A DNA stretch of 64,000 bases from Verrucomicrobiia bacterium (lineage in GTDB: Bacteria; Verrucomicrobiota; Verrucomicrobiia; Limisphaerales; JADLHS01). Positions 1 through 64,000 of this stretch are shown here, in pieces (position 1 is the stretch's first letter; every line of letters begins with the position of its first letter). Position numbers and translations under genes: made by a program. The notes under the pieces were generated by a model that worked only from the letters and a program-made list of their open reading frames with translations, was not told where the DNA came from and searched no databases. The stretch lies in assembly GCA_026125285.1 (NCBI GenBank), contig JAHCLO010000007.1, forward strand, positions 124,001-188,000. The letters are read 5' to 3'.

Positions 1-900
1 GATGAAGTCATCATGGTATTGAGTTTCATGCCGGGTTCTGGGCTGATCCACCAACGGAAACCAGCGCAGTACGCGGCTCTTGAACTCTTGCAGGCCAATG
101 CTCTCCAAAGCGAACGTAGCCTTCTTGCTCCAAGCCGGCGTGGGTGCAGCCGCAGTGGCTGACTTGCAGTGACTCAACAACGTCGTCCAATCACCACGCA
201 AGTCTTCCGGCATCGCGGCAAGGTCGGCGAGGGCGGCTTCAGACCACGCCTCACCCGGAGCGAATTGAGGGATCGCCCCACGCCTGACCAGTTTCTCAAT
301 CCGGCGTCTCCACCTCCGGAATTCCAAGTTCGCGCCCTGCGAAACGAGACTCCCTGCAATGGTTTGGAGTTTGTCCAACGATCCGGGAAGCAGCCCTTCG
401 CTTCTATGCACTCGTTCACAGATATCGAGAACAGACTCGACCGGGTAGTAGTTTGGGATTGTCGTAGGATTGACATCGAACCGCTCCAGCAGCAAATCCA
501 CCTGCTGCGGTGTGAAGGACAGGGGCCGACGCAGAATCCAGCGCAAGAGCGTCTTTAACGCCAAGTAATTCTCGCTTTGTTTCCGAAGCCCGAGTGCTTC
601 AGGCGTCACCAGCCACATCATACGTTCCACGAGAGCCAGCACCAACACCACGAGGTCCTCATTGGGCTTGGCCAGAATCTCTCGTGTTGTTTCGTCTTGT
701 CCCTTGCGATAGGGGTAATCCGCGAGCCGGACAGGCACTTTTGTATAGAACTCGTTGATGCAGCGGTGCGCCCGGAGAAACGGCGAGTCTGAGCGGACTG
801 GGAAGCCGTCAGGTCCCCTGCTGACAGTCGGTGGCGGAATTGCCGGGGGCGTTGAGCCATGTGAATTCTTTCCACGGTTGAAGAGACGATCCAGGAACAT
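1..900 (-). CDS. Hypothetical protein, 3' end outside window
   Basis: An uninterrupted minus-strand reading frame runs from an ATG at 900 to the left edge of the window, giving at least 300 residues without a stop. The protein starts MFLDRLFNRGKN, has a Pro-rich stretch near residues 17-35, then is soluble and mostly helical. I do not recognise a domain with confidence. The next gene family on this strand (the 130-aa proteins at 1863 and 3384) is, to my recollection, often seen beside DUF4132/WGR (MolR-like) proteins, so this could be the N-terminal part of such a protein; that is a weak inference. No signal peptide or membrane segment is visible. Confidence 0.7.
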   Translation of the reverse strand, partial: MFLDRLFNRGKNSHGSTPPAIPPPTVSRGPDGFPVRSDSPFLRAHRCINEFYTKVPVRLADYPYRKGQDETTREILAKPNEDLVVLVLALVERMMWLVTPEALGLRKQSENYLALKTLLRWILRRPLSFTPQQVDLLLERFDVNPTTIPNYYPVESVLDICERVHRSEGLLPGSLDKLQTIAGSLVSQGANLEFRRWRRRIEKLVRRGAIPQFAPGEAWSEAALADLAAMPEDLRGDWTTLLSHCKSATAAAPTPAWSKKATFALESIGLQEFKSRVLRWFPLVDQPRTRHETQYHDDFI

Positions 901-926
901 GGTGGAAGCTCAGTTGAACCGACAGT

Positions 927-1085
927 TCACCCTCCCACCAGCGGCACGAGCTTCACAAAGCTGACCTCGGTTTCCGGCGTGACGGTGAAGGCCTCGTCCA
1001 GGCTCTCCGCCTGCCGGTCGCCGACGAGGACGAAGAAGCCATTGCGCGCGAAGGCGTCCAGCGCGCGGCAGTATCGCTCCTCCAA
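927..1085 (-). pseudogene. 3' fragment of the 130-aa conserved protein (copy 1)
   Basis: This stretch encodes only the last ~52 residues of the family found complete at 1863-2255 and 3384-3776, from LEERYCRALDAF to the shared C-terminus FVKLVPLVGG. The first ~78 codons are missing and the 5' boundary abuts the end of the DUF5615 gene at 1094. It is best explained as a leftover of a tandem duplication in which the 5' part was deleted. Confidence 0.75.
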
Positions 1086-1093
1086 TCCGACAG

Positions 1094-1447
1094 TCATCGC
1101 AGTGGCAGGTAGCGGACTTGCCCTTCCCACTCGCCCGGCCGGCTGGCGGTGGCAATCAGGATGATGTCCTCGATGGCAATGCGAATCGGGACTTCGCGGT
1201 TGACTTCAAACACGCCCGGCATGGGTTGATTCAGGCGGACACGCTCCAAGGCAAAGTGAGTGATGGTCGCCGCATCATGCGTCAGCAACACGCGGCCCTC
1301 GGTTGCCACCCAAGCCAGGACCGCCAGATCATCCGCACCCGAGAGGCCGGCATCTTGCACCCGAACGATGTCTGCACCCGGGCAGCGGCGCAAGACACCG
1401 CGCAGGATGTCGTTGTTGAAGTTCTCGTCTGTGGCCAGCGGCAGCAT
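1094..1447 (-). CDS. DUF5615 PIN-like toxin
   Basis: 117 aa starting MLPLATDENFNNDILRG. The N-terminal acidic motif (DENF), the central HDAATITHFA segment and the short length fit the DUF5615/Mut7-C-like PIN-fold family, predicted RNase toxins. The start is taken at the ATG at 1447, five bases after the stop of the DUF433 gene (1453-1785), the usual antitoxin-toxin order. An in-frame TTG nine bases upstream is less likely. The 3' end abuts the fragment of the duplicated 130-aa gene. Toxicity is inferred from family and pairing. Confidence 0.8.
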   Translation of the reverse strand: MLPLATDENFNNDILRGVLRRCPGADIVRVQDAGLSGADDLAVLAWVATEGRVLLTHDAATITHFALERVRLNQPMPGVFEVNREVPIRIAIEDIILIATASRPGEWEGQVRYLPLR

Positions 1448-1452
1448 GAAAC

Positions 1453-1785
1453 TCAAGCCTTCGCGGCCTGTCGCGCGAGCAGGCGGCTGCGGATGCCGGC
1501 GGGTTCAAACCGCGCTTCGTTCGCCTGTCGGACGTGCTGGCGTTCTGCGTCACGCGTGCGCAAGTAGGTTTCCGCCTTGGGACGATGCTTCAAGTACCAG
1601 CCGAGCGCGGCGTACACCTCGGCCAGCGCGAGCGATGGGTATTGCTGCGTGATTTCCTCCGCTGTCGCACCTTCATCGAACGCGGCAGCAACCGTGTCAA
1701 ATGTCACTCGCGTGCTGCCGATCCGCCAGACGCCATCCGCACCGATGTGAATCGGAACGGCTTCGGTTTCGATAACTGCGTTCAT
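1453..1785 (-). CDS. DUF433 antitoxin
   Basis: 110 aa. The segment VWRIGSTRVTFDTVAAAF, followed by GATAEEITQQYPSLALAEVY, is the typical DUF433 winged-helix-like signature of antitoxins paired with DUF5615 toxins. The C-terminal ~35 residues are basic and charged and probably neutralise the toxin. It is five bases upstream of the toxin, so the pair is an operon and probably autoregulated. Upstream at about 1800-1830 a short remnant reading MSRMLN-stop matches the first residues of the UPF0175 gene in the second cassette, so a UPF0175 gene has been lost here. Confidence 0.85.
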   Translation of the reverse strand: MNAVIETEAVPIHIGADGVWRIGSTRVTFDTVAAAFDEGATAEEITQQYPSLALAEVYAALGWYLKHRPKAETYLRTRDAERQHVRQANEARFEPAGIRSRLLARQAAKA

Positions 1786-1862
1786 GGTTTCACCTAGTTG
1801 AGCATGCGGCTCATGTGGGACGGATAGCGCAGGCGGAGCGAAATGTCGAGGCTCAGATACCT

Positions 1863-2255
1863 TCATCCTCCCACCAGCGGCACGAGCTTCACAAAGCTGA
1901 CCTCGGTTTCCGGCGTGACGGTGAATTCCTCGTCCAGGCTCTCGGCCTGCCGGTCGCCGACGAGAACGAAGAAGCCGTTGCGCGCGAAGGCCTCCAGCGC
2001 GCGGGCGTATTGCTCCTCCCAATCCAGCGTGCGCGGCTTGCACAACTTGAAGCCGTTGAGCGCCCGCTCCGTGTCCGTGGGCTGGACGAGGCCGCGGAAG
2101 AGCGTCGCGCCGGAGCGATTGTGGTCCTGCACCTCCTGGTAGATACGGGCGCGGATGAGTTCGCGCACGGTCAATCGCTCGGCGAGGTGGTCGAGGGTGA
2201 AGGTGTGGAGCTTCTGGCCGGAAGCCGTGGCGTCGGAAACCTGGAGCGTTGCCAT
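1863..2255 (-). CDS. Conserved 130-aa protein of the duplicated cassette (copy 2)
   Basis: Starts MATLQVSDATASGQK, then a helical segment with RLTVRELIRARIYQEV, a middle GLVQPTDTERALNGFK, and the C-terminal NGFFVLVGDRQAESLDE and FVKLVPLVGG. Complete and about 90 percent identical by eye to copy 3 at 3384-3776. I do not know a function. Genes like this are, as I recall, neighbours of DUF4132 proteins, which would fit the partial gene at the left edge. The ATG at 2255 was chosen because it aligns with copy 3; a longer frame to 2291 is not shared. Confidence 0.75.
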   Translation of the reverse strand: MATLQVSDATASGQKLHTFTLDHLAERLTVRELIRARIYQEVQDHNRSGATLFRGLVQPTDTERALNGFKLCKPRTLDWEEQYARALEAFARNGFFVLVGDRQAESLDEEFTVTPETEVSFVKLVPLVGG

Positions 2256-2428
2256 AAGTTGAGCGGACTCTACAAACCCGACTGTCGGCAAGCAAGTGGT
2301 TGAATGATTTCAGGTTGAGCTTCAGTGGCTTCATGCGAGCCACCAGGTTTCATCCCGTTCCCGGCCGGGATGACGATCCGGCAACGGATGACAGGGGCTG
2401 AAGGTGTGCGTAACGGACGGGATTGTGC

Positions 2429-2810
2429 TTACGACTTGGAAACCTTCGGCAAGGGCAACCGGCGGATGCGTATGCCACGCGGCGTGATGGAGATTGCGAC
2501 GCCGTCCTCAATCTCCACGGCCCGGGCTGGGAACGCCCGCCTCAGCAACGCGGCGAACGTGTCGTGAACCAATCCTTCAATCCGCACACGAATGACGGAA
2601 GGCTTCCGGGCGCCACTCAAAGCGAGCAGTTGGTGAAAGTCCGCGTCGAGAGTGACCACCGCCCGCCCTTCTTCGGCGGCTCGCGTGAGAAACACTGCAT
2701 CGTCGGGGTGCGAATCCAACTTCGCGAGTGTGGACGACATCCCAACCGGCCTCGCGGAGCAGCGCCACAGCACGCCAGGGCGTTCCCTGATCAAGCAGGA
2801 GCTTCATCAA
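2429..2810 (-). pseudogene. DUF5615 toxin with a single-base frameshift
   Basis: The N-terminal half (MKLLLDQGTPWRAVALLREA to HTREVG) lies in the frame starting at 2810, and the C-terminal half (PDDAVFLTRAAEEGRAVVTL and on to the end at 2429) lies in another frame. The switch is near 2716-2728, between HTREVGF and SHPDDAVF. Joined, the two halves make a normal DUF5615 protein of ~125 aa. Either the toxin is inactivated or the base is a sequencing error. The DUF433 antitoxin upstream overlaps it by four bases (ATGA) and is intact. Confidence 0.8.
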
Positions 2811-3037
2811 GCGGCGAGCTCCTGAACTTCACCGCTCAAACACGCAGCCGCATAGGCCAGTGCTTGTTTGATGTCCGCTTCCTCGAGGTCGGGGTAGTCC
2901 TTCAGTAGCTCTTCGCGATTGGGATAATTCGCCAAGGCTTCCAACACGCGCTGCACCGTGATGCGCAAACCGCGGATACAGGGTTGGCCGTTCATCTTCT
3001 TGGGATCGCAGGTGATGCGGTTGAATTCGGTTTTCAT
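2807..3037 (-). CDS. DUF433 antitoxin
   Basis: 76 aa: ITCDPKKMNGQPCIRGLRIT is the classic DUF433 signature, followed by VLEALANYPNREELLKDYPDLE and ADIKQALAYAA. It overlaps the UPF0175 gene upstream and the DUF5615 toxin downstream by four bases each (ATGA), so the three are translationally coupled. Predicted to bind its own promoter and the toxin (family knowledge). Confidence 0.88.
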   Translation of the reverse strand: MKTEFNRITCDPKKMNGQPCIRGLRITVQRVLEALANYPNREELLKDYPDLEEADIKQALAYAAACLSGEVQELAA

Positions 3038-3333
3038 GCTTTCACGGGTGCAAGTCGTTGGTGGCTGTTTAGGGCTTGGTCGGCATGAGTCAGGTCACAC
3101 GCCAGTTCGTCGGCTTCCGTCTGGATCGGTGAGACAGCAAAGCGGTTTAACTCATGAAGGAAGACAACCTTGGGCAGACCGGCGAGTGCCGCGGCTTGAG
3201 TTGAAGAAAGCCAGCCGGTTTCAAACAGCTTCACAGCCATGGCCAGTTTGGCTTCCTGCTCGAACTCACCCGGCGAAAGTTGCAGCGAGTCTGGCAGGCT
3301 CTCCGGATAGTCCAATGTCAGCGTGCGGCTCAT
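3034..3333 (-). CDS. UPF0175 family antitoxin-like protein
   Basis: 99 aa beginning MSRTLTLDYPESLPDSL and containing FEQEAKLAMAVKLFETGWL and SSTQAAALAGLPKVVFLHEL, which match UPF0175, a small helix-turn-helix family that usually pairs with a PIN toxin. Here it sits directly upstream of DUF433-DUF5615, so the cassette seems to hold two antitoxin-like genes for one toxin. The C-terminal ~25 residues are longer than in typical members. Confidence 0.75.
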   Translation of the reverse strand: MSRTLTLDYPESLPDSLQLSPGEFEQEAKLAMAVKLFETGWLSSTQAAALAGLPKVVFLHELNRFAVSPIQTEADELACDLTHADQALNSHQRLAPVKA

Positions 3334-3383
3334 GCAGGACGGATAACGCAGGCGAAGCGGATTGTCGAGGCTTCAGAAGCGGT

Positions 3384-3776
3384 TCACCCGCCCACCAACG
3401 GCACGAACTTCACGAAGCTGACCTCGGTTTCCGGCGTGACGGTGAAGGCCTCGTCCAGGTTCTCCGCCTGCCGGTCGCCGACGAGAATGAAGAAGCCGTT
3501 GCGCGCAAAGGCGTCCGGCGCGCGGGCGTATTGCTCCTCCCAATCCAGCGTGCGAGGCCGGCTGAACTTGAAGCCGTTGAGCGTCCGCTCCGTGTCCGTG
3601 GGCTGGACGAGGCCGCGGAAGAGCGTCGCGCCGGAGCGATTGTGGTCCTGCACCTCCTGGTAGATGCGGGCGCGGATGAGTTCGCGCACGGTCAATCGCT
3701 CGGCGAGGTGGTCGAGGGTAAAGGTGTGGAGCTCCTGGCCGGAAGCCTTGGCGTCGGAAACCTGGAGCGTTGCCAT
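3384..3776 (-). CDS. Conserved 130-aa protein of the duplicated cassette (copy 3)
   Basis: Begins MATLQVSDAKASGQELH and ends FVKFVPLVGG; near-identical to copy 2 (1863-2255). First gene of the second cassette, followed by UPF0175, DUF433 and DUF5615 on the same strand. Function unknown. Confidence 0.75.
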   Translation of the reverse strand: MATLQVSDAKASGQELHTFTLDHLAERLTVRELIRARIYQEVQDHNRSGATLFRGLVQPTDTERTLNGFKFSRPRTLDWEEQYARAPDAFARNGFFILVGDRQAENLDEAFTVTPETEVSFVKFVPLVGG

Positions 3777-3871
3777 AGGTTGAGTCGGACTCTAAAAATC
3801 CGCCCTTTGGCGCGCAAGCCACAGCAAGAGTCCGGAAGGGAGCGTGACGTAGCCTCTTTGCGCCCAGCAAA

Positions 3872-3893
3872 AAGGCCGCCGTGCGGTGGCCTT
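3872..3893 (-). terminator. Rho-independent terminator of the Gfo/Idh gene
   Basis: On the minus strand a 9-bp GC-rich stem (AAGGCCACC pairing with GGCGGCCTT, one G:U) with a CGCA-type loop is followed by a run of five T. It lies ~25 bases past the stop codon of the oxidoreductase at 3919. Confidence 0.8.
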
Positions 3894-3918
3894 GAGTATC
3901 AGAGAAACGCGGTTCAGG

Positions 3919-4992
3919 TTATGCCAGCCCGAATTCCTTCTTGTTCTGCTCACAGGAAACCAGGACGGGTTTGTCGGCGACCTTGGTTTTGAGCAGGGTT
4001 TGTTCGTCTGCGCCGGTCGTGAGCGGGAGAGCGATCTGACCGCCTGCGCAGGCCGAACGTTGCAACGCCAGCATGACTTCCGCGCCGAGGCAGGCGTGTT
4101 CGAGGTTGCACTGGTGAACCTTCTGGTCGTCGTCCAGCCAGTCGGCCATCTCCTGGATGTAGGGCGGCATATCGGCGTCGTAATTCATAGCGCCCTCGCC
4201 GCTTTGCGCGCCGCCGCTCTTGGTGACCGCGCGCCAGCCGCCGTTGGTCAGGACTTCCGCGAAGCCTTCCGTGCCCTGCGCGCCGATGCGGTTCTTGCCC
4301 CACCATTTGGCGACTTCGGGCTGGTCGGGCGCACCGGCACCGCACTCATAGATGCCGCGCACGCCGTTGGCGAATTGCACGAAACCCGCGATGTAATCAG
4401 GCGACGGATGATTGTCGGTGAACTTGGCGCGGCCCGCCGCCTGCGCCATCGCCCAGACCCCCGGGGCGTAGTCGTTGTACCACATCGAGTAGTCAATCAT
4501 GTGCGACAGCATGTGCGTCATCCACCCGGTCGCCGTGCCGTAAACCGTGTGAACGCGGCCGAGCGCGCCGCTGGCGACGATCTCTTTGATCTTTTGGTAA
4601 TGCTTGCCGTAGCGGTGCTGGTGGCTGACGACGGCTTTCGCGCCCGCCTTGCGAATCAGGTCGCGGATGCTCAGGACTTCCGCGCTGGTCAGGGCGACAG
4701 GTTTCTCGAAGGCAATCAACTTCGCGCCGGAATCCAGCGCTGCCTGGATCATCGGCGTGCGGAGATTTGGCAGGGTGCAGAAGCAGAAGACATCCGGTTT
4801 CACCGCTTTGGCGAGCGCGGCGGCATCGGAACTCTTTTCCGGATTGCCCAGCTTGGCGGCGGCGTCATCGAGCCGTTTGGCGTCAATGTCGCAGATGCCG
4901 ACGACTGTGAATTTGGGATTGGCGTTGAAGGAGGTGGCGTGGTGCATGCCGCGCTTGCCCATGCCGACGACGAGGACTTTGTATTGTTTCAT
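3919..4992 (-). CDS. Gfo/Idh/MocA-family oxidoreductase
   Basis: 357 aa, the usual length. Residues 5-16 (KVLVVGMGKRGM) form the Rossmann dinucleotide-binding loop, and EKP at 96-98 is the family's conserved catalytic/cofactor motif. The C-terminal half is the beta-sheet substrate domain. Such enzymes oxidise or epimerise sugars or sugar nucleotides with NAD(P). The DegT aminotransferase at 9315 on the same strand would be a natural pathway partner, for example oxidation then transamination of a UDP-sugar. A 5' fragment of a second copy lies at 9165-9233, next to that aminotransferase, suggesting the two genes were once adjacent. Substrate not determinable. Confidence 0.88.
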   Translation of the reverse strand: MKQYKVLVVGMGKRGMHHATSFNANPKFTVVGICDIDAKRLDDAAAKLGNPEKSSDAAALAKAVKPDVFCFCTLPNLRTPMIQAALDSGAKLIAFEKPVALTSAEVLSIRDLIRKAGAKAVVSHQHRYGKHYQKIKEIVASGALGRVHTVYGTATGWMTHMLSHMIDYSMWYNDYAPGVWAMAQAAGRAKFTDNHPSPDYIAGFVQFANGVRGIYECGAGAPDQPEVAKWWGKNRIGAQGTEGFAEVLTNGGWRAVTKSGGAQSGEGAMNYDADMPPYIQEMADWLDDDQKVHQCNLEHACLGAEVMLALQRSACAGGQIALPLTTGADEQTLLKTKVADKPVLVSCEQNKKEFGLA

Positions 4993-5040
4993 GGTTTTAT
5001 GTTCAAAACTGCCGGTGAGAAGTCAGCCGTCACGTGGCCG

Positions 5041-5256
5041 TCATAAATCCTCTAGTTTGAGCCCTGTTCGCCGCGCAATCCTAGCCATCATTCGCGGCCC
5101 GATTTCTTCCCGATCGTGAAAGGCGAAAACGAAATCTGGCGAACCTTGGCGCGCTAGGATTTTGTGCGATCCACCGGATTGACGTTTGATTTGCCACCCA
5201 ATGCGCAACAAGGCTGCGAGGACCTCGCGGGCCTTGGCCGAACCCCAGTAGCTCAT
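5041..5256 (-). CDS. hicA: HicA-like toxin
   Basis: 71 aa with the small dsRBD-like HicA fold: a helix with AREVLAALLRIGWQIKRQ, then GSHKIL with the conserved Gly-Ser-His catalytic motif, and a C-terminal RIARRTGL segment. HicA proteins are mRNA interferases. It overlaps the HicB gene upstream by four bases, so the order is hicB-hicA, reversed from the commonest hicA-hicB order. Confidence 0.85.
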   Translation of the reverse strand: MSYWGSAKAREVLAALLRIGWQIKRQSGGSHKILARQGSPDFVFAFHDREEIGPRMMARIARRTGLKLEDL

Positions 5257-5459
5257 GCGGCGACTGTGAAAGCCTCCGCGAGGGCAGGAATGGACTCGCC
5301 GTTCTCAACGCGATCTGCAATGACGCGCAGCGCCAGCGCCTTCACACGCGCGATGGCCTGTTCACTGGTCTGGCCGTATGCCATCACACCGGGCAGGTCT
5401 GGGACTTCGGCGATCCACCGGCCGTCATCCTCGCGCTCTACTTCAATCTGAAGATTCAT
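5253..5459 (-). CDS. hicB: HicB-like antitoxin
   Basis: 68 aa. The RWIAEVPDLPGVMAYGQT segment is the HicB partial RNase H-like core (typically DLPGV..G.T), followed by a helix. No C-terminal DNA-binding domain is present, so this is the short HicB type. Four-base overlap with hicA supports a type II toxin-antitoxin pair. Confidence 0.87.
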   Translation of the reverse strand: MNLQIEVEREDDGRWIAEVPDLPGVMAYGQTSEQAIARVKALALRVIADRVENGESIPALAEAFTVAA

Positions 5460-5521
5460 GGCTGCAATCTATATTCGAGGGGTTAGTTGTCCAAGTCAAA
5501 ACCGGGCGCGAATGGCTTCAA

Positions 5522-8500
5522 TCACCAGCGCCTAACGCGATAATATCGTGTAGAAGAAATGGCGTGCGTATCAGTCAAAAGTCTCGTCTTTCCGTCACCA
5601 GCTATCAGCGGCAAAGGAATCCAAGGACTTTCATCCAAAAGATCTCGATATTCTAACCGGTAAATGCGGCCGCTCTGCGTCGGCAGCGCGAGGGTAAACA
5701 CATTCCCGGCACGCTGAACGTGTGATACGAGGGCATGCAGTACAGGCGGGTGCTGACCAAGCAGGGCCATGTCGTGGTCTGAGCCGGCTGCAATCGCAAC
5801 CACGTTAGAAAGACCCAACATCGCCACCGCCGGAACGTAATGAGTGCCAACGTAATAATGCCCCCAAGAAACCACGGAACCATCAGTCTTGAGCGCGCAA
5901 CAATGCCAATCTCCAGCCGCGATTGCCACGACGTTGCTTAAATTAACAGGAACGTTGGTCTGACCACGGCTGTTGTCCCCCCACGCGATAACAGTCCCGT
6001 CTTGTTTCAGGGCTGTCCCGTGCAAATGACCGGCAGCGATTGCAACAATGTTACTGACGCCTGAAGGCGGGGGTGGTTGCCCCCAACCGACAATGGTGCC
6101 ATCTGATTTTAGGACGAGATTCCCGAGGTCCCCGGCAGCAATGGCTACTACATTCGACAAACCGACAGGAGCGGTGTTTATGTACCCCCAAGAAGTTACT
6201 GTGCCATCGGCTTTCAAGGCTAGCCAATGGCTTCCTCCCGCTGCAATGCCGACAACGTTGGATAAGTCGGTCGGAACATTAAGCAGTTGATAGGATCTAT
6301 CGCCCCAAACAACTACTGTCCCGTCGATTTGTAAAGCCATGCTGAAATCCCCACCACGACCTGCAATGGCCACGCTGTTAGTGAGGTTGGGAGGCACATT
6401 CGTTTGTCCGGAGTTGTTTGCGCCCCATGCCAGTATCGATCCGTCTTCTTTCAAGACCGTACTGTGGTGGTAGCCACCCGCGAGGGCGAGGACATTGGAA
6501 AGCCCAAGAGGTACGTTTGTCTGGCCAAATGAGTTAGCGCCCCATGCAACGACGTGCGCTATCTCGAGGGTTGCGCCAATTGTGCTCGTAGAACCCGCGG
6601 TGTTGGTCACGAGCAATGTGTAGGTTCCGATATTGACAGCCTGAACACTCGTTATAGTCAACATGCAATTCGTCGCGCCCGGCAAGTTCGTGCCATTAAG
6701 CAACCACTGAAACTCGAAAGGAGGCGTCCCTGACACGGCGGCCAAGAACGTTGCGGGTCGACCGGGCGCAACTGCCAGACTCGTGGGTTGGGACACTATG
6801 AAAGGACTCGTCGCTCCCGGGCTGACGGTAAGCGAATCCAGCCAGGCTGTACCTTGCCACTCGAGCTGCGTTTGGGTCCCCTCTGCATACGTCCACCGGA
6901 GCATATGCGGGCCAGCACCAAGGTAGAGAGTTTGCGGACGCCAATCCGACTCACCCGATATCGAGGCTTTTGCCGCGCCATCGATAGAAATCGAAAGAAA
7001 GTCAAGGTTGGTTAGCGATGAAACCCTCCACCAAAAATCCAAAGTTGCGGGGCCGGGAATCACCGCCTGAAGTGTAGAACTCTGGCCATTAGTGATTGGC
7101 CCGCTTTGAGCCGCTAGCCCGTCTCGCGTCACTGAATCTTGCACGAACCACGGCGCATCACCCACGGTCTCCCAAGCTAGGTTGGTCGTACCCAAGACCC
7201 GACCAAAATCATTACTCACCAAAACTGAAATCGTGAACACGCAATTGAGGAGATTGCCGCCGAAAAGCGCACTGACACTGACAGAGTGATCGCCTGCAGA
7301 AAACACTGAGCCTGACGATGGCGAATAATTGAGGACAGCGCCGGGAGTCGCGTACGCCGGGCCGTATGTAACAGTCTCAGAGGTCTGACCAGCCGGAGCA
7401 ATGACGACGAGATTTGAAGGGCAAAACAGAAACTCGCAGGGTGGCTGGATTGGATCGCTCGGTACAAACTCAAAAGCACCAATGTCGATTCTCGGCGGGA
7501 GGTTGGTGCTTCCGGCTAGGATGCGGGGTGTGCCACCCAAATCCGTAGGCAGGATTATGCGTGCAGCGTTTGTCCCGGCGTCAATACAAGGCGAATTCAC
7601 CAACAGATGAAAATTCTGCCCGGGTTGGCAAACGAGGTACGGGTTTGTGGAGATGTTTCCTGCCGACCCGATTACATTGGTCGCGGGGCCAGACAGAACT
7701 GCTCCCGCAGTAGCATAAAAGTTGTTGCAGTGGAAAATGCCGGCTCCTCCCAACAGCGGCGGATTGCCGACCACAACATTGTTCATGACTTCTGTCTCGG
7801 TTGCGTAATCACTCGTGTCGATGCCAGCCCGGCCATTGTCCGCTATGGTGTTATTGTAAGCCCAAGGACCGCGTGGGCCACCAGCAGGCGCCTTAAGGCT
7901 GAGGCCATTCCCACCATTTGCGGTCACCAGATTCTGGATGACGTTGACTTTGTACGTATTGGCCATGTTCAAACCATCGCCCCGGTTGGAACTAATCATA
8001 TTGTTACGTATCTCAGGCCCTGGCGAAAGCCACCCAGCCCCATCCGCAGCCCAAAGTGATATGCCACCGCCGTTACCAACGAAAGCGTTACCCTCCAACC
8101 AAGCGCCTTCCCCCCACCAGCATTCTACAGCCCAGCCAAGACACCCCTTGATGACGTTGTTCCTAAGCACCGTGGCGTGAGAATCCTCAATGTAAGCTCC
8201 AGTTCCACAGTTCACGATTAGGTTTGAGGTAATCACCTGTGATGATCCTCCCTTTACATAGATTCCACGGTTGCTGTTGGTTATTGTGAATCCGCCTAGC
8301 AGCGCGTCAACAGTCGCTTCGAACGAGACAGCTGTCGCCCCAGGCGCAGTTATGAAAGTGGCAGACGGACCTGCCGCGCTTACAACGTGCGCACGCTTCG
8401 TTCCGAATTGAACGGACCCCGTGTAAAGTCCGGGCCCGACGACGATCTTGTCCACGGCAAAGGGGCTAATGTTGTTCATCGCACTTTGGATCGTCGGATA

Positions 8501-9031
8501 GTCATCCGGCACCAACAAAGTTCTTGGTAAGGGTCCGCCACCAGCGGTTTGCGAATTGCAGCGAATTTCTCCAGTCAATGGTGGAGCGGTGTCACACTCG
8601 CAATGCTGCAAAAATGTTGCCCACAACCGCGTCACCTCCCCGCTTGCGTTAGTCGCTAGTTCAAAAATCTGGAAGTTTCCGCACACATTCGTGCAGTTAC
8701 GCCCATTTCCGAAGACGCTAAGGCCAGGAGCACCAGCATTCGCAGGGTACCTGACTGCGTCGGAATAGATTCCCGGCACAAGCGGCATGCCCCCGGGGCC
8801 AGCTAACGTTACGGTGAAACCGAAGGCTTGGACGCTAACAAGCTCCGGACTTCCAGATAATGTTATGTTTGCGGAGTTGGTGGTGTAGTACGTCTGGCCC
8901 TCACCGATGTGATCGCCAGCAGCACTGATCAACAGAACGAGATTCGTCTGGGCTTGTGCCGTGCTGAAGAGAAAGGAAACGACCAGGAAGCAGCTTCCGA
9001 GAATCTTCCACCTACTCCGCTTGGAACTCAT
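5522..9031 (-). CDS. Giant secreted beta-helix / Ig / RCC1-repeat protein
   Basis: 1169 aa from the ATG at 9031. MSSKRSRWKILGSCFLVVSF begins a signal peptide ending near AQAQ (residues 1-28). About residues 150-500 form a right-handed parallel beta-helix of the pectate-lyase type (DDYPTIQSAM opening, then short Asn-rich coils such as NNMISSNRGDGLNMAN). A ~75-residue HYR-like module, a jelly-roll-like segment and an Ig-like domain (SQPTSLAVAPGRPATFLAAV) follow. Residues ~830-1100 are RCC1-type blades repeating VVAIAAG and GTVIAWGDNS. The C-terminal ~60 residues (GRIYRLEYRD, RYYRVRRW) are of a type common at the ends of exported verrucomicrobial proteins. Probably surface or extracellular; substrate unknown. 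It sits between two copies of the 5' end of the oxidoreductase gene. Confidence 0.85.
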   Translation of the reverse strand: MSSKRSRWKILGSCFLVVSFLFSTAQAQTNLVLLISAAGDHIGEGQTYYTTNSANITLSGSPELVSVQAFGFTVTLAGPGGMPLVPGIYSDAVRYPANAGAPGLSVFGNGRNCTNVCGNFQIFELATNASGEVTRLWATFLQHCECDTAPPLTGEIRCNSQTAGGGPLPRTLLVPDDYPTIQSAMNNISPFAVDKIVVGPGLYTGSVQFGTKRAHVVSAAGPSATFITAPGATAVSFEATVDALLGGFTITNSNRGIYVKGGSSQVITSNLIVNCGTGAYIEDSHATVLRNNVIKGCLGWAVECWWGEGAWLEGNAFVGNGGGISLWAADGAGWLSPGPEIRNNMISSNRGDGLNMANTYKVNVIQNLVTANGGNGLSLKAPAGGPRGPWAYNNTIADNGRAGIDTSDYATETEVMNNVVVGNPPLLGGAGIFHCNNFYATAGAVLSGPATNVIGSAGNISTNPYLVCQPGQNFHLLVNSPCIDAGTNAARIILPTDLGGTPRILAGSTNLPPRIDIGAFEFVPSDPIQPPCEFLFCPSNLVVIAPAGQTSETVTYGPAYATPGAVLNYSPSSGSVFSAGDHSVSVSALFGGNLLNCVFTISVLVSNDFGRVLGTTNLAWETVGDAPWFVQDSVTRDGLAAQSGPITNGQSSTLQAVIPGPATLDFWWRVSSLTNLDFLSISIDGAAKASISGESDWRPQTLYLGAGPHMLRWTYAEGTQTQLEWQGTAWLDSLTVSPGATSPFIVSQPTSLAVAPGRPATFLAAVSGTPPFEFQWLLNGTNLPGATNCMLTITSVQAVNIGTYTLLVTNTAGSTSTIGATLEIAHVVAWGANSFGQTNVPLGLSNVLALAGGYHHSTVLKEDGSILAWGANNSGQTNVPPNLTNSVAIAGRGGDFSMALQIDGTVVVWGDRSYQLLNVPTDLSNVVGIAAGGSHWLALKADGTVTSWGYINTAPVGLSNVVAIAAGDLGNLVLKSDGTIVGWGQPPPPSGVSNIVAIAAGHLHGTALKQDGTVIAWGDNSRGQTNVPVNLSNVVAIAAGDWHCCALKTDGSVVSWGHYYVGTHYVPAVAMLGLSNVVAIAAGSDHDMALLGQHPPVLHALVSHVQRAGNVFTLALPTQSGRIYRLEYRDLLDESPWIPLPLIAGDGKTRLLTDTHAISSTRYYRVRRW

Positions 9032-9164
9032 AGTGCATCTCGTAGCAGTTGCCAAGAACTACTGTCAAACCAATTAGCTGACGGGAGCGGAGGTAACGGA
9101 ACCCTAACGGCTTCCGCCTTCGGTAGCATTTGCAAAGAAGTGACCCCGAAAGCCCGAGCCAATA

Positions 9165-9233
9165 TTAAAGCGCAGTGGCGTGATGCATGCCGCGTTTGCC
9201 CATGCCGACGACGAGGACTTTGTATTGGCTCAT
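9165..9233 (-). pseudogene. 5' remnant of a second Gfo/Idh/MocA gene
   Basis: From the ATG at 9233 the minus strand reads MSQYKVLVVGMGKRGMHHAT, then two codons and a stop. This matches the first 20 residues of the intact gene at 3919-4992. DNA identity runs ~53 bp (9175-9227 against 4934-4986) with few mismatches. It is a broken gene head left next to the DegT aminotransferase. Confidence 0.85.
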
Positions 9234-9265
9234 AAGTTAAGCTGTGGCGGTGGTTTCAAATTGAA

Positions 9266-9295
9266 GAGGGTGCTCAGCGGGGGCCAAGCACCCTC
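9266..9295 (-). terminator. Terminator-like hairpin downstream of the DegT gene
   Basis: A perfect 9-bp stem GAGGGTGCT/AGCACCCTC with a 12-base loop lies 20 bases after the stop at 9315. On the minus strand it is followed by a T-rich stretch (TTCAATTTG), a weak but plausible Rho-independent terminator. Confidence 0.6.
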
Positions 9296-9314
9296 GTTTG
9301 GGTTCGAAGTTTAT

Positions 9315-10439
9315 TCAGGCGTTGGCCTTGTCCCACTCCATCACTTTCGCGATGACGTAATCCACTTCCTCCGCGGTGAGTTCGGGGAACATCGGCAGCG
9401 AAATGCAGGTGGCGGCGTTGCGCTCGGCGTTTTCGAGGGAACCGTTGATGCGTGCGTCCTTGCCCCACGGATAGCCGGCCTGCTGGTGGATCGCAATGGA
9501 GTAGTGCGTCTTGGCGTCAACCCCGTTCTTCACCAGGAAATCCAGCAGCACGTCGCGTTGCTCCGGCTTCTTCGTTTCGATGACATAGAGATGGAACACG
9601 TGGCGGTAGCCGGATCGTTCGGTGGGCAGGGTGAAGTTCTTCGCGCCCTGCAAGCCGGCCGTGTAACGCGCGGCCCACTGACGGCGGTTGTCGTTCCACG
9701 CGTCAATGTTCTTGAGCTTGGCGCTCAACACGCCGGCGTGGAGATCGTCGAGGCGGCTGTTGAAGCCGAAGCTGTGAACGTTGCGGGCGTTCGAGCCGTG
9801 GTTGCGGAGCTTGCGCACGCGGGCGTCCACGTCGGCATTATTCGTGACCAGCGCCCCGCCATCGCCGAATGTGCCGAGGTTCTTCTGAATGATGAAGCTC
9901 GTGGTGGCCACGTCGCTGAGGTGTCCGATGCGGAAGCCCGGACCGCTGGCGCCGATGGCTTGCGCGTTATCTTCGATGAGCTTGAGGCCGTGCTTGTCGG
10001 CAATCTTCTTGATCGCGATCATGTCGGCGCACTGGCCGTAGAGGTGAACCGGAATAATCGCCTTGGTCTTGGGGGTGATGGCCGCTTCGATCTTGGCCGG
10101 ATCAATGCACTTGGTGACGGGGTCACAATCAATCAACACCGCGGTGGCGTCGGCGATCCAGATGGCTTCCGCCGTGGCGAAAAAGGTGTTGGCATTGGTG
10201 ATGACCTCATCCCCCTTGCCGATGCCCAAGGCCATCAGCGCGAGCCAGATGGCGTCCGTGCCGTTGGCCAGACCGACGGCGTACTTGGTGCCATGGTACG
10301 CGGCGAGTTCGGCTTCGAAGCGCTTCAGCATTGGACCCTGGACATAGTTTCCGCTCAACAGCACTTCCTGCATGTTGGCGTCTATTTCCTTCTGAATGTT
10401 TTGGTATTGGCGAACGTGACCGTAGAATTCAACTTTCAT
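9315..10439 (-). CDS. DegT/DnrJ/EryC1/StrS aminotransferase
   Basis: 374 aa, full length. PLP-dependent sugar aminotransferase: Lys186 in SFIIQKNLGTFGDGG is the Schiff-base lysine, the LIEDNAQAIGA segment supplies the Asp that contacts the pyridine nitrogen, and NGTDAIWLAL near 60 binds phosphate. These enzymes transfer an amino group from glutamate to keto-sugar nucleotides in the cytoplasm for surface-glycan synthesis. The neighbouring oxidoreductase fragment and the intact copy 4 kb downstream suggest a paired oxidation-transamination step. Confidence 0.92.
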   Translation of the reverse strand: MKVEFYGHVRQYQNIQKEIDANMQEVLLSGNYVQGPMLKRFEAELAAYHGTKYAVGLANGTDAIWLALMALGIGKGDEVITNANTFFATAEAIWIADATAVLIDCDPVTKCIDPAKIEAAITPKTKAIIPVHLYGQCADMIAIKKIADKHGLKLIEDNAQAIGASGPGFRIGHLSDVATTSFIIQKNLGTFGDGGALVTNNADVDARVRKLRNHGSNARNVHSFGFNSRLDDLHAGVLSAKLKNIDAWNDNRRQWAARYTAGLQGAKNFTLPTERSGYRHVFHLYVIETKKPEQRDVLLDFLVKNGVDAKTHYSIAIHQQAGYPWGKDARINGSLENAERNAATCISLPMFPELTAEEVDYVIAKVMEWDKANA

Positions 10440-10702
10440 AGTCGGGCAAGGCTAGCGAAGCGGTTTTCCGAAACAAGATTTTTGTCGGTGAACTTTTGTG
10501 ACACCGTCCATTTCCAGCCGTTATTCACGTCTCGCCCAATGCCCGTCTCGCGCCAAGAGCTTGACGCCTGTTTGCCTTCGGATGAACGCCGTCAGCGGGC
10601 CGGACGAAATTTGGTCGCGTTGCCGGCGGCGGCAAACTAGGATGCCACGGATGATGCGACTGTCGCAACCGTGCCGGCTGAACCGGGCGACGTTTTTCGA
10701 AT

Positions 10703-10723
10703 CCGGGAAACTTTGTTTCCCGG
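10703..10723 (+). other. Stem-loop in the moxR leader
   Basis: A perfect 9-bp stem CCGGGAAAC/GTTTCCCGG with a TTT loop ends 26 bases before the moxR start codon, in the 310-base divergent region 10440-10749. No T-tract follows, so it is more likely a leader structure or operator than a terminator. I see no clear promoter elsewhere in this interval. Confidence 0.5.
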
Positions 10724-10749
10724 GCATTGTTTGATCCCTCAACCAGAAG

Positions 10750-11700
10750 ATGACCACGATTACCCCGGCGGCGGCGCGCGCAATTTATCAACGAATCGCA
10801 GACAACATCGCCCGCATCATGCAAGGCCAGTCCGCAGCCACGCGCAAATTGCTTGCGGCGCTGGCCAGCGGCGGGCACGTGTTGCTGGAGGATTTTCCCG
10901 GCACCGGCAAGACCACGTTGGCGAAGGCGCTGGCGCGGTCATTGGACGCAAAATTCAAACGCGTGCAGTTCACGCCAGACCTGTTGCCCTCGGACATCCT
11001 CGGCGTGTCCATTTTCAACCAACGCGACCAGCGTTTTTTTTTCCATGAAGGCCCGGTCTTCACCAACATCCTCCTGGCCGATGAAATCAACCGCGCTTCG
11101 CCGCGCACGCAATCGGCGCTGTTGGAGGCCATGGGCGAAGGGCAGGTGAGCGTGGATGGCGAGCGGCGCGATCTGGACAGTTTGTTCTTCGTCATCGCCA
11201 CGCAGAATCCGGTCGAGTTTCGCGGCACTTATCCCTTGCCCGAAGCGCAGATGGACCGCTTTGCCATGCAGTTCACGCTCGGTTATGTGCAGCCCGCCGA
11301 GGAAGTCGCCATCCTGAGCGCACAACAGCACAATCATCCGCTCGAGCAACTGACCTCGTGCGCGTCCCTGGCCGACGTGCTGGCGCTCAAACGCGCGGCG
11401 GAGGACGTGCGCATCAGTGAGGAGTTGAAGCGTTACGTCGTGGAACTCGTCGCCGCCACGCGAACCACCACGGGAGTGCAACTGGGCGCCAGTCCGCGCG
11501 CGTCCCTCGCGCTGATGAAAGCGGCGCAGGCGCTGGCGTTGTTCGATGGACTGGACTTTGTGACGCCTGAGCAGGTGCAGGAACTCGCCGTGCCGGTCAT
11601 TGCCCACCGGTTGGTGATGGAACCGCAAGCCCGGTTCTCCGGCCTCACGACGCAAGGTGTGGTCGAGGACGTGGTGAAGAAAACCAAAGTGCCGGCCTAG
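10750..11700 (+). CDS. MoxR-family AAA+ ATPase
   Basis: 316 aa, typical length. Walker A GTGKTT at 51-56, Walker B LLADE at 108-112 followed by INRASPRTQSALLEAM, and sensor-1 FFVIATQNPVE near 160, all hallmarks of MoxR chaperone-like ATPases. First gene of a MoxR - DUF58 - transglutaminase operon. In this widespread arrangement the ATPase is thought to remodel or activate partner proteins carrying vWA-like or DUF58 domains (family knowledge; target unknown). Confidence 0.93.
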   Translation: MTTITPAAARAIYQRIADNIARIMQGQSAATRKLLAALASGGHVLLEDFPGTGKTTLAKALARSLDAKFKRVQFTPDLLPSDILGVSIFNQRDQRFFFHEGPVFTNILLADEINRASPRTQSALLEAMGEGQVSVDGERRDLDSLFFVIATQNPVEFRGTYPLPEAQMDRFAMQFTLGYVQPAEEVAILSAQQHNHPLEQLTSCASLADVLALKRAAEDVRISEELKRYVVELVAATRTTTGVQLGASPRASLALMKAAQALALFDGLDFVTPEQVQELAVPVIAHRLVMEPQARFSGLTTQGVVEDVVKKTKVPA

Positions 11701-11814
11701 CCGTCAGGAAGCAGGCAGAATGAAAAGTGGAGGCTTCACCTTCTGCTGGAACGGCAAGCGGATTCGAGATTTTCCATTGGTCGGGCTTCACCCAGCAATT
11801 CAGGACCGGTGCTG

Positions 11815-13161
11815 ATGAGCCTCATCTTTCGCATCCTTTACCTGTTTTACCGCGTGCTATCTGGGGGCCGTTTTTGGGCCCTGCGCCGGTTCACCCGTCC
11901 GGGACTGGCAGTCCTGGGCGCGTTTCTGTTGAGCGGACTCATGGGTTTCGACACGGAGAGTTCGGTGGCTTATCAGGCCTTCACGCTCACGCTCGGACTG
12001 CTGTTGGTGGGCTTTGTGGGTAGCCTGCGGTTCAAGCTGCGCTTTGCCGCCGAGCGCACGCTGCCGCGGTTCGGCACCGTTGGCCAGCCGCTGCGCTACC
12101 GCGTGGCAATCACGAATCCCAACCCACACCCGCAGGCTGGGCTCACGTTGCTGGAGAATCTGGCCGACCCGCGGCCTTCATTCCAGGAGTGGAAAGCGTT
12201 GCAACTCGATGACGAGAAACATCTGCGACCCTTCAGCCTGGTCCGCCGCCGGCGCACGAATCCATTCAAGCCCGCGCTCCTCAAGGAGGCCGTGGTACCG
12301 CCCGTTCCCCCGCACCAGACCGTGACGGTGCCGGTGGAACTGGTGCCACTGCGCCGCGGCCTTCTGCGGTTTGCCGGCGTGACGCTGGCGCGCACCGATC
12401 CGCTAGGATTGCTCCGCGCCACCTCGCGAGTATCCGCGCCGCAGACGGTGCTGGTGTTGCCGAAACGTTATCTCATTCCGCCCATCGCGTTGCCCGGGGC
12501 CATGAAGTACCAGCAGGGCGGCGTGGCCCTGGCGTCCAACGTCGGCCAGAGCGATGAATTCGTGGCGTTGCGCGATTACCGGCGCGGGGATCCGATCCGG
12601 CATATTCACTGGCGAAGCTGGGCGCGCACGGGCAAGCCGATTGTGAAGGAGTTCGAGGACGAGTTTTTTGTGCGCCACGCGCTGGTGCTCGACACGTTCA
12701 CGGATCGTCCCCACACGGACCAGTTCGAGGAAGCAGTGTCCGTGGCGGCCTCGTTCGCTTGCACGGTGTTGACGCAGGAATCGTTACTGGACCTTTTATT
12801 CGTGGGCGCGCAGGCGTATTGTTTTACCGCCGGACGCGGACTGGCGCATGCGGATCAGATGCTGGAGATTCTGGCATCGGTGCGGCCCTGTCACGAGCAG
12901 CCCATCTCCGCGCTGGAAGAACTGGTGATCAACCACGCCAGCACGGTGAGCGGTTGTATCTGCGTGTTGCTGGCATGGGACGAGGCGCGGCAGGAACTGG
13001 TCAGGAAACTGAAAGGTCTGGGTCTGCCGGTCCTGGTGCTGGTCATCACGCCGCCGGGCAAGGCGCCGACCCTCGAGCCGGGACCGATGCGCGACGCACC
13101 GGATCGTCTGCGGGCCCTGGAAATGGGACGCATCGAAGAACAATTGGCCGAACTGAGATGA
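11815..13161 (+). CDS. DUF58 domain membrane-anchored protein
   Basis: About 448 aa from ATG 11815 (a GTG six bases upstream is an alternative). Two N-terminal membrane segments (about residues 28-50 and 55-75) precede a beta-rich region and the DUF58 core DEFVALRDYRRGDPIRHIHW with WRSWARTGKPIVKEFE. A vWA-like fold follows (HALVLDTFTD). Placed between MoxR and a transglutaminase-like protein, the standard trio. Its stop overlaps the ATG of a small frame (ATGA) at 13158. Confidence 0.9.
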   Translation: MSLIFRILYLFYRVLSGGRFWALRRFTRPGLAVLGAFLLSGLMGFDTESSVAYQAFTLTLGLLLVGFVGSLRFKLRFAAERTLPRFGTVGQPLRYRVAITNPNPHPQAGLTLLENLADPRPSFQEWKALQLDDEKHLRPFSLVRRRRTNPFKPALLKEAVVPPVPPHQTVTVPVELVPLRRGLLRFAGVTLARTDPLGLLRATSRVSAPQTVLVLPKRYLIPPIALPGAMKYQQGGVALASNVGQSDEFVALRDYRRGDPIRHIHWRSWARTGKPIVKEFEDEFFVRHALVLDTFTDRPHTDQFEEAVSVAASFACTVLTQESLLDLLFVGAQAYCFTAGRGLAHADQMLEILASVRPCHEQPISALEELVINHASTVSGCICVLLAWDEARQELVRKLKGLGLPVLVLVITPPGKAPTLEPGPMRDAPDRLRALEMGRIEEQLAELR

Positions 13162-13424
13162 GCAACCGCCTACATTCAGCCGGACAGATGGAGCAGCCAG
13201 CGCTGCGACAACGAAGTCACGATGCCTGCTGCGGGGCGCAGGTAGGGCGCGTCACTCCGTGCGCGCCGCAACTGACACCTCGCTCCCCCAACGGCGCGCA
13301 CGGAGTGACGCGCCCTACCTTGGTTCGGAATTCGTTTGTCACGGCAACAGCAGGCTTGCCGTTGGCAGGTCATTTCCGGTGGGTGGCGTGGGATGGGTGG
13401 GTGGAAGCTCCGTTTGTCAGATGA
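13158..13424 (+). CDS. Possible small coupled ORF carrying a palindromic repeat
   Basis: An 88-codon frame starts at the ATG overlapping the DUF58 stop (ATGA) and stops in an ATGA overlap with the transglutaminase start at 13421. More than a third of it is the 81-base palindrome at 13240-13320, so the encoded protein is largely repeat-derived. It may be a real small gene interrupted in frame, or only a spacer that keeps translation coupled. No domain recognised. Confidence 0.3.
   Translation: MSNRLHSAGQMEQPALRQRSHDACCGAQVGRVTPCAPQLTPRSPNGAHGVTRPTLVRNSFVTATAGLPLAGHFRWVAWDGWVEAPFVR
13240..13320. repeat. Long perfect inverted repeat (MITE/REP-like)
   Basis: Two 29-base arms, 13240-13268 and 13292-13320, are exact reverse complements around a 23-base spacer. 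The outer sequence GGTAGGGCGCGTCACTCCG ends in a GTAGGG motif like other palindromes in this window. Located inside an operon between DUF58 and transglutaminase genes, without a frame stop. Confidence 0.9.
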
Positions 13425-15538
13425 AACCGCCTCCCCTTTTGCTCGGTGCGGCGTTGCTCTTCTGGGGCTGGCAATCGGAATTTCTCATCGTTGGTGCAGT
13501 GCTGGCCGTCGGACTGGAAGCTGCGCGCTGGACGCGGGCACGCTGGGAATTCTCGGATGAGGATTTCAGCCGGTTCTGGACGTTTTGCAGTTTGATGTTT
13601 CTGGCCGCGTTGGTTTATGCGTTCACAGCCAACGACGGTCCGTCCAGCTTCGGCAGCTTTTTCCAGAACCCCAATCTCGCCACGCAGCGGAGCGCGGGCA
13701 CATCGAGCAGCCGCACCGCTTCCGCGATTCTTCGGTGGGTCCCAATCATTTTCTTCCCGTTTATCGCCGCCCAGATTTACAGCACCCGCGACAAGATTCC
13801 GCTGGCGGCGATTTCTCTGATCATGCGACGACGGCGCAATCAGGCCCGGCTGCTGGGCCAACCGGTCCTGCCAGACCCGGGCTTCCACGCGGGCTATCCC
13901 TATTTCGCGGCGTGTCTGCTGGCGGCGAGTGTCCATGCCGCCGAGGACCACAGTTTTTTCTGGGGCTTGTGCGCGCTGCTGGCGTGGGCGCTTTGGGCGC
14001 AACGATCCCGGCGCTTCGCGGTGGTGGTTTGGGCGCTCGCCCTGCTGGCGGCCATTACGGTTGGCTTTGCCGGCCAACGCAGCATCAGCCAGTTGCAGCG
14101 TTATCTGGAACACATCAATCCCCAGTGGTTCGCGCGGTTCATGCGGCGCGGGTTCGGATTTGATCCCATGCAAAGCCGGACGGCACTCGGCAGCGTGGGC
14201 GAACTTAAGACCTCGGGAGAAATCATCATCCGGCTGGAACCGAAGGGCGGCAGCCCGCCGCCCACATACCTGCGCCAGGCGAGCTATCGCCAGTATCGGA
14301 CTCCCATTTGGTTTGCCGGCGGCTCGCTGGATGACTTCACGTTTGTCCCGGAGTCGCCGCCCAACAGTTTCATCTGGCCGTTGCTGCCGGAGAAGACCAA
14401 TACCGCCGGCGTTAACATCGCCAGTTACCTGAGTGGCCGCCGGGGCTTGCTCCCATTGCCGCACGGCAGCGGTCGGCTGGAGCAATTGAACGTGATCGAA
14501 TTGAAAAAGAATCTCACCGGGGCCGTGCTGGCCAGCGGACCGGGATTGGCGGTGTTCGATGCGTTCTATGGTCCCGGCGCCACGATTGATTCGCCTCCAG
14601 AGTTGGACACGGATTTGAGTGTGCCGGATCGCGAAATTCCGGTGCTGGACCAGGTCATTGATGACTTGAACCTGCGCGGGCAAAGTCTGGCGCAGACACT
14701 CCTGACGCTGAACGGCTTCTTCGGAGATCAATTCACCTACAGCACCTGGCAAGGGGCGGTTCGCATCCAGAACACGAATGACACGCCGCTTGGCCGGTTT
14801 CTCACGCAAACCCGGAGCGGACACTGTGAGTACTTCGCCACGGCGACCGTCCTGTTGTTGCGCCGGTTGGAGATCCCCGCGCGCTACGCCGTGGGCTTCG
14901 CGGTCCATGAAAGTTCCGGCGACAATTACGTGGTGCGCCTCCGGGACGCGCACGCGTGGACGCTGGTCTGGGACGAAACCCGCCAAATCTGGACAGACTT
15001 CGACACTACGCCGGCGTCGTGGATTCAGGAGGAATCCAAGAATCCTACACCGTGGCGCTGGCTGTCCGATGCGTGGTCGCGCGTCAAGTTCGAGGTCGCC
15101 AAATTCCGCTGGGGCCAGAGTCGCGTGCGGCAATATCTCGTCTGGGTGCTGGTGCCGGTGCTGGCTTTGTTGCTGTATCAGATCATTGTCCGCAGCAGTC
15201 GGCGACGGCGACGCGAGAAACCGCTTGAAGACGAAGCGAACTTCACCTGGCCGGGTTTGGATTCGGAGTTTTATCTGCTCGAAAAGCGGCTGGCCGCCCG
15301 CGGCGTTCCCCGGGCCGCAGGGGAACCCTTGTCCTCGTGGCTCGAACGCGTGGCGGACGTGCCGGTGCTGGCCGATCTCCGCGCATCACTGCACGAGTTG
15401 CTGCGTTTGCACTATCGCTACCGTTTCGATCCACTGGGCCTGAGCGCGGCCGAGCGGGCAACGTTGTCGGCGGAGGCGAAAGCGTGCCTGGAGCGGCTGG
15501 CTCAGGCGGAACGGACTCCTGTCACCACCGCAAAGTGA
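13421..15538 (+). CDS. Transglutaminase-like membrane protein (DUF3488/TgpA type)
   Basis: 705 aa from the ATG at 13421, chosen because it overlaps the upstream frame (ATGA) and begins a membrane segment. Several N-terminal transmembrane helices (to about residue 220) are followed by a periplasmic transglutaminase-like domain with the Cys-His-Asp triad: RSGHCEYFATATVLLLR (Cys), RDAHAWTLVW (His) and the following WTDFDTTP (Asp). A further membrane helix (YLVWVLVPVLALLLYQII) and a cytoplasmic C-terminal DUF4129-like tail follow. Last gene of the MoxR operon; the peptide substrate is unknown. Confidence 0.9.
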   Translation: MKPPPLLLGAALLFWGWQSEFLIVGAVLAVGLEAARWTRARWEFSDEDFSRFWTFCSLMFLAALVYAFTANDGPSSFGSFFQNPNLATQRSAGTSSSRTASAILRWVPIIFFPFIAAQIYSTRDKIPLAAISLIMRRRRNQARLLGQPVLPDPGFHAGYPYFAACLLAASVHAAEDHSFFWGLCALLAWALWAQRSRRFAVVVWALALLAAITVGFAGQRSISQLQRYLEHINPQWFARFMRRGFGFDPMQSRTALGSVGELKTSGEIIIRLEPKGGSPPPTYLRQASYRQYRTPIWFAGGSLDDFTFVPESPPNSFIWPLLPEKTNTAGVNIASYLSGRRGLLPLPHGSGRLEQLNVIELKKNLTGAVLASGPGLAVFDAFYGPGATIDSPPELDTDLSVPDREIPVLDQVIDDLNLRGQSLAQTLLTLNGFFGDQFTYSTWQGAVRIQNTNDTPLGRFLTQTRSGHCEYFATATVLLLRRLEIPARYAVGFAVHESSGDNYVVRLRDAHAWTLVWDETRQIWTDFDTTPASWIQEESKNPTPWRWLSDAWSRVKFEVAKFRWGQSRVRQYLVWVLVPVLALLLYQIIVRSSRRRRREKPLEDEANFTWPGLDSEFYLLEKRLAARGVPRAAGEPLSSWLERVADVPVLADLRASLHELLRLHYRYRFDPLGLSAAERATLSAEAKACLERLAQAERTPVTTAK

Positions 15539-15651
15539 AACGACACCTCTCCCGCGAACGATGGATTCATCGTCCACCGGAGTCACGATTCGCTCCAGCG
15601 GTGACGGGGTTTTTCCTGTTGCCGACCTTGGAGCGCCGTTAGCTTCAAGTC

Positions 15652-16152
15652 ATGGACGAACCAGTCATAGACCTGCAAAGCGATGATTACTTCATGCGCG
15701 AAGCGTTGCGGCAGGCCGCGCGCGCCTATGAGGCGGAGGAAGTGCCCGTGGGGGCGGTGATCGTGCGCGAAGGGCGCATCATTGCGCGGGCGCATAATCA
15801 GGTGGAACTGCTCAAGGACGCCACGGCCCATGCCGAGATGCTCGCCATCACGCAGGCGGAGCAGGCCGTCGGCGATTGGCGGCTCACGGATTGCACGCTT
15901 TACGCCACCAAGGAACCGTGTCCCATGTGCGCGGGCGCCATCGTCCATGTCCGGCTGGCCCGCGTGGTGTTCGGTGCGAGCGATGCCAAGGGCGGCGCGG
16001 CGGGCAGCGTGTTGAATCTCCTCCAGCTTCCGACTTTGAACCACCGTTGCACCATCACGGCCGGCGTGCGCGAAGCCGAGTGCCGCGCCTTGCTGCAAGG
16101 CTTCTTTGCCGAACAACGACAGGCCAGGCCAAAGCCCAACAACGGCGGTTGA
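15652..16152 (+). CDS. tadA: tRNA-specific adenosine deaminase
   Basis: 166 aa. Zinc-dependent cytidine-deaminase fold with HAE at 60-62 (zinc His and proton-shuttling Glu) and PCPMCAGA with Cys90 and Cys93. TadA converts A34 to inosine in tRNA-Arg(ACG), allowing it to read CGN codons. The 113 bases upstream hold no other gene. Assigned to TadA rather than guanine deaminase because of the PCPMCAGAI segment and the VPVGAVIV start. Confidence 0.92.
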   Translation: MDEPVIDLQSDDYFMREALRQAARAYEAEEVPVGAVIVREGRIIARAHNQVELLKDATAHAEMLAITQAEQAVGDWRLTDCTLYATKEPCPMCAGAIVHVRLARVVFGASDAKGGAAGSVLNLLQLPTLNHRCTITAGVREAECRALLQGFFAEQRQARPKPNNGG

Positions 16153-16172
16153 ACGGGCGCAACAGGCCCGGA

Positions 16173-16490
16173 TCAACTCACCGCAATCAACGAAACCTTC
16201 TCCCCTTGATGGTCGCGCGCGACGCCCTGCGCTTTGGCATCAAGCATCGGTTTGCCGTCCACCAGAAACCGGTAGTAATGATGGCCGTGGGGCAACGGTA
16301 GATGAATCTGCCACGCGCCGTCCGGCTGGCGCTTGAGCGGGTGGGCGACGGGATCCCAGTCGTTGAAATCGCCGGTGATGAAGACGGCTTTTGCGTCCGG
16401 CGCCCGGCAGACAAAATTTACCGGCTTGAGCATCTTCTTGGCGGAATAACGATCGGCGGCCGGTCGGAAAGGAACATGCGGATGGTACAT
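16173..16490 (-). CDS. Small CBM48 (AMPK glycogen-binding-like) protein
   Basis: 105 aa from ATG 16490. The segment AKAVFITGDFNDWDP, with GAWQIHLPLPHGHHYYRFL and VDGKPMLD, is a CBM48/isoamylase N-terminal module: conserved FNDW, a Trp in GAW and the YRF-VDG hairpin. A stand-alone carbohydrate-binding protein, likely cytoplasmic and glycogen-related. A longer frame to 16577 looks less like protein. Confidence 0.85.
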   Translation of the reverse strand: MYHPHVPFRPAADRYSAKKMLKPVNFVCRAPDAKAVFITGDFNDWDPVAHPLKRQPDGAWQIHLPLPHGHHYYRFLVDGKPMLDAKAQGVARDHQGEKVSLIAVS

Positions 16491-16618
16491 CTTGTGACAA
16501 TACAACTCGGAATTGACGCTTACATGCTTGGTTTGTTCGCCTCTTTCAGACGAGCGACAAGCAACCACAGAACACATCTCCGTGCAAGCGAAATGTCAGT
16601 TCGGATTGATCCGCGATG

Positions 16619-17626
16619 TCAGTTTTTCGTCCGGCCTTGGCGCAATTTATCCAGACCGACGGCCAGGATGATGACGATGCCGATGATGATTTCCTGCATG
16701 TAAGTCGGCCAGCCGCTTTGGTTCGACCCGTTGCGCAGCACGGCCATGATGAGCGCGCCGATCATCGAGCCGAGAATGCTCCCGCTGCCGCCGCTCAAGC
16801 TCGCGCCGCCGATGACTACGGCCGCAATGACGTCCAGTTCCAAGCCGATGGCGACCGACGGATCGCCTTGCGTGAGCCGCGAGAGTTGCATCAATCCCGC
16901 CAACCCGAAAAACAATCCCGCCACGCCATAAATGGTGGCCTTATACATCCGTACGCGAACGCCGGAGAGCCGGGCGGCGAGTTCGTTCGAGCCGATGGCA
17001 AAAATGTAACGGCCAAACACCGTCCGCCGCATCACCACCGACATGATGATGGCCAGACCGATAGCAAGCCAGACGCCCATCGGCAGAGGAAACAGGTCCT
17101 GCGGCGCTTCGAGGGCCATGATCTTATTCAGCGGCGAGTCGGGATAATTCACCGTTTGATTCTTTCCGATCCATTTGGCGGTGCCGCGCGCGATGCCCAT
17201 CATGCCCAGCGTCACGATGAAGGGCATCATGCGAAAGCCGGCAATGGCGCCGCCATTGATCAATCCGATCAGGCCGCCCACGACGATCGTCAGCAGCACC
17301 ACCATCATCGGTGAAAAGCCTTTCAAGATGAAGGTAGCGCCAACCACGCTGGTGAGGGCCACCGTTGAACCGATGCTCAGGTCAATGCCGCCGCTGACGA
17401 TGATCATCGTCATGCCCAGCGCGCAGATGGCGACGATGACCGTTTGGGTGAGAATGATTTTGAAATTCGCACCCGTGAGAAAATAGGGGCGCACCTCATT
17501 GTTGGCGCAGAACACGCCGACAACGAAAAGCAAACCCAGCAGCGGACCGAAGAAATTAAGGAACCGCGAGAACTGAAGTTTGCCGCGCTGGCCCACGCCT
17601 GTGCCGGGAGGTTGCGGCTTATCCAT
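16619..17626 (-). CDS. Sugar ABC transporter permease (RbsC/BPD_transp_2 type)
   Basis: 335 aa from ATG 17626. Eight to ten hydrophobic helices and the signature GGIDLSIGSTVALTSVVGAT and GGASLSGGSGSILG typical of ribose/xylose-class permeases. It follows the substrate-binding protein gene (17671) by ~45 bases. The ATP-binding subunit (RbsA-like) is not next to either gene in this window, so it must be supplied from elsewhere. Confidence 0.92.
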   Translation of the reverse strand: MDKPQPPGTGVGQRGKLQFSRFLNFFGPLLGLLFVVGVFCANNEVRPYFLTGANFKIILTQTVIVAICALGMTMIIVSGGIDLSIGSTVALTSVVGATFILKGFSPMMVVLLTIVVGGLIGLINGGAIAGFRMMPFIVTLGMMGIARGTAKWIGKNQTVNYPDSPLNKIMALEAPQDLFPLPMGVWLAIGLAIIMSVVMRRTVFGRYIFAIGSNELAARLSGVRVRMYKATIYGVAGLFFGLAGLMQLSRLTQGDPSVAIGLELDVIAAVVIGGASLSGGSGSILGSMIGALIMAVLRNGSNQSGWPTYMQEIIIGIVIILAVGLDKLRQGRTKN

Positions 17627-17670
17627 TACGTTCCTCACTCGCGAGTTCCATCCCAGAGAGCGGGCGACCT

Positions 17671-18663
17671 TCAGTTGAGATATTTGTCCAGCGGCGGATA
17701 AATCAGTTCCTTGATCTCCGGCTGCTCCATGTTTTCGGGAGTGACCACGGTCACGCCGGTATCTATTCGCTTCTCGACAGTTTCGCCGCGCAGATGTTGC
17801 ATGAGCGTCATCACGCCCAGATAACTCATGCGCACCGGATTTTGAACCACCAAGCCCTGCACGTCGCCTTTCTTCAAGTCCTCGACCGACTGCGAGCCGG
17901 CATCGAAGCCCACCATCTTGACCTGGCCGCCGGCCTTGCCAATATCGCGCAAGGCCTTGGCCATGCCCACGGCGGAATTCTCGTTCACGCAAAAGATGCC
18001 GTTGACGTTGCGGCCATGGCGGTTCAACAGATTCTGCGAGGCCTGATACGCGGTCTCGCGCGTGGCGCCGGCGTATTGATCCGCGGAGATGACTTTGATG
18101 TTCGGATACTTCGATTTAATCGTGTCGAGGAAGCCATTCTCCCGCGCCTCGGTGCTGGCCGAACCCACGGCGTAACGGAGCAGGATCACGTTGCCCTTGC
18201 CGCCGAGCAGCGACGCCAAGCGTTCCGCGCCCAGCACGCCGCCCTTGTAATTGTCCGTCGCGACAAAACTCACGTGCTTGTCGGAGTTCAAATCCGAATC
18301 CATGATCACGACCGGAATGCCGGAGGCCACCGCGTTGGCGACCGGCTTCACGAGCGCCCGCGAATCCAGAGGCGCGAGCACGATGCCACTGACGCGGCGG
18401 GTCATGAAATTTTCCACCACCTGAATCTGCTGGTCGCGGTCGTCCTCGCGCAACGGGCCTTTCCAGATGATCTCCACCTTCGTGCCCTGCGCCTGCAATT
18501 CGCGCTGGGCTTTGATCGCCCCGGCGTGAATGCACTTCCAGAATTCGTGCGTCGTGCCCTTGGGAATCACCGCAATCGTGTATGTCTTTTCGGCGGCGGC
18601 CAGCGCGCCGGTTGTCAAAGCGAACACCACGCCGGCCGTCAGAAGTTGAAAGGCGAGTTTCAT
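17671..18663 (-). CDS. Periplasmic sugar-binding protein (RbsB-like)
   Basis: 330 aa. Signal peptide MKLAFQLLTAGVVFALTTGA, then KTYTIAVIPKGTTHEFWKCI, a Peripla_BP_4 opening strand. IVLAPLDSRALVKPV and IPVVIMDSDLNSD are the typical hinge segments. Binds a sugar or related ligand in the periplasm and delivers it to the permease encoded immediately downstream. The specific ligand is not predictable. Confidence 0.92.
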   Translation of the reverse strand: MKLAFQLLTAGVVFALTTGALAAAEKTYTIAVIPKGTTHEFWKCIHAGAIKAQRELQAQGTKVEIIWKGPLREDDRDQQIQVVENFMTRRVSGIVLAPLDSRALVKPVANAVASGIPVVIMDSDLNSDKHVSFVATDNYKGGVLGAERLASLLGGKGNVILLRYAVGSASTEARENGFLDTIKSKYPNIKVISADQYAGATRETAYQASQNLLNRHGRNVNGIFCVNENSAVGMAKALRDIGKAGGQVKMVGFDAGSQSVEDLKKGDVQGLVVQNPVRMSYLGVMTLMQHLRGETVEKRIDTGVTVVTPENMEQPEIKELIYPPLDKYLN

Positions 18664-18826
18664 GGCGGCAGGCTAGGCCGCTGCCGTCTGGTTTTCAATC
18701 CTTTTGCGAAGTCGTTTTACGAAGCCGGCTTTGCCAACTGCGTCCCATCACTCTGCGGTCGGCGACGCGGCAAACTTGCTTGGTTTTTGGTCACCGCATA
18801 GCTTTGGGTCGTTCAATGCGATTGCC

Positions 18827-19600
18827 ATGAAACTCAGCCCCATCAACCGTCGGCGCTTTCTCCGGGCGCTGCTCTATGGTGTGCCCATCCTGGCCGCGGC
18901 CAATGCGCTCTGGCTGGAGCCATCCTGGATCAAGATCCGCCGCGTCCGGCTGGCCGTGGGCAAAGTCGCGCATCGGCTGGTTCACTTCACGGATTTGCAT
19001 CACAAGGGCGATCGCGATTTCCTGGCTGCGGCGGTCGCCAGGATCAACGCGTTGTCCCCCGAGTTTGTCTGCTTCACCGGCGACCTCATCGAGGACAGCG
19101 AACATCTTGAAGAGACACTCGAATTGTTGGGCGGCATCAAATCGCCGCTTTATGGCGTGCCTGGCAATCACGACTACTGGAGCCATGCGGACTTTGACCG
19201 CATTGCCGCCGCCTTCAGCGCAACGGGTGGAAAATGGCTCCTGGACGAAAGCGTTTTGGCGGCTGGAGGCCGGGTGAACATCGCTGGGGCCACCTGCTCA
19301 AAAGCACCGCAGCTTTCGCTGGTGGAATCGGCGAAAAACATCGTGCTGATCCATTACCCCGAATGGGTCGAGAAACTTGGGGCTTATCGCTTCGACGTCG
19401 CCTTGGCCGGCCATTCGCACGGAGGCCAGGTGCGCCTCCCGTTCTACGGACCGCTGATCGTGCCCTTCGGCGTGGGTCGCTACGATCTGGGTTTGTTCCG
19501 CACCCCGTCCGGCCCGCTTTACGTGGGCGCCGGCTTGGGCTGGTTTTACCTCAACGTGCGTTTCAACTGCCGGCCCGAAATCACCGTGATTGAAATCTGA
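18827..19600 (+). CDS. Tat-exported metallophosphatase
   Basis: 257 aa from ATG 18827. NRRRFLRALLYG near the N-terminus is a twin-arginine signal or anchor. Metal-binding motifs of the calcineurin-like fold: DLHHKGD (D-x-H), TGDLIED (GD), GVPGNHDYW (GNHD), and GHSHGGQVRLP (GHxH). Similar to YaeI/YkuE-type phosphodiesterases acting on envelope lipids or nucleotides (family knowledge). The Tat genes in this same window could export it. Confidence 0.9.
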   Translation: MKLSPINRRRFLRALLYGVPILAAANALWLEPSWIKIRRVRLAVGKVAHRLVHFTDLHHKGDRDFLAAAVARINALSPEFVCFTGDLIEDSEHLEETLELLGGIKSPLYGVPGNHDYWSHADFDRIAAAFSATGGKWLLDESVLAAGGRVNIAGATCSKAPQLSLVESAKNIVLIHYPEWVEKLGAYRFDVALAGHSHGGQVRLPFYGPLIVPFGVGRYDLGLFRTPSGPLYVGAGLGWFYLNVRFNCRPEITVIEI

Positions 19601-19625
19601 CCGGCGGTTTGTATCGTCCCGTTCG

Positions 19626-21644
19626 ATGGCCGCGCCTCAAACTCAACCACCGCCACCTCCGCTCGCCCGGCCAGTGACCAGTCTGTGGGGCGTGGGCAAC
19701 GAACGCGCGGCCCAACTGGCGCGGCTCGGCATTGTAACGGTCGAGGACTTGTTGCGGCATCGCCCGCGGCGTTACGAGGATCGCCGGAATTTCTGGCCCA
19801 TCCAGGATTTGCGGCTCGATGAAGCGGCACTCACCCGCGGTTCCGTCCTTGCGCTCGGCACCAAGACCTATCGAAAGGGAACCAAATCGGTGTTCGAACT
19901 GATTCTGGATGACGGCACCGGACGATTGCACTGCCGCTGGTGGAATCTGCCCTTCATGGAAAAGTATTTCGCGGTCGGCGATGAAGTTATTGTGTTCGGC
20001 AAACCGCTTTCGCTTCGCCCCCGCACGATGGATCATCCAGAAACCGAAGTGGTCGAGGGCGGCGAGGAAAGCTTCATCCACTTCAACCGCATCGTGCCGG
20101 TCTATCCGCTCACGGAAGGTCTGCCGCAACGCTGGTTGCGCGGACTGCTGTGGCGGACGCTGGAGCGCCAGTTGCCGAAGACTGATCATCCGCGACCAAC
20201 TGCCGGCGACGGTCTGCACCTGATCCCACGCGCGCAGGCCATTCGCTGGCTGCATTTTCCAGAGGCCAAGGACGAGGCGGAACTGGCGCGTCAACGACTG
20301 GCCTTGGACGAATTCATGGCGTTGCAGCGCGACATTCAGTTGCGCCGGAAGAAGTTCGAGGCCAACGCCCGCGCGCTGCCCTGTGGCGGCGACAACCGTT
20401 TGATCAAGCCATTCCTGACGGCATTGGGATTCGCGCTGACGGACGCACAGACCCGCGTGCTCCGCGAAATCCGCGCGGACCTGCGCGGCGCGCATCCGAT
20501 GCGCCGACTGCTTCAAGGCGACGTTGGGTCGGGCAAAACCGCCGTCGCCGCCTGCACGGCGTTGATGGCGCTGGAAAGTGGATTCGACGTGGTCCTGATG
20601 GCGCCGACGGAAATCCTGGCAAGGCAGCACCACCGGAATTTCCAAGGCTGGTTTGAACCGCTCGGAGTCAGCGTTGAATTTCAGACCGGCGGCCGGAAAA
20701 CCATCAGCCTAAAGCCGGAGACATCGGACGTTCAGCATCACGCATCACGCATCACGCATCACGGTTCCCTCGTCATCGGCACCCACGCACTGATTCAAGA
20801 AGGCTTCCGTCTGCCGAAGCTCGGCCTGGTGATCATTGATGAGCAACACAAATTCGGGGTGGCGCAGCGCGAGGAACTGGTGCGCAAAGGACGCTACCCG
20901 CATCTGCTCGTAATGACCGCCACCCCGATTCCGCGCACGCTGGGGCTGACGCTCTATGGCGATCTGGACATCTCCGTGATTGACGAACTGCCGGCGGGGC
21001 GCGGTTCGATCAAATCCTTCATTCGCGCGAGCGACCGGTTGCCCAAGGTCTGGGAATTCCTGCGCCAGCAACTTGCCGCCGGCCGGCAAGCCTACGTGGT
21101 GTATCCGCGCGTGGAGGACGGCGGACCGGGCGCGATGAAAGCCGTGACCAAGGAGTTTGAAAAACTGAAAGCGGTGCTGGCACCGTTTCGGGTGGGTCTG
21201 GTTCACGGCCAATTGCGCAGCCAGGAAGCGGAGCAAGTCATGGCCGCGTTTCGCGCGAACGCCGTCCAGGTGCTGCTGGCCACCGCGCTCATCGAGGTGG
21301 GAGTGGATGTCCCAAACGCAACGGTAATGCTGGTGGAAAACGCCGAAGCTTTCGGCTTGGCGCAACTGCATCAACTGCGCGGACGCATCGGACGCGGCGC
21401 GCATGAGTCCTACTGCATCCTGATTTCCGACGCCAAGCAGCCCGAATCCCGCGAACGGTTGCGCGTGCTGGAGGAAACGAACGACGGTTTTCGCATTGCG
21501 GAAGCGGACCTGAAACTGCGCGGTCCGGGGGAATTACTGGGCCAGCGGCAAAGCGGGATGCCACCCCTGCGATTCGGAGACTTGATCACTGATCTGGAGT
21601 TGATTCGCCAGGCGCGTGACCTGGTGGCGGGAGAACTTCAATAA
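19626..21644 (+). CDS. recG: ATP-dependent DNA helicase RecG
   Basis: 672 aa from ATG 19626. Wedge/OB domain at the N-terminus (VTSLWGVGNERAAQLARLGI; RLHCRWWN), helicase motifs LLQGDVGSGKTAVAA (Walker A), IIDEQHKFG (motif II, the DEQH variant typical of RecG), TATPIPRTL (motif III), and LLATALIEVGVDVPNA, QLRGRIGRG near the end. RecG reverses stalled replication forks. Oddity: a four-copy heptamer repeat replaces the normal sequence just before the LVIGTHALIQ motif. Confidence 0.95.
   Translation: MAAPQTQPPPPPLARPVTSLWGVGNERAAQLARLGIVTVEDLLRHRPRRYEDRRNFWPIQDLRLDEAALTRGSVLALGTKTYRKGTKSVFELILDDGTGRLHCRWWNLPFMEKYFAVGDEVIVFGKPLSLRPRTMDHPETEVVEGGEESFIHFNRIVPVYPLTEGLPQRWLRGLLWRTLERQLPKTDHPRPTAGDGLHLIPRAQAIRWLHFPEAKDEAELARQRLALDEFMALQRDIQLRRKKFEANARALPCGGDNRLIKPFLTALGFALTDAQTRVLREIRADLRGAHPMRRLLQGDVGSGKTAVAACTALMALESGFDVVLMAPTEILARQHHRNFQGWFEPLGVSVEFQTGGRKTISLKPETSDVQHHASRITHHGSLVIGTHALIQEGFRLPKLGLVIIDEQHKFGVAQREELVRKGRYPHLLVMTATPIPRTLGLTLYGDLDISVIDELPAGRGSIKSFIRASDRLPKVWEFLRQQLAAGRQAYVVYPRVEDGGPGAMKAVTKEFEKLKAVLAPFRVGLVHGQLRSQEAEQVMAAFRANAVQVLLATALIEVGVDVPNATVMLVENAEAFGLAQLHQLRGRIGRGAHESYCILISDAKQPESRERLRVLEETNDGFRIAEADLKLRGPGELLGQRQSGMPPLRFGDLITDLELIRQARDLVAGELQ
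20735..20762 (+). repeat. Heptamer tandem repeat (GCATCAC x4) inside recG
   Basis: Four perfect copies of GCATCAC within the recG reading frame, encoding a His/Ser/Thr-rich loop. The reverse complement (GTGATGC x4) occurs at 58249-58276, so the repeat is dispersed. Confidence 0.9.
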
Positions 21645-21689
21645 ATGGAGCTTGTGTCCGACTCGGATTCGGCGGAAAGTCACATTCGT

Positions 21690-21818
21690 ATGAAAAGACT
21701 GTTCACCGTTGTGGCGTTGCTGGCGTTGGTCGGTTCCGTCCTGCTGACGGGCTGCAAAAAAGAGGAAACCCCGGAAGTTCCGGAAGTTCCTTCAACCAAC
21801 GCGCCGGTTGTGCCATAA
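21690..21818 (+). CDS. Small lipoprotein
   Basis: 42 aa: a positively charged start MKRLFTVVALLALVGSVLL followed by the lipobox LLTGC, then KKEETPEVPEVP. Predicted to be cleaved before Cys22 and lipid-anchored, leaving only ~20 residues. A strong terminator follows at 21848. Function unknown. Confidence 0.75.
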   Translation: MKRLFTVVALLALVGSVLLTGCKKEETPEVPEVPSTNAPVVP

Positions 21819-21847
21819 CCCGATCCCCGCAGAAGTTGGATTCAGAC

Positions 21848-21878
21848 AAACCGGGCTTCGGCCCGGTTTGTTCTTTTG
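21848..21878 (+). terminator. Rho-independent terminator
   Basis: AAACCGGGC, loop TTCG, then GCCCGGTTT is a perfect 9-bp stem with a UUCG tetraloop, followed by a T-rich tract (TGTTCTTTT). Ends the recG / small lipoprotein transcript. Confidence 0.9.
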
Positions 21879-21972
21879 GGCGAAGAGCGGCGCTACGTTC
21901 GCCTCAGGAAGTCCGCCGATAGCTCACCCAGCTTCCGCTTGGATTTCTAGGGGGTGGGCTTACACTAAGTCT

Positions 21973-22329
21973 ATGAAGACATCACTCCTGATCATTGCTG
22001 CTCTTGGCCTTTGCCTGGCGGGTTGTGGCGGCAAATCGGAAACACCCACCGGAACCACAAATCCCCCAGCCACCAGCGGCAATCCATTGGATGCACCAGG
22101 TGAATACTTGGGCGCCGTCGTCAAAGGACACCAAAAAGCCGTCAAGACCGTGGACGTCGCCACACTCCATCAGGCGATCCAGTTGTTCCAGGTGCAGGAA
22201 GGACGCTACCCGAAGGATCTGGATGAATTGGTGGCAGAGAAGTACATCTCCAAGATTCCACCCGCACCAGTCGGGATGAAGATTGTTTACGACCCGCAAG
22301 CTGGCTCGGTGAAGGTGGTGAAAGAGTAA
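21973..22329 (+). CDS. Lipoprotein with pseudopilin-like C-terminal segment
   Basis: 118 aa. MKTSLLIIAALGLCLAGCGG is a lipoprotein signal with Cys18. The rest resembles the globular tail of type II secretion pseudopilins: LHQAIQLFQVQEGRYPKDLD, then ELVAEKYISKIPPAPVGMK. Exported and lipid-anchored; function unknown. It has its own promoter region after the terminator at 21848. Confidence 0.75.
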   Translation: MKTSLLIIAALGLCLAGCGGKSETPTGTTNPPATSGNPLDAPGEYLGAVVKGHQKAVKTVDVATLHQAIQLFQVQEGRYPKDLDELVAEKYISKIPPAPVGMKIVYDPQAGSVKVVKE

Positions 22330-22364
22330 TTCGGGGGAACGGTGGACTGGTTGCGTGCGGTTGT

Positions 22365-23381
22365 TCAAGGACTGCGCGGCTTGGGCAGAGGGTTCGCCCG
22401 CTCCAATTCAGGGCGATGCTCCAATTCAGCCTGAACCAGATCGGCCACCATCGCCTCGAAGCTCCATTGCCGACTCCAGCCTAACTCAGTTTCCGCCTTG
22501 CGCGGGTTGCCGCACAGGCCATTCGTGACTTGCTGGTGATTGCTGGTTCGGGTCGTGGTTTTGACAAACTCCTTCCAGTCGAGTTCCGCGGCACGGAAAG
22601 CTGCGGCCACAAAGTTCTCCACCGTTCGCGGCTGACCGGACGCGAACACACAATCCCCCGGCTTGTCGGCTTGAAGCGAGAGCCACATCGCATTGACGAT
22701 GTCGCGGGCATCGCTCCAGTCGCGCACGGCGCTGAGGTCGCCCAACTGAAGCTCCTTTGTCTCGCCGCGTTGGATTGCCGCGACGCCGAGGCTGAGGCGG
22801 CGGCTCAGGAAATTGGGCGGGCGGAGCGGTGATTCATGATTGTAGAGCAACCCCACGGACACAAACTGACCGTATTTCTCACGATGCAGCCGCCCAAACT
22901 GGTCGGCAGCCAGCTTGGCAATGCCATACGGGGTCACGGGCTTCATCAACGTAGTTTCGCTTTGCGGCGATTCCGCCGGTACGCCGAAGACCTCAGCGGA
23001 CGAGGCCAGAAAGACGCGGGAGTTCGGGCAAAGTTCGCGCGCGGCTTCGAGCAGGCGCAACGTGCCGAGCGTGATCGAAAGCACGCTTTCTTCCGGGACG
23101 AGGAAGCTCTGGCGCGAGTCGGTCAGGCCGGCGAGGTGATAGATTTCGTCAGGCTGGGCGGACTTGAGGAAGCGGACGAGCGAGAACGGGTCTTCCAGCG
23201 AGCCGGTCTGCCAGCGGACGGCGTTGAACTCGTCGGCGGGATAGCGGCGGCGCAGGACCGGCTCTTCGCGGTCGAAGGGGAACTGGAGCAGCCCGTGGAC
23301 TTCATAGCCACGGCACAGCAACCCGCGGGCGAGATACGTCCCGTCCTGTCCGGCAATGCCTGTGATGGCGGCGCGTTTCAT
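22365..23381 (-). CDS. NDP-sugar 4,6-dehydratase/epimerase (GDP-mannose dehydratase-like SDR)
   Basis: 338 aa from ATG 23381. [15 protein letters not shown] at 7-21 is the extended-SDR nucleotide-binding loop of the GDP-mannose 4,6-dehydratase group. SSAEVFG supplies the catalytic Ser/Thr-Glu region and PYGIAKLAAD the Tyr-x3-Lys pair. Likely NAD(P)-dependent modification of an NDP-hexose for surface glycans. Two truncated copies of its 5' end lie at 24131-24247 and 24924-25181. Confidence 0.88.
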   Translation of the reverse strand: MKRAAITGIAGQDGTYLARGLLCRGYEVHGLLQFPFDREEPVLRRRYPADEFNAVRWQTGSLEDPFSLVRFLKSAQPDEIYHLAGLTDSRQSFLVPEESVLSITLGTLRLLEAARELCPNSRVFLASSAEVFGVPAESPQSETTLMKPVTPYGIAKLAADQFGRLHREKYGQFVSVGLLYNHESPLRPPNFLSRRLSLGVAAIQRGETKELQLGDLSAVRDWSDARDIVNAMWLSLQADKPGDCVFASGQPRTVENFVAAAFRAAELDWKEFVKTTTRTSNHQQVTNGLCGNPRKAETELGWSRQWSFEAMVADLVQAELEHRPELERANPLPKPRSP

Positions 23382-23387
23382 GGCCGT

Positions 23388-23505
23388 GTAGCGCAGGTTG
23401 CCAAACCTGCCGTATCGCCGATTGCCAAATCGGCAGGGCGAGCGACGTGGCACGGTCCGCAGGTTTGGCAACCTGCGATACAGCAAACTTGGCAGTCTGC
23501 GCTAC
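23388..23505. repeat. Composite palindromic repeat (GTAGCGCAG type)
   Basis: Starts GTAGCGCAGGTTGCCAAAC and ends with CTGCGCTAC. Contains nested short palindromes (CAGGTTTGGCAACCTG; CCGATTGCCAAATCGG). The same family occurs at 25188-25320. It lies between the epimerase start and the toxin-antitoxin pair, within the 186-base gap 23382-23567. Confidence 0.85.
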
Positions 23506-23567
23506 GATCTGCGCCAGGCTGTCTGCCGGGTTTCATTCAGTTCCAGCGTCCATGTTCCGGGTTGTGG

Positions 23568-23879
23568 TCATAGTCTCATCTGTTGATTCCAAACGGTGCG
23601 AACCCTCTGCAAGTCACCAGCCGTGAGCACGCCCAGACGACGGATAAACACCGTCCGCTCTGCCGTGACGAGGCGGTCGAGACGGGCCACCGACGGCTTG
23701 AGCAGACCGGCAGCCTGCCAATCGGCCAGCCGAACATCCAACGGGCCCTCGTGCAGTACCGAGGTGAGGCGACAGATAATGGCGTCCTGCGGCAGGTCAA
23801 AGAGCACCAGCGCCGGCCGCGTTTTGCTCATGGCGCCCGAAGTGAACGGAAACTGGCAAATGAAGACCTCGCCGAACAT
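23568..23879 (-). CDS. MazF/PemK-like endoribonuclease toxin
   Basis: 103 aa from ATG 23879. MFGEVFICQFPFTSGAMSKT, then RPALVLFDLPQDAIICRLTS is the MazF/PemK/CcdB fold (start strand, RPALV, and C-terminal KPSVARLDRLVTAERTVF). Predicted mRNA interferase. It starts one base after the stop of the antitoxin gene at 23881, so the two are coupled. Confidence 0.85.
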   Translation of the reverse strand: MFGEVFICQFPFTSGAMSKTRPALVLFDLPQDAIICRLTSVLHEGPLDVRLADWQAAGLLKPSVARLDRLVTAERTVFIRRLGVLTAGDLQRVRTVWNQQMRL

Positions 23880-23880
23880 G

Positions 23881-24093
23881 TCAGCGCACCGAGTCGTAGA
23901 TGGCGTCCTCCGCCGAATCGTCGCGCAAGAACTGCTCATAGCTGGCGGCGCGCCACGCCGCCTCATCCGTCGCCTCGTCCGTGAGGACAATGACGCGAGC
24001 TTTCCCGGTCTTGGGCAACTGTGCCGCCACCTCGGTTGGAATCTGGAGAGTGGCCGCCCCGCTCAACTCGGTGGTGAACTCGACTGCATTCAT
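23881..24093 (-). CDS. Antitoxin of the MazF/PemK pair
   Basis: 70 aa. The N-terminal EFTTELSGAATLQIPTEVAA resembles an AbrB/SpoVT-like swapped-hairpin DNA-binding strand set, with a C-terminal acidic toxin-binding tail (DDSAEDAIYDSVR). Upstream of and one base from the toxin, the usual autoregulated order. Confidence 0.8.
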   Translation of the reverse strand: MNAVEFTTELSGAATLQIPTEVAAQLPKTGKARVIVLTDEATDEAAWRAASYEQFLRDDSAEDAIYDSVR

Positions 24094-24130
24094 GATGGAA
24101 GGCTATCGTGTTTGCCTGACGGGGTCAAAC

Positions 24131-24247
24131 GCCGCGGTCGAAGGGGAACTGGAGCAGCCCGTGGACTTCATAGCCGCGCCGCAGCAACCCGCGGGCGAGA
24201 TACGTTCCGTCCTGTCCGGCAGTGCCTGTGATGGCGGCGCGTTTCAT
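24131..24247 (-). pseudogene. 5' fragment of the epimerase gene (copy 2)
   Basis: Minus strand from ATG 24247 encodes [18 protein letters not shown] and continues to QFPFDRG before the homology stops, matching the first ~39 codons of the gene at 22365-23381. Non-functional remnant. Confidence 0.85.
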
Positions 24248-24422
24248 TCAGATCCAATCATCAAGCTCACCTGGCCGCCGGAAACTCCCGGTCGGCTGCA
24301 ACAATCGCCGACAAATAAGCCGAACCGTTCGACTGGCCAGCCGGGCGGCGGCGGCAGTAATCTGGTGAGGCATCATGTGTGTCGTCTTGCTTTCTCCAAC
24401 TGTGCAACGGCTTTGTTCGACT

Positions 24423-24914
<492 letters not shown>

Positions 24915-24923
24915 GGGATTGAT

Positions 24924-25181
24924 TTACCATCTGAAACGCGACCCAGCGACAACTTTTCGCCGAAGACCTCGGCGGACGAGTGAGAACGGGTCTTCCGGAG
25001 AGCCGGTTTGCCAGCGGACGGCGTTGAACTCGGCGGCGGGATAGCGGCGGCGCAGGACCGGCGCTTCGCGGTCGAAGGGGATATGCAGCAGGCCGTGGAC
25101 TTCGTAGCCGCGCCGCAGCAACCCGCGGGCGAGATACGTTCCGTCCTGGCCGGCAATGCCTGTGATGGCGGCGCGTTTCAT
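24924..25181 (-). pseudogene. 5' fragment of the epimerase gene (copy 3, internal deletion)
   Basis: From ATG 25181 the frame matches the first ~70 residues of the gene at 22365 ([39 protein letters not shown]), then jumps out of frame into the sequence that encodes SSAEVFG in the intact gene. The junction lies at a short shared GACGAG-like sequence. A deletion derivative, not functional. Confidence 0.85.
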
Positions 25182-25187
25182 GATTCC

Positions 25188-25320
25188 GTAGCGCAGAGTT
25201 GCACTCTGCTGTATCGCCGATTTGAAATCGGCATGGCTCCCGACGGCTCAAAGTGCTTCACCTTTTGACGCGCCCGCAGAATACAATTCTGCGATACGGC
25301 AGATTGAAAATCTGCGCTAC
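25188..25320. repeat. Composite palindromic repeat (GTAGCGCAG type)
   Basis: GTAGCGCAGAGTTGCACTCT at the left and its family counterpart ending CTGCGCTAC at 25320 at the right. It includes CAGAATACAATTCTG and CAGATTGAAAATCTG short palindromes. Directly upstream of epimerase fragment 3, in the same relative position as the repeat at 23388 has to the intact gene, so gene head and repeat were copied together. Confidence 0.85.
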
Positions 25321-25461
25321 GATCTGCGCCATGCTGTTCGCCGGGTTTCATTCAGGCTAAAAGACTAAAGTCCAGTAACACCCCTGCTTCCGCCGCCGGC
25401 AACGACCGGGCGCAAGAAGACTTTCCCGAATCCTCCTGCCAGGCGGGGCGCTGCAGCGCTC

Positions 25462-25854
25462 TTAGGCGACGTTGCGTGCATGAGTCTGAGTGCGCTGCCG
25501 AACGACTCCCTTCTTGGTCTGATGCCACTCCCACGACAAGTGAACTGTAAGCCGACCAAGGCTGAACCGTCGCCAGCGATGGAATGGTGAGCGGAGGCGC
25601 CGCAGGATGCTGTTCTCCAACCACTCGGGGTCAAAGCCTGCCCACTCGCCTGCGATGCTGAACAAATTGGAGCGGCAAACTGGGTAAACCTCGTCCACGA
25701 GAATCTCGTGCAACTCCTCGATGGAATACGGCGACGCAGCAAGGATGCCGACGCGCCAAGACCGTGCGAGCGAAATGTCCGTATCAAGGAAGAGGTCTGA
25801 TAGTGCCTCCCAGACCGGTCTTCGATGCTCCAAGTCTTCAGGTGCGGCCTTCAC
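25462..25854 (-). CDS. DUF7079-like small protein
   Basis: About 130 aa from a GTG at 25854: HRRPVWEALSDLFLDTDISL, then SPYSIEELHEILVDEVYPVC and LFSIAGEWAGFDPEWL. This pattern matches, as far as I can recall, a widespread small family (DUF7079) of unknown function, often at genome-plasticity sites. The start is uncertain because the frame is open further upstream. Cytoplasmic. Confidence 0.65.
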   Translation of the reverse strand: MKAAPEDLEHRRPVWEALSDLFLDTDISLARSWRVGILAASPYSIEELHEILVDEVYPVCRSNLFSIAGEWAGFDPEWLENSILRRLRSPFHRWRRFSLGRLTVHLSWEWHQTKKGVVRQRTQTHARNVA

Positions 25855-25880
25855 GGTGCGCGTCGAGGTCGTCCAACACC

Positions 25881-27167
25881 CTAGCTGACCACATGCACCT
25901 CCGGCATGGGCGAGACGAAGTTGCCGCCGCGCTTGAGGAAGTCGGACTCCCGCTTCTTGAACTCGGTCATGAAGTGCCAGGGCAGCGCCACGTAGTAATC
26001 CGGTTTCTGCTTCCGCGAATCTTCCTCCGAGATGATCGGAATGTTCGTGCCGATGGTGAGGCTGCCCCACTTCACCGGATTGCGATCCGCAATGGCGGGC
26101 AGCAGGTCGGGAGTCAGCCCGCAGTATTGCAGGATGGTGTTGCCCTTGGTGGAGGCGCCGTAGCCATGCACGAGTTTCCTCTGCTTCTTCGCTTTGGTGA
26201 GAAACGCCCGCAGGTCCTTGCGAATCTTCTCGATGTTCTTGCGGAACACCGCGTAGGGCGCGTCCGTGTCCAGCGCCAGCTCAAATTCCTGCAGGCGCAG
26301 TAACTGCACGCGGTCACGCGCCTCGTCAGTGGGGGCGACCTTGCCCTTGTGCCCGACGGCGAGGCGGAAGCTGCCGCCGTTGATGTCGTTGAGTGTCACG
26401 TCCACGACTTCAAGCTCATGTTCGGCAAACAACCGTTCCATCGGCGCGAGTGAATAGTATTCGAGATGCTCGTGGCAGATGGTGTCGAAGCTGTTCATCT
26501 TGAGCATGAGAGGCAGGTAGCTCAGTTCGAGAATCCAGATGCCGCGCTCGTGCAACACCGCCTTGATGTCGCCCACAAATTTGTGCGGGTTCTCCAGATC
26601 ATAGAACATCGCGATGGAGGTGATGACTTTGGCCTTCTCATCGGGATACACCGAGCGCAGGGCATCCGCGGAGAAAAAGTCGTTCACCACCTGCACGCCG
26701 TTCTTGCGGGCGTACTCCACGATGTTGGTGGCCGGATCAATCCCGACAATGCGCAGGCCCTGGGTGCGATAGGACTTGAGCAGCGTGCCGTCGTTGCAGC
26801 CGATGTCCACCACGAGGTCGCCCGCCTGAAGCTTGACGGTTTTTTCCGCCATCTGCGTGATGCCCGCCAGATGATCGCGCATGGTCTGGTTGACACCGGA
26901 ACGATAGAAGTAGGCGCGGTAGAGGATGCGCGGCGGCACGCTGTGGCGCAGTTGCACCAGCCCGCAGGCCTCCTGATCCTGGCCCGGATCGCAGCGCACG
27001 AGATCGAGCGGGATGCGGCGTTGCACCGGCGGTTTGCCGTCCGGTCCGGAAAACGCGCCCGCGATGTACTGGTCGCCCAGCGACACCACTGAAGTCAACG
27101 CGCGCGAGCCGCAGATGCGGCAGGTGTTGCGCGTGACCAGAATCGGCGAGAAAGACAAGGTTGCCAT
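25881..27167 (-). CDS. Class I SAM-dependent C-methyltransferase with N-terminal zinc site
   Basis: 428 aa. N-terminal zinc-binding domain (NTCRICGSRALTSVVSLGD with C-x2-C; further Cys near 60 and 69). Central Rossmann methyltransferase with VVDIGCNDGTLLKSY, and a C-terminal domain with KLVHGYGASTKGNTILQYC. This architecture (Methyltransf_13/11/14) is that of NDP-sugar C-methyltransferases such as TylC3-like enzymes. The final gene of the long minus-strand run after tatC, with 96 bases between. Confidence 0.9.
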   Translation of the reverse strand: MATLSFSPILVTRNTCRICGSRALTSVVSLGDQYIAGAFSGPDGKPPVQRRIPLDLVRCDPGQDQEACGLVQLRHSVPPRILYRAYFYRSGVNQTMRDHLAGITQMAEKTVKLQAGDLVVDIGCNDGTLLKSYRTQGLRIVGIDPATNIVEYARKNGVQVVNDFFSADALRSVYPDEKAKVITSIAMFYDLENPHKFVGDIKAVLHERGIWILELSYLPLMLKMNSFDTICHEHLEYYSLAPMERLFAEHELEVVDVTLNDINGGSFRLAVGHKGKVAPTDEARDRVQLLRLQEFELALDTDAPYAVFRKNIEKIRKDLRAFLTKAKKQRKLVHGYGASTKGNTILQYCGLTPDLLPAIADRNPVKWGSLTIGTNIPIISEEDSRKQKPDYYVALPWHFMTEFKKRESDFLKRGGNFVSPMPEVHVVS

Positions 27168-27263
27168 ACGCGGCGAGGCTAAAGCGGTTGGGCGGGCGAA
27201 ACAAACGGAAAAACCAATTGCACGACCGGCGGAAGAGGTTTCCTGCCGACCGCGCCCGCCGGA

Positions 27264-28277
27264 TCAGGCAGAAGATTCGGCCGCCTCCAAGCGACGCTCC
27301 TGACGGTGCCAATACCAGGCAACTCCAACGCTGATCTCGTAGAGGACCTGGAGCGGAAGCGCCATCAACACCATCGTGAATGGGTCCGGCGGGGTGACCA
27401 AAGCAGCGAGCACGAGGTTGCCAACGACGGCATAAGGTCGCATCCGCACGAGTTGCTGATAGTGAATCAGATCAATTTTGACCAAAACCAAAATGACCAC
27501 CGGCAACTCGAAGCCCAAACCCATGCCGAACATAAAGCGGCACATGAAAGACATGTATTCCTCCGCCCGCCACTCGTCGGCGGCAAAGCCCATCCATTGC
27601 GAAAACTGGACCGCGGCATACAAGGCAACACTGGCCATCAAGAAATAACAGAAGGCGACGCCCAGAAAGAACAAGACGGAACCAAACGCGACCGCCCGAT
27701 AGAGCACCCGTTTTTCCGTCACCTTAAGGGCGGGCAAGACGAACTGGCCGATGAAAAACAGCAAGAAAGGCGACGCCAGAATCAAACCGCCATACAGCGC
27801 CAGTTTGAGGGCCACAATGGGACCGCCAAGCGGATTGTAGTTCTTGAGCACCGGCGTGGCCGAGGGCAGTCCGCCGCCCCCAGGATCGAACTGCGCCATC
27901 AGCAGGTAATTCGTGCCAGTTGGAACGGTAACCAGCCGCAACGCTCCGCTCCGGTTGGTAAGGTCCACAGGGAATTCCAGCGCGGCGACGGGCAGCTTCC
28001 CCAGCACATTGCTGCCCAACATCAAAGGCACCTCCGCCACCTGGCTGACCGTCAATCCGGCGCGGTCCAACGGCCAAACCAGAATCGAAACCAGCCGGTT
28101 GCTGCCGAGCAAACAGACCAACATCGCCACCACGAGCGCCACTACGCACTTGATGATCATCCACCGCAGATCTTCCAAGTGCTCCAAGAAGGTCTTTACC
28201 GGCCCGCCCTCTTCGTCCTGCGACTCAGGCAGGGGGAGCGAGGCCGGGAGTTGTTCTTCCTCTGGCTGGGTCACCAT
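27264..28277 (-). CDS. tatC: Sec-independent protein translocase TatC, with enlarged periplasmic loop
   Basis: 337 aa against ~250 in E. coli. FLEHLEDLRWMI near residue 30 is the conserved cytoplasmic N-terminal motif; six transmembrane helices follow; TPPDPFTMVLMALPLQVLYE near 300 is the conserved TM5-TM6 segment. The first periplasmic region (about residues 65-150) is expanded by ~80 residues with Gly/Pro-rich sequence. TatC recognises twin-arginine signals; candidates in this window are the metallophosphatase (18827) and the TIM-barrel protein (40507). Confidence 0.93.
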   Translation of the reverse strand: MVTQPEEEQLPASLPLPESQDEEGGPVKTFLEHLEDLRWMIIKCVVALVVAMLVCLLGSNRLVSILVWPLDRAGLTVSQVAEVPLMLGSNVLGKLPVAALEFPVDLTNRSGALRLVTVPTGTNYLLMAQFDPGGGGLPSATPVLKNYNPLGGPIVALKLALYGGLILASPFLLFFIGQFVLPALKVTEKRVLYRAVAFGSVLFFLGVAFCYFLMASVALYAAVQFSQWMGFAADEWRAEEYMSFMCRFMFGMGLGFELPVVILVLVKIDLIHYQQLVRMRPYAVVGNLVLAALVTPPDPFTMVLMALPLQVLYEISVGVAWYWHRQERRLEAAESSA

Positions 28278-28301
28278 GTCCCCGGGGCGTAGGCGATCGG
28301 C

Positions 28302-28565
28302 TTAGGCTTTGGTGTCGGAAGAAGAAGCTACAGTTTCAGTTTTGGCGGCAGGCTTGGCAGGTTTGGTGGGTCTGACCGGTTCTTCTTCCATGGCCCGCTC
28401 CACTTCGTCCTGGACCTCGCGGCTGGCTTTCTTGAATTCCTTGATGCCGTGGCCCAGCCCTTTCATCAGTTCGGGCACTTTGCGTGCGCCGAACAGCACC
28501 AACACCACCACCACTATGCCCGCAATTTCCCACCCCCCTAACATTCCCAAAACAATCGTATTCAT
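28302..28565 (-). CDS. tatA: Twin-arginine translocase subunit TatA
   Basis: 87 aa from ATG 28565. A single N-terminal membrane helix ([20 protein letters not shown]), the hinge [20 protein letters not shown] and an amphipathic helix, then an Ala/Lys/Pro tail. Forms the pore with TatC, encoded 25 bases downstream. Confidence 0.93.
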
Positions 28566-28649
28566 ATTATTTTCCAATCCGAGCTTAAGCTAAACGGGGC
28601 CATTCCCGGAGTAAAGCGCAAACACCTTTGATGATTCTGGCAGCTATGT

Positions 28650-29246
28650 TTACTTGGGGCGCAACACCACGAACTCGCCCCGGCGGTTCTTCGCGTAAGC
28701 CGCCTCGGTCTGACGCGGGTCGGCCGGTCGGTCCTCACCATAGCTGCGAGTATGCACACGGTCGCCATTTACTCCCAACTGAAGCACCAACATTTCACGC
28801 ACGGCCAGCGCACGGCGCTCGCCCAGGGCGCGATTGTATTCCTCGGTGCCGCGCTCGTCACAATGTCCTTCCACCAACAGCGCAACCCCCGGCGTGCCTT
28901 GCAGGTAGGCGGCCACGGCCTCCACACGCGGACGTTCACTGCCTTTGACCACTGAACTGTCGAACTCGAAGTAAACGGTCTGGGCCGCCAGCGGCGCCCG
29001 ATCAAAATCAAAGATTTCCTCCAAGGGACGACCGTCAGTAGTCGGCAAGGGCACTACTCCGTCCGGATAGACCGGCTGGGTCACCGACGGAACGGGCGGC
29101 AGAGGGGTCAGTTGGCCTTCGCCGGGCTTCCCCGTTCGTTGTCCTTTCAGATCAACCAGACCCACGGGACTCTTGCGACAACCGGTCGCGGCCATGGTCA
29201 GTGCGAGGGCAAAAACCAGCACATAGGTGAACTTTATCGCTTTCAT
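28650..29246 (-). CDS. pal: Peptidoglycan-associated lipoprotein Pal
   Basis: 198 aa from ATG 29246. Lipoprotein signal ending in AATGC (Cys23). Its OmpA-like domain includes TVYFEFDSSVVKGSERPRVE, then LLVEGHCDERGTEEYNRALG and RRALAVREML, the peptidoglycan-binding core. Outer-membrane anchor of the Tol-Pal system, co-directional with tolB upstream and tatA downstream. Confidence 0.95.
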   Translation of the reverse strand: MKAIKFTYVLVFALALTMAATGCRKSPVGLVDLKGQRTGKPGEGQLTPLPPVPSVTQPVYPDGVVPLPTTDGRPLEEIFDFDRAPLAAQTVYFEFDSSVVKGSERPRVEAVAAYLQGTPGVALLVEGHCDERGTEEYNRALGERRALAVREMLVLQLGVNGDRVHTRSYGEDRPADPRQTEAAYAKNRRGEFVVLRPK

Positions 29247-29268
29247 GTTATCTCTCGTTTGGGAAGGG

Positions 29269-30435
29269 CTATCTGGCCCAACTGGGTTGTGAACTACTTC
29301 CCGAAATTCGGGAAACATCCTTGTATTGTTTGGTAGGCACGTCAAGCAAAGACAGGCGTCGGCTGCCGCCACTGCGCCGCGCATAAACCACGGTCCGCGA
29401 ATTCGGCGCCCACGAAGGGTCTTCGCCGCTGACCAGGATCCGCGCCTCGCCGCCCTGGGCGGGGACGACGCAGATTTCAAAGTCGCGCGCCTGCCGCGTG
29501 AACACGATCCACCGGCCATCCGGTGACCAGTCCGGTTCGGTGGGACTCGAAACACCCGCGGTGTTGATGCGTTGCATCGGGCCGCCCGCCGCCGGCACCT
29601 TGAACAGCGAGCGGCGACCTTCCAACCTGGCGGCAAAACAAATCCATTGTCCGTCGGGCGACCAACATGGAGATGACTCATCCTCACGCGATTTGGTCAG
29701 CCGGCGCAGATTTGTTCCATCACTGTTTGCCACGTAAAGGTCGGTAGCGCCGTCTTTGCTCAGAATCATCGCCACGCGGCTGCCATCGGGGGAAACGGCC
29801 GGGCTGATGTTCGATCCGGGATAATCGGCGAAGACTCTGCGCTGCCGCGCTGCCACGTCGTGATAGTAAATATGCGGGCTGCCCCTCATGTAAGACGTGT
29901 AATAGAGCGCCAATCGGCCGGGCACCCAGGCAGGAGCGGCGACCAGGGCGTTGTCCTGCGTGATGGCCTGCGCGCTGTGACCGTCGAAGTCCGCCACGTA
30001 AATCTCGGCGTTCGCGCCGGTGTCCACCTTGTAAGCGATGCGGGTCTGCCCGATGCCCTTGCGTTCGATGGACTGAAGGAAATCATCCACGAACGCATGC
30101 GCCTGTCGGCGCAGAGTCGCGCCGCTGTAGCTCTTGTTGAGTTTGGTGGCATTGTTGAAGCGGTCGGTGACGCGGCCCGTCAGGTTGCCGTCATTGCTGC
30201 CGCTGATCAGGAATTGGGCGGCCTCGGCATTGGTGAAATTGAACCCCTGCACATAGAGGTCGAAACGGATGACTTCCGCCGCCTCGCCCGAGAAGCCGGT
30301 GAGTGAAACCCAGATGGGCTTCTCCTCGCCGGGCCGGGTGGTCTTGGTGATGTCTATCTGGCCGTGGGTTAAACCGGCGAAGACCAACACGCTGGCAACA
30401 ACCAATAATTGATTCAATCCTGTGAGTCGTTTCAT
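29269..30435 (-). CDS. tolB: Tol-Pal system protein TolB
   Basis: 388 aa. Signal peptide MKRLTGLNQLLVVASVLVFA; N-terminal TolB domain; then a WD40-like beta-propeller with repeats such as NISPAVSPDGSRVAMILSKD and SSPCWSPDGQWICFAARLEG. Periplasmic partner of Pal and TolA. Start overlaps the upstream TolA-like gene by four bases. Confidence 0.95.
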   Translation of the reverse strand: MKRLTGLNQLLVVASVLVFAGLTHGQIDITKTTRPGEEKPIWVSLTGFSGEAAEVIRFDLYVQGFNFTNAEAAQFLISGSNDGNLTGRVTDRFNNATKLNKSYSGATLRRQAHAFVDDFLQSIERKGIGQTRIAYKVDTGANAEIYVADFDGHSAQAITQDNALVAAPAWVPGRLALYYTSYMRGSPHIYYHDVAARQRRVFADYPGSNISPAVSPDGSRVAMILSKDGATDLYVANSDGTNLRRLTKSREDESSPCWSPDGQWICFAARLEGRRSLFKVPAAGGPMQRINTAGVSSPTEPDWSPDGRWIVFTRQARDFEICVVPAQGGEARILVSGEDPSWAPNSRTVVYARRSGGSRRLSLLDVPTKQYKDVSRISGSSSQPSWAR

Positions 30436-31238
30436 CCGAGTAATCGTTTGGCTTTGACGTTGAATTTGATGGTAACGGTGCGTTGGTTTTCCTTGGCCCC
30501 CGCCGGGAGCGGCACCGCAACGCGCACGCGGTCCAGCGTGGCCTGCACCGAGCGGTCAGCCAAGGCGTTGCCCGAAGACTTAATGAGGCGCGCTTCAACC
30601 ACCGTGCCATCCCGCGCAATGGTCACGCTGGCGGTCGCGGTGGCTTCGTCGTCTGTTACGCCGTCCGGCACAATCCACGCATCGGAGTAGATGGTTTTTA
30701 CCGCTTGGAGGAAATTAGCGTAGGGGATTCCGCCGCCACCCGGCCCGGGCAGTTCGATTTCCGTGCTGGAGGAGAGATTCCGGCGCAGCGTGTTCAAGGA
30801 GGCAGTCAGTTGCTCTTTGTGCTGCGCATCCTCGCGGGTGGGAGGCGGCTGCTTCGGGGTCGCCTTGGTGTCCGTTGGTCGGGTAACCGGCGTCAGACTG
30901 ATCTTGGGGGGCGACTTCTTGGGCGCGGGCGCCGGCTCTCTGGTTGTAACCTTGGGCGGTTCGGGCACGGGCTCCGGTTTGGGCGGTTGCGGTTGGGGCC
31001 TGGGAGGGGCGGGCTGCGGGTGGCGTGGCTGCACCTGCGCCGGAGGTGGTGCGGCCTTGGGACTGCCGCCCCCCGACACTTGCTCATCCGTGGTAATCAC
31101 CGGGATGAACTCAAGCAGGGGCAGATCGTCCACCGGATCCTTTGGAGACAGGAACGCCGGCCCCACCACCAGAATCACCACCAGCAACAGGTGAAACCCC
31201 GAAGCCGCGACCAGGCATTTCTTTTGCAGACGATTCAT
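30432..31238 (-). CDS. tolA: TolA/TonB-like energy transducer
   Basis: 268 aa from ATG 31238. One N-terminal membrane helix (LVAASGFHLLLVVILVVGPA), a long Pro-rich linker (residues ~60-150), and a C-terminal domain with YANFLQAVKTIYSDAWIVPD and VTIARDGTVVEARLIKSSGN, a TonB/TolA C-terminal fold. Position between tolR and tolB argues for TolA. Overlaps both neighbours by four bases. Confidence 0.88.
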   Translation of the reverse strand: MNRLQKKCLVAASGFHLLLVVILVVGPAFLSPKDPVDDLPLLEFIPVITTDEQVSGGGSPKAAPPPAQVQPRHPQPAPPRPQPQPPKPEPVPEPPKVTTREPAPAPKKSPPKISLTPVTRPTDTKATPKQPPPTREDAQHKEQLTASLNTLRRNLSSSTEIELPGPGGGGIPYANFLQAVKTIYSDAWIVPDGVTDDEATATASVTIARDGTVVEARLIKSSGNALADRSVQATLDRVRVAVPLPAGAKENQRTVTIKFNVKAKRLLG

Positions 31239-31648
31239 GGCCGGGCCTTTGGTTCGGAACGGAGGTTGATCGGAATGCCGACGGTGGCGCACAGGTCCTG
31301 TAATTGAAAGACGAGTTCCCAGGGCGTGGTCTTGTCCGCGCGCAGCAATACGATCAGGTTGGGGTTGATTTGAATATCCCGCCGCAGTTCCGCTTCAATC
31401 TGGGCAAACGTCATCCGCCGGCCGTGCATCGAGTAAAATCCCTGCGCGATTTCCACCGTGCGCTTGTCCTCGTTCCGAATCGTGCGATCCGGGCTGCCAC
31501 CCTTTGGGAGCTTGATTTCCCGGCCCTGCTCCAGCAACGGCGTCGTGATGACGAAGATGATCAACAACACGAACGCCAGATCGAGCAGCGGCGTGATGTT
31601 GATCTCGCTTAACGTCACCAGATGACTGCGTTGTGAGAAACGTCGCAT
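31235..31648 (-). CDS. tolR: TolR/ExbD proton-channel subunit
   Basis: 137 aa. SEINITPLLDLAFVLLIIFV contains the single membrane helix with the conserved Asp (PLLDLAFV) that couples proton flow. A periplasmic ExbD/TolR domain follows. Forms the motor with the TolQ subunit at 31725. Confidence 0.94.
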   Translation of the reverse strand: MRRFSQRSHLVTLSEINITPLLDLAFVLLIIFVITTPLLEQGREIKLPKGGSPDRTIRNEDKRTVEIAQGFYSMHGRRMTFAQIEAELRRDIQINPNLIVLLRADKTTPWELVFQLQDLCATVGIPINLRSEPKARP

Positions 31649-31724
31649 CGCTTCAGTCTGTCAGATTCCCGTTTCGCGCGACGGTTCAGGATACGCCAGA
31701 ACCAGGACGCGGGAAGCGGAAGCG

Positions 31725-32450
31725 TTATTCTTCTTCCAGGTATTCCGTTTCAATTTTGGAAACCAACTCCTGCGCAAAGTTGTCCAGTTCCACGGTGCGC
31801 ACGCGCAGGTTATGCACCAGCCAATTGTACCCGAACATCGAGGGGATCGCGACCAGCAACCCGGCCACCGTCGTAACGAGCGCAGCCGCCACGCCCGGGG
31901 CCATCGCCGCCATGGTGGCGCTGCCAGCCTGGGCCACACCGCTGAACGTGCTCATCACGCCCCATACCGTGCCCAACAATCCGAGGAACGGCGCACCGCT
32001 CACCGCAATCGCCAGCAGGATCAGCCCGGATTCCAGCTTCAACGATTCCTGCGCCACGGTGTTTTCCAACGTGCGCTTCACATGTTCCATGGCTTTGAGG
32101 GAAACATTCTTCCGCCGCGCCTCGCCGGCCGCGCCCTTCAGCCGCGCGTCCAACTCCTGACTGCCGGCCTGATACACCATGAACAACGGACAACCCTCCG
32201 CCTGGATGCGGCGGTCAAACATATTGAGCACGTGCGGCTGATTCTTGAACTCGCTCGTGAAAAACTGGTTGAGCCGTTTCGCGCGCCGCATCTGGATGGC
32301 TTTCGAGGTCATCACGGACCACGCGAGGATCGAGAAGAGGAGCAAAAGGATGATGATGACCTTCGCCTCGGGCGTGGCCTTTTCCCAGATATAGAGGAGT
32401 TCCGCCTTATTCGAAGCGGTCCCCACGACAGCAAAACAGAGTTCGTTCAT
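31725..32450 (-). CDS. tolQ: TolQ/ExbB proton-channel subunit
   Basis: 241 aa. Three membrane helices: one near residues 30-50 and two after ESGLILLAIAVSGAPFLGLL, with GTVWGVMSTFSGVAQAGSAT in the MotA/TolQ/ExbB signature. First gene of the tolQRAB-pal-tatA-tatC run. The promoter should lie in 32451-32713. Confidence 0.94.
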   Translation of the reverse strand: MNELCFAVVGTASNKAELLYIWEKATPEAKVIIILLLLFSILAWSVMTSKAIQMRRAKRLNQFFTSEFKNQPHVLNMFDRRIQAEGCPLFMVYQAGSQELDARLKGAAGEARRKNVSLKAMEHVKRTLENTVAQESLKLESGLILLAIAVSGAPFLGLLGTVWGVMSTFSGVAQAGSATMAAMAPGVAAALVTTVAGLLVAIPSMFGYNWLVHNLRVRTVELDNFAQELVSKIETEYLEEE

Positions 32451-32713
32451 GAACGCCGACTACCTAACTTGGTCGTGAGGAACCGATGTATCGCCCAAGC
32501 AGCTATTGGTCGAGCACTTTGTTGGACGCAGTATGGACCCGCGCGTTCAGAAAAAGCAAAAACTTTTTATTCACAATTGGCATTTTCCCCGGTGGCGGGC
32601 CGAACGCCCATCCAAAGGTCGAAACGAAACTTTCGATTCTCTGGCGGCCCGGGCTGCCATTACACCCGGAAACCCGCTTTACATCCACTGCGAACCGGTG
32701 AAATCTTCCACCC

Positions 32714-33934
32714 ATGAAAAGGCCGCTCCTGTTGATCGCCAGTCTGCTCCTGTGCGCGAATCTGGCCGCTGCGGACACCGCCATTCCGTCGCCCGCAGGT
32801 CTGACCTCGCCAACCACTGGCAGTGAAACCAAAACGACGAACACGGTGAGCACCGTACCCGGCGTGGAACTGGCCCACGCGCTTTCCACCGTCACCGGTG
32901 TCGCCATCTCGCCGTTGCTGGGAGTGGGGGCCGTAGGCGCGTGGAAGTATTACCGGACGGAGCCGCAAAAGCGCGCCACGCTGCCGTGGTACGCGCGGCC
33001 CGCCTTCTGGCTGCCGTCCCTGGTGCTGGTCGGATTGGTGGCCACCAAGGACATTCTTGGCGCCGGCGCACCCACCGCACTGAAGAAACCGTTCGATCTC
33101 GCGGAAGCCGTGGAGAACAAGATCAGCGGTTTGCTGGTGGCGGGTTTGTTTGTGCCGTTGGTCATCACCATCATGCGCGAAACCGGCGCGGACGAAGCCA
33201 CGTTGAACGCCGCGGGACTCGGCGCCATTGACGCCGGCTGGCTTTACAGTCTGCTCCTGGTACCGGCGGCGCTCGTGGTGTTCTTCATTGTCTGGCTCGT
33301 CGGCAACGCGATCAACGTCCTCATCGTCCTCAGCCCATTCACCACGGTGGACACCGCGCTCAAGTTCGCACGACTCGGCGTGCTGGCCACGGTACCGTTG
33401 ACGGCGTTTATCAACCCCTGGTTCGGCGCCGTGTGGGCAGCCCTCATCATAATTGTCTCCTGGTTCATCGCGGGTTGGTCGTTCCGCCTGACGCATTTCG
33501 GCGCGGCCCTCCTGTGGGACCACCTCACCCTGCGGCGAAATCGTTTCACCCCGGACCCCGTAGCGAACAAAATGTTCCTCTCCCGCCGGCTGAACGAAGT
33601 CCCGGTGCGCACCTATGGCAAACTCACCCGCAACGCGGACGGCAAACTCGTACTCCGGTATCGTCCCTGGCTCGTGCTGCCCACGCGCACCCTCGAACTG
33701 CCGACAGGCCGCTACGAAGCCGGCTGCGGTCTGCTCTACTGCGAAATCCTGCGCGTGGAAGCTGATGAAGCGAAGAGCGTGTTGTTGCTGCCGCCGCGAT
33801 ATCGCGGTCATGAAGCGGAACTGGTGAAAATCCACGGGCTGGACGGCACCCGCGAAGTCGGCTTGCGCGCCGCATGGAAGTGGCTCAAGGAATGGTGCGG
33901 CTTCCGGACACAACCGCAGGTGGCAGCGGCGTAG
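32714..33934 (+). CDS. Hypothetical multi-pass membrane protein
   Basis: 406 aa with signal peptide MKRPLLLIASLLLCANLAAA, then a Thr-rich segment and about five membrane helices (for example LLGVGAVGAWKYY, VLVGLVATKDILGAG, GLLVAGLFVPLVITI, LLLVPAALVVFFIVWLVGNA). A soluble C-terminal domain has TYGKLTRNADGKLVLRYRPW. I do not recognise a family. It is divergent from the Tol-Pal operon. Both it and the subtilase end converge around 33935-34119, where I see no clear terminator. Confidence 0.75.
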   Translation: MKRPLLLIASLLLCANLAAADTAIPSPAGLTSPTTGSETKTTNTVSTVPGVELAHALSTVTGVAISPLLGVGAVGAWKYYRTEPQKRATLPWYARPAFWLPSLVLVGLVATKDILGAGAPTALKKPFDLAEAVENKISGLLVAGLFVPLVITIMRETGADEATLNAAGLGAIDAGWLYSLLLVPAALVVFFIVWLVGNAINVLIVLSPFTTVDTALKFARLGVLATVPLTAFINPWFGAVWAALIIIVSWFIAGWSFRLTHFGAALLWDHLTLRRNRFTPDPVANKMFLSRRLNEVPVRTYGKLTRNADGKLVLRYRPWLVLPTRTLELPTGRYEAGCGLLYCEILRVEADEAKSVLLLPPRYRGHEAELVKIHGLDGTREVGLRAAWKWLKEWCGFRTQPQVAAA

Positions 33935-34119
33935 AGCGTGAGGCGACACACCGCTTTCTGCACAGCACCAGTGAGCAGTTGTTTGCGCCTTTTCTCTCTT
34001 GGACCGCCATGCGCTCTTGAAAGCCTGTCGGATCCATGCCTCAGTGGGAGCAATCGAAGAACGCCAGAATCGCCGCCATTCTCAATCGCGCCAGGAAACG
34101 TGCGAAAGCAGTCTTTGGA

Positions 34120-37100
34120 TTACTCGACCAACTGCACGCGATAGAGCCGGCCCGTGGCGAAAGTCATTGTGTCATCTATCAGGCTCGCCGTTTGCCCGGT
34201 TGCATTCACTGGCGGGCCAAGCGGCTGCCACGGACCGCTGATGCTCTCTTCCGCGAACAGCAACTGATAGGTCTTGCCTGGCACGGACAACCAAGTGATG
34301 CGGCGAGCGCCCCCGCTCTCCATCGTCACGTCACGGAGTGCGAAGTAGCTTTGCGGGTCTGTCGCCAATGTTCCTGCGCGGATTTCTGCCCAGTCGGTCT
34401 GGCCATCGCCATCGGTGTCCTCATCGAACACCGCTCCCTCCGGGTCTATTTCCACCGGAATGGCTCCCTCATTGATCGAAGCGGAAACGATGGCGAGCCC
34501 TTGGGGCTCGTCTGTTGGCACCGCAAACACCAGGACCGCGCCAACGCCCTGCATGGGCAATGCCCCCGCCAGGGCGACACGGATCTGTCCGTGGATGTTG
34601 GTGTTACTGCTTATTGCCATGGTTTCGGCCAGCGCGCCGTTCCACAAACTGACCAAGCCCTGGCCGAAGCGGTTGCTCAGGATCAGGTCGAGACTATAGA
34701 CGGCTGAATCATCCGAACGTAAGAGCAACCAAACCTGTGGGGTGGAGGACTGCGTCACCAGCTGACGAAGCGCAAGCGTTACAGCCGACGAACCCATTTG
34801 CGTAACCTCCCCACCCCCGGTCGGTCCCGGCAACGCCGCCGGCGCCGTCCAGTTCCCCGAAACGTCGCCCAGCAGGATGGCGGTGAAATCCTGCCCCGAC
34901 TGGCTGCTGCTCAAACCGGCGTAGCTGCGGCTCGCGGGATCGAACACCCACACCTGACCGGCGCCGGGGAAGGGCAGCGGGATCAGGTCCACCGCCTTCT
35001 GCAGGATGTAAAACGCGTCGAAGGCCGTGATCGTGCCGGACTTGTTCACGTCCGCCGCGGTGGCGGCGCGTCCGCTCAACGTGGTCAACCCGGCATCATG
35101 CTGCAGCACCAGCGAGGCGTCGTAGGCGGAGATGCCCTCCGCGTCATCGGACTTCGTGGGGGTGAGCGTGTAATCGCCCGCCGCGGCGCCCGCCACGGTG
35201 AACGCGCCGGAGCTGCCGCTGGTGCCGGCATACACGCGGTCACCCTGCAACGTGCAGAGCACGCCGGGCACACCCGCCCCGCCGTTCCAAAACGTCACCG
35301 TGCCGCTCACGTCATAAACCACGTTCACCGCGAACGAGCCGGCGGCGGTCTCCGTCTGAATCGCCCCGTCATTCAACGAAACGCCGGTCAACGCCAGCGG
35401 CGAGGTTGCGCCCGGCGCGCCGAGCACTTCAAACTCCAGTTGCGCCAGCACGCCCGAGCCGGTGGACGTCGAACCGGGGCTGGCCATTGAGAGGCGCAGT
35501 TGACCCGACGTGTTCGTGCCGGGCGCGAGATACCAACCCGGCGTGAGACTCCCCGTGCGCGCGGTCACCGCCCGCAGCACCGCCGGATCAAACGTCACCG
35601 TCAGGCTGGCGGCGGCCAGACCTTGCACGTTCGCGGCATTGATCGGCACTTGCACGACGCCGTAACGCGGCCCGCCCGTGTTCGGCAGGCTTAGGCTGGC
35701 CACCTCGCTCCGGTACGTGTAGCCCCGCAACAGCGTGCCGCTCTGCGCGTCCGGGTTCGTGACCTGCACGTCCACAGCGGCGGGGAAATGGGCGGTGGTG
35801 ATGCAGGTGATCTGGTGGGCGCTCATCACGGTGACGTTCTCCGCCGGCACACCACCGAGGCTGACCGTGGCGTTGGTCTTGAAGTTCGAGCCGGCAATCG
35901 TCACGAACGTGCCGCCCGAGGCCGGCCCGCTGTTGGGCGTGACCACGTTCACTACCGGTCGATCCACAACGGTCACCTGCCAGGGATATTCCGGGCGTCC
36001 TGAGCGCACCGTGCTGATCCCGTCCGTGGCTTCGATGTAATACTCCACGCCGGGCGACACGAGCCGCGAGCCTTCAATGGTGGCGGCGTAGCGGTTGCCG
36101 GTCGTGTGGGTCATGGTGCGCGTGGTGTAGTTTGCAGCGCCGACGGTGCGGAAATGGAGGGTCACGCCTTGAACGCCGACGTTGTCCGTGGCCTCTGCGG
36201 TGAGGGTCAACGGCATGCCCGGTGCGGCGCTGGTCAGCGGCGTGTGCGTGAGCACCGGCGGGATGGTGTCCAGCGGCGTGCCTTGAGCCACGTTGGAGAA
36301 GTCCGACTCGGTCATGTCCGTCTTCACGACCTTGAACTTGTAGTAGTAGGGCACGCCCGGAGTCACGGCGGTGTCCATGTAGCTCTTCTGCTGGGCGGGA
36401 ATCAGGCCATTGTTCAGCCGCGTGTAACTGCCGTCCTGGGTGGTTGAACGATAGAGGTTGTAGCCCGCCAGCAGATCGAAATCGTCCTGCATCCAGCTCA
36501 AGTCCACCTTGCCCTCGCCGCCGGTGGCTTGGAGGTTCATGGATTCTGTGCCGGAGGTGATGATTTCGAAACGGAAGCGCCCGGTGTCATCACCTGTCAC
36601 CAGCCACGGATCATCTGCTGCCACCGCTCCGGCAATGCGGATCAATTGATAACCGTCGCCCGTGATCGGTGTGATGTTGAATGTGCCCACCCAGGTTCGT
36701 GAGTCCTGCCAACCACCGTTGACGGGGTGTACAGTGTAATCAGTCATCGGGATGTCCGGGCCGAACGATACCTGTGGCTGGTTTGTGGCCATGTCCCGGT
36801 TGAAGGTTGCGGTAAAAGTGGCCGGCCCCGGGCCCAAGATTGATGTCGCCTGATCGGAGCTATCGCGGACAGTGACATCAACTACGAATGGATAACAAGT
36901 CTCGGGAGCTGCTCCGATTACTGGCTGGAATACGACCATGCCCAGCGAGACATCGTCAAAGAAGTCGTGAACGAAGGCATCGATATGAGAGAAGCTGACA
37001 TTTCCCCAGTAATTTGCTGCGAATTGTGCCTTGGGGGGTGGGGACTGAGGCTGGCCGGTGATTGCCCAACGAAAATCGGGCTGTCTCGAAAGATCCAGCA

Positions 37101-39966
37101 TGTAGGGATTCTGAAGGATTGCATTGTTCGTGACCCAAAGCGGTGGCTGAACACCGGAGGGCGAGACAGAGTCAATCCAAAACCGGCTAACCCCTCTTCC
37201 ATTGGCGTTGAGAAGCAGTGTGTTGTCATTGAAAGAAAGGCTGTCAGCCCACCAAAACCACCAAATCTCTGCGAAATTATGGGCCAAGAGGCATTCAGTT
37301 ATCCTTCCTCGAACCGCAGTATCATAGAGATAGTCGTGGTTGAGCCGAAACGCTGTCCCCCTTCCTTGCAGGTTGCCTACACCTGTCCCAGTCGGGCCCT
37401 GATTCTTGATCGAGGTGGCCGTAACAGTGTCCGCTGAGATATAATTCTGTGAAGCTGAATCAAAAACCACGCCGTTGACTTCGTAGGATGTATCCCAAAT
37501 TCCTGTGGAGTCGAAACGGCAATGGGAGATCTCTGTCGCGCTGAGACTGGGATTCAGGATCTCAGCGTAGTTGGCGGTGATTTCTCCACCGTCCTCATCG
37601 AGTCTTGTCAATCTCCCGGGATAGATGGCACTGGGAAAAATTTGGACTGGGGACTGTTCCGTGCCCTGGATCAGTAGCCGACCGCGCACAAGGAGTCTAG
37701 GATTAGGATCCGAGCGAAGAGGGTCTGCCGGCACCGAGGAATAGACTTGGAGCTGGGTTCCTGCTTCGATTTGAAGTGTGACATTGGATGAAACCACGCA
37801 CCCGTCAGGCAGAATCCAAAAATAATCGCTTGTTAGCGTCTGATTTGTGGTTACCAGGTGCGGCAACTCCCTTCCCCTCTGCACGCCGAGGAGAAAGCGG
37901 TTAGTGGTTGTATAAACTCCGGGATCCTCGGGGTCCAATCCGTTTCTACAGACTGTTGTCAGACGGAAGGGGATAAGGTGGTCGTTTGGGCAGTTGGGAG
38001 AAACTTGAAACCGGAACGGGTGTCGAACGCCGGTAATCTCGCCCTCGGTGCCGTAGATGAGTCCATTGTCGTCCCAATTGAACGATCCAATCGCGCCGTA
38101 GTCGTTGGTACTCGTGATCCAAGTGACGTAAGGATCAGGTTGAATTGCGCCTTCAGCCCACGCGTCGAGGGTAGCCACGACATTGTCAGCTTTCCCCCAT
38201 TGGTTTCGGATGATGATCGCCATATCCACCGTTTCGCCTGCATCCACAATCCCGTCGTTGTCGTTGATCGCGCTTTGGTTGGTGGTGTCGAAAAGCCAGT
38301 GTTGGAGGTAACGCAATTCCGGGACCGGTGACGTCGTGAGCGAAGCGTAAGCATCGGCGAGGTTCTGCATCGGCTCTTGCCGCCCGGCGATCTGACCCAT
38401 GATGAAGCGCGAAGAGTAGAGGTCTTTATCGCTGAACCTCGTCCGTGCCAGCACGGCCATGCCGGAAACAATCGGCGCGGCCATCGAGGTCCCGTCCCAA
38501 GCGGCGTATTGGCTGTTGGGTAGTGTGCTCCAAACATCCACGCCAGGAGCTAGCAACTCGTACTCAATCGTGTTGTGAGGATTGCAGTCGAAGTTCGAAA
38601 AGCTGGCCTTCGCGCCTCCCGGCTGGGATGCCATAACGCCGAGCACCCAGCTGTAAGCCGCAGGATACATCGGCCTCGCGCATGGAAGACACTCATTTCC
38701 ACATCCATCATTCCCCGCTGCTGCTACGAGCACGCATTGGCCGAAGGCGACGGCCAAGGCGTCTTCCTCAACCTGGGACTTGGCGTAGCCGCCGAAGGAC
38801 ATGTTGATGACATCGGCTCCTTTCTCAACGGCGTAATTGATCGCCTCCGCAATGTCTGAAGTCGCCAACACACCAGAATACTGCGCCGCTTTGATGGCCA
38901 TCATCTGGCAGTTGTAGGCCACTCCCACCACGCCATTACTGTTACCCGCCTGCGCCCCAATGATCCCCGCCACATGCGTGCCATGCCCATGATCGTCCAT
39001 CGGATCCCCAGTGTGAAAGGAACTGGAGGAAACCACCGTGCAGCCATGCACATCGTCCACGAAGCCGTTATGGTCGTCATCAATCCCGTTGCCGGCGATC
39101 TCCTGGCTGTTCACCCACATGTTGGCGGCCAGATCGGGATGGTTGTAGTCCACCCCCGTGTCAATCACCGCTACCACGATGTCGTGGTTGCCGCCGGGTG
39201 GCAGGCCCTGGCTGTCCAGGTAGGCCCAGGCTTCGGGCGCTTTCACGGCGGGCAGGTGCCATTGGCTGGCAAAGAGCGGGTCGGCGTCGCCCCCGGTGGG
39301 AATGTAGCCCGTCGGACGGCGGATAAAGTCCGGTTCGGCGATCTCCACGTCCGGGTCTTGGGCCAGTTGGGCGGCCAGTTCCCGCACGTCCAGGTTGGTG
39401 GCGCAGGTGGCGCGCAACCAGCGGGTGAGGTCGGGTGGCTCCGGTTCGGCGGGCGGCGCGACCACGGCGGCGGCGGGGGCGGCGTAGGCCGGTTTGGGCG
39501 GGGGCGGCTGGGCGTTGCGAATGGCGCGTTCGAGGCCGGTCACACCGTACGCGGCGAATTTCTCCCGCAGCGCCGCCACGTCCGGCAGGCCGGCGATGGA
39601 CTTGGTGGGCGCGGTGTTGACGGGCTTGAGCTTGATGGCGAGCCGGCCCGGCAGAAAATCGCGACCCGGGAGCAAGGGACGTTCGGGCGGCGCATTGAGC
39701 TTGTCGAACGGCGAATAGGCGTGCTTGGGCAGGGGCACGTCCGGGCTGGTGCGGAACGGGCCGTGCGTGCCGACCCTGGCCCGCGCGGCGGCAAGGCTGG
39801 GGGCGGGATCGGGTGTGGGGCGCGCGGTGAGTTGCGCGCTTTGAGGAGACGCGACCGCGGGTTGGGCATCCGCGTCGGGTAGAGTCGCCGCGGCAGCGGG
39901 CGTGCGAGCCAGCAGGAGGCAACCGCCAAGCGTGAGGGCCGTGAGGAGTGGGACGTGCGTTTTCAT
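34120..39966 (-). CDS. 1948-aa secreted subtilisin-like protease with cohesin and dockerin modules
   Basis: Signal peptide MKTHVPLLTALTLGGCLLLA. After a long propeptide the S8 catalytic domain shows Asp in VIDTGVDYNHPD (~residue 268), His in HGTHVAGIIGA (~327) and Ser in GTSMAAPIVSGMAVL (~493), with Ca-site motifs. The C-terminal kilobases encode a fibronectin-like module (YNLYRSTTQDGSYTRLNNG), an IPT/TIG domain (TPNSGPASGGTFVTIAGSNF), a cohesin-like domain (LTVTFDPAVLRAVTARTG), an SdrD/CNA-B-like segment and a dockerin type I (DVNKSGTITAFDAFYIL) with a calcium loop. A final ~60-residue segment (ITWLSVPGKTYQLLF) resembles terminal regions of other exported proteins here. Extracellular. Confidence 0.93.
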   Translation of the reverse strand: MKTHVPLLTALTLGGCLLLARTPAAAATLPDADAQPAVASPQSAQLTARPTPDPAPSLAAARARVGTHGPFRTSPDVPLPKHAYSPFDKLNAPPERPLLPGRDFLPGRLAIKLKPVNTAPTKSIAGLPDVAALREKFAAYGVTGLERAIRNAQPPPPKPAYAAPAAAVVAPPAEPEPPDLTRWLRATCATNLDVRELAAQLAQDPDVEIAEPDFIRRPTGYIPTGGDADPLFASQWHLPAVKAPEAWAYLDSQGLPPGGNHDIVVAVIDTGVDYNHPDLAANMWVNSQEIAGNGIDDDHNGFVDDVHGCTVVSSSSFHTGDPMDDHGHGTHVAGIIGAQAGNSNGVVGVAYNCQMMAIKAAQYSGVLATSDIAEAINYAVEKGADVINMSFGGYAKSQVEEDALAVAFGQCVLVAAAGNDGCGNECLPCARPMYPAAYSWVLGVMASQPGGAKASFSNFDCNPHNTIEYELLAPGVDVWSTLPNSQYAAWDGTSMAAPIVSGMAVLARTRFSDKDLYSSRFIMGQIAGRQEPMQNLADAYASLTTSPVPELRYLQHWLFDTTNQSAINDNDGIVDAGETVDMAIIIRNQWGKADNVVATLDAWAEGAIQPDPYVTWITSTNDYGAIGSFNWDDNGLIYGTEGEITGVRHPFRFQVSPNCPNDHLIPFRLTTVCRNGLDPEDPGVYTTTNRFLLGVQRGRELPHLVTTNQTLTSDYFWILPDGCVVSSNVTLQIEAGTQLQVYSSVPADPLRSDPNPRLLVRGRLLIQGTEQSPVQIFPSAIYPGRLTRLDEDGGEITANYAEILNPSLSATEISHCRFDSTGIWDTSYEVNGVVFDSASQNYISADTVTATSIKNQGPTGTGVGNLQGRGTAFRLNHDYLYDTAVRGRITECLLAHNFAEIWWFWWADSLSFNDNTLLLNANGRGVSRFWIDSVSPSGVQPPLWVTNNAILQNPYMLDLSRQPDFRWAITGQPQSPPPKAQFAANYWGNVSFSHIDAFVHDFFDDVSLGMVVFQPVIGAAPETCYPFVVDVTVRDSSDQATSILGPGPATFTATFNRDMATNQPQVSFGPDIPMTDYTVHPVNGGWQDSRTWVGTFNITPITGDGYQLIRIAGAVAADDPWLVTGDDTGRFRFEIITSGTESMNLQATGGEGKVDLSWMQDDFDLLAGYNLYRSTTQDGSYTRLNNGLIPAQQKSYMDTAVTPGVPYYYKFKVVKTDMTESDFSNVAQGTPLDTIPPVLTHTPLTSAAPGMPLTLTAEATDNVGVQGVTLHFRTVGAANYTTRTMTHTTGNRYAATIEGSRLVSPGVEYYIEATDGISTVRSGRPEYPWQVTVVDRPVVNVVTPNSGPASGGTFVTIAGSNFKTNATVSLGGVPAENVTVMSAHQITCITTAHFPAAVDVQVTNPDAQSGTLLRGYTYRSEVASLSLPNTGGPRYGVVQVPINAANVQGLAAASLTVTFDPAVLRAVTARTGSLTPGWYLAPGTNTSGQLRLSMASPGSTSTGSGVLAQLEFEVLGAPGATSPLALTGVSLNDGAIQTETAAGSFAVNVVYDVSGTVTFWNGGAGVPGVLCTLQGDRVYAGTSGSSGAFTVAGAAAGDYTLTPTKSDDAEGISAYDASLVLQHDAGLTTLSGRAATAADVNKSGTITAFDAFYILQKAVDLIPLPFPGAGQVWVFDPASRSYAGLSSSQSGQDFTAILLGDVSGNWTAPAALPGPTGGGEVTQMGSSAVTLALRQLVTQSSTPQVWLLLRSDDSAVYSLDLILSNRFGQGLVSLWNGALAETMAISSNTNIHGQIRVALAGALPMQGVGAVLVFAVPTDEPQGLAIVSASINEGAIPVEIDPEGAVFDEDTDGDGQTDWAEIRAGTLATDPQSYFALRDVTMESGGARRITWLSVPGKTYQLLFAEESISGPWQPLGPPVNATGQTASLIDDTMTFATGRLYRVQLVE

Positions 39967-40506
39967 GGGGATGGGAGTATCTGGATGCGCAATGAAGAGC
40001 GACCAAGCCAGCCGAGCCGTTGCTTAACCCTGTGCCGCATAGCGCATCCCGTATCGAGGTTTCCGCGCCATTGCCGGCGGTCGGAGGATCAACCAAGGGC
40101 AGTCAACCTGTCCGCCATCTGGTTGGGTTTGCCTATGGCCATCCTACACCCGCACTGCTGAGGCAAACCAACTCCAATCCATTCGCAGGCCCAAGTCCGC
40201 TGGCCGGGGCTGGCGCGTCAATACCGGTCTTACTCGCAAACCCCGCGGAAAGTCACGTTCCAATTCCACTGCCCTCCAGTTTTTAAGATTGCTGAAGCTG
40301 CCGATTAGAACAAAAACGCAGTGGCGCGTGTGGTGGCCCGGTCTTCGGCCGGATAATGTTTCCCGGACGCCACGGCAGATTTGCACCCCGGCAGTGTGTG
40401 GTACCGAGGTTCGACGGCTTGGCGGGAAGCAAGCGCGAGCTTTGGGGCGGGGCCGCATTCTTGGGTCGGATGGCTCGTTGCCGACCGACGTTTGCGGCGG
40501 TGAGCC

Positions 40507-41454
40507 TCACACGTCGCAGACTTTGGCTGCGTGACGCAGCGCCAGCACCTTGTCCGACCACGTGGGAATGAATTCCTGTGCCACGTAACCATCGTACCCG
40601 AGTTCCAGCAGCGTCCGCATGATGGCGGGGTAATTCAGTTCCTGCGTGTCGTCCAGTTCACCCCGGCCCGGCACGCCCGCCGTGTGGACGTGCGCAATGA
40701 CCTTCTGATGTTGCCGCAACCGACGGATCACGTCGCCGTCCATGATCTGCACGTGGTAAATGTCGAACAGCAGCTTCATGTTCGGCGAGTCAACGCGCCG
40801 GATCAAATCCACGCAGAAGTCCACGTGGTCGCCGAAGTAACCGGGATGCCCCTTCATGGGGTGGGTGTCGTCACGGCTGTTCAGGTGTTCGAGACAGAGA
40901 TTGACCTTCCGGGCCTCGGCGTAACCGATGACCCGTTTCCATAAGTCCACACAGTTCCGGGCGCCAGCCTCGTCACTGATGCCCGGTTCTCTCATGCCGG
41001 TGAAGGTGATGACGTTCTGGCACTGGACCTGCACGGCCAAATCAATCCCCTCGCGCAGGCTGCGTTCACATTCCTCGTGATGCACCGGATTGAACGGCCC
41101 GCGGGCAAACCCATGGCTGCCCACCAACGACACCGCCAGGCCCAGTTCGCGGATCATCGGGTAATGCTTGGCGTCAATGCCTTCCATCGCCACCAGGCCA
41201 ATGGCTTTGCAGTGCCGCGCCAGTTCCGGCGTTGGCATCGGATTGAAGGTCCAGCCCATGATGGATTGCCGGATGCGACCATGCCGGATACGAAAATCGG
41301 GTTCAACGAGTGGGGCCGTGGCCGCGCGGCTACTGGAGGAGACCTGGGCCGCGGCCACACCGCAAAGCAAAGTGGTGGTCTTCAGCCACGAGCGGCGATT
41401 GAGCCGGCGAGCGACGTCTTCGTGCCGGAAAGCGACGGATGAGCGAGCAGTCAT
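40507..41454 (-). CDS. Tat-exported sugar phosphate isomerase/epimerase (TIM barrel)
   Basis: 315 aa from ATG 41454. RRLNRRSWLKTTTLLCGVAA is a twin-arginine signal. The AP endonuclease 2/hydroxypyruvate isomerase-like barrel shows NLCLEHLNSRDDTHPMKGHP (metal-site Glu), NMKLLFDIYHVQIMDGDV (Asp/His) and IAHVHTAGVPGRGELDD (His, Glu). Related to hydroxypyruvate isomerase (Hyi) and tagatose/keto-sugar epimerases. The 540 bases to the subtilase (39967-40506) show no gene I can support. Confidence 0.88.
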   Translation of the reverse strand: MTARSSVAFRHEDVARRLNRRSWLKTTTLLCGVAAAQVSSSSRAATAPLVEPDFRIRHGRIRQSIMGWTFNPMPTPELARHCKAIGLVAMEGIDAKHYPMIRELGLAVSLVGSHGFARGPFNPVHHEECERSLREGIDLAVQVQCQNVITFTGMREPGISDEAGARNCVDLWKRVIGYAEARKVNLCLEHLNSRDDTHPMKGHPGYFGDHVDFCVDLIRRVDSPNMKLLFDIYHVQIMDGDVIRRLRQHQKVIAHVHTAGVPGRGELDDTQELNYPAIMRTLLELGYDGYVAQEFIPTWSDKVLALRHAAKVCDV

Positions 41455-41639
41455 GTCGGCAAGATGGCAGGCGCTGGTCACGTCCGCAATCGGAACTCGG
41501 CACTGAGCGATTACCCACCATGCGCCGACAGATTGTCCACCGCGCGCAACGGCGCCGCCTGACCGTTTCAACGCCGACTGCTTTCCATCAATCTATCCTG
41601 ATATTTCGTTTCAAGATTTGCGACCCCCGCAAAGTATAA

Positions 41640-41878
41640 GTGGACTGTAACCTCGTTCGTGTGTTACTCGTCTTGCACGTTCGATGAGAAACTGCATGAA
41701 CATATCAGCCACGATTTGGCCGACCATGTCGGTCGCGAAAGCGACACGTCATAGTCGGTTGAACCCCGGCTGTGCGTTTAGCCTTGGGCTATCCAGGTCG
41801 TATCGTGGGCAACGCCCCGAAGCAGGCTTGGATAATCCGGAGGTGAGCAGGTAACGAATCGAACCACGATCTTTCCAC
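41640..41878. other. Intergenic region ending in a terminator; possible small RNA
   Basis: The interval upstream of the RNA island contains no convincing reading frame. A GC-rich stretch at about 41750-41860 precedes the terminator at 41879-41909 on the plus strand, although no plus-strand protein gene lies upstream, so a short non-coding transcript is possible. I could not match it to 4.5S RNA, 6S RNA, tmRNA or RNase P. Confidence 0.3.
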
Positions 41879-41909
41879 CCTGCTTACCCCGTGTAGGCAG
41901 GGTTTTTTG
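41879..41909 (+). terminator. Rho-independent terminator
   Basis: CCCTGC ... GCAGGG stem with a 13-base loop followed by TTTTTTG. Plus-strand orientation, just upstream of the island. Confidence 0.75.
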
Positions 41910-42186
41910 TTTCCCTGGAACTGCTGATGAATGATGACAACGAAAGGTGATCTAGGTCTGTGAACGATAACCAGGCGACGTCTCGATGATGTCAGTCTCA
42001 GCCAGACTGAAGATGGCGCAGAGGAGAACAAACTCCTCACCGATGAGGTGTGCCCATCGCGGGCGAAAACGCGCGCCGGACTGGTTTGGAACGCTTTTAC
42101 AATTCAAGGGCTTCGGAGGAGGTGTGCCCCTAAACACCGAAACAGCCGCCGTGAATCCGCGGGCTGGGATCGAGTAGATCACCAGG

Positions 42187-42207
42187 AGGTGTTTGTTCTT
42201 TGTTGAA
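42187..42207. repeat. Left copy of the 21-bp inverted repeat framing the RNA island
   Basis: Matches the reverse complement of 58217-58237 at 20 of 21 positions (AGGTGTTT, one mismatch, then TTCTTTGTTGAA). It directly precedes the first structured element of the island and may be a boundary or a promoter-proximal element. Confidence 0.7.
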
Positions 42208-42214
42208 ATGGCAT

Positions 42215-42264
42215 GGGCCGGGAGGTCCTTGCGGACGGCTACAATCCGCCGCAGCTCCCGGCCC
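42215..42264 (+). ncRNA. Very stable hairpin RNA candidate at the island start
   Basis: A perfect 10-bp outer stem (GGGCCGGGAG / CTCCCGGCCC) encloses GTCC-TTGC-GGAC and further GC pairs. The inner sequence GGAGGTCCTTGCGGACGGC recurs at 42314, so this is either a small structured RNA or a dispersed repeat. Confidence 0.5.
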
Positions 42265-42313
42265 TTTCAATTTCCGCGGTTGTGATTTAACAGCCAGAAC
42301 ACTTACCCGCCAC

Positions 42314-42426
42314 GGAGGTCCTTGCGGACGGCCACCATCCGGGTGCACTGCAGTTCGCGAGAGCGAACAATCCGATGTGGGGCACCCAACTCGCAGGGCT
42401 TGGGAAGCCCATTCCCGGCAACCGCA
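42314..42426 (+). other. Structured non-tRNA segment with two repeated modules
   Basis: 42314-42341 repeats the core of the preceding hairpin with two differences. 42342-42386 folds as GGGTGC/GCACCC around a TTCGC-GAGA-GCGAA hairpin, and 42391-42411 has GGGCTT-GGG-AAGCCC. The last two modules recur at 57211-57271 near the other end of the island. Not a tRNA; function unknown. Confidence 0.45.
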
Positions 42427-42439
42427 CCAATCTTTCCAT

Positions 42440-42513
42440 ACGCCGAGCGCCAGCTTGCGCAGCAGAGTCTCCAAAACTCAGCTTGCTCGGGGCAGCACCG
42501 AGGCGGCGTGCCA
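42440..42513 (+). tRNA. tRNA-Trp(CCA)-like, G55 elbow
   Basis: Acceptor ACGCCGA with GCGGCGT (6/7), D stem GCGC/GCGC, anticodon loop CTCCAAA (CCA), T stem CTCGG/CCGAG with loop GGCAGCA (G55 instead of U55), discriminator G73 as expected for Trp, encoded CCA. Confidence 0.85.
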
Positions 42514-42520
42514 CTTTTCC

Positions 42521-42595
42521 GGGGTCGTGGCAGACAAGTAATGCACTTGCCCTGCAAGCAGGTTGATGAGGGCGCGATACCCTCCGACTCCACCA
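42521..42595 (+). tRNA. tRNA-Ala(TGC)-like, G55 elbow
   Basis: Acceptor GGGGTCG/CGACTCC pairs 7/7 and contains G3:U70, the alanine identity pair. Anticodon loop CCTGCAA gives TGC with C33 rather than U33. T stem GAGGG/CCCTC, loop CGCGATA. A73, encoded CCA. Confidence 0.85.
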
Positions 42596-42601
42596 TTTCA
42601 C

Positions 42602-42674
42602 TGCGGGGAGAATGAGATTCAGGCGAGCCTCATAAGCTCAGCCTCCGTGGGTGCAACTCCTACCCCCGCTACCA
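42602..42674 (+). tRNA. tRNA-Met(CAT)-like, G55 elbow
   Basis: Acceptor 6/7 (TGCGGGG/CCCCGCT), anticodon loop CTCATAA (CAT), T stem GTGGG/CCTAC with loop TGCAACT, A73, encoded CCA. The D arm is short (GAAT-GAG-ATTC). The anticodon could also be a lysidine-modified Ile; elongator Met is the simplest reading. Confidence 0.82.
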
Positions 42675-42679
42675 CTTTT

Positions 42680-42767
42680 GGGAAGTGATCCGGCTGCCGG
42701 CCTGTAAATCCGGTGTCTTCAAACAAGCCGGAAGCGACGACTGGGGCGTTACCAGCACTTCCCACCA
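42680..42767 (+). tRNA. tRNA-Tyr(GTA)-like, G55 elbow
   Basis: Acceptor GGGAAGT/ACTTCCC 7/7, anticodon loop CTGTAAA (GTA), long variable arm as in bacterial Tyr, T loop GGCGTTA, A73, encoded CCA. Confidence 0.88.
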
Positions 42768-42772
42768 TTTCT

Positions 42773-42848
42773 GGATCCGTAGCTCAATCAGCAGAGCACC
42801 CCGTTGTCTGCGGGAGGGTTGAGGGTGCGACTCCCTTCGGGTCCGCCA
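42773..42848 (+). tRNA. tRNA-Asp(GTC)-like, G55 elbow
   Basis: Acceptor GGATCCG/CGGGTCC 7/7 (one G:U), D arm GCTC-AATCAGCA-GAGC (AG in place of GG), anticodon loop TTGTCTG (GTC), T stem GAGGG/CCCTT with loop TGCGACT, G73 as in Asp, encoded CCA. Confidence 0.9.
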
Positions 42849-42854
42849 TTTCCT

Positions 42855-42930
42855 CGGAACGTAGCTCAGTCTTTAGAGCGCGCGGCTTGGGCCCGCGAGG
42901 TCGCAGGTGGAAATCCTGCCGTTCCGACCA
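42855..42930 (+). tRNA. tRNA-Pro(TGG)-like, G55 elbow
   Basis: Acceptor CGGAACG/CGTTCCG 7/7, D arm GCTC-AGTCTTTA-GAGC with no GG, anticodon stem CGCGG/CCGCG with loop CTTGGGC (TGG), T stem GCAGG/CCTGC with loop TGGAAAT, A73, CCA. Confidence 0.9.
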
Positions 42931-42948
42931 ATTTGAGCAGTGAACGGC

Positions 42949-45318
42949 TTAGAGATCCTGGAAACGCCGCGTTTTGAATGGGCCGCTCTTTGCCTTCAAC
43001 ATTCTCTTCAGAGCGGAAATGCCGGCGTTGCGCTGATCCTCCGGCCAGTAAAGTTGGAACGCGGGCGCGCCTTCGATACGGTTGGAAATTAACCAGGCGT
43101 AGAAATCGCATGTACGGAACTCCTTGCCGTCGATTTCCTCGTCATTCGAGGATTCCACGGTATATCCGTACGGGCGCGCGGTGGAGAGTCTTTGGTCGAG
43201 CCAATAGCCGTTTTTTGCGCTTCCAACAATCTTGCCACAATGCGATTCATCCCGAAGCAAGCGGATGACGAACGATCGGAATTCAGTCTTGTTGATAATC
43301 GGTGAGCCGAAGAATTCTTCGATGCCAAACCGTGGCGAACTCATTCGCTTGGGGTCGGGAGTGCTGATCCTGCGAAAGAAAGTAAACCATTGGGAGCGCT
43401 CGTTTTGAAACATAAAGCTCCACATATCCGCCCAAGCGGGATCGTTGGGATACTCTCTGATTGGTGCGAGAATCTGTCCGGGGTGAAGATGAAACTGATC
43501 TGGGCTGATTGCCTTCAGCCAGCGTGCGTATTCAGGCAGCGCGCGCTTGTCGCCCGCTTTAACGCGAAGGGAAACCAAGACCGGCAGTTGGGCGGAAAGG
43601 GTCATGTGCGAGCACAGCGAACAATGCTTGTTGGGATCCAACTTGGTGTAAGCCAAGTCGGTTAGCTTGCGAAAGGTCCCAGTCCCGGCATCGCGATCCC
43701 ATTTAGCGAGGCAGATGGCGAGGTCACACGCCGCGTTCAGGTCAGAAGCGTCATCCACAGTGCCGCCGGCGGGCGTTTTCCCGGCGGATAGAGCAGCCAG
43801 AGCCTCAATGCGCCTGATGAGCAAACCCGAAACCGATGGATTCGCTTCTAACCGAAGCGATTCGCCACGCATCGGGCTCGTATCATTCAAGTCGAGTGGC
43901 AATCCCCAAGGATAATTCCAACGACCAGACGGCACGCAGGCTTTATTGGTGGGCTGAACAATGATGGAGGCAGCTTCGAACCAGCGACCTTGGTCGTCTT
44001 GGAGAATTGCATACAGGCGCTGCTCGCGTGACAGGTTCTTGTACTGATTCCAATAGTCACGCATTGCCGCCGCGGCGCGGCGGTAGATCGCCTGCCTTTC
44101 GTCGGGAGTTTCCTTCTCAGTGAAGGCGGGTGCGAACTGGGTGGTTTCGAGAATGTTTTCTATCGCCACATAAGCAGGCTCGCGCACGCTGACGATGGTG
44201 CGCTCTGTTCGGCTGCTGTATCTACCACCGCCGAACATGCTATAAGGAATCACCCGCGTTAAGCGGTTATCGTTCTCGAAACATTCGATCAGCAGACCCA
44301 CTGCATCCCACCCTTCTCGGATGAGCGCTTGAACTGTGGAGTTTTTCAAGAAGTCGCGGTCGAGGGCATAACCAGCTTGTTGAGCCGTTACGTTTTCGAG
44401 TTGATCTATCAACGCTATGATTCTCTGCGATTTGTCAGCAACGGTCGCCGGATCGCGCAATGGGGTTAAGCGGCGGTGCCGCCGCTCTTGATCGCGCACC
44501 AACCACGGCAGCGCATCCAAAAATGGAAAGTAGGACTCCGCCTTGGAATAGCGGGGATCGGGTTCAAGGCGTTGGTCAAATTGAAGGCCGCGTGATTTTG
44601 CTTCCGCCTCACATTCGTCCCTGGTCTCAGCCAAGACCACGGTCAGATGATATGCCAAATCATCATCCGCTCGCATGTGTGCGCAGGTTGCCCGGTCATA
44701 CATGGTCCAAAGCCGTCCGGTCGTCAGCAGCATAAAGGGTTCGTCCTTTTCCACCAATCGGACACACGATGCCGCAAACTCGTCCGGCGCAAACCGGAGA
44801 ATCAGAGCAATTTTCAGCGGCGTCAGCCATTGTGTCCCAACGCAATAATCCTCAGTTGTGATGACTTGGCCGCGCAAGCTGCCGATTCCCCTATTCAGCA
44901 TCATGGTCTCCGTCATAACGCGAATCATGGTTCGAGCGTCGTCTTTTGCGTTTGCTGGATCGCCCACTGACGTGAGTGGATAAATCAAACCATTCCAGCC
45001 GATGGCGAAATTCGTTCGAGCATTCGTCGCTGCCGGTAACACCCAACCTCGTGTCTTCACCGGAACGCCAGAAACTCTTGAGAGGCTGCCAACAACAATC
45101 TCAATCTCGCGGTATTCGCAGCCGCGTGGATCGGCCAACCCCGTACGGAAAAGGAAATCCACGGCACTTTGCAGGTTGGTGGAGAGAGTTGAAGCCGACG
45201 GCGCCCACGGCGCGGACTGCATCGGGGGCACTGGAAAGAAAGCAGAGTCCGCCGCCAGCGCCACATTCCCTCCGACAACAGAGACACAGTACCAAAATGC
45301 GCAGGCCAACACTTTCAT
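42949..45318 (-). CDS. Hypothetical secreted protein inside the tRNA array
   Basis: 789 aa, signal peptide MKVLACAFWYCVSVVGGNVA ending near ALAADS. The body is soluble, with YREIEIVVGSLSRVSGVPVK and a later HCSLCSHMTLSAQLPVLVSL segment. No recognised domain; similar proteins are probably confined to related bacteria. Transcribed against the flanking tRNA genes, 18 bases from the end of tRNA-Pro and 85 bases from the next tRNA, with AT richer than the operons outside. Likely exported. Its relation to the RNA functions is unclear; it may be a passenger. Confidence 0.7.
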   Translation of the reverse strand: MKVLACAFWYCVSVVGGNVALAADSAFFPVPPMQSAPWAPSASTLSTNLQSAVDFLFRTGLADPRGCEYREIEIVVGSLSRVSGVPVKTRGWVLPAATNARTNFAIGWNGLIYPLTSVGDPANAKDDARTMIRVMTETMMLNRGIGSLRGQVITTEDYCVGTQWLTPLKIALILRFAPDEFAASCVRLVEKDEPFMLLTTGRLWTMYDRATCAHMRADDDLAYHLTVVLAETRDECEAEAKSRGLQFDQRLEPDPRYSKAESYFPFLDALPWLVRDQERRHRRLTPLRDPATVADKSQRIIALIDQLENVTAQQAGYALDRDFLKNSTVQALIREGWDAVGLLIECFENDNRLTRVIPYSMFGGGRYSSRTERTIVSVREPAYVAIENILETTQFAPAFTEKETPDERQAIYRRAAAAMRDYWNQYKNLSREQRLYAILQDDQGRWFEAASIIVQPTNKACVPSGRWNYPWGLPLDLNDTSPMRGESLRLEANPSVSGLLIRRIEALAALSAGKTPAGGTVDDASDLNAACDLAICLAKWDRDAGTGTFRKLTDLAYTKLDPNKHCSLCSHMTLSAQLPVLVSLRVKAGDKRALPEYARWLKAISPDQFHLHPGQILAPIREYPNDPAWADMWSFMFQNERSQWFTFFRRISTPDPKRMSSPRFGIEEFFGSPIINKTEFRSFVIRLLRDESHCGKIVGSAKNGYWLDQRLSTARPYGYTVESSNDEEIDGKEFRTCDFYAWLISNRIEGAPAFQLYWPEDQRNAGISALKRMLKAKSGPFKTRRFQDL

Positions 45319-45403
45319 CCTGTTGCGAGATTGGACCCCAAGCAGTTCAAAGTCAACCAGGGGAGAATTGCCAACCGAATTACGATTTTGCGCATTTCAA
45401 ATT

Positions 45404-45480
45404 GCTGCCGTGGTCGAACACATCAGGCATCCGTCTTCTAAGCGGACTTCATGCAGGTGGGAATCCTGCCGGCAGCGCCA
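45404..45480 (+). tRNA. tRNA-Arg(TCT)-like, G55 elbow
   Basis: Acceptor GCTGCCG/CGGCAGC 7/7, anticodon stem TCCGT/GCGGA with loop CTTCTAA (TCT), T stem GCAGG/CCTGC with loop TGGGAAT, G73, encoded CCA. D loop lacks GG. Confidence 0.88.
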
Positions 45481-45481
45481 T

Positions 45482-45556
45482 TGCCAGGTGGTGTCAAAGT
45501 AGCACGGCGGCCTGTTAAGCCGTTCGGTGTTGGTGCGAGTCCAACCCTGGCAGCCA
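45482..45556 (+). tRNA. tRNA-Asn(GTT)-like, G55 elbow
   Basis: Acceptor TGCCAGG/CCTGGCA 7/7, D arm GTGT-CAAAGTA-GCAC, anticodon loop CTGTTAA (GTT), T stem GTTGG/CCAAC with loop TGCGAGT, G73 as in Asn, encoded CCA. Only one base separates it from tRNA-Arg(TCT). A further degenerate tRNA-like stretch may extend to ~45657 (T-loop-like TGCGACT), overlapping the 3' end of the next gene; I could not fold it. Confidence 0.9.
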
Positions 45557-45604
45557 TTTTTCAGGGTGCGACCGGTGCAGAGCTCAGCCGCTGTGACGAT
45601 CCGA

Positions 45605-46432
45605 TCAGGGTGAGGCGACGCCTAACGGGATTGGTTCACCGGTGCGACTCCAGAGCCAACGGAAGTCTTCGCTCTGGTTATTACGGGGAGGCCAATCGAC
45701 TCCATGGCCGGCGAAGCGTATTGGGAACTTTAGGTCAGGATCGCGCCAACGTTTGGCTTCCGCATGCCCATCAGCAAAGTCCAGAGTGCCGCTGCCATTG
45801 TGCAGCGAACCGGGAAAGTGGATGAATCCGTGGAACGGGCGGTCGGGGTATGCGTCGATGGCAAACTGTCGTTCACGCGTCGTCTCAGGATGGTTATCAA
45901 TAAAGACAAAGCGATGCGACGGGTCGCTACGGGAAAGATCAGCGGTCTTTGCGTAAAAGTTCCAGTAGATACTCCGGTTCTCGGGTGGTGGCAGTCCCAT
46001 GGTGTGATTCATTGAGACATTGCGGATACGGCGTGTTAGACCAGCCGCCCTTTGCTTGGGGCTTACGTAAAAGTCGGCGGTGCATTGATAGATGGCGGCG
46101 TTTTTGGAGTAGTGGCCGAGGACGGAGTGTACCGGTGACATCAACCTCGCCACATTTGTAGTCACATCCCAAGCTTCCCATGATTGCAAGTCGGAAGTCC
46201 ATACGCTCTTTTCGGGGTCTGACACATTCAAGACGAGGCCACCATTGTTGTCATCAGCATAGAGCGTCCAGGCAATGGCAAGCTGCCGTTTGTTGTTCAG
46301 GCACTCTACGAGTCTCGCTTTTGTTTTCGCAGAGGAAAGTGCGGGCAGAAGGAGTGAAGCTAGGACGGCAATGATTGCGATAACCACCAGCAATTCGATC
46401 AGTGTAAATGCACTTTTTCGTCGCCAGTTCAT
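45605..46432 (-). CDS. Prepilin-type (type II pseudopilin-like) secreted protein
   Basis: 275 aa from ATG 46432. [20 protein letters not shown] is the class III signal with cleavage before Phe and the conserved Glu5; the C-terminal part contains [14 protein letters not shown], the WW/H-x9-DG-type tail found in the many such proteins of Planctomycetes and Verrucomicrobia. Exported by a pilus-like or type II system. Placed on the opposite strand within the tRNA array. Confidence 0.88.
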
Positions 46433-46538
46433 GTGAGCGTCAAAAAATTTAGCGAGTAAACTGTAAGCCCGTGGGGTGTCCGGCGGCCAGCCGCAAATCA
46501 CGCGGATCAAGAGTAAGAGCAAGATGGAGGCCTTTTCA

Positions 46539-46627
46539 GGAAGGCAGGCAGATATAAGCTGGCTGCACCTGTCTCGAAAACAGGATCGGCATCGCCGAGG
46601 TCGGAGCATTACCGACGCCTTCCGCCA
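46539..46627 (+). tRNA. tRNA-Ser(CGA)-like, G55 elbow
   Basis: Acceptor GGAAGGC/GCCTTCC 7/7, anticodon stem CCTGT/ACAGG with loop CTCGAAA (CGA), long variable arm as in Ser, T stem GTCGG/CCGAC with loop AGCATTA, G73 as in Ser, encoded CCA. Confidence 0.9.
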
Positions 46628-46628
46628 T

Positions 46629-46702
46629 CGTCCTGTAGCTCAATAGCAGAGCACCCGGCTGATAACCGGGCGACCGCGGAGGATTACCGCGCGGGACGAC
46701 CA
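46629..46702 (+). tRNA. tRNA-Ile(GAT)-like, G55 elbow
   Basis: Acceptor CGTCCTG/CGGGACG 7/7, D arm GCTC-AATAGCA-GAGC, anticodon stem CCCGG/CCGGG with loop CTGATAA (GAT), T stem CGCGG/CCGCG with loop AGGATTA, A73, encoded CCA. One base after tRNA-Ser. Confidence 0.9.
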
Positions 46703-46811
46703 ATTCGGAATGGAGTGTTGGAGTGTTGGGTTGAGGGAGGAATGGGAAATGCCGGGCGAGATCATTCCCAGTACTCCAGTTCTCCACAAATCCATTACCC
46801 CACTTCTTTCG

Positions 46812-46886
46812 CCCCAAGTAGCTGAGGCAGATTAGCGCCTCCCTGAAGAGGAGGAGACGTTGGCGCGCTACCAACCTCGGGGACCA
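46812..46886 (+). tRNA. tRNA-Phe(GAA)-like, G55 elbow
   Basis: Acceptor CCCCAAG/CTCGGGG (6/7), anticodon stem CCTCC/GGAGG with loop CTGAAGA (GAA), T stem GTTGG/CCAAC with loop CGCGCTA, A73, encoded CCA. The 109 bases before it (46703-46811) show no feature. Confidence 0.86.
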
Positions 46887-46891
46887 TTCCC

Positions 46892-46963
46892 GTAGCGGCG
46901 TCTCGGTAGAGCGCCGCCATGCTCAATTTCCATGTCTGCGGCGCTCTTCCGAGACGCCGCTAC
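46892..46963. repeat. Inverted repeat (GTAGCGGCG type) in the rtcB leader
   Basis: 26-base arms 46892-46917 and 46938-46963 are reverse complements with one mismatch. Ends 28 bases before the rtcB start codon, so a transcript from upstream would carry a long hairpin close to the ribosome-binding site. Confidence 0.85.
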
Positions 46964-46991
46964 GCCCGGAGATTCTCAATTCTCAACTCAA

Positions 46992-48125
46992 ATGAACTCT
47001 CAATTGCTCTCCACTCAGGTGCGCCTTTTCGCCTCGGCCCGAAGCTGGATCGAAGGCGAAGCGGTGCGTCAACTCTATGCCACGGCGAAGCTCGATGGCG
47101 TGCGACTCGCGGTGGGCTTCCCGGATTTGCATCCGGGCAAAGGCACGCCGGTCGGCGCCGCCTTCGTGACTGAAGGCGTGATCTATCCGCACCTCATCGG
47201 TGGGGACATCGGTTGCGGCATGGCGCTGTTCAAGACGGACCTAGTGCGTCGCGACGCCAAGCTCGACCGTTGGGCAGATTTGCGCTTCAACCTCGAACAC
47301 CCGTGGGACGAGTTCGTGTACGGCTTCCTGGCCGAACACGATCTGGAGTCCACGGAGTTCGACCCGGCACTTGGCACCATCGGCGGCGGCAATCACTTCG
47401 CCGAGTTGCAGGCCGTTGAGGAGATCCTCGACGCCAGCGCATTCCGCAAGATCGGCCTGGGCAAGCAGCAACTGGTGGTGCTGGTCCACAGCGGCTCGCG
47501 TGGATTGGGTGAATCCATCCTGCGGGCTCACGTGGAACAGCACTTCGGTGACGGCGTGGAAACCGAATCGTTCGCCGCAGAGGCATACCTCCGCGACCAC
47601 GACGTCGCTGTGCGCTGGGCCAAGGCGAACCGGGAACTCATCGCCCGTCGCTTCGTGGCGACGCTCGGTGCGGAAGCCGAATGCCTCTGGGACGGTTGCC
47701 ACAACAGCATCACGCGCTGCGAAAGCGAGGCCGCTGCTGTCTGGGTCCACCGCAAGGGCGCAGTCACTGTCGAGAGCAACTTTGTGGTCATCCCCGGTTC
47801 GCGCGGCTCGCTCAGCTACCTCGTGAGACCGACGGGCGATGGTGAAAGTCACGCCTGGTCGCTGGCTCACGGTGCGGGTCGGAAGTGGGCACGCAGCGAA
47901 GCTCGGCTCCGCATGCGCGAACGGTTCCACCGTCATCAGTTGGTGCAAACGCCGCTCGGTGGCCGGGTGGTCTGCGAAGAGCGCGACCTGCTCTACGAGG
48001 AAGCGCCGGGTGCCTACAAGAAGGTCGAGACAGTGGTTCAGGACCTCGTTGATGCCGGACTCGTGTCCGTCATCGCGACGTTGCGACCACTCCTCACCTA
48101 CAAGACGCGCAAACTTCGCCGCTAG
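46992..48125 (+). CDS. rtcB: RtcB-family RNA ligase (short clade)
   Basis: 377 aa from ATG 46992. GGDIGCGM (residues 71-77) with Asp72 and Cys75 binds manganese; GGGNHFAE (131-138) and LVHSGSRGLG (165-173) supply further metal His residues; VIPGSRGSLSYLV (266-278); and LAHGAGRKWAR (291-301) holds the His293 expected to be guanylylated. RtcB joins 2',3'-cyclic phosphate to 5'-OH ends using GTP and Mn, repairing cleaved tRNAs. It is shorter than E. coli RtcB (408) and belongs to the clade usually called RtcB-like or RtcB2. It sits within the tRNA array and ~5.3 kb from Ro60, its known functional neighbour in other bacteria. No rtcA or archease is visible. Confidence 0.93.
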   Translation: MNSQLLSTQVRLFASARSWIEGEAVRQLYATAKLDGVRLAVGFPDLHPGKGTPVGAAFVTEGVIYPHLIGGDIGCGMALFKTDLVRRDAKLDRWADLRFNLEHPWDEFVYGFLAEHDLESTEFDPALGTIGGGNHFAELQAVEEILDASAFRKIGLGKQQLVVLVHSGSRGLGESILRAHVEQHFGDGVETESFAAEAYLRDHDVAVRWAKANRELIARRFVATLGAEAECLWDGCHNSITRCESEAAAVWVHRKGAVTVESNFVVIPGSRGSLSYLVRPTGDGESHAWSLAHGAGRKWARSEARLRMRERFHRHQLVQTPLGGRVVCEERDLLYEEAPGAYKKVETVVQDLVDAGLVSVIATLRPLLTYKTRKLRR

Positions 48126-48240
48126 CGCGTGATCGCAGGCCCAGCTTGGGCATCGCCACGGAGAAATCGAGTCCACGGGGTTAATGCCGGCCAGCGAGCC
48201 GGCAACCCTGTGCTCCTTTCCGCCGGCGGCGTCACTTTCT

Positions 48241-48318
48241 GTCCGTGAATGCAAAGCAGCTCGCGCATCCAGCCCTTCAAGCTGGTCCTAGCCGGTGCGA
48301 GTCCGGCCACGGATGCCA
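48241..48318 (+). tRNA. tRNA-Glu(TTC)-like, G55 elbow
   Basis: Acceptor GTCCGTG/CACGGAT 7/7 (one G:U), anticodon stem CCAGC/GCTGG with loop CCTTCAA (TTC, C33), T stem GCCGG/CCGGC with loop TGCGAGT, G73 as in Glu, encoded CCA. It starts 115 bases after rtcB on the same strand. Confidence 0.88.
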
Positions 48319-48321
48319 TTT

Positions 48322-48401
48322 GCTCTCAAGGTGTAATTAGTCTCCTGCACGCCGCTCTGCGAAGGCGGAGGTTCGTGGTGCAAATCCACGTGAGAGCACC
48401 A
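48322..48401 (+). tRNA. tRNA-Arg(GCG)-like, G55 elbow
   Basis: Acceptor GCTCTCA/TGAGAGC 7/7, anticodon stem CCGCT/GGCGG (one wobble) with loop CTGCGAA (GCG), T stem CGTGG/CCACG with loop TGCAAAT, A73, encoded CCA. GCG-anticodon Arg genes are unusual in bacteria, where ACG (inosine) normally serves. Confidence 0.85.
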
Positions 48402-48409
48402 TTTTCAAA

Positions 48410-48485
48410 GCCCCCGTGCCTCAGCAGCTACAGGGCGGGTTTCGTAAACCCGTATTCGTCGGTGCGAGTCCGACCCGGGGCTCCA
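48410..48485 (+). tRNA. tRNA-Thr(CGT)-like, G55 elbow
   Basis: Acceptor GCCCCCG/CCGGGGC 6/7, anticodon stem CGGGT/ACCCG with loop TTCGTAA (CGT), T stem GTCGG/CCGAC with loop TGCGAGT, U73, encoded CCA. Confidence 0.86.
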
Positions 48486-48519
48486 GCCTTCGCCAATTGT
48501 GTTAGCAATTGGCGAGGGC
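48486..48519 (+). other. 14-bp stem-loop after tRNA-Thr
   Basis: GCCTTCGCCAATTG, loop TGTTAG, then CAATTGGCGAGGGC forms 14 pairs (one G:U). No T-tract follows, so it looks like a processing or stability element rather than a terminator. A second 6-bp hairpin CCCACC/GGTGGG follows immediately at 48521-48548. Confidence 0.6.
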
Positions 48520-48593
48520 TGCCCACCATAGCTTCAGCGAAGGTGGGCTTGTTCGTTGACCTGCATGGCTACGGCTGGCAGGCCACTTTAATG

Positions 48594-48667
48594 GTGATCA
48601 TGATGTAACAGTAGCATCACGCCCCGTGAAGGCGTTTGTGCCGGTGCGAATCCGGTTGGTCACCCCA
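48594..48667 (+). tRNA. tRNA-His(GTG)-like, G55 elbow
   Basis: Acceptor GTGATCA/TGGTCAC 7/7, preceded by G at 48593 and followed by C73, the G-1:C73 pair that defines histidine tRNA. D arm ATGT-AACAGTA-GCAT, anticodon stem ACGCC/GGCGT with loop CCGTGAA (GTG, C33), T stem GCCGG/CCGGT with loop TGCGAAT, CCA encoded. Confidence 0.9.
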
Positions 48668-49105
48668 ATTTCTCAATTTGAATCAGCCAGAAGCCTGGCG
48701 GCAGTTCGCCGGCACGGTTCTGAGGATCCGCTGATTCAATCAGCGGTTCGAATCCGCACGCACGTCGGCCTAAAACCAAAACCAACTCCATGGTTATCCG
48801 ACGAAAGTAAGCCCGCAAGATCGGCATCCACTTCCTCGGCATCGAAGTGAACGAGGTGATGTTCTCCGCAGGCCCGAAGCGTGCTTTCGCCGACGTCCTT
48901 ATACTCGAACGCGCCCGGGGTGAGAGCGCCTCGCTGCACAATCTCGCCAAGTGAGTTGGTGTGCTCGAAGACAATGCCCGCCCAAGCGATGTCAATTGCC
49001 AGCAGGGGACTTGTTCCTCAAATATAAATCCTCGGCGTCAAATCTTAAGGAGCACTTCTGCCCAAGGCCTGGCGGCAACAAGTGACGCAACTCTCGTATG
49101 AGGGC
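48668..49105. other. Unresolved spacer with a canonical T-arm-like hairpin
   Basis: Contains CCGCTGAT-TCA-ATCAGCGG (48728-48746) followed by GCGG-TTCGAAT-CCGC, a canonical T arm without a foldable rest of a tRNA. A minus-strand frame from about 49002 to 48736 (ending VRIRTAD) looks weakly protein-like but has no ATG and runs through that hairpin. I support neither a full tRNA nor a gene here. Confidence 0.3.
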
Positions 49106-50248
49106 TCACACCTTTCGAAAGAAGCGGCGATAGGACAACGCAAAGCCGGTATAAACCAGAAGCAACGATCCGGCGGTCGCCACGACGGCGATGATCTTCC
49201 CAGACACACCGAATGCTTCGCCGGTATGCAGGAAGCGCACCCAGATACGCGCGCGGACGCCGGGCGTCCGGTCGTCGAATCCGACCTTTGACAAGACGTC
49301 GCCGCGAAAGGGATCCATCGCCACTTGGATGCGCCCGCGCGTGGCAAAGGGTGCCGGTTCAAACACGACGCAGTTCAATGGCTGGACTTTGTTGCCCGGC
49401 GAAGAACCAAGAGGCAAGGCGATGGATTCCCATTCGGGGAAGTCCGATTTCAGGCGCGTGAGGATATGCTCGAGTGGGACGCGGGGATGATCGGCCGCTG
49501 CCGGTGGCACCTGCACCGGCGGGGTTGCCAGAATGCCAGGGCCGCGTGCATCCGGTGCCGGTTCACCAGCGAGGGTGAAAACCAACCGGTGCGCCCACGC
49601 GTAGGAAATGACCACGGCGGTCGCGACGAGAACCACCAGCACCGGCAGACACCAGAAACCCATCACGTTGTGCCAGTTGAAATTCCTAGCCCTGCTTTGT
49701 TGACGACGGACAAACCAGATCACCGGACGAAACGCCTTCCAGTTCCAGCGGCGGGGAAACCACAGATACAGCCCCGTGCAGCAGAGAATCAGAAAGGCGA
49801 AGTTGCACACGCCGGTGATGGCTTTCCCCGCCGCCTGGCCTTTGCCTTTCATGCCGAGCCAGCGGTGCCAGTCCTCGAGCGTGTGGAGGAAAGTGTGAGC
49901 GCTGGTGGATTTTGGTTCGCGCGCCTCGCCGGTGTAAGGATCCACATACAACGCAAGTTCGCGACCGGAGAAGTATTGGTAAGCCAGTGAGGAATCCTTC
50001 GGCACGATCACCATGGATGCCTTGAACGAGGGGTGGCTCTCCCGCAACTGGTCGTCGAGTTCCTCAATCGTCAGGCGGGGACGATCCCCAGATGCCGAAC
50101 TGACCTGCCGAACATCGCGATCCAACCATTCCAGGATTTCGTGCTCAAAGGCGATGGCAATACCCGTTGCGGACATGATCGCAATGACCACGCCGGCCAC
50201 GAGTCCGCAAACGAGATGAACCCAGAAAATGACTTTGCGCAGAGCCAT
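49106..50248 (-). CDS. PepSY-associated transmembrane protein
   Basis: 380 aa. Four membrane helices (about 8-33, 143-165, 195-222, 350-372) and two periplasmic PepSY regions (LTIEELDDQLRESHPSFKAS; RVPLEHILTRLKSDFPEWES). LHTLEDWHRWLGMKGKGQAA and NWHNVMGFWCLP hold the His residues typical of iron-uptake-associated PepSY_TM proteins (reductase-like). Not obviously related to the RNA functions around it. Confidence 0.9.
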   Translation of the reverse strand: MALRKVIFWVHLVCGLVAGVVIAIMSATGIAIAFEHEILEWLDRDVRQVSSASGDRPRLTIEELDDQLRESHPSFKASMVIVPKDSSLAYQYFSGRELALYVDPYTGEAREPKSTSAHTFLHTLEDWHRWLGMKGKGQAAGKAITGVCNFAFLILCCTGLYLWFPRRWNWKAFRPVIWFVRRQQSRARNFNWHNVMGFWCLPVLVVLVATAVVISYAWAHRLVFTLAGEPAPDARGPGILATPPVQVPPAAADHPRVPLEHILTRLKSDFPEWESIALPLGSSPGNKVQPLNCVVFEPAPFATRGRIQVAMDPFRGDVLSKVGFDDRTPGVRARIWVRFLHTGEAFGVSGKIIAVVATAGSLLLVYTGFALSYRRFFRKV

Positions 50249-50314
50249 GAAGGCAGATTGGGAAATGTCGCGACGCGCAGCGGGAATCTGACGAGAACCG
50301 GCGCCGGGCGTCGT

Positions 50315-51139
50315 TTATCGTCTGGGCGACCAATCCGGTCCGTCCGCCTGGTTTGCCCAGCGGGTCATGTCCCGCATCTCCGCCAGTTTGAGGGTTTCGG
50401 AGTGACCATCAAGGTGATTAAAAATCGCCGCCTTGTTCCAGCGCGGATGCACGTAACCCCACCGGCTCGCCGAGGCGCTTTCGTCATAGGTGGCGGCCCA
50501 TTTCTGCCCCGGGGTGTTTGGGGCAAAGTTGGGCGCGAGGATCTCGTAAAATCCGTCCTGGGGTTCGGTCCCGTCGTTGTAGCGGGCGGAACCGAAGACG
50601 ATCAAACGGCTGGGCTGCCGGGCTTGTGTGGCTTTTGAAATGTGCAGATTGGGGGAACTGCCAACCAGTATTCCGCCCAGGAAATACGAGTTCAGCCCGA
50701 AGCTGGGAAAAAGGCTGACCTGATACGCCCACTCCTCGCGCGGCTGACTGGCGGCGGGGCTGGCGAGTCTGGCCTGCTTGTTGACGAGAACGGACCCGTT
50801 GATCGCGTAATTGATATGCGGCACGAGCCGCCACGGATAGCGTTCATTGCCGGGCCAACGGATAGGTGTGCCGGTGGCATCCGCCGCCGGTTCATCCGCC
50901 ATGCCCGGCAGCAGGCGATCGTCCTGGTCATGTGCGAAACTGATATACGCCAGTCCCAGTTGCTTGGAGGCCGTCAGTTCGTTCGTCCGGCGGGCGGCGT
51001 CTTTTGCCCGGCCCAACGCGGGCAGCAACAACGCGGCAAGTATCGCGATGATGGCGATGACGACCAATAATTCAATCAGAGTGAACCCGCGTCCGCCCGG
51101 ACGCGGGTTCGTTATTGGGCGACCCGGAAGCGGATTCAT
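50315..51139 (-). CDS. Prepilin-type secreted protein
   Basis: 274 aa. [20 protein letters not shown] is the class III prepilin signal; the tail [20 protein letters not shown] has the H-x-DG motif of the DUF1559-related family. Its start overlaps the stop of the gene at 51136 by four bases, so both are co-translated. Exported. Confidence 0.88.
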
Positions 51140-52311
51140 GGGGTGGTGATTTGGATCACGCGATAATATTTCGGTGCCGCTGTGGAGTTGGCATCAGTCC
51201 ACTCCACCACGCCGTCGGCGGGATAGGTCAGCGCCGGGCTGGTGTTGGTTTCCCAATTGATCAGATTCCCGGAGTGTTGGATATGGAACGTCTGATTAGT
51301 GCTGCCGGGGAAGCGCAGCACCGGAAGTTGATTCACCAATCGCAGCGAAAGCCGGAAGGGCGGAGCGGTGTAGGTCAAATCCAGCCGGCCCCCTTGCTTG
51401 TCAAACGTCTCGTTCGTGGCGAGCCGGAGAAAACCATCCACCGGCGTATGGTGCAGCGAACTGACGATCAGGCCAAGCTGGCCGACATGCAGCGCCTGTT
51501 GCAGGTAGGCTTGAATGGCTGGATTGTTAACGTCTAGATCGAAAACCAGATGGTCACCGACGGCAATCACATCCCCCGGACTTTTGTTGGTGATGATCGC
51601 CACCGCCCACGGGTTCGCCTCCATGCGATCATACACATTGTTGTTGACGGCGATGGGTTGGCCGTTGGTGTCGAACGAGAGCGGAAAGGCGTTGCGGGGA
51701 AACGGCGGGGTGGTGGCCACCATCAGGTTGGAAAATTCATTGTAAAGCGGCGCCGTCGTGCCCACGCCTTCGTTGTCATCAAAGGAGAACCCCGTGAAAC
51801 CATTGCTCAACCCGAACCCAAAAAGGCAGATGGGCCGGCCGGCATCCAAGTCGGCCACATGATCGGTGGCGTAGTTGGTGGCGGTGGAACGCAGGTGAGT
51901 CCGCCAACTGTCGTAGGTCGGATCATAGACGACTTCCTGAATGATGTTCCCGCCGCTGTCCTTGGCCGGACTGACCTCAATCACTTCCACCATCAGCCGC
52001 GCCGACTGAATCTGGTAATTCGTCGCGCCCAACCCGGTCGGAATCTGGGCCGAGAGGTCATAGGCAACATGATAGGACGCCGCCCGATCCTCTTCGCTGC
52101 CGCTCACCTCGCGTTTGGTGAAGAGCGCTGCAGACTCGTAGGAGCCTGCCGAAACGCCGCCCAAGCGGTGATAACCCCATTGGTCCAGGCCCGGCGCTTC
52201 AAACGAAGCGCTATCAGCCCAACCGGTCAGAGTGCTGGCAACCAGCCCGCCGCCGAGGACCGCTTCCAGGATTTTTCTCCGAATCATCGTCAGTGTCATA
52301 TTGTGTGTCAT
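51136..52311 (-). CDS. Hypothetical secreted protein
   Basis: 391 aa. N-terminus [20 protein letters not shown] continues into a hydrophobic signal region ending near LTGWADS. Later [20 protein letters not shown] and a C-terminal beta-rich ~70 residues ([31 protein letters not shown]) like the terminal segments of other exported proteins in this window. No enzymatic motif seen. Operon with the prepilin-like gene downstream. Confidence 0.75.
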
Positions 52312-52556
52312 AAGTTCTTTCTCACTCTTTCAACGCCCGGCAGCTTCATGTTTCAAAGGTTCCAATGTTGTGTTCCCCGCGCTGCCAATGCTCGGCAGCA
52401 CGCACAACGGTATCTGAGGCAGCAGCTACCCGCTCCCGGTGGATTGCGCTTTTTTGTCGGTGGCTTGCGGACGTGGCGCAGCACCACGGTCGCGGTGCGC
52501 TCGGCTCTGAACCGCATCCGCGAGTTGGCGCTCAAAGCTCGCGCTGCTTCGCGGAT

Positions 52557-52633
52557 AGTCCCGTAGTTCAACTGCGATAGAACGCTCGGACCAGGTCCGG
52601 GAGATGTGAGTTCGATTCTCATCGGGAGTCCCA
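52557..52633 (+). tRNA. tRNA-like gene with canonical T loop, anticodon unclear
   Basis: Acceptor AGTCCCG/CGGGAGT pairs 6/7, D stem GTTC/GAAC, T stem GTGAG/CTCAT with the canonical loop TTCGATT, C73 and CCA. The anticodon arm is CTCGG-ACCAGGT-CCGGG, which would give CAG with C33, or folds tighter as CGGAC-CAG-GTCCG. It is the only complete member of the array with U55 and it directly precedes the Y-RNA cluster. The 245 bases before it (52312-52556) show nothing I can support. Confidence 0.65.
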
Positions 52634-52637
52634 ATTT

Positions 52638-52745
52638 GGACGGGCCGTTGAGTATGGATTATCGGTGAAGCGGGCAACCGCGAGCGGGTTCGAACCCTGC
52701 ACCATCGGGCGACTGATGGATTCCCAACTCGTCTCTTGTCCGTCC
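52638..52745 (+). ncRNA. Y RNA 1 (tRNA-like domain without D arm)
   Basis: Outer stem GGACGGGC (52638) pairs 8/8 with GTCCGTCC (52738), followed by a bulged C and then GTTGAGTATGGATTATC, the conserved 5' Ro-binding strand. The interior holds GCGG-GCAA-CCGC, a T arm GCGGG-TTCGAAC-CCTGC and a CCATC/GATGG hairpin. First of five tandem Y RNAs upstream of the Ro60 gene. Confidence 0.82.
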
Positions 52746-52768
52746 TCGTGGCCGTGCGCCAGCACTTT

Positions 52769-52898
52769 CGACGGGTCGCAGGATTGGGTTATCGTTCATC
52801 ACGACGTGGTCGCCGGTTCGAGTCCGGCCTCCGGAACCAAGTGCCGGAGTAGCTCAGTGGTAGAGCACGTAAACTCCTAGTTCGTTTCTTATCCGTCG
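52769..52898 (+). ncRNA. Y RNA 2 (tRNA-like domain)
   Basis: Outer stem CGACGGGT (52769) with ATCCGTCG (52891), 8/8. Interior: T arm GCCGG-TTCGAGT-CCGGC, then a closed acceptor-like hairpin CTCCGGA ... GCCGGAG (6/7) that still includes ACCA, then D arm GCTC-AGTGGTA-GAGC. The order T arm - acceptor - D arm is that of a tRNA entered through its anticodon stem, as in known bacterial Y RNAs. Confidence 0.88.
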
Positions 52899-52921
52899 TA
52901 TTGGCCGTGCGCCAGCACTTT

Positions 52922-53048
52922 CAGCGGGCCGTAGATTGTGGATTATCGTGGATTCGGCAGTGGCGGTTCAAGTCCGCCCCGAGGAGCAGTCCGAGGTGGT
53001 GTAATGCAAGCACACCGGGCAATTCCACAGTCGTCTTCTTGTCCGCTG
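52922..53048 (+). ncRNA. Y RNA 3 (tRNA-like domain)
   Basis: Outer stem CAGCGGGC (52922) with GTCCGCTG (53041), 8/8, bulged C, then the conserved strand with TGGATTATCG. Interior: CCGGG/TTCGG anticodon-stem-like pairing, T arm GGCGG-TTCAAGT-CCGCC, acceptor-like CCGAGGA/TCCGAGG with a tandem G-A mismatch, D arm GTGT-AATGCAA-GCAC. Confidence 0.86.
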
Positions 53049-53075
53049 CTTTTGCTGGCCGTAAGCCATCACTTT

Positions 53076-53199
53076 GATGGGCCGAAGTTGTGGGTTATCG
53101 CGTGTTGTTGGTTCGAATCCAATCCCCGGAGGAATTCGGGGTAGCTCAACGGTAGAGCAGCCTCCGCAAGGAGTAATTCCACGGCGTCCCTTGCCCATC
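53076..53199 (+). ncRNA. Y RNA 4 (tRNA-like domain)
   Basis: Outer stem GATGGGC (53076) with GCCCATC (53193), 7/7, bulged C, then GAAGTTGTGGGTTATC, which resembles the Ro-binding strand of animal Y RNAs. Interior: T arm GTTGG-TTCGAAT-CCAAT, acceptor-like CCCCGGA/TTCGGGG (7/7 with one wobble), D arm GCTC-AACGGTA-GAGC with canonical GG. Confidence 0.9.
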
Positions 53200-53206
53200 C
53201 AGCTTT

Positions 53207-53273
53207 CTGCGGGCCGAAGAACATGGGTTATCACTTCAAATGACCAACCCCACGTTCACCAACTTGTCCGCAG
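53207..53273 (+). ncRNA. Y RNA 5 (minimal, no tRNA-like domain)
   Basis: 67 bases. Outer stem CTGCGGGC (53207) with GTCCGCAG (53266), 8/8, bulged C and GAAG, then an upper stem AACATGGGTT with AACCCCACGTT closed by a ~16-base loop. It is only the Ro-binding stem with a loop. 157 bases upstream of the Ro60 start codon. Confidence 0.88.
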
Positions 53274-53321
53274 TTCCAAACAACACACCCGTGCCGGGAG
53301 TTGGCGGCGCATCAAGACAGT

Positions 53322-53417
53322 GTAGCAGCCGACGTGAGTCGGCTCTGACTTCCTTCCCCGTTCCGCAATCGGCGGATGCTTGGAGTTCAGTTAGAGCGAA
53401 CTGACGTTCGCTGCTAC
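53322..53417. repeat. Nested palindromic repeat in the Ro60 leader
   Basis: Outer GTAGCAG (53322) pairs with CTGCTAC (53417). Inside are AGCCGAC-GTGA-GTCGGCT and AGCGAAC-TGAC-GTTCGCT, both perfect. Family of GTAGC-ended dispersed repeats. It ends 13 bases before the Ro60 start. Confidence 0.8.
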
Positions 53418-53430
53418 CAATAAAGAAAAC

Positions 53431-55080
53431 ATGGCTATCAATTATGCAAAGCTCTTCAACCGCCGGGTCACGTCGCAGTCGCAGCCGATCCCGGGTTCGA
53501 CCCAGATCCGCAACTCGGCCGGCGGCTACTCGTGGGAAGTGGATGACTGGACCCGCTTTGACCGTTTCCTGATCCTCGGAGCCGAGGGTGGCACCTACTA
53601 CATTGGCGAGCGTGATCTGGTGAAGCAGAATCACGATGCAATCGTGCGTTGCATCAAGGCGGATGGCATTCGCGCCGTGAACCGCATCGTTGAGATCAGC
53701 GATGCGGGCCGCGCACCGAAGAACGATCCGGCCATCTTCGCCCTCGCGCTCGTCGCGACGCACGGTGACGCAACGGCAAAGGCGCACGCGTTCGCGAACC
53801 TGAACAAGGTCTGCCGCATCGGCACGCACCTGTTCCACTTCGCTGAATACGTGAACGCGATGCGCGGTTGGGGTCGCGGCCTGCGCAATGCCGTGGGCCG
53901 CTGGTATGTGGACCGCGGTGCCGATGACCTCACGCACCAGGCCGTGAAGTATCAGCAGCGCGATGGTTGGGCGCACAGCGACTTGCTCCGCCTCGCTCAC
54001 CCGAAGGCTCCGTCGGTTCAGCACGATGCGGTTTTCCGCTGGATGTTGAATGGTGCAGAGTCGCTGGGTGAACGCGAAGTGAAGCGCAAAGTTCGCGGCG
54101 AGGACCGTGTCGCCAGGTATGCCGCCGTGGGTGAGTTGCCGAAACTCATCGCCGCCTTCGAGCAGGCCAAGAAGGCCTCGAGCAAGGACGAAATCGTGAA
54201 GCTGATCGTCGAGCATGACTTGCCCCGTGAAGCCGTCCCGACGCAGTGGCTCAATGAAGTCGCGGTGTGGGACGCACTCCTGCAGCGCATGCCGATGACG
54301 GCCATGATCCGCAACCTCGGTAAGATGACCAGCATCGGTCTCGTTCAGCCGTTCAGCGACGCGGCCAAGTTGATTGTCCGCAAGCTGGGCGACGAAGCCG
54401 TGCTCAAGCGTGCTCGCATCCACCCAATGGCGGTCTTGATCGCCGAAAAGGTGTATGCCCAAGGCAAAGGCGAGAAGGGTTCGCTCACCTGGAAGCCGGT
54501 GCCGAAGATCATTGATACTCTGGACGCGGCGTTCTACGCGACGTTTCAGAACGTTGAACCGTGTGGCAAGCCGGTGCTTCTGGCACTGGACGTCAGTGGT
54601 TCGATGGGTGGCGGTTCGGTGGCAGGTTCGTGCCTGACGCCGCGTGAAGCCAGCGCGGCGATGGCGTTGGTGACGGCGGCAACCGAGGAGGAATACCACA
54701 TCATGGGATTCTCGAATCGGTTCATTCCACTGAACATCTCGCCACGCATGCGCCTGGACGACGTGGTGAAGCGCATCAGCAACCTGCCGTTCGAGGCAAC
54801 TGACTGCGCCCTGCCGATGCTCTGGGGCCGCGAAAACGAGGTGAACGTTTCGGCGTTCATCACCTACACGGACAGCGAAACGTGGGCTGGAAACATCCAC
54901 CCGGCGCAGGCGCTGCGTCAGTATCGCAGCGAGTTCGTCGGCGACGCGAAGGCAGTCGTTGTGGGCATGACCTCCAACGGCTTCACCCTTGCCGACCCGA
55001 ACGATCGCGGCATGCTGGACGTGGTCGGCTTCGACACGACGGCACCCGCCGTAATCGCAGACTTTGTCCGCAACGGTTAA
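53431..55080 (+). CDS. rsr: Ro60-type TROVE-domain RNA-binding protein
   Basis: 549 aa. N-terminal TROVE/HEAT-repeat ring domain (residues ~20-350; SWEVDDWTRFDRFLILGAEG, then YYIGERDLVKQNHDAIVRCI) and a C-terminal von Willebrand factor A domain with MIDAS motif ALDVSGSMGGG near 385, a Thr loop and TYTDSETWAG. Ro60 forms a ring that binds Y RNA on its outside and the ends of misfolded RNAs in its hole, for quality control and exonucleolytic degradation with PNPase (established in Deinococcus). Five candidate Y RNAs lie immediately upstream and rtcB is ~5.3 kb before it. ATG at 53431 follows GAAAAC with a weak Shine-Dalgarno. Confidence 0.95.
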   Translation: MAINYAKLFNRRVTSQSQPIPGSTQIRNSAGGYSWEVDDWTRFDRFLILGAEGGTYYIGERDLVKQNHDAIVRCIKADGIRAVNRIVEISDAGRAPKNDPAIFALALVATHGDATAKAHAFANLNKVCRIGTHLFHFAEYVNAMRGWGRGLRNAVGRWYVDRGADDLTHQAVKYQQRDGWAHSDLLRLAHPKAPSVQHDAVFRWMLNGAESLGEREVKRKVRGEDRVARYAAVGELPKLIAAFEQAKKASSKDEIVKLIVEHDLPREAVPTQWLNEVAVWDALLQRMPMTAMIRNLGKMTSIGLVQPFSDAAKLIVRKLGDEAVLKRARIHPMAVLIAEKVYAQGKGEKGSLTWKPVPKIIDTLDAAFYATFQNVEPCGKPVLLALDVSGSMGGGSVAGSCLTPREASAAMALVTAATEEEYHIMGFSNRFIPLNISPRMRLDDVVKRISNLPFEATDCALPMLWGRENEVNVSAFITYTDSETWAGNIHPAQALRQYRSEFVGDAKAVVVGMTSNGFTLADPNDRGMLDVVGFDTTAPAVIADFVRNG

Positions 55081-55085
55081 TCAAC

Positions 55086-55113
55086 GCGGGCGGAGGTGAA
55101 CGCTTCCGTCCGC
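55086..55113 (+). other. Stem-loop after the Ro60 stop codon
   Basis: GCGGGCGGA pairs with TCCGTCCGC (one G:U) around a 10-base loop, five bases after the stop. No T-tract, so it may separate the mRNA from the downstream tRNA transcript by processing rather than terminate. Confidence 0.5.
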
Positions 55114-55126
55114 GCTTTCCACTTTT

Positions 55127-55201
55127 GTCCCGTTGGCCGAGCAGCCGAGGCAGTGGTCTGCAAAACCATGCAGGCGGGTGCGACTCCCGCACGGGACTCC
55201 A
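55127..55201 (+). tRNA. tRNA-Cys(GCA)-like, G55 elbow
   Basis: Acceptor GTCCCGT/ACGGGAC 7/7, anticodon stem GTGGT/ACCAT with loop CTGCAAA (GCA), T stem GCGGG/CCCGC with loop TGCGACT, U73 as required for Cys, encoded CCA. Confidence 0.92.
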
Positions 55202-55207
55202 ATTTAT

Positions 55208-55282
55208 CGGGCATAGGTGTTGAGAGACACACGCCGGTCTTCCAAACCGGAATAGAGGGCGCGCTACCCTCATGCCCGTCCA
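55208..55282 (+). tRNA. tRNA-Gly(TCC)-like, G55 elbow
   Basis: Acceptor CGGGCAT/ATGCCCG 7/7, D arm GTGT-TGAGAG-ACAC, anticodon stem CCGGT/ACCGG with loop CTTCCAA (TCC), T stem GAGGG/CCCTC with loop CGCGCTA, U73 as in Gly, encoded CCA. Confidence 0.9.
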
Positions 55283-55284
55283 TT

Positions 55285-55369
55285 TCCCAAGTGAATCCGG
55301 TCTGCCGGCAGAGGCCACGCACGGTCGAAGTAATGGCCAGGCTCCGGATTCAGTGCGCTTGGGATTCCA
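55285..55369 (+). ncRNA. Structured RNA candidate, not a tRNA, possible pseudoknot
   Basis: TCCCAAG/CTTGGGA closes the whole element like an acceptor stem and CCA follows after two T. Inside, AATCCGG pairs with CCGGATT (7/7), TCTGCC with GGCAGA, and GGCCA with TGGCC. A loop CGCAC can pair with GTGCG between the two outer helices. No T loop or anticodon arm is present. Position among tRNAs and the CCA end suggest it is processed like them. Confidence 0.6.
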
Positions 55370-55375
55370 TTTTCC

Positions 55376-55447
55376 GCGACGTGAAACCGGTGCCGGTCAT
55401 GACTTCACAGGCTTGACTGCGGCGGTTCAACTCCGCCTTCGTGTCGC
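55376..55447 (+). ncRNA. Structured RNA candidate with canonical T arm
   Basis: A 9-bp outer stem GCGACGTGA/TCGTGTCGC (two G:U), an ACCGG-TG-CCGGT hairpin, a GTCA/TGAC stem, and a T arm GGCGG-TTCAACT-CCGCC with the canonical loop. No CCA and no clear anticodon. Could be a degenerate tRNA or a tRNA-mimicking regulatory RNA. Confidence 0.5.
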
Positions 55448-55450
55448 TTT

Positions 55451-55522
55451 GGGTTGCAAACTTTGACAGTGAAGTCCCGGCTCTTAACCGGCGAGAACTC
55501 GGTGCGAATCCGAGGCGACCCA
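55451..55522 (+). tRNA. tRNA-Lys(CTT)-like, G55 elbow, CCA not encoded
   Basis: Acceptor GGGTTGC/GCGACCC 7/7, anticodon stem CCCGG/CCGGC with loop CTCTTAA (CTT), T stem CTCGG/CCGAG with loop TGCGAAT, A73, then CG instead of CCA. Confidence 0.85.
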
Positions 55523-55530
55523 CGTTTTGA

Positions 55531-55600
55531 GACGAGGATGGAGAATAGAAGATTGAGGATGGCGGTCTTGCCATCTTCCATTCTCCATCTTCGATCTTCG
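55531..55600. repeat. GAGGATGGAGAAT palindromic repeat, copy 1
   Basis: GACGAGGATGGAGAAT on the left and ATTCTCCATCTTCGATC on the right form a long imperfect hairpin between tRNA-Lys and tRNA-Arg. Related to the copy at 56909-56990. Confidence 0.8.
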
Positions 55601-55611
55601 TTTCGAGAAAC

Positions 55612-55687
55612 GCATCCGTGGTGAAATTATGATCATCCTCCGCTTCGAACGGAGAGTTTGCAGGTGGGAGTCCTGCCGGATGCACCA
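55612..55687 (+). tRNA. tRNA-Arg(TCG)-like, G55 elbow
   Basis: Acceptor GCATCCG/CGGATGC 7/7, anticodon stem CTCCG/CGGAG with loop CTTCGAA (TCG), T stem GCAGG/CCTGC with loop TGGGAGT, A73, encoded CCA. Confidence 0.9.
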
Positions 55688-55693
55688 ATTTAC

Positions 55694-55777
55694 GGGCATG
55701 TGGTTCAACCCGAATAGCAGAGGGTCCAGACTCAGAATCTGGCAGCCTTGGGGGTGCAAGTCCCTTCATGCCCACCA
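55694..55777 (+). tRNA. tRNA-Leu(CAG)-like, G55 elbow
   Basis: Acceptor GGGCATG/CATGCCC 7/7, D loop with AATAGCAGA, anticodon stem CCAGA/TCTGG with loop CTCAGAA (CAG), long variable arm as in Leu, T loop TGCAAGT, A73, encoded CCA. Confidence 0.9.
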
Positions 55778-55782
55778 TTTCA

Positions 55783-55865
55783 CGGCGACTGGCTTCAGCG
55801 GGAACAGCAGACCCCGGCGACTTAAAATCGCCGAGCCTTCCGGGTGCAAGTCCCGGGTCGCCGAC
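55783..55865 (+). tRNA. tRNA-Leu(TAA)-like, G55 elbow
   Basis: Acceptor CGGCGAC/GTCGCCG 7/7, anticodon stem GGCGA/TCGCC with loop CTTAAAA (TAA), long variable arm, T stem CCGGG/CCCGG with loop TGCAAGT, A73. Only AC is encoded before the next tRNA starts, so CCA must be completed after processing. Confidence 0.88.
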
Positions 55866-55949
55866 CGGCGTGTGGTTCGCAGGGAATAGCAGACCGGTTC
55901 GGCTCAAACCCGAACAGCCTTGGGAGTGCAAGTCTCCCCACGCCGACCA
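55866..55949 (+). tRNA. tRNA-Leu(CAA)-like, G55 elbow
   Basis: Acceptor CGGCGTG/CACGCCG 7/7, anticodon stem TTCGG/CCGAA with loop CTCAAAC (CAA), long variable arm, T stem GGGAG/CTCCC with loop TGCAAGT, A73, encoded CCA. It abuts tRNA-Leu(TAA). Confidence 0.9.
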
Positions 55950-55953
55950 ATCT

Positions 55954-56041
55954 GGAATGTCCACCGGTCAAGCGTGCCGGGCCTGTTTGCTAAACAGTGC
56001 GTGCCTCCGGGCAAGTGGTGCAAGTCCACGGCATTCCGCCA
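55954..56041 (+). tRNA. tRNA-Ser(GCT)-like, G55 elbow
   Basis: Acceptor GGAATGT/GCATTCC 7/7 (one G:U), anticodon loop TTGCTAA (GCT), long variable arm as in Ser, T stem with GTGG/CCAC and loop TGCAAGT, G73, encoded CCA. Confidence 0.87.
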
Positions 56042-56042
56042 T

Positions 56043-56134
56043 GCGCGCGTAGCTCAAAGAGAGCCGGCGGCTTTATACCCCGCATCGCACTAGATCAGTG
56101 CCGGGATCCGGAGCGTTACCGGACGTGCGCACCA
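56043..56134 (+). tRNA. Class II tRNA-like, anticodon TAT or TTA
   Basis: Acceptor GCGCGCG/CGTGCGC 7/7, D arm GCTC-AAAGA-GAGC, long variable arm (GCACT-AGATC-AGTGC), T stem TCCGG/CCGGA with loop AGCGTTA, A73, CCA. The anticodon arm GCGGC-TTTATAC-CCCGC has a C:C closing mismatch and reads TAT; a shifted fold with loop CTTTATA reads TTA, which would decode the ochre stop. Isotype left open. Confidence 0.7.
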
Positions 56135-56139
56135 TTTCG

Positions 56140-56215
56140 AACCCCTGAACGCAAAGCAGCTCCAGCGGCCTCCTCGTGAGGTGATCTAGCCGGTGAAAGA
56201 GACCGGCCAGGGGTT
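56140..56215 (+). tRNA. tRNA-like with 9-base T loop, anticodon unclear
   Basis: Acceptor AACCCCTG/CAGGGGTT (8 bp), D arm nearly identical to that of tRNA-Glu at 48241, T stem GCCGG/CCGGC but with a nine-base loop TGAAAGAGA. Anticodon arm CCTC-CTCGT-GAGG cannot be assigned. No CCA. Confidence 0.55.
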
Positions 56216-56224
56216 TGACCTTTT

Positions 56225-56300
56225 GTCCCCATAGCTCAAAGCACAGAGCGGTCGCGTCCTAAGCGTCAGGCTGCCGGTGAGAGACCGGCTGGGGACACCA
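56225..56300 (+). tRNA. tRNA-Arg(CCT)-like, G55 elbow
   Basis: Acceptor GTCCCCA/TGGGGAC 7/7, D arm GCTC-AAAGCACA-GAGC, anticodon stem GTCGC/GCGTC with loop GTCCTAA (CCT), T stem GCCGG/CCGGC with loop TGAGAGA, A73, encoded CCA. Confidence 0.87.
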
Positions 56301-56304
56301 TTTC

Positions 56305-56348
56305 GCGGGTGTAGTTCAACAGCAGAATGCGGCCGTGCCAAGACCGCT
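56305..56348 (+). pseudogene. 5' half of tRNA-Gly(GCC), truncated
   Basis: CGCGGGTG, a D arm GTTC-AACAGCA-GAAT, and an anticodon arm GCGGCC-GTGCCAA-GACCGC (GCC), then the sequence changes to the AbiEi-like gene on the other strand. The T arm and acceptor 3' strand are missing. Confidence 0.75.
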
Positions 56349-56551
56349 CCCAACCAAGTCGGCTCCGCTGCTTGGACCGTAAAGGCCCCATCGCCGATGC
56401 GATGCAGCCATCCAGAACCAGCGTAGTAGCCGGCCAGCTTGCTGGATATGCCGCGTTCTTTCAGCCAAGCGGAGGTAAGCACCGCACTGGCCGGAGCAGC
56501 AACCAGACATTGGTTTATTCTTTTGCTATTTGAACTAGTGTGACTAGCCAT
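56330..56551 (-). pseudogene. AbiEi-type antitoxin gene fragment
   Basis: From ATG 56551: residues 1-75 include SAVLTSAWLKERGISSKLAG and SGWLHRIGDGAFTV, matching the N-terminal winged helix of AbiEi_3-type transcriptional-regulator antitoxins of the abortive-infection AbiE system. The frame then runs into tRNA sequence (formally to 56186). Only the DNA-binding part survives; no AbiEii toxin is visible. Confidence 0.7.
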
Positions 56552-56562
56552 AAACGCACTTT

Positions 56563-56591
56563 AGTAAACCATTCGGTTTGAATTCTGTCAA
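56563..56591 (-). promoter_or_regulatory. Promoter with operator-like palindrome for the AbiEi fragment
   Basis: On the minus strand a perfect -35 TTGACA (56586-56591) and -10-like TTTACT (56563-56568) are 17 bases apart, 12 bases upstream of the ATG. The palindrome AAACC-GAAT-GGTTT overlaps the spacer, and CTAGT-GTG-ACTAG lies just after the start: the layout expected for an autorepressed antitoxin. Confidence 0.65.
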
Positions 56592-56713
56592 ATAAAACCA
56601 GCAAGGCTGGATTTATTAGCATGGAAGTAAACCTCGACACGTCGAAAGATTCCGTTTTCGCCTCCATGCAGCAGCCTGCGGATTTCTTTTGTAAAGAATT
56701 CCTGCCGGAGCAT
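56588..56713 (-). CDS. Possible small protein
   Basis: 41 codons from ATG 56713: MLRQEFFTKEIRRLLHGG, then a basic/hydrophobic stretch. Base composition is AT-richer than the rest. No domain; could be the end of a lost gene. Confidence 0.25.
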   Translation of the reverse strand: MLRQEFFTKEIRRLLHGGENGIFRRVEVYFHANKSSLAGFI

Positions 56714-56739
56714 CACCGGCTGGAGGCTCCATCCACTTT

Positions 56740-56814
56740 GCTCGCGTAGCCCAATGCAGAGGCACGACGTCGAGAACGTCGCCAGTGCAGGTGCAATTCC
56801 TGCCGCGAGCACCA
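56740..56814 (+). tRNA. tRNA-like (anticodon GAG), G55 elbow
   Basis: Acceptor GCTCGCG/CGCGAGC 7/7, anticodon stem CGACG/CGTCG with loop TCGAGAA (GAG, C33), T stem GCAGG/CCTGC with loop TGCAATT, A73, CCA. GAG would be leucine, but the short variable loop is not leucine-like, so the isotype is uncertain. Confidence 0.78.
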
Positions 56815-56821
56815 GTTTCAC

Positions 56822-56898
56822 GGAGTCGAAGCCACAGCAGACCGGCATCGGACTTTTAATCCGGTTGGGTGAGGCTGCAACTACCTCCGGCTCCACCA
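56822..56898 (+). tRNA. tRNA-Lys(TTT)-like, G55 elbow
   Basis: Acceptor GGAGTCG/CGGCTCC 7/7 (one G:U), anticodon stem TCGGA/TCCGG with loop CTTTTAA (TTT), T loop TGCAACT with one mismatched closing pair, A73, encoded CCA. Confidence 0.88.
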
Positions 56899-56908
56899 GC
56901 TTTCGCGG

Positions 56909-56990
56909 TGAGGATGGAGAATGGACAATGGAGGATGGCCGTAGCGCAGGGAAACTTGCGATCCTCCATCCACAATTCTCCATCTTCGTC
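56909..56990. repeat. GAGGATGGAGAAT palindromic repeat, copy 2
   Basis: GTGAGGATGGAGAATGGAC on the left and CACAATTCTCCATCTTCG on the right. The middle includes GTAGCGCAGG, linking it to the GTAGCGCAG repeats elsewhere. Between tRNA-Lys and tRNA-Gln. Confidence 0.8.
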
Positions 56991-56997
56991 CCTCCAG

Positions 56998-57167
56998 TGC
57001 CTCGTGGTGTAACAGCAGCATGTCGGGCTTTGACCCCGTCGGTCTTGGTGCATATCCAAGCTCGCCCCGTGAGATAACCGTCTTGAGCAGTCACGCCGAC
57101 ATCCAACGATTCAAGCGGCGGTTTGATAGGCAACTCCGATGCTGTATCTCACGGGACGAGGCAGCCA
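56998..57167 (+). tRNA. tRNA-Gln(TTG)-like, interrupted between T arm and acceptor 3' strand
   Basis: 5' acceptor TGCCTCG, D arm GTGT-AACAGCA-GCAT, anticodon loop CTTTGAC (TTG), T stem CTTGG/CCAAG with loop TGCATAT. The matching 3' acceptor CGAGGCA with G73 and CCA lies ~96 bases further at 57157-57167. The insert carries a 16-bp-class hairpin (CTCGCCCCGTGAGATA at 57061 with TATCTCACGGGACGAG at 57145) whose 3' arm overlaps the acceptor strand, so the two folds are mutually exclusive. Confidence 0.7.
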
Positions 57168-57205
57168 ATGTTTTGCAGGTCGAGCCTCGACCGCCCGGTG
57201 ATGAT

Positions 57206-57271
57206 TGCGATTCGCGACAGCGAACGATTTCACCTGGAGAATCCATCTCGCAAGGCCTGGGAAGCCCAAAA
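57206..57271 (+). other. Structured element repeated from the island start
   Basis: TTCGC-GACA-GCGAA inside a GGTGA/TCACC stem, then TCGCAAGGCCTGGGAAGCCC. Both match modules at 42354 and 42391 near the left end of the island, in the same orientation. Confidence 0.45.
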
Positions 57272-57279
57272 GCATAACG

Positions 57280-57825
57280 TCATGGCCCGGGCGTGGCATC
57301 CCTCGCACGGAAGCATGTTGTCAGCCGGTAAATGCCGCCGGCGATGACCACCGCGCCGAGCACGCCAAGAACGAGAGCTGGTCCGGCTTTCTGCAAACCC
57401 GACCGCGTCACAATTATCGTCAGGATCGTCAGATACCACAGACCAACCCCGATGCCCAACATCCAGAACCAGCGCGGAAATCCCCGCCCCCAGATGGCCA
57501 TTGCCCAGCCCACCAGGTAAGGCAGGATGAGCAAGCCCCACCACGTGGAACGACCGGACTTGCCACCGAATCCTCCAATGCTGCTCAACGCCCACATGGC
57601 GCCCACGCCGAACGTGATCAGTACGAAAACCCACACACGATAAGTGATCAACCGGCGTTCACCCCGACCGAGAAAAGTGCCGAGAGCGACCAAACCGCTG
57701 CCGGGCAGGATGGCCAGCGATCCTTCCAGCGGGTCCAGCGCACCGACCAGCATGGCGATGCTGCCGACCGTAACGAGGATGCGTGCCCAAACTGCCCGGG
57801 CCTGTGAAAGCGGTGTCGTATTCAT
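57280..57825 (-). CDS. Hypothetical integral membrane protein
   Basis: 181 aa from ATG 57825, with five predicted membrane helices (for example RILVTVGSIAMLVGAL; VWVFVLITFGVGAMWALSSI; WWGLLILPYLVGWAMAIWG). No family recognised. Located between the last tRNA and the HNH gene, on the opposite strand. The 506 bases up to the HNH gene hold only repeats and hairpins. Confidence 0.7.
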   Translation of the reverse strand: MNTTPLSQARAVWARILVTVGSIAMLVGALDPLEGSLAILPGSGLVALGTFLGRGERRLITYRVWVFVLITFGVGAMWALSSIGGFGGKSGRSTWWGLLILPYLVGWAMAIWGRGFPRWFWMLGIGVGLWYLTILTIIVTRSGLQKAGPALVLGVLGAVVIAGGIYRLTTCFRARDATPGP

Positions 57826-58130
57826 GCATGTATGATTACCACTTCCCGGAGCGAATGTGGTAGTTGATATTTCTAATCGCGGCATCGTACCAAACGATTG
57901 GGAACTCAGAACGGTCGCTCCAGCATCTACATCCTCCGTCCTAAAGAGCCTGTTCCACGTACTGTGCCCCGCAAACGTAGCTGTAAGACACCCGAACGCT
58001 CCGGCGGGCGTGAAACCATTGGAGCATCGGAGTGGTGTTGAAGTAGTCCCCAGCGACCAGCCCAACAGGTAACATGGGAGGACCTGGCCTGCCGGCCATA
58101 GCTTCGAGCGACGGCAGGAGCAAAACCGGG

Positions 58131-58205
58131 CTCGCCCCGTGAGATAGACCTGAGTTCAGCCGTGGGCGGAAATCGCCGCACATATCTCGCGGGGCGAGGC
58201 AGCCA
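58131..58205. repeat. Second copy of the CTCGCCCCGTGAGATA hairpin
   Basis: CTCGCCCCGTGAGATA (58131) pairs with TATCTCGCGGGGCGAG (58183) over 16 positions with one wobble, and is followed by GCAGCCAAT exactly as in the tRNA-Gln insert at 57061-57167. The loop differs in length and sequence. Confidence 0.75.
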
Positions 58206-58216
58206 ATCGCCGCCGT

Positions 58217-58237
58217 TCAACAAAGAATAAACACCTC
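58217..58237. repeat. Right copy of the 21-bp inverted repeat framing the RNA island
   Basis: Reverse complement of 42187-42207 at 20 of 21 positions. The pair spans 16.05 kb and encloses every tRNA-like gene, rtcB, the Y RNAs and Ro60. Confidence 0.7.
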
Positions 58238-58248
58238 GTGGATAAACG

Positions 58249-58276
58249 TGATGCGTGATGCGTGATGCGTGATGCG
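58249..58276 (+). repeat. Heptamer tandem repeat (GTGATGC x4)
   Basis: Four perfect copies, reverse complement of the repeat inside recG at 20735-20762. Degenerate copies (TCACGTT-like) continue to about 58322, just upstream of the HNH gene. Confidence 0.9.
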
Positions 58277-58331
58277 AAACAGCGTGTCGCGATGGAATCA
58301 CGTCTCACGTTTCACGGGTCACGAAGATTTT

Positions 58332-58922
58332 ATGACTGACATCCTGAACAAGACGATAGTGCTGGTGCTCAACCGCAACTGGCAGGCGATCAACGTGCGC
58401 ACGCCGCAGGAGGCGTTCTGCATGATGGCCACCAACGTGGCCACCGCGCTCGAGATCGAAGGCGAGAACCATATTCGTCCCGTCACTTGGGACGAATGGA
58501 TCACTCTGCCGATTCGCGATGAAGACAATCTCGTGCGCACCACACGCGGCTCGATTCGCGTGCCGACGGTCATCGTGGCGGTGAACTTCGCCAAGGTACC
58601 GAAGAAGCGCCCGAAGCTCTGCGCCAAGACGATTCGTGAGCGTGACGGCAATCGCTGCCAATACACGGGCCGCTTGCTGCATCCGGACGAAGGCAGCCTC
58701 GACCACGTCCTGCCCCGCTCGCGCGGCGGCGTGGACTCGTGGGAAAACCTCGTCTGGTCCGCGAAGGACGTGAACCAGCGCAAGGCCGACCGCCTCCCGC
58801 ACGAGGCTGGCCTCAAGCTGCTAAGCGTCCCGCGCGCGCCGAAGGAACTGCCGGTGACGGCCCACCTGCGCAACGCCCACGGCGTCGCCGAGTGGAAATT
58901 GTTCCTGAATGACAAGGCATAG
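58332..58922 (+). CDS. HNH endonuclease
   Basis: 196 aa from ATG 58332. The N-terminal region VLVLNRNWQAINVRTPQEAF is typical of a common HNH family. The ββα-metal nuclease core is GNRCQYTGRLL ... SLDHVLPRSRGGVDSWENLV with Asp124-His125, Asn139 and VNQRKADR. The second zinc Cys pair of some members is absent. Next to the RNA island and within reach of its right repeat. Target unknown: in this family both DNA and (rarely) RNA roles have been proposed. Confidence 0.9.
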   Translation: MTDILNKTIVLVLNRNWQAINVRTPQEAFCMMATNVATALEIEGENHIRPVTWDEWITLPIRDEDNLVRTTRGSIRVPTVIVAVNFAKVPKKRPKLCAKTIRERDGNRCQYTGRLLHPDEGSLDHVLPRSRGGVDSWENLVWSAKDVNQRKADRLPHEAGLKLLSVPRAPKELPVTAHLRNAHGVAEWKLFLNDKA

Positions 58923-59012
58923 CCTTAACCCAAATGTGAGAGCGGGCGTCAAAGCTCGCTCTCCCGCAACTCGAATCTCGAAAACTACCGCAATACGAAT
59001 AAAATCATTTCC

Positions 59013-59459
59013 ATGAACAGAACGGAGCATCAAGGCTTGTTGAAGCAAGGCGAAGAACTGAACAAATTGATCCGGCAGAAGATGCTAACGCTTGGTCCGC
59101 TGGACGCCGATTACAACCTCGCCGGTAAGTATTGGAGAAGTGACACGCAAAACAGACAGTTCTGGTCTAGGGTCGTACTACGCTGTCTCTGCGCTGATAT
59201 TGAAGCTCGACTATACGTTTTCCGCAGGATTGCGCTTGAAGCTGCGAATCTAACGAAGGTCTCCTTCACGAAACCAGAGCGTGAGACCCTAAACGAAATG
59301 CGAGAGGTGGTGGAAAACGGGAACGTTAGAACAAAGCCCAAGTGGCTACCAATAGGTGATTCCTTAAAAGAATCCTTTCGCTTATTCGCAAAAGCAATGG
59401 GTGCTTCATTTACCCCACAGGTGGACCCCATTCTTTGGACCACGGAACGCAGAATTTAA
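59013..59459 (+). CDS. Hypothetical protein, possibly truncated by the IS
   Basis: 148 aa: EHQGLLKQGEELNKLIRQKM, FWSRVVLRCLCADIEARLYV, PKWLPIGDSLKESFRLFAKA. Soluble, helical. Lower GC than neighbours, suggesting recent transfer. It ends 60 bases before the IS3 remnant; no family recognised. Confidence 0.65.
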   Translation: MNRTEHQGLLKQGEELNKLIRQKMLTLGPLDADYNLAGKYWRSDTQNRQFWSRVVLRCLCADIEARLYVFRRIALEAANLTKVSFTKPERETLNEMREVVENGNVRTKPKWLPIGDSLKESFRLFAKAMGASFTPQVDPILWTTERRI

Positions 59460-59562
59460 GTTAGCTTTCCGGGCTCTGTTGGGACTTGTTTGGGTTGGTT
59501 GTTTTGCTCTGCGTTCACACTGACTACACCCTCCGAGGCTGCGGCGTCCAGCCCGGAGTGAA

Positions 59563-59590
59563 CCCCTTCGACCCGTCAGGGTCGAAGGGG
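59563..59590. terminator. 12-bp perfect hairpin in the IS tail
   Basis: CCCCTTCGACCC, loop GTCA, then GGGTCGAAGGGG. Lies 36 bases after the transposase stop codon. No T-tract on the minus strand, so likely an IS-borne block to transcription or a structural element. Confidence 0.6.
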
Positions 59591-59626
59591 TGAACGGAGG
59601 GATGGACGCCGGCGCAGCCTCACCGC

Positions 59627-60256
59627 CTATCGCCACCGCCAGGCCGCGGGCTTGGCCCCATACGACTCGGGCGAATGATACAGCTCGCTGGGCGTCGCAT
59701 AACCCAAGGCTTGGTGCGGGCGGAGGGTATTGTAATCGCCAAACCACCGTGCCAATCCCCGGTGCGCCGTCAACCCGTCGGCATAGTCCTGCAGGTAGAT
59801 GTCCTCCTGCTTGACGCTGCGCCAGAGCCGCTCGATGAACCGGTTGTCGATCCAGCGTCCGCGACCATCCATGCTGACATCCACCCCAGCCGCCTCTACG
59901 GCCTCCAAGAACGCCTCGCTGGTGAATTGACTCCCTTGGTCGGTGTTGGAGATCAACGGTTGCCTTCCGGTCGCCAACCCGGCGGTCCACGCCCGGATGC
60001 AGAACTCGCTGTCCAGCGTGTTGGACAGTTCCCACGCCACCACATACCGACTCCACCAGTCCATCAGTGCCACCAGATACAGGAAGCCACTGGCCATCGG
60101 CACATAGGTGATGTCGCTGCACCACACCTGGTCCGGACCGCTGATTTCCAGCCCCTCCAAGAGGTAAGGGTAGATCCGATGCCCTTCGCCGGGCTGGCTC
60201 AAACAACGCTTCGGATAGATCGCCTCCACCCCCATCAAGCGCAACAGCCGCTGCAT
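59627..60256 (-). pseudogene. IS3-family transposase OrfB, 5'-truncated
   Basis: 209 codons retain the integrase core (rve) with DDE residues: Asp48 in VWCSDITYVP, Asp106 in NTDQGSQF, Glu142 in RFIERLWRSVKQEDIYL, and the C-terminal NTLRPHQALGYATPSELY. The N-terminal ~60-70 residues and the frameshift-fused OrfA are absent, so it is not active on its own. Confidence 0.88.
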
Positions 60257-60257
60257 G

Positions 60258-60374
60258 GCTTACAAGAACATCCGCGAAGTCATGGCCGCGCAACACGACC
60301 TGGTAACGGTGCTGGGTGAATTCATGCCCAAGCTGGTGAAGATGGCGCCCAGTGGTGAGCGGCCGGAGGATTGA
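60258..60374 (+). pseudogene. C-terminal remnant of a second RtcB gene
   Basis: Plus-strand codons read AYKNIREVMAAQHDLV, then LGEFMPKLVKMAPSGERPED-stop. This is the typical RtcB C-terminus (compare AYKKVETVVQDLVDAG in the intact gene here, and AYKDI..VM.AQ.DLV in canonical RtcBs). The rest of the gene is gone, replaced by the IS remnant. Confidence 0.8.
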
Positions 60375-60502
60375 GCAGGGCTGTCTGGCGAGTTGTCGCG
60401 ACGGCAACGGGCCGACGATTGATTCCCGATTTCCGCCCATGCTGCTTGCGCCGCCCAGCCGGCCAAGGAATCAGCGTGGGGAAATTTCTTTGCACGCGCT
60501 TG

Positions 60503-60530
60503 TTGATTTCTGGACGCGGCTTCCTATAGT
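60503..60530 (+). promoter_or_regulatory. Sigma70-type promoter of speA
   Basis: TTGATT (60503-60508) and TATAGT (60525-60530) are 16 bases apart, 22 bases before the speA ATG. Confidence 0.65.
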
Positions 60531-60552
60531 GCGCGCGACGGCAAGTATTGAA

Positions 60553-62496
60553 ATGAGCAACGCCACCAACGCCACCCCGCCCTGGGACGTGCAGTCCGCG
60601 CGTGACCTGTACAACATCCATCGTTGGGGCGCGAAGTATTTTGACATCAATGATGCCGGCCACGTCATAGCCCGGCCATTGCAGGAGGCCGGCACCGCCG
60701 TGGACATCACCGATGTGATCGAGGAGGCGAAGGCGCGCGGCTTGAAATTTCCGCTGTTGATTCGCTTCCAGGACATCCTGCGGCATCGCGTGGAGTCCAT
60801 TAATCTGGCGTTCCGCAATTCCCTCACGGAGTTCAATTATCAGGGCAAGTATCGCGGCGTCTTTCCCATCAAGGTGAATCAATTGCGCGAGGTGGTGGAG
60901 GAGATATTGGACGCGGGCAAGCCGTTTGACTTCGGCCTCGAAGTGGGCAGCAAACCGGAGTTGTTCGCCGGGCTGGCGCTGCAAAGCCAGGTGGGCAGCC
61001 TGATCATCTGCAACGGCTACAAGGATTGTGACTTCATCCGGATGGCGTTGCTCGGCATCAAGCTGGGCAAGAAGGTTATCATGGTGGTCGAGAAGCTCGA
61101 GGAGCTGCGCCAGATCATCAGCGTGTCCAAACAGTTTGGCGTGGAGCCGCTCATCGGCATCCGGGCGCGCTTGCTGGCCAAGGGCGCGGGCCGTTGGGCC
61201 GGGAGTGGCGGTGAGAACGCCAAGTTCGGGTTGAGCACGGCGGAATTGCTCGCCGCAGCGGAACTGCTGAAAGCCGAGAACCTCGCGCATTGTTTCAAGC
61301 TGGTGCATTTCCACATCGGCTCCCAGGTGCCGGACATTTTGACGGTGAAGAAAGCCGTGCAGGAGGCCGCGCGGTTTTACGCCAAGCTCCAGAAGATGGG
61401 CTTCAGCATCGAATACCTCGACGTGGGCGGCGGCTTGGGCGTGGATTACGACGGCAGCCGGTCGGCGTTCGACAGTTCCACCAATTACTCGCTCCAGGAA
61501 TACACCAACGACATCGTCTATTACATCGCCGACGTGTGCAACGCGGAGAAAGTGCCCCACCCAGACATCATCAGCGAGAGTGGCCGCGCCATTGTCGCGC
61601 ATCACAGCGTGTTGATCGTGGAAGTCTTCGGCGCCATCGGTAAGACCCGGCCGGACATTGAATTTCAGTACGGGGACGACGAGCATCCCATTGTCCGCGA
61701 ACTGTTCGACATCCGCAGGAACCTCGCCAAGCTCAACAAGCTCGAGGCCTACCACGACGCGTTGGAACGGCGGGACGACGCCCAGCACATGTTCACCCTG
61801 GGGATGATGGATTTGCCAGACAAGGCGAAGATCGAGAACCTGTATTGGGAGATCGGCGCGGCGGTGGTCCAGAGCTTCAAGGGCCAGGCCTACGTTCCCG
61901 AGGAAATCCGCAAACTCGAGGACAGTTTGGGCGACCAGTATTTGTGCAATTTCTCGGTCTTCCAATCGCTCCTGGATCATTGGGCGCTCGGTCACTTGTT
62001 TCCCATAATGCCGGTCAGCCGGTTGGATGAACGTCCATCGCGCGAAGCCACCCTCGTGGACATCACCTGCGATTCCGACGGGCAGGTGAACCAGTTCATT
62101 GACCTGCGCGACGTGCGCGACACGCTGCCGTTGCACGAGTTGCTTCGCAAGAACGGCAACGGCACGGTTGAGCCCTATTATCTGGGTTTCTTCCTCATGG
62201 GCGCCTATCAGGACATCATGGGCGACCTGCACAATCTCTTCGGTCGCGTCAACGAAGTTCATGTCTTCCTCGACCCCGACGAGCCCACCGGTTACTATGT
62301 TGAGGAAATCATCGAAGGTTCGACCATCGTGCAGACGCTGGCTTCGGTGCAGTACGACGAGAATGAATTGAAACGGCAGATGAAGGCGCAGATTGATGAA
62401 GCCATCAAATCGGACCGCATGAAACCCTCCGAGGGGATGCGCCTGCTGGACGACTACGAACGCGGTCTGAAAGCGTACACTTATCTTAGTTTCTAG
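60553..62496 (+). CDS. speA: Biosynthetic arginine decarboxylase
   Basis: 647 aa, the usual SpeA length. PLP-dependent fold type III enzyme: Lys107 in GVFPIKVNQLREVV binds PLP; HFHIGSQVPD and YLDVGGGLGVDYDGS are conserved barrel segments; ISESGRAIVAHHSVLI precedes the Cys/Asp active region. Converts arginine to agmatine, the first step of polyamine synthesis in many bacteria without ornithine decarboxylase. Own promoter at 60503. Confidence 0.95.
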   Translation: MSNATNATPPWDVQSARDLYNIHRWGAKYFDINDAGHVIARPLQEAGTAVDITDVIEEAKARGLKFPLLIRFQDILRHRVESINLAFRNSLTEFNYQGKYRGVFPIKVNQLREVVEEILDAGKPFDFGLEVGSKPELFAGLALQSQVGSLIICNGYKDCDFIRMALLGIKLGKKVIMVVEKLEELRQIISVSKQFGVEPLIGIRARLLAKGAGRWAGSGGENAKFGLSTAELLAAAELLKAENLAHCFKLVHFHIGSQVPDILTVKKAVQEAARFYAKLQKMGFSIEYLDVGGGLGVDYDGSRSAFDSSTNYSLQEYTNDIVYYIADVCNAEKVPHPDIISESGRAIVAHHSVLIVEVFGAIGKTRPDIEFQYGDDEHPIVRELFDIRRNLAKLNKLEAYHDALERRDDAQHMFTLGMMDLPDKAKIENLYWEIGAAVVQSFKGQAYVPEEIRKLEDSLGDQYLCNFSVFQSLLDHWALGHLFPIMPVSRLDERPSREATLVDITCDSDGQVNQFIDLRDVRDTLPLHELLRKNGNGTVEPYYLGFFLMGAYQDIMGDLHNLFGRVNEVHVFLDPDEPTGYYVEEIIEGSTIVQTLASVQYDENELKRQMKAQIDEAIKSDRMKPSEGMRLLDDYERGLKAYTYLSF

Positions 62497-62507
62497 CTCT
62501 GGGCTTC

Positions 62508-63287
62508 ATGAGAATGGAACATGGAGCACGGACCCCAAGCAACCCGCAGGATAGGCCCATCGCGCTCCGGTATCCCAGCGCCACTGATTCCGTGGGCCTG
62601 CAACTTCCGCATCCTCTTCCCGAACCGGAATTGCTTCGCTCCCTGGGCCGGTTGGTGCGCGGGTTGTCGGCATTGTTCTGGGGATTGCCGGTGGCATTGA
62701 TTGTCTGTGTCGGCATCGCCAGCGCCGGCTGGTTCAAGAGTTTTGGCGTGCTGCCGCCGCTGGCCGCCACCGGACTACTGCTCTTCGGCTTGTGGCAGAT
62801 TGGCGACTTTCAAAAGCAGGAGCGTCCCTGGCGCAGCGCGTTGGACCGCACCCGCCTGCTCGCGCTGGTGAATTGCGGCCTCTGTCCGTTTGTCTTCTGG
62901 TGGCATCGCATCCCCCAGCAGCCTTTCTTCACCGGGGCGGTCGCGGTCCTGGCGTTGTCCGGGCTGTTGTTTCTGTTCAATTTGAATCTCGCGCTGGCAC
63001 GGCTGGGCGCCATGTTGCCCGACGAAACGCTGCGTCAGGAGACGCGCCAGTTTACCGCCGTGAATCGCGGCCTGCTGGTGGCCATGTTGATTCTGGTCGC
63101 CCTCTCCTTGCTGCTCCCGCGCCTGCCCGGACTGCCGCCGGAAGCGCTCGCAGTCATTCAACTGGTCAATCAGGCGGGATTCTGGTCTTTCGTCCTGCTG
63201 GTGCTCCTGCCGCTCTCGCTGACCATGGCCATGATCTGGAAAACCAAGGAAGTCATTCTCGCCAGTGTGTTCGATGCGCGCCGCTGA
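62508..63287 (+). CDS. Hypothetical membrane protein
   Basis: 259 aa, soluble N-terminus with EPELLRSLGRLVRGLSALFW, then about six membrane helices (LPVALIVCVGIASAGW; TGAVAVLALSGLLFLFNLNL; LVAMLILVALSLLLPRLPGL; FWSFVLLVLLPLSLTMAMIW). No family recognised. 11 bases after speA, so probably co-transcribed. Confidence 0.7.
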   Translation: MRMEHGARTPSNPQDRPIALRYPSATDSVGLQLPHPLPEPELLRSLGRLVRGLSALFWGLPVALIVCVGIASAGWFKSFGVLPPLAATGLLLFGLWQIGDFQKQERPWRSALDRTRLLALVNCGLCPFVFWWHRIPQQPFFTGAVAVLALSGLLFLFNLNLALARLGAMLPDETLRQETRQFTAVNRGLLVAMLILVALSLLLPRLPGLPPEALAVIQLVNQAGFWSFVLLVLLPLSLTMAMIWKTKEVILASVFDARR

Positions 63288-63822
63288 GACCTCGTCGTGG
63301 TCCTGGTCATCGGTCTCGTTATCGTCCGCGAACCACTTCAGCACCGGAAACGAGGTTGAGCCCTGGGTGTGCGCGAAGCTCTGCAACCGGGCTTGTGCCG
63401 GGGCGATTCACATCCAACATTGGCGATGGAGTAACCGTGTATGGCGGGAACTTCCAATCGGAGCCTCAGGGCGCTGGCGCCGCAGGGCTGGCCCGGCCTG
63501 CTGCTGCTGGCTGTGTGCTGGCCGTTGAACTGGTCCCTCTCGGGAGCATGCATGGCAAGGTGGTGGAGGCCATTCCCGCGTGACACTGCGACAACAGGCC
63601 GATCAGCGTCAATGGTCAAATCAACTTCGTGGATGCTGACCCACTGTGCTCGCGGTCGAGGCGGATTGCTCTGATATTTCTGTTGCTTTATCCGGCGCGG
63701 AGTTCTACAAGCGAATAGTCGGTTGGTCAGGCAATTCGGGAACAGCCGCGAACGGCAAGTTTACGGTTTCACCAACACAGTCACCGCGGGAGTCTTCAAA
63801 GGCAACAAACTCAAGAGGTATT
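63288..63822. other. Intergenic region with decayed coding sequence
   Basis: Frames such as IGDGVTVYGGNFQSEPQ around 63420 and RQVYGFTNTVTAGVFKGN around 63745 look like pieces of exported repeat proteins but are broken by frameshifts. I do not support an intact gene here. Confidence 0.4.
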
Positions 63823-64000
63823 ATGAAATCACTCAGACAGATGGCCCGGCTGGCGGCCTTGGGCCTCGTCCTGGCACTGGGCGTAGCGCAGACACCCGCG
63901 CAAAGCTTCTACTCCCTGCAACACACCAACTGGCCGCCGCTGCCGTTTCTGCCGTTCGCCGTAACGGTGTACGATTTTGGCGACGGCATCTTTGCATACG
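63823..64000 (+). CDS. Start of a secreted protein, continues past the window
   Basis: Begins MKSLRQMARLAALGLVLALG, with signal-peptide cleavage likely after TPAQS; continues FYSLQHTNWPPLPFLPF and VTVYDFGDGIFAY. An AAGAGGT ribosome-binding site lies 7 bases upstream. Only 59 codons are visible. Confidence 0.75.
   Translation, partial: MKSLRQMARLAALGLVLALGVAQTPAQSFYSLQHTNWPPLPFLPFAVTVYDFGDGIFAY

Follow-up and report, generated by a model that had tools for sequence, protein, structure and literature searches.

The window, a 64,000-nucleotide stretch of a contig from a Verrucomicrobiia bacterium, contains an island of genes for a second tRNA set in which the elbow is altered. The change is a coordinated swap in which G18-U55 is replaced by A18-G55, and the stems of the island tRNAs are under selection. 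We put at roughly 0.5 the probability that this set is a translation reserve, used when elbow-recognising enzymes damage or remove the ordinary tRNAs, a function that we infer. That a near-complete natural tRNA set has changed on both sides of the elbow contact suggests that a coordinated change can lift this constraint. With the island one can test which machines depend on the normal elbow and whether elbow-reading attack on tRNAs exists, and it could supply naturally evolved tRNA scaffolds that are set apart from the tRNA-modifying enzymes of the host.

The island encodes a near-complete set of G55 tRNAs

The island tRNAs were counted by parsing 36 candidate stretches from 42.5 to 57.1 kb of the window. 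In 27 tRNAs the acceptor, anticodon and T arms are all intact by parse, and all 27 have G55, the second base of the T loop; by eye, so do two damaged genes, and the sequence-only reading's tally of G55 in 29 of 29 derived T loops thus stands. All genes of the island lie on the + strand. The array begins with tRNA-Ala(TGC) (42521–42595; T loop CGCGATA, with G3:U70 kept and CCA encoded), a tRNA with anticodon CAT (42602–42674; TGCAACT, with a U1.U72 mismatch), tRNA-Tyr(GTA) (42680–42767; GGCGTTA; anticodon set by eye), tRNA-Asp(GTC) (42773–42848; TGCGACT) and tRNA-Pro(TGG) (42855–42930; TGGAAAT, with U19-G56). It continues with tRNA-Arg(TCT) (45404–45480; TGGGAAT), tRNA-Asn(GTT) (45482–45556; TGCGAGT), tRNA-Ser(CGA) (46539–46627; AGCATTA), tRNA-Ile(GAT) (46629–46702; AGGATTA) and tRNA-Phe(GAA) (46812–46886; CGCGCTA), and then with tRNA-Glu(TTC) (48241–48318; TGCGAGT), tRNA-Arg(GCG) (48322–48401; TGCAAAT), tRNA-Thr(CGT) (48410–48485; TGCGAGT) and tRNA-His(GTG) (48594–48667; TGCGAAT), the last of which keeps G-1 and C73. 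Further along are tRNA-Cys(GCA) (55127–55201; TGCGACT, U73), tRNA-Gly(TCC) (55208–55282; CGCGCTA), tRNA-Lys(CTT) (55451–55525; TGCGAAT, with a tail other than CCA), tRNA-Arg(TCG) (55612–55687; TGGGAGT, with A18 and U19-G56) and four genes with the loop TGCAAGT: tRNA-Leu(CAG) (55694–55777), tRNA-Leu(TAA) (55783–55867; its tail is CCG and overlaps the start of the next gene), tRNA-Leu(CAA) (55866–55949; anticodon set by eye) and tRNA-Ser(GCT) (55954–56041). The remaining intact genes are a tRNA with a long variable arm and the anticodon TAT, or TTA (56043–56134; AGCGTTA), tRNA-Arg(CCT) (56225–56300; TGAGAGA), tRNA-Thr(TGT) (56660–56731; AGCATCA), tRNA-Leu(GAG) with a short variable arm (56740–56814; TGCAATT) and tRNA-Lys(TTT) (56822–56898; TGCAACT). 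CCA directly follows 25 of the 27 intact tRNAs. Three genes are broken: tRNA-Gln(TTG), cut on its 3' side (57004–57061; TGCATAT, by eye), a damaged Glu-like tRNA with a 9-nt T loop (about 56142–56217; by eye), these two being the damaged genes with G55, and a tRNA-Gly(GCC) fragment that has lost its T arm (about 56305–56350; parse, by eye).

The intact genes span 17 amino acids, or 18 when the cut Gln gene is counted. Neither a Trp nor a Val tRNA was found in the window; the earlier count of 19 amino acids is too high, although its remark that Val was missing was correct. Among related loci, a Trp tRNA is present in L042 and a Val tRNA in L012, L014, L016, L017 and L022. The island tRNAs have a canonical cloverleaf, with a 7-bp acceptor stem, an anticodon arm and a 7-nt T loop, and lack the canonical U55 and G18; as in a spare operon of the Anabaena type, an array with most isotypes exists next to a normal housekeeping set. 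When the window was scanned blind, 18 of the 19 + strand parses fell inside the island, each of them with G55; the one + strand parse outside the island and the sole − strand parse lacked it. Within the island interval, a tRNA-like parse at 52557–52633 has the normal loop TTCGATT, and it sits in the Y-RNA region described below. No tmRNA was detected in the window by ARAGORN, or by Rfam at the gathering score.

Positions 18 and 55 change together

Among 178 tRNAs with 7-nt D loops, a count that omits every tRNA with a D loop of another length, the 18-55 pair is G18-U55 in 96 and A18-G55 in 75, while A18-U55 never occurs, G18-G55 occurs twice and other combinations occur five times. In arrays of mixed type the pair switches from tRNA to tRNA (32 versus 13, with zero A-U or G-G; Fisher p = 1.4e-11), and such a per-tRNA swap of the elbow occurs in Planctomycetota. 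A simpler test that asked only for GG or AG in the D loop gave, for the mixed arrays, 36 G55 tRNAs without GG and 14 with it, as against 6 T55 tRNAs without GG and 96 with it; because this test mislabels loops that read A18-G19-G20, the count over 7-nt D loops was used instead. In the group of Verrucomicrobiota with full sets, to which the window belongs, A18-G55 accounts for 55 of the 58 tRNAs whose D loop is 7 nt long. The sequence-only reading had noted A18 in about ten D loops; the change is real but more common than that, and the proposed replacement of G18-U55 by A18-G55 is supported by the covariation over the 178 tRNAs. In the folded tRNA, A18 and G55 would be in contact.

The neighbouring pair also covaries, as becomes apparent when positions 18 and 19 are compared with 55 and 56 across homologous islands. 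Positions 19 and 56 are pairable in 82 of 120 tRNAs, compared to a mean of 62 in shuffles, none of 20,000 of which scored as high, and in a subset of equal length (n = 15) they form U-G in 6, C-G in 4 and G-C in 2, with 3 unpaired. The stems show compensatory changes in two alignments, and on that measure none of 500 shuffles scored as high.

Most identity elements are retained

Most isotypes keep their identity bases, including G3:U70 and the discriminator. G3:U70 is present in 11 of 12 Ala tRNAs, and the discriminator is kept in Cys (U73, 17/17), Asn (G73, 13/13) and Lys (A73, 26/26). Exceptions are His, with C73 in six cases and A73 in three, part of Phe, with A in 12 and G in 4, and most clearly Gly, in which 14 of 20 have A73 while the Gly tRNA of the host has U73. 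C33, which could weaken decoding, has a frequency of 14% as compared to 5% in other phyla, and the variable arm has been lost from some Leu tRNAs of the arrays.

The C33 residues, the lost Leu variable arms and the altered Gly discriminator, together with the three broken genes in the window's copy, are what one might expect if redundant spare tRNA genes had drifted under relaxed selection to a tolerated variant. We consider this explanation very improbable, as drift does not yield a single base at position 55 in nearly every parse (338 of 344, see below), nor does it yield near-zero crossed 18/55 pairs or compensatory stems. Outright decay is ruled out by the uniformity of G55, the 18/55 covariation and the compensatory stem changes. 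The claim that the change is coordinated across isotypes and does not reflect decay is thus upheld by the covariation, by the selection on the stems and by the identity bases that most isotypes keep.

The ordinary tRNAs of the hosts have U55

The sequence-only reading proposed a dedicated set that differs from the ordinary tRNAs of the host, and the host's own genes agree with this. T55 is present in 45 of 46 rows for the ordinary tRNAs of the window's host, and the 46th is out of register in the parse and contains TTCGAGT; a host-wide change of the elbow is ruled out, since all 46 ordinary tRNAs examined have U55. In a second host (G385), 33 host parses were obtained on 28 of 62 tRNA-match loci. 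The loop starts with TT in 28 of the 33, with AT in one and with another base in four (scores 44.5–45); all five exceptions were taken as chance, and a host-wide change is likewise ruled out here. We also rejected the idea that the encoded CCA is a workaround for a CCA-adding enzyme that reads the elbow, as 45 of the 46 host tRNAs encode CCA too, the 46th being the one out of register.

Distribution among relatives, other phyla and viral contigs

G55 occurs in 338 of 344 tRNA parses from 24 loci of the Verrucomicrobiota type, the window included. These counts omit parses that score below 46 and window parses outside 42.4–57.2 kb, and owing to these two limits 22 window parses entered the count, 21 of them with G55. 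Outside the window, 18 named related loci and five arrays of other families show the change to G55; the tree leaves out L044, L045, L049 and L054. The homologous islands share the T loops of the window, as opposed to random sequence, and have compensatory stems, in agreement with a dedicated altered set. In the full-set group three parses have T55, and two of these (the window parse at 52557, in the Y-RNA region, and one in L137) are without the expected GG, as are two T55 tRNAs in L136. In the arrays of other phyla T55 is present in 173 of 183 parses. One otherwise T55 array, recorded as Myxococcota (L056), contains a single G55 parse (TGCAATT, without CCA, score 44).

The island of the window sits on a contig of a bacterial genome. 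A G55 set is also present on contig G448, where 27 of 28 parses have G55; this contig is classed as a virus by IMG/VR and has phage-type genes, and no match was obtained for terminase (PF03237) or sheath (PF04984). Four viral stretches with HNH genes (L139–L142) contain no tRNA array, and the contig of L139 has an array further on. Among relatives of a viral vWA gene, no G55 array was found in L147–L149 or in the examined stretch of Phabba; on G452, the contig of L147, two G55-pattern matches lie outside the examined stretch, with none in the control. In 150 genomes of Pseudomonadota there were at most two pattern matches per strand in any genome, where the reversed control reached six in one, and since the pattern demands CCA and one loop class this absence is weak evidence.

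A tentative extension of these data is a second elbow code for tRNAs, interchangeable with the first: A18-G55 could take the place of G18-U55 in individual tRNAs, and whole decoding sets may have been converted to it in Verrucomicrobiota and in one virus or more. Such a set would be a private pool for a cell or phage engaged in an arms race over elbow-reading enzymes, and Y-RNA-like decoys would keep the old code.

The swap also removes the target bases of TruB (U55) and TrmH (G18), and the 338 G55 parses mostly keep C56 (300/338) and A58 (262/338). The set could thus be independent of modification: its A18-G55 elbow would fold well even if pseudouridine 55, 2'-O-methyl-G18 and related marks were absent, and the tRNAs could serve immediately whenever new tRNA is made in a burst that the modifying enzymes cannot keep up with. 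Under this view there need be no attacker. Stabilisation of the elbow is described as the role of elbow modifications in PMC7912444. This explanation leaves the U55 in the arrays of other phyla unaccounted for, as it does the U55 in the Y-RNA-like modules that adjoin the island tRNAs, and we regard it as rather unlikely.

RNA-repair and HNH genes accompany the array

RtcB and Ro60/Rsr are encoded inside the island. The RNA ligase RtcB (46932–48125, +) is of the RtcB2, or release-factor-linked, type (PF01139, 250 bits; TIGR03073, 439 bits; NF007153, 502 bits). The Ro60/Rsr protein (53431–55080, +) has TROVE and vWA domains (PF05731, PF25045) and matches NF041674 at 527 bits, where the curated cut-off of 900 is not reached. 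Upstream of it is a Y-RNA region (52557–53430, +) with permuted tRNA-like modules in which the T loop is of the normal TTCRA type and the D loop has GG; YrlA-like matches to RF02553 at 52804–52872 and 53100–53161 score 41.3 and 34.1 bits, below the gathering score of 69. The region is conserved in relatives. The Verrucomicrobiota loci contain 23 TTC Y-RNA-like modules at a score of at least 18, of which 22 have a GG D loop, and one G55 module at that score, while the reverse strands, used as a control, contain one TTC module at any score. Folded alone, the Y region gives an uninformative z of 0.21.

As Ro60 and Y RNAs act in the decay and binding of RNA, the array could encode bait, meaning tRNA-like decoys for nucleases, Ro60 or RtcB with no role in translation; for YrlA, competitive inhibition of a nuclease has been suggested (PMC7790460). 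One would expect bait to retain the normal elbow, which the Y-RNA-like modules have, and the island tRNAs keep most isotype discriminators, G3:U70 and a diversity of anticodons. These features make bait an unlikely explanation.

Just outside the island is an HNH endonuclease gene (58332–58922, +; PF13395) whose family cluster is common to other arrays. HNH genes adjoin tRNA arrays in Verrucomicrobiota, Planctomycetota, Chloroflexota, one cyanobacterial genome and one Nostoc plasmid, and in mycobacterial arrays HNH genes are reported as the commonest neighbours (PMC5966550). This association raises the idea of immunity at the DNA level, in which HNH would cut the widespread tRNA-gene motif GGTTCRANTCC and spare G55 genes (GGTGCRANTCC), and the array would spread or be kept as a selfish element. 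However, arrays beside related HNH genes in other phyla keep ordinary TTC loops, and position 18, far from the motif, changes with position 55, which DNA cutting does not predict; we hold this idea to be quite unlikely. Since the arrays of other phyla with related HNH genes keep the normal elbow, the swap is not needed for the general role of such arrays.

Comparison with known systems and proposed function

If the island is a translation reserve, transcription of its genes would be switched on by stress or infection, the synthetases of the host would charge its tRNAs and the ribosome would use them. A nuclease or tRNA-modifying enzyme that recognises G18-U55, or the pseudouridine in that pair, would pass over these tRNAs but would still see the Y-RNA-like modules with their normal elbow, and RtcB would rejoin tRNAs broken in the anticodon loop.

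Several known systems share parts of this arrangement. The trn operon of Anabaena sp. PCC 7120 (26 tRNA genes, delta plasmid) is likewise a near-complete spare set; according to PMC10272220, TrcR represses this operon as well as rtcB, and translational stress induces trn. On the Nostoc plasmid pNsp_d, an HNH homologue lies directly upstream of a 24-tRNA array, and the island also has an HNH gene of the same family nearby. The Nostoc array differs from the island in that 18 of 18 parses have T55 and GG, in that CCA is encoded in 4 of 18, where the island mostly encodes it, and in that no Ro60 is among the annotated genes of its 10.4-kb stretch. The Rsr-YrlA-RtcBA RNA repair operon of Salmonella and Deinococcus resembles the island in that Ro60/Rsr, YrlA-like permuted modules and RtcB share one locus, whereas the island has in addition a full tRNA set and an RtcB of the RtcB2 type.

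Phages S-CBWM1 and Rctr197k have large tRNA sets and nearby HNH genes, as does the island, but they keep U55, with T55 read in 39 of their 40 + strand parses; among such arrays, contig G448 provides the counterpart with G55. Phage tRNAs have been proposed to evade host tRNA nucleases via changes in the anticodon loop (PMC10264068), whereas the change in the island concerns the elbow.

G55 T loops are already present in two-piece tmRNA. In the alphaproteobacterial form (RF01849) the loop is TGCGATT in two examples and GGCGGUA in the Rfam consensus, which covers both T-loop classes of the island, and because this RNA has G55 loops, use of the island tRNAs on the ribosome appears possible. Two-piece tmRNA is a single RNA that codes for a tag and lacks an anticodon, whereas the island encodes a whole anticodon-bearing set with a presumably paired A18.

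The island tRNAs share an altered elbow distinct from that of the host

Twenty-seven tRNA genes whose acceptor, anticodon and T arms are all intact were parsed in the island, all on the forward strand between 42.5 and 57.1 kb of the window; two further genes are damaged with the T loop still readable, and a Gly gene lacks the T arm. All readable derived T loops have G at position 55, their second base, and two loop classes occur (TGNRANN-like and NGNNNNA-like); the 27 intact plus 2 damaged genes bear out the 29 G55 loops claimed in the sequence-only reading. G55 is not the norm of the host, as all 46 ordinary tRNAs on 44 host stretches carry a U55 loop (45 read directly and one by eye, since its parse was out of register). 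In a second host, G385, the T loop starts with TT in 28 of 33 parses, and the remaining five look like chance parses. The comparison with ordinary host tRNAs that the earlier reading had proposed thus supports a dedicated altered set. Y-RNA-like modules provide an internal control: at a score of at least 18, the Verrucomicrobiota loci contain 23 modules whose T loop carries TTC, 22 of them with a GG D loop, and a single module with G55, while the reverse strands yielded one TTC module at any score. The mimics hold the normal elbow where tRNAs of the same island have left it.

Related arrays were sought by two routes. One scan of named genomes, with the Ro60 protein as query, supplied 50 loci, and in a 47-row Ro60 tree 17 rows form one fully supported group, 16 of them with a G55 array; none was found within the stretch of the other member, L036. 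Of the 16 group members other than the window, 15 are Verrucomicrobiota kin by record title, and L013, recorded as Proteobacteria, may be misbinned or reflect a transfer. Ten Ro60 rows from other phyla have normal-loop tRNA arrays. Overall, G55 occurs in 338 of 344 parses from the window island, 18 related loci and 5 further arrays, and T55 in 173 of 183 parses from 13 loci of other phyla; the 10 exceptions score 44-46, and nine of them look like chance. The tenth is a lone G55 parse (TGCAATT, L056:12735-12810) in a Myxococcota record whose array is otherwise normal. In 8 of the 387 Verrucomicrobiota genomes searched, including that of the window, a pattern for a G55 T arm plus CCA matched at least five times on a single strand, and the reversed-control pattern reached five in none of the 387 (maximum 4). 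In two pattern-found arrays, L128 and L129, 32/32 tRNAs are G55 within ~3.6 kb, and L129 covers all 20 amino acids by anticodon, counting TAT as Ile and AGA as Ser. Ro60 matches, partly partial or weak, are present in 13 of 57 genomes of relatives.

Positions 18 and 19 change together with positions 55 and 56

Bases 18 and 19 were read by place in tRNAs with a 7-nt D loop, 178 of which entered the 18-55 count. These comprise 96 G18-U55, 75 A18-G55, three U18-G55, two G18-G55, one C18-G55 and one G18-C55 pairs, with A18-U55 absent (0), in agreement with the earlier proposal that A18-G55 replaces G18-U55. The strongest part of this evidence is the arrays that hold both elbow types, collected as 11 stretches (6 from Planctomycetota, retrieved with the same pattern, and 5 further ones from Verrucomicrobiota). 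Both types occur in L132, L134 and L136, a few G55 tRNAs in L133 and L135, and in the Planctomycetota stretches (L157-L162) normal and A18-G55 tRNAs stand side by side; the changed tRNAs that recur there, Cys, Asp, Arg(TCG), Arg(GCG) and Ala(CGC), might mark isotypes under attack. The 11 stretches contain 32 G18-U55, 13 A18-G55, 0 A18-U55 and 0 G18-G55 pairs, plus two G55 tRNAs with U18 or C18 and one tRNA with C55 (Fisher p = 1.4e-11, which overstates the evidence because the rows are related, yet the G55 cases span several isotypes and arrays). The single normal-loop tRNA of L021, a related locus, bears G18G19; as a counter-case, two other T55 parses from loci with near-complete G55 arrays (window 52557 and one of L137) are without GG.

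The neighboring contact behaves similarly. C56 is accompanied by G19 in 68 of 97 tRNAs, so that G19-C56 is often kept, as first noted, whereas 12 of the 14 tRNAs with G56 have U or C at 19, and 2 of the 9 with A56 have U. Bases 19 and 56 are pairable in 82 of 120 cases, compared with a shuffle mean of 62 and none of 20,000 shuffles as high; an equal-length subset contains six U-G, four C-G and two G-C pairs and three unpaired cases. Many compensatory stem changes are seen in alignments of ten Ile genes and of 15 mixed genes. The covariation that the earlier reading had proposed to test in homologous islands is found at both contacts.

Identity bases are mostly retained

Among Ala tRNAs whose acceptor starts with GG, G3:U70 is kept in 11/12 full-set and 9/9 Planctomycetota cases. 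Discriminator bases follow an isotype pattern, to which these sets mostly conform: Cys U 17/17, Asn G 13/13, Asp G 8/8, Trp G 5/5, Lys A 26/26, Leu A 36/37, Ser G 12/14, Thr U 24/26 and Gln G 13/16. The Gly discriminator is A in 14/20, versus U in the host's Gly tRNAs, and others are divided (His C 6, A 3; Phe A 12, G 4; Glu G 14, A 9; Arg mixed). On balance, these identity bases make charging probable and argue against a role as decoys or an origin as debris.

Neighboring genes and comparable arrays

Interspersed with the tRNA genes are those for an RtcB2-type RtcB ligase (46932-48125) and a Ro60/Rsr protein (53431-55080). Several circularly permuted tRNA-like modules lie upstream of Ro60, two of which reach 41.3 and 34.1 bits against the Rfam YrlA model, under its gathering score. 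An HNH nuclease gene (58332-58922) lies just beyond the island; its relatives occur in 9 of 10 Verrucomicrobiota stretches, mostly at the array end, in 3 of 6 Planctomycetota stretches, close to arrays in Chloroflexota and one cyanobacterial genome, and immediately ahead of an array of 24 tRNAs carried by a Nostoc plasmid. Arrays of the Nostoc kind are known from Anabaena, where, according to PMC10272220, TrcR represses both the trn operon and rtcB, and translational stress induces trn. HNH genes are also described in mycobacterial arrays (PMC5966550).

The virus-classed contig IMGVR_UViG_3300025030_001854 (L143, L144) carries a near-complete G55 tRNA set: of 28 parses across 39.8 kb, 27 have G55 and none a D-loop GG. 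Its phage-type genes include those for a phiEco32-like ligase, thymidylate synthase, an RNA-repair nucleotidyltransferase (RlaP-type) and a vWA protein related to ones of mycobacteriophages Phabba and Myrna, and it also has HNH genes. Terminase (PF03237) and sheath (PF04984) have no match on this contig, so the case for a virus is built on the IMG/VR classification and the phage-type genes. Phages S-CBWM1 and Rctr197k also have large arrays but keep the normal elbow.

A proposed role for the altered elbow

What was observed comprises the tRNA set with its swap and covariation, identity bases that are mostly kept, and the neighboring genes. Beyond these observations, A18 and G55 would be in contact in the fold, and the tRNAs would be expressed under stress or infection, charged and then used in translation, and through the altered elbow they would elude an enzyme that recognizes the normal one. 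RtcB would repair cuts in the anticodon, and Ro60 with Y RNAs would deal with damaged RNA or serve as bait, a role suggested for YrlA in PMC7790460. The closest published idea, set out in PMC10264068, has phage tRNAs evading host nucleases through anticodon-loop changes; here it is the elbow that is changed, and in a whole set. The main rival explanation is an elbow that would work without modification.

The G55 pattern also matches alphaproteobacterial two-piece tmRNA, and two recurring matches that were checked (L163:504-865 and L164:518-883; 238.8 and 219.9 bits) have the T loop TGCGATT, the Rfam consensus being GGCGGUA. Two-piece tmRNA works with AlaRS, EF-Tu and the ribosome, so both island loop classes are in use by a working RNA, albeit one without a normal D arm. 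Spare tRNA arrays are already known, as are RtcB-Ro60-Y RNA operons and the G55 of tmRNA; searches of open-licence papers turned up no description of tRNA sets with G55/A18, and an altered elbow of a whole set would surprise tRNA specialists.

Unusual tRNAs and additional elements

A tRNA with anticodon TAT and a long variable arm (56043-56134), an arm unusual for Ile, is kept across families (L012, L015, L128, L129). Bacterial Leu tRNAs usually have a long variable arm, and Leu tRNAs without one occur at 56740-56814 and in L009, L010, L012, L014, L042 and L049. C33 replaces U33 of the anticodon loop in ~14% of Verrucomicrobiota array tRNAs versus 5% in other phyla, in the window at 48594-48667, 48241-48318 and 56740-56814, and in relatives too. 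A tRNA(CAT) with a U1.U72 mismatch (42602-42674; also L022, L042) has an initiator-like acceptor end and an anticodon stem without GGG/CCC; the CAT tRNA of L128 and L129 is fully paired.

The array is interrupted by unrelated reverse-strand genes (42949-45318, 45605-46609, 49106-50248, 50315-51139) for a protein that matches no Pfam family, two prepilin-like (N_methyl) proteins and a PepSY membrane protein. Two small conserved units (55283-55368, 55369-55450), one or both kept in L009-L012, L015, L016 and L049, are probably RNAs; by eye, the second can be folded into a hairpin resembling a tRNA, in which the acceptor-T stem is long and the loop, TTCAACT, is normal. In relatives such as L012, Gln(TTG) is followed by Val and Gln(CTG) genes, both of which are absent here in the window. 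An element at 57056-57170 begins at the break point of Gln(TTG) and, by eye and sequence comparison, is partially repeated near 58.2 kb (58130-58207).
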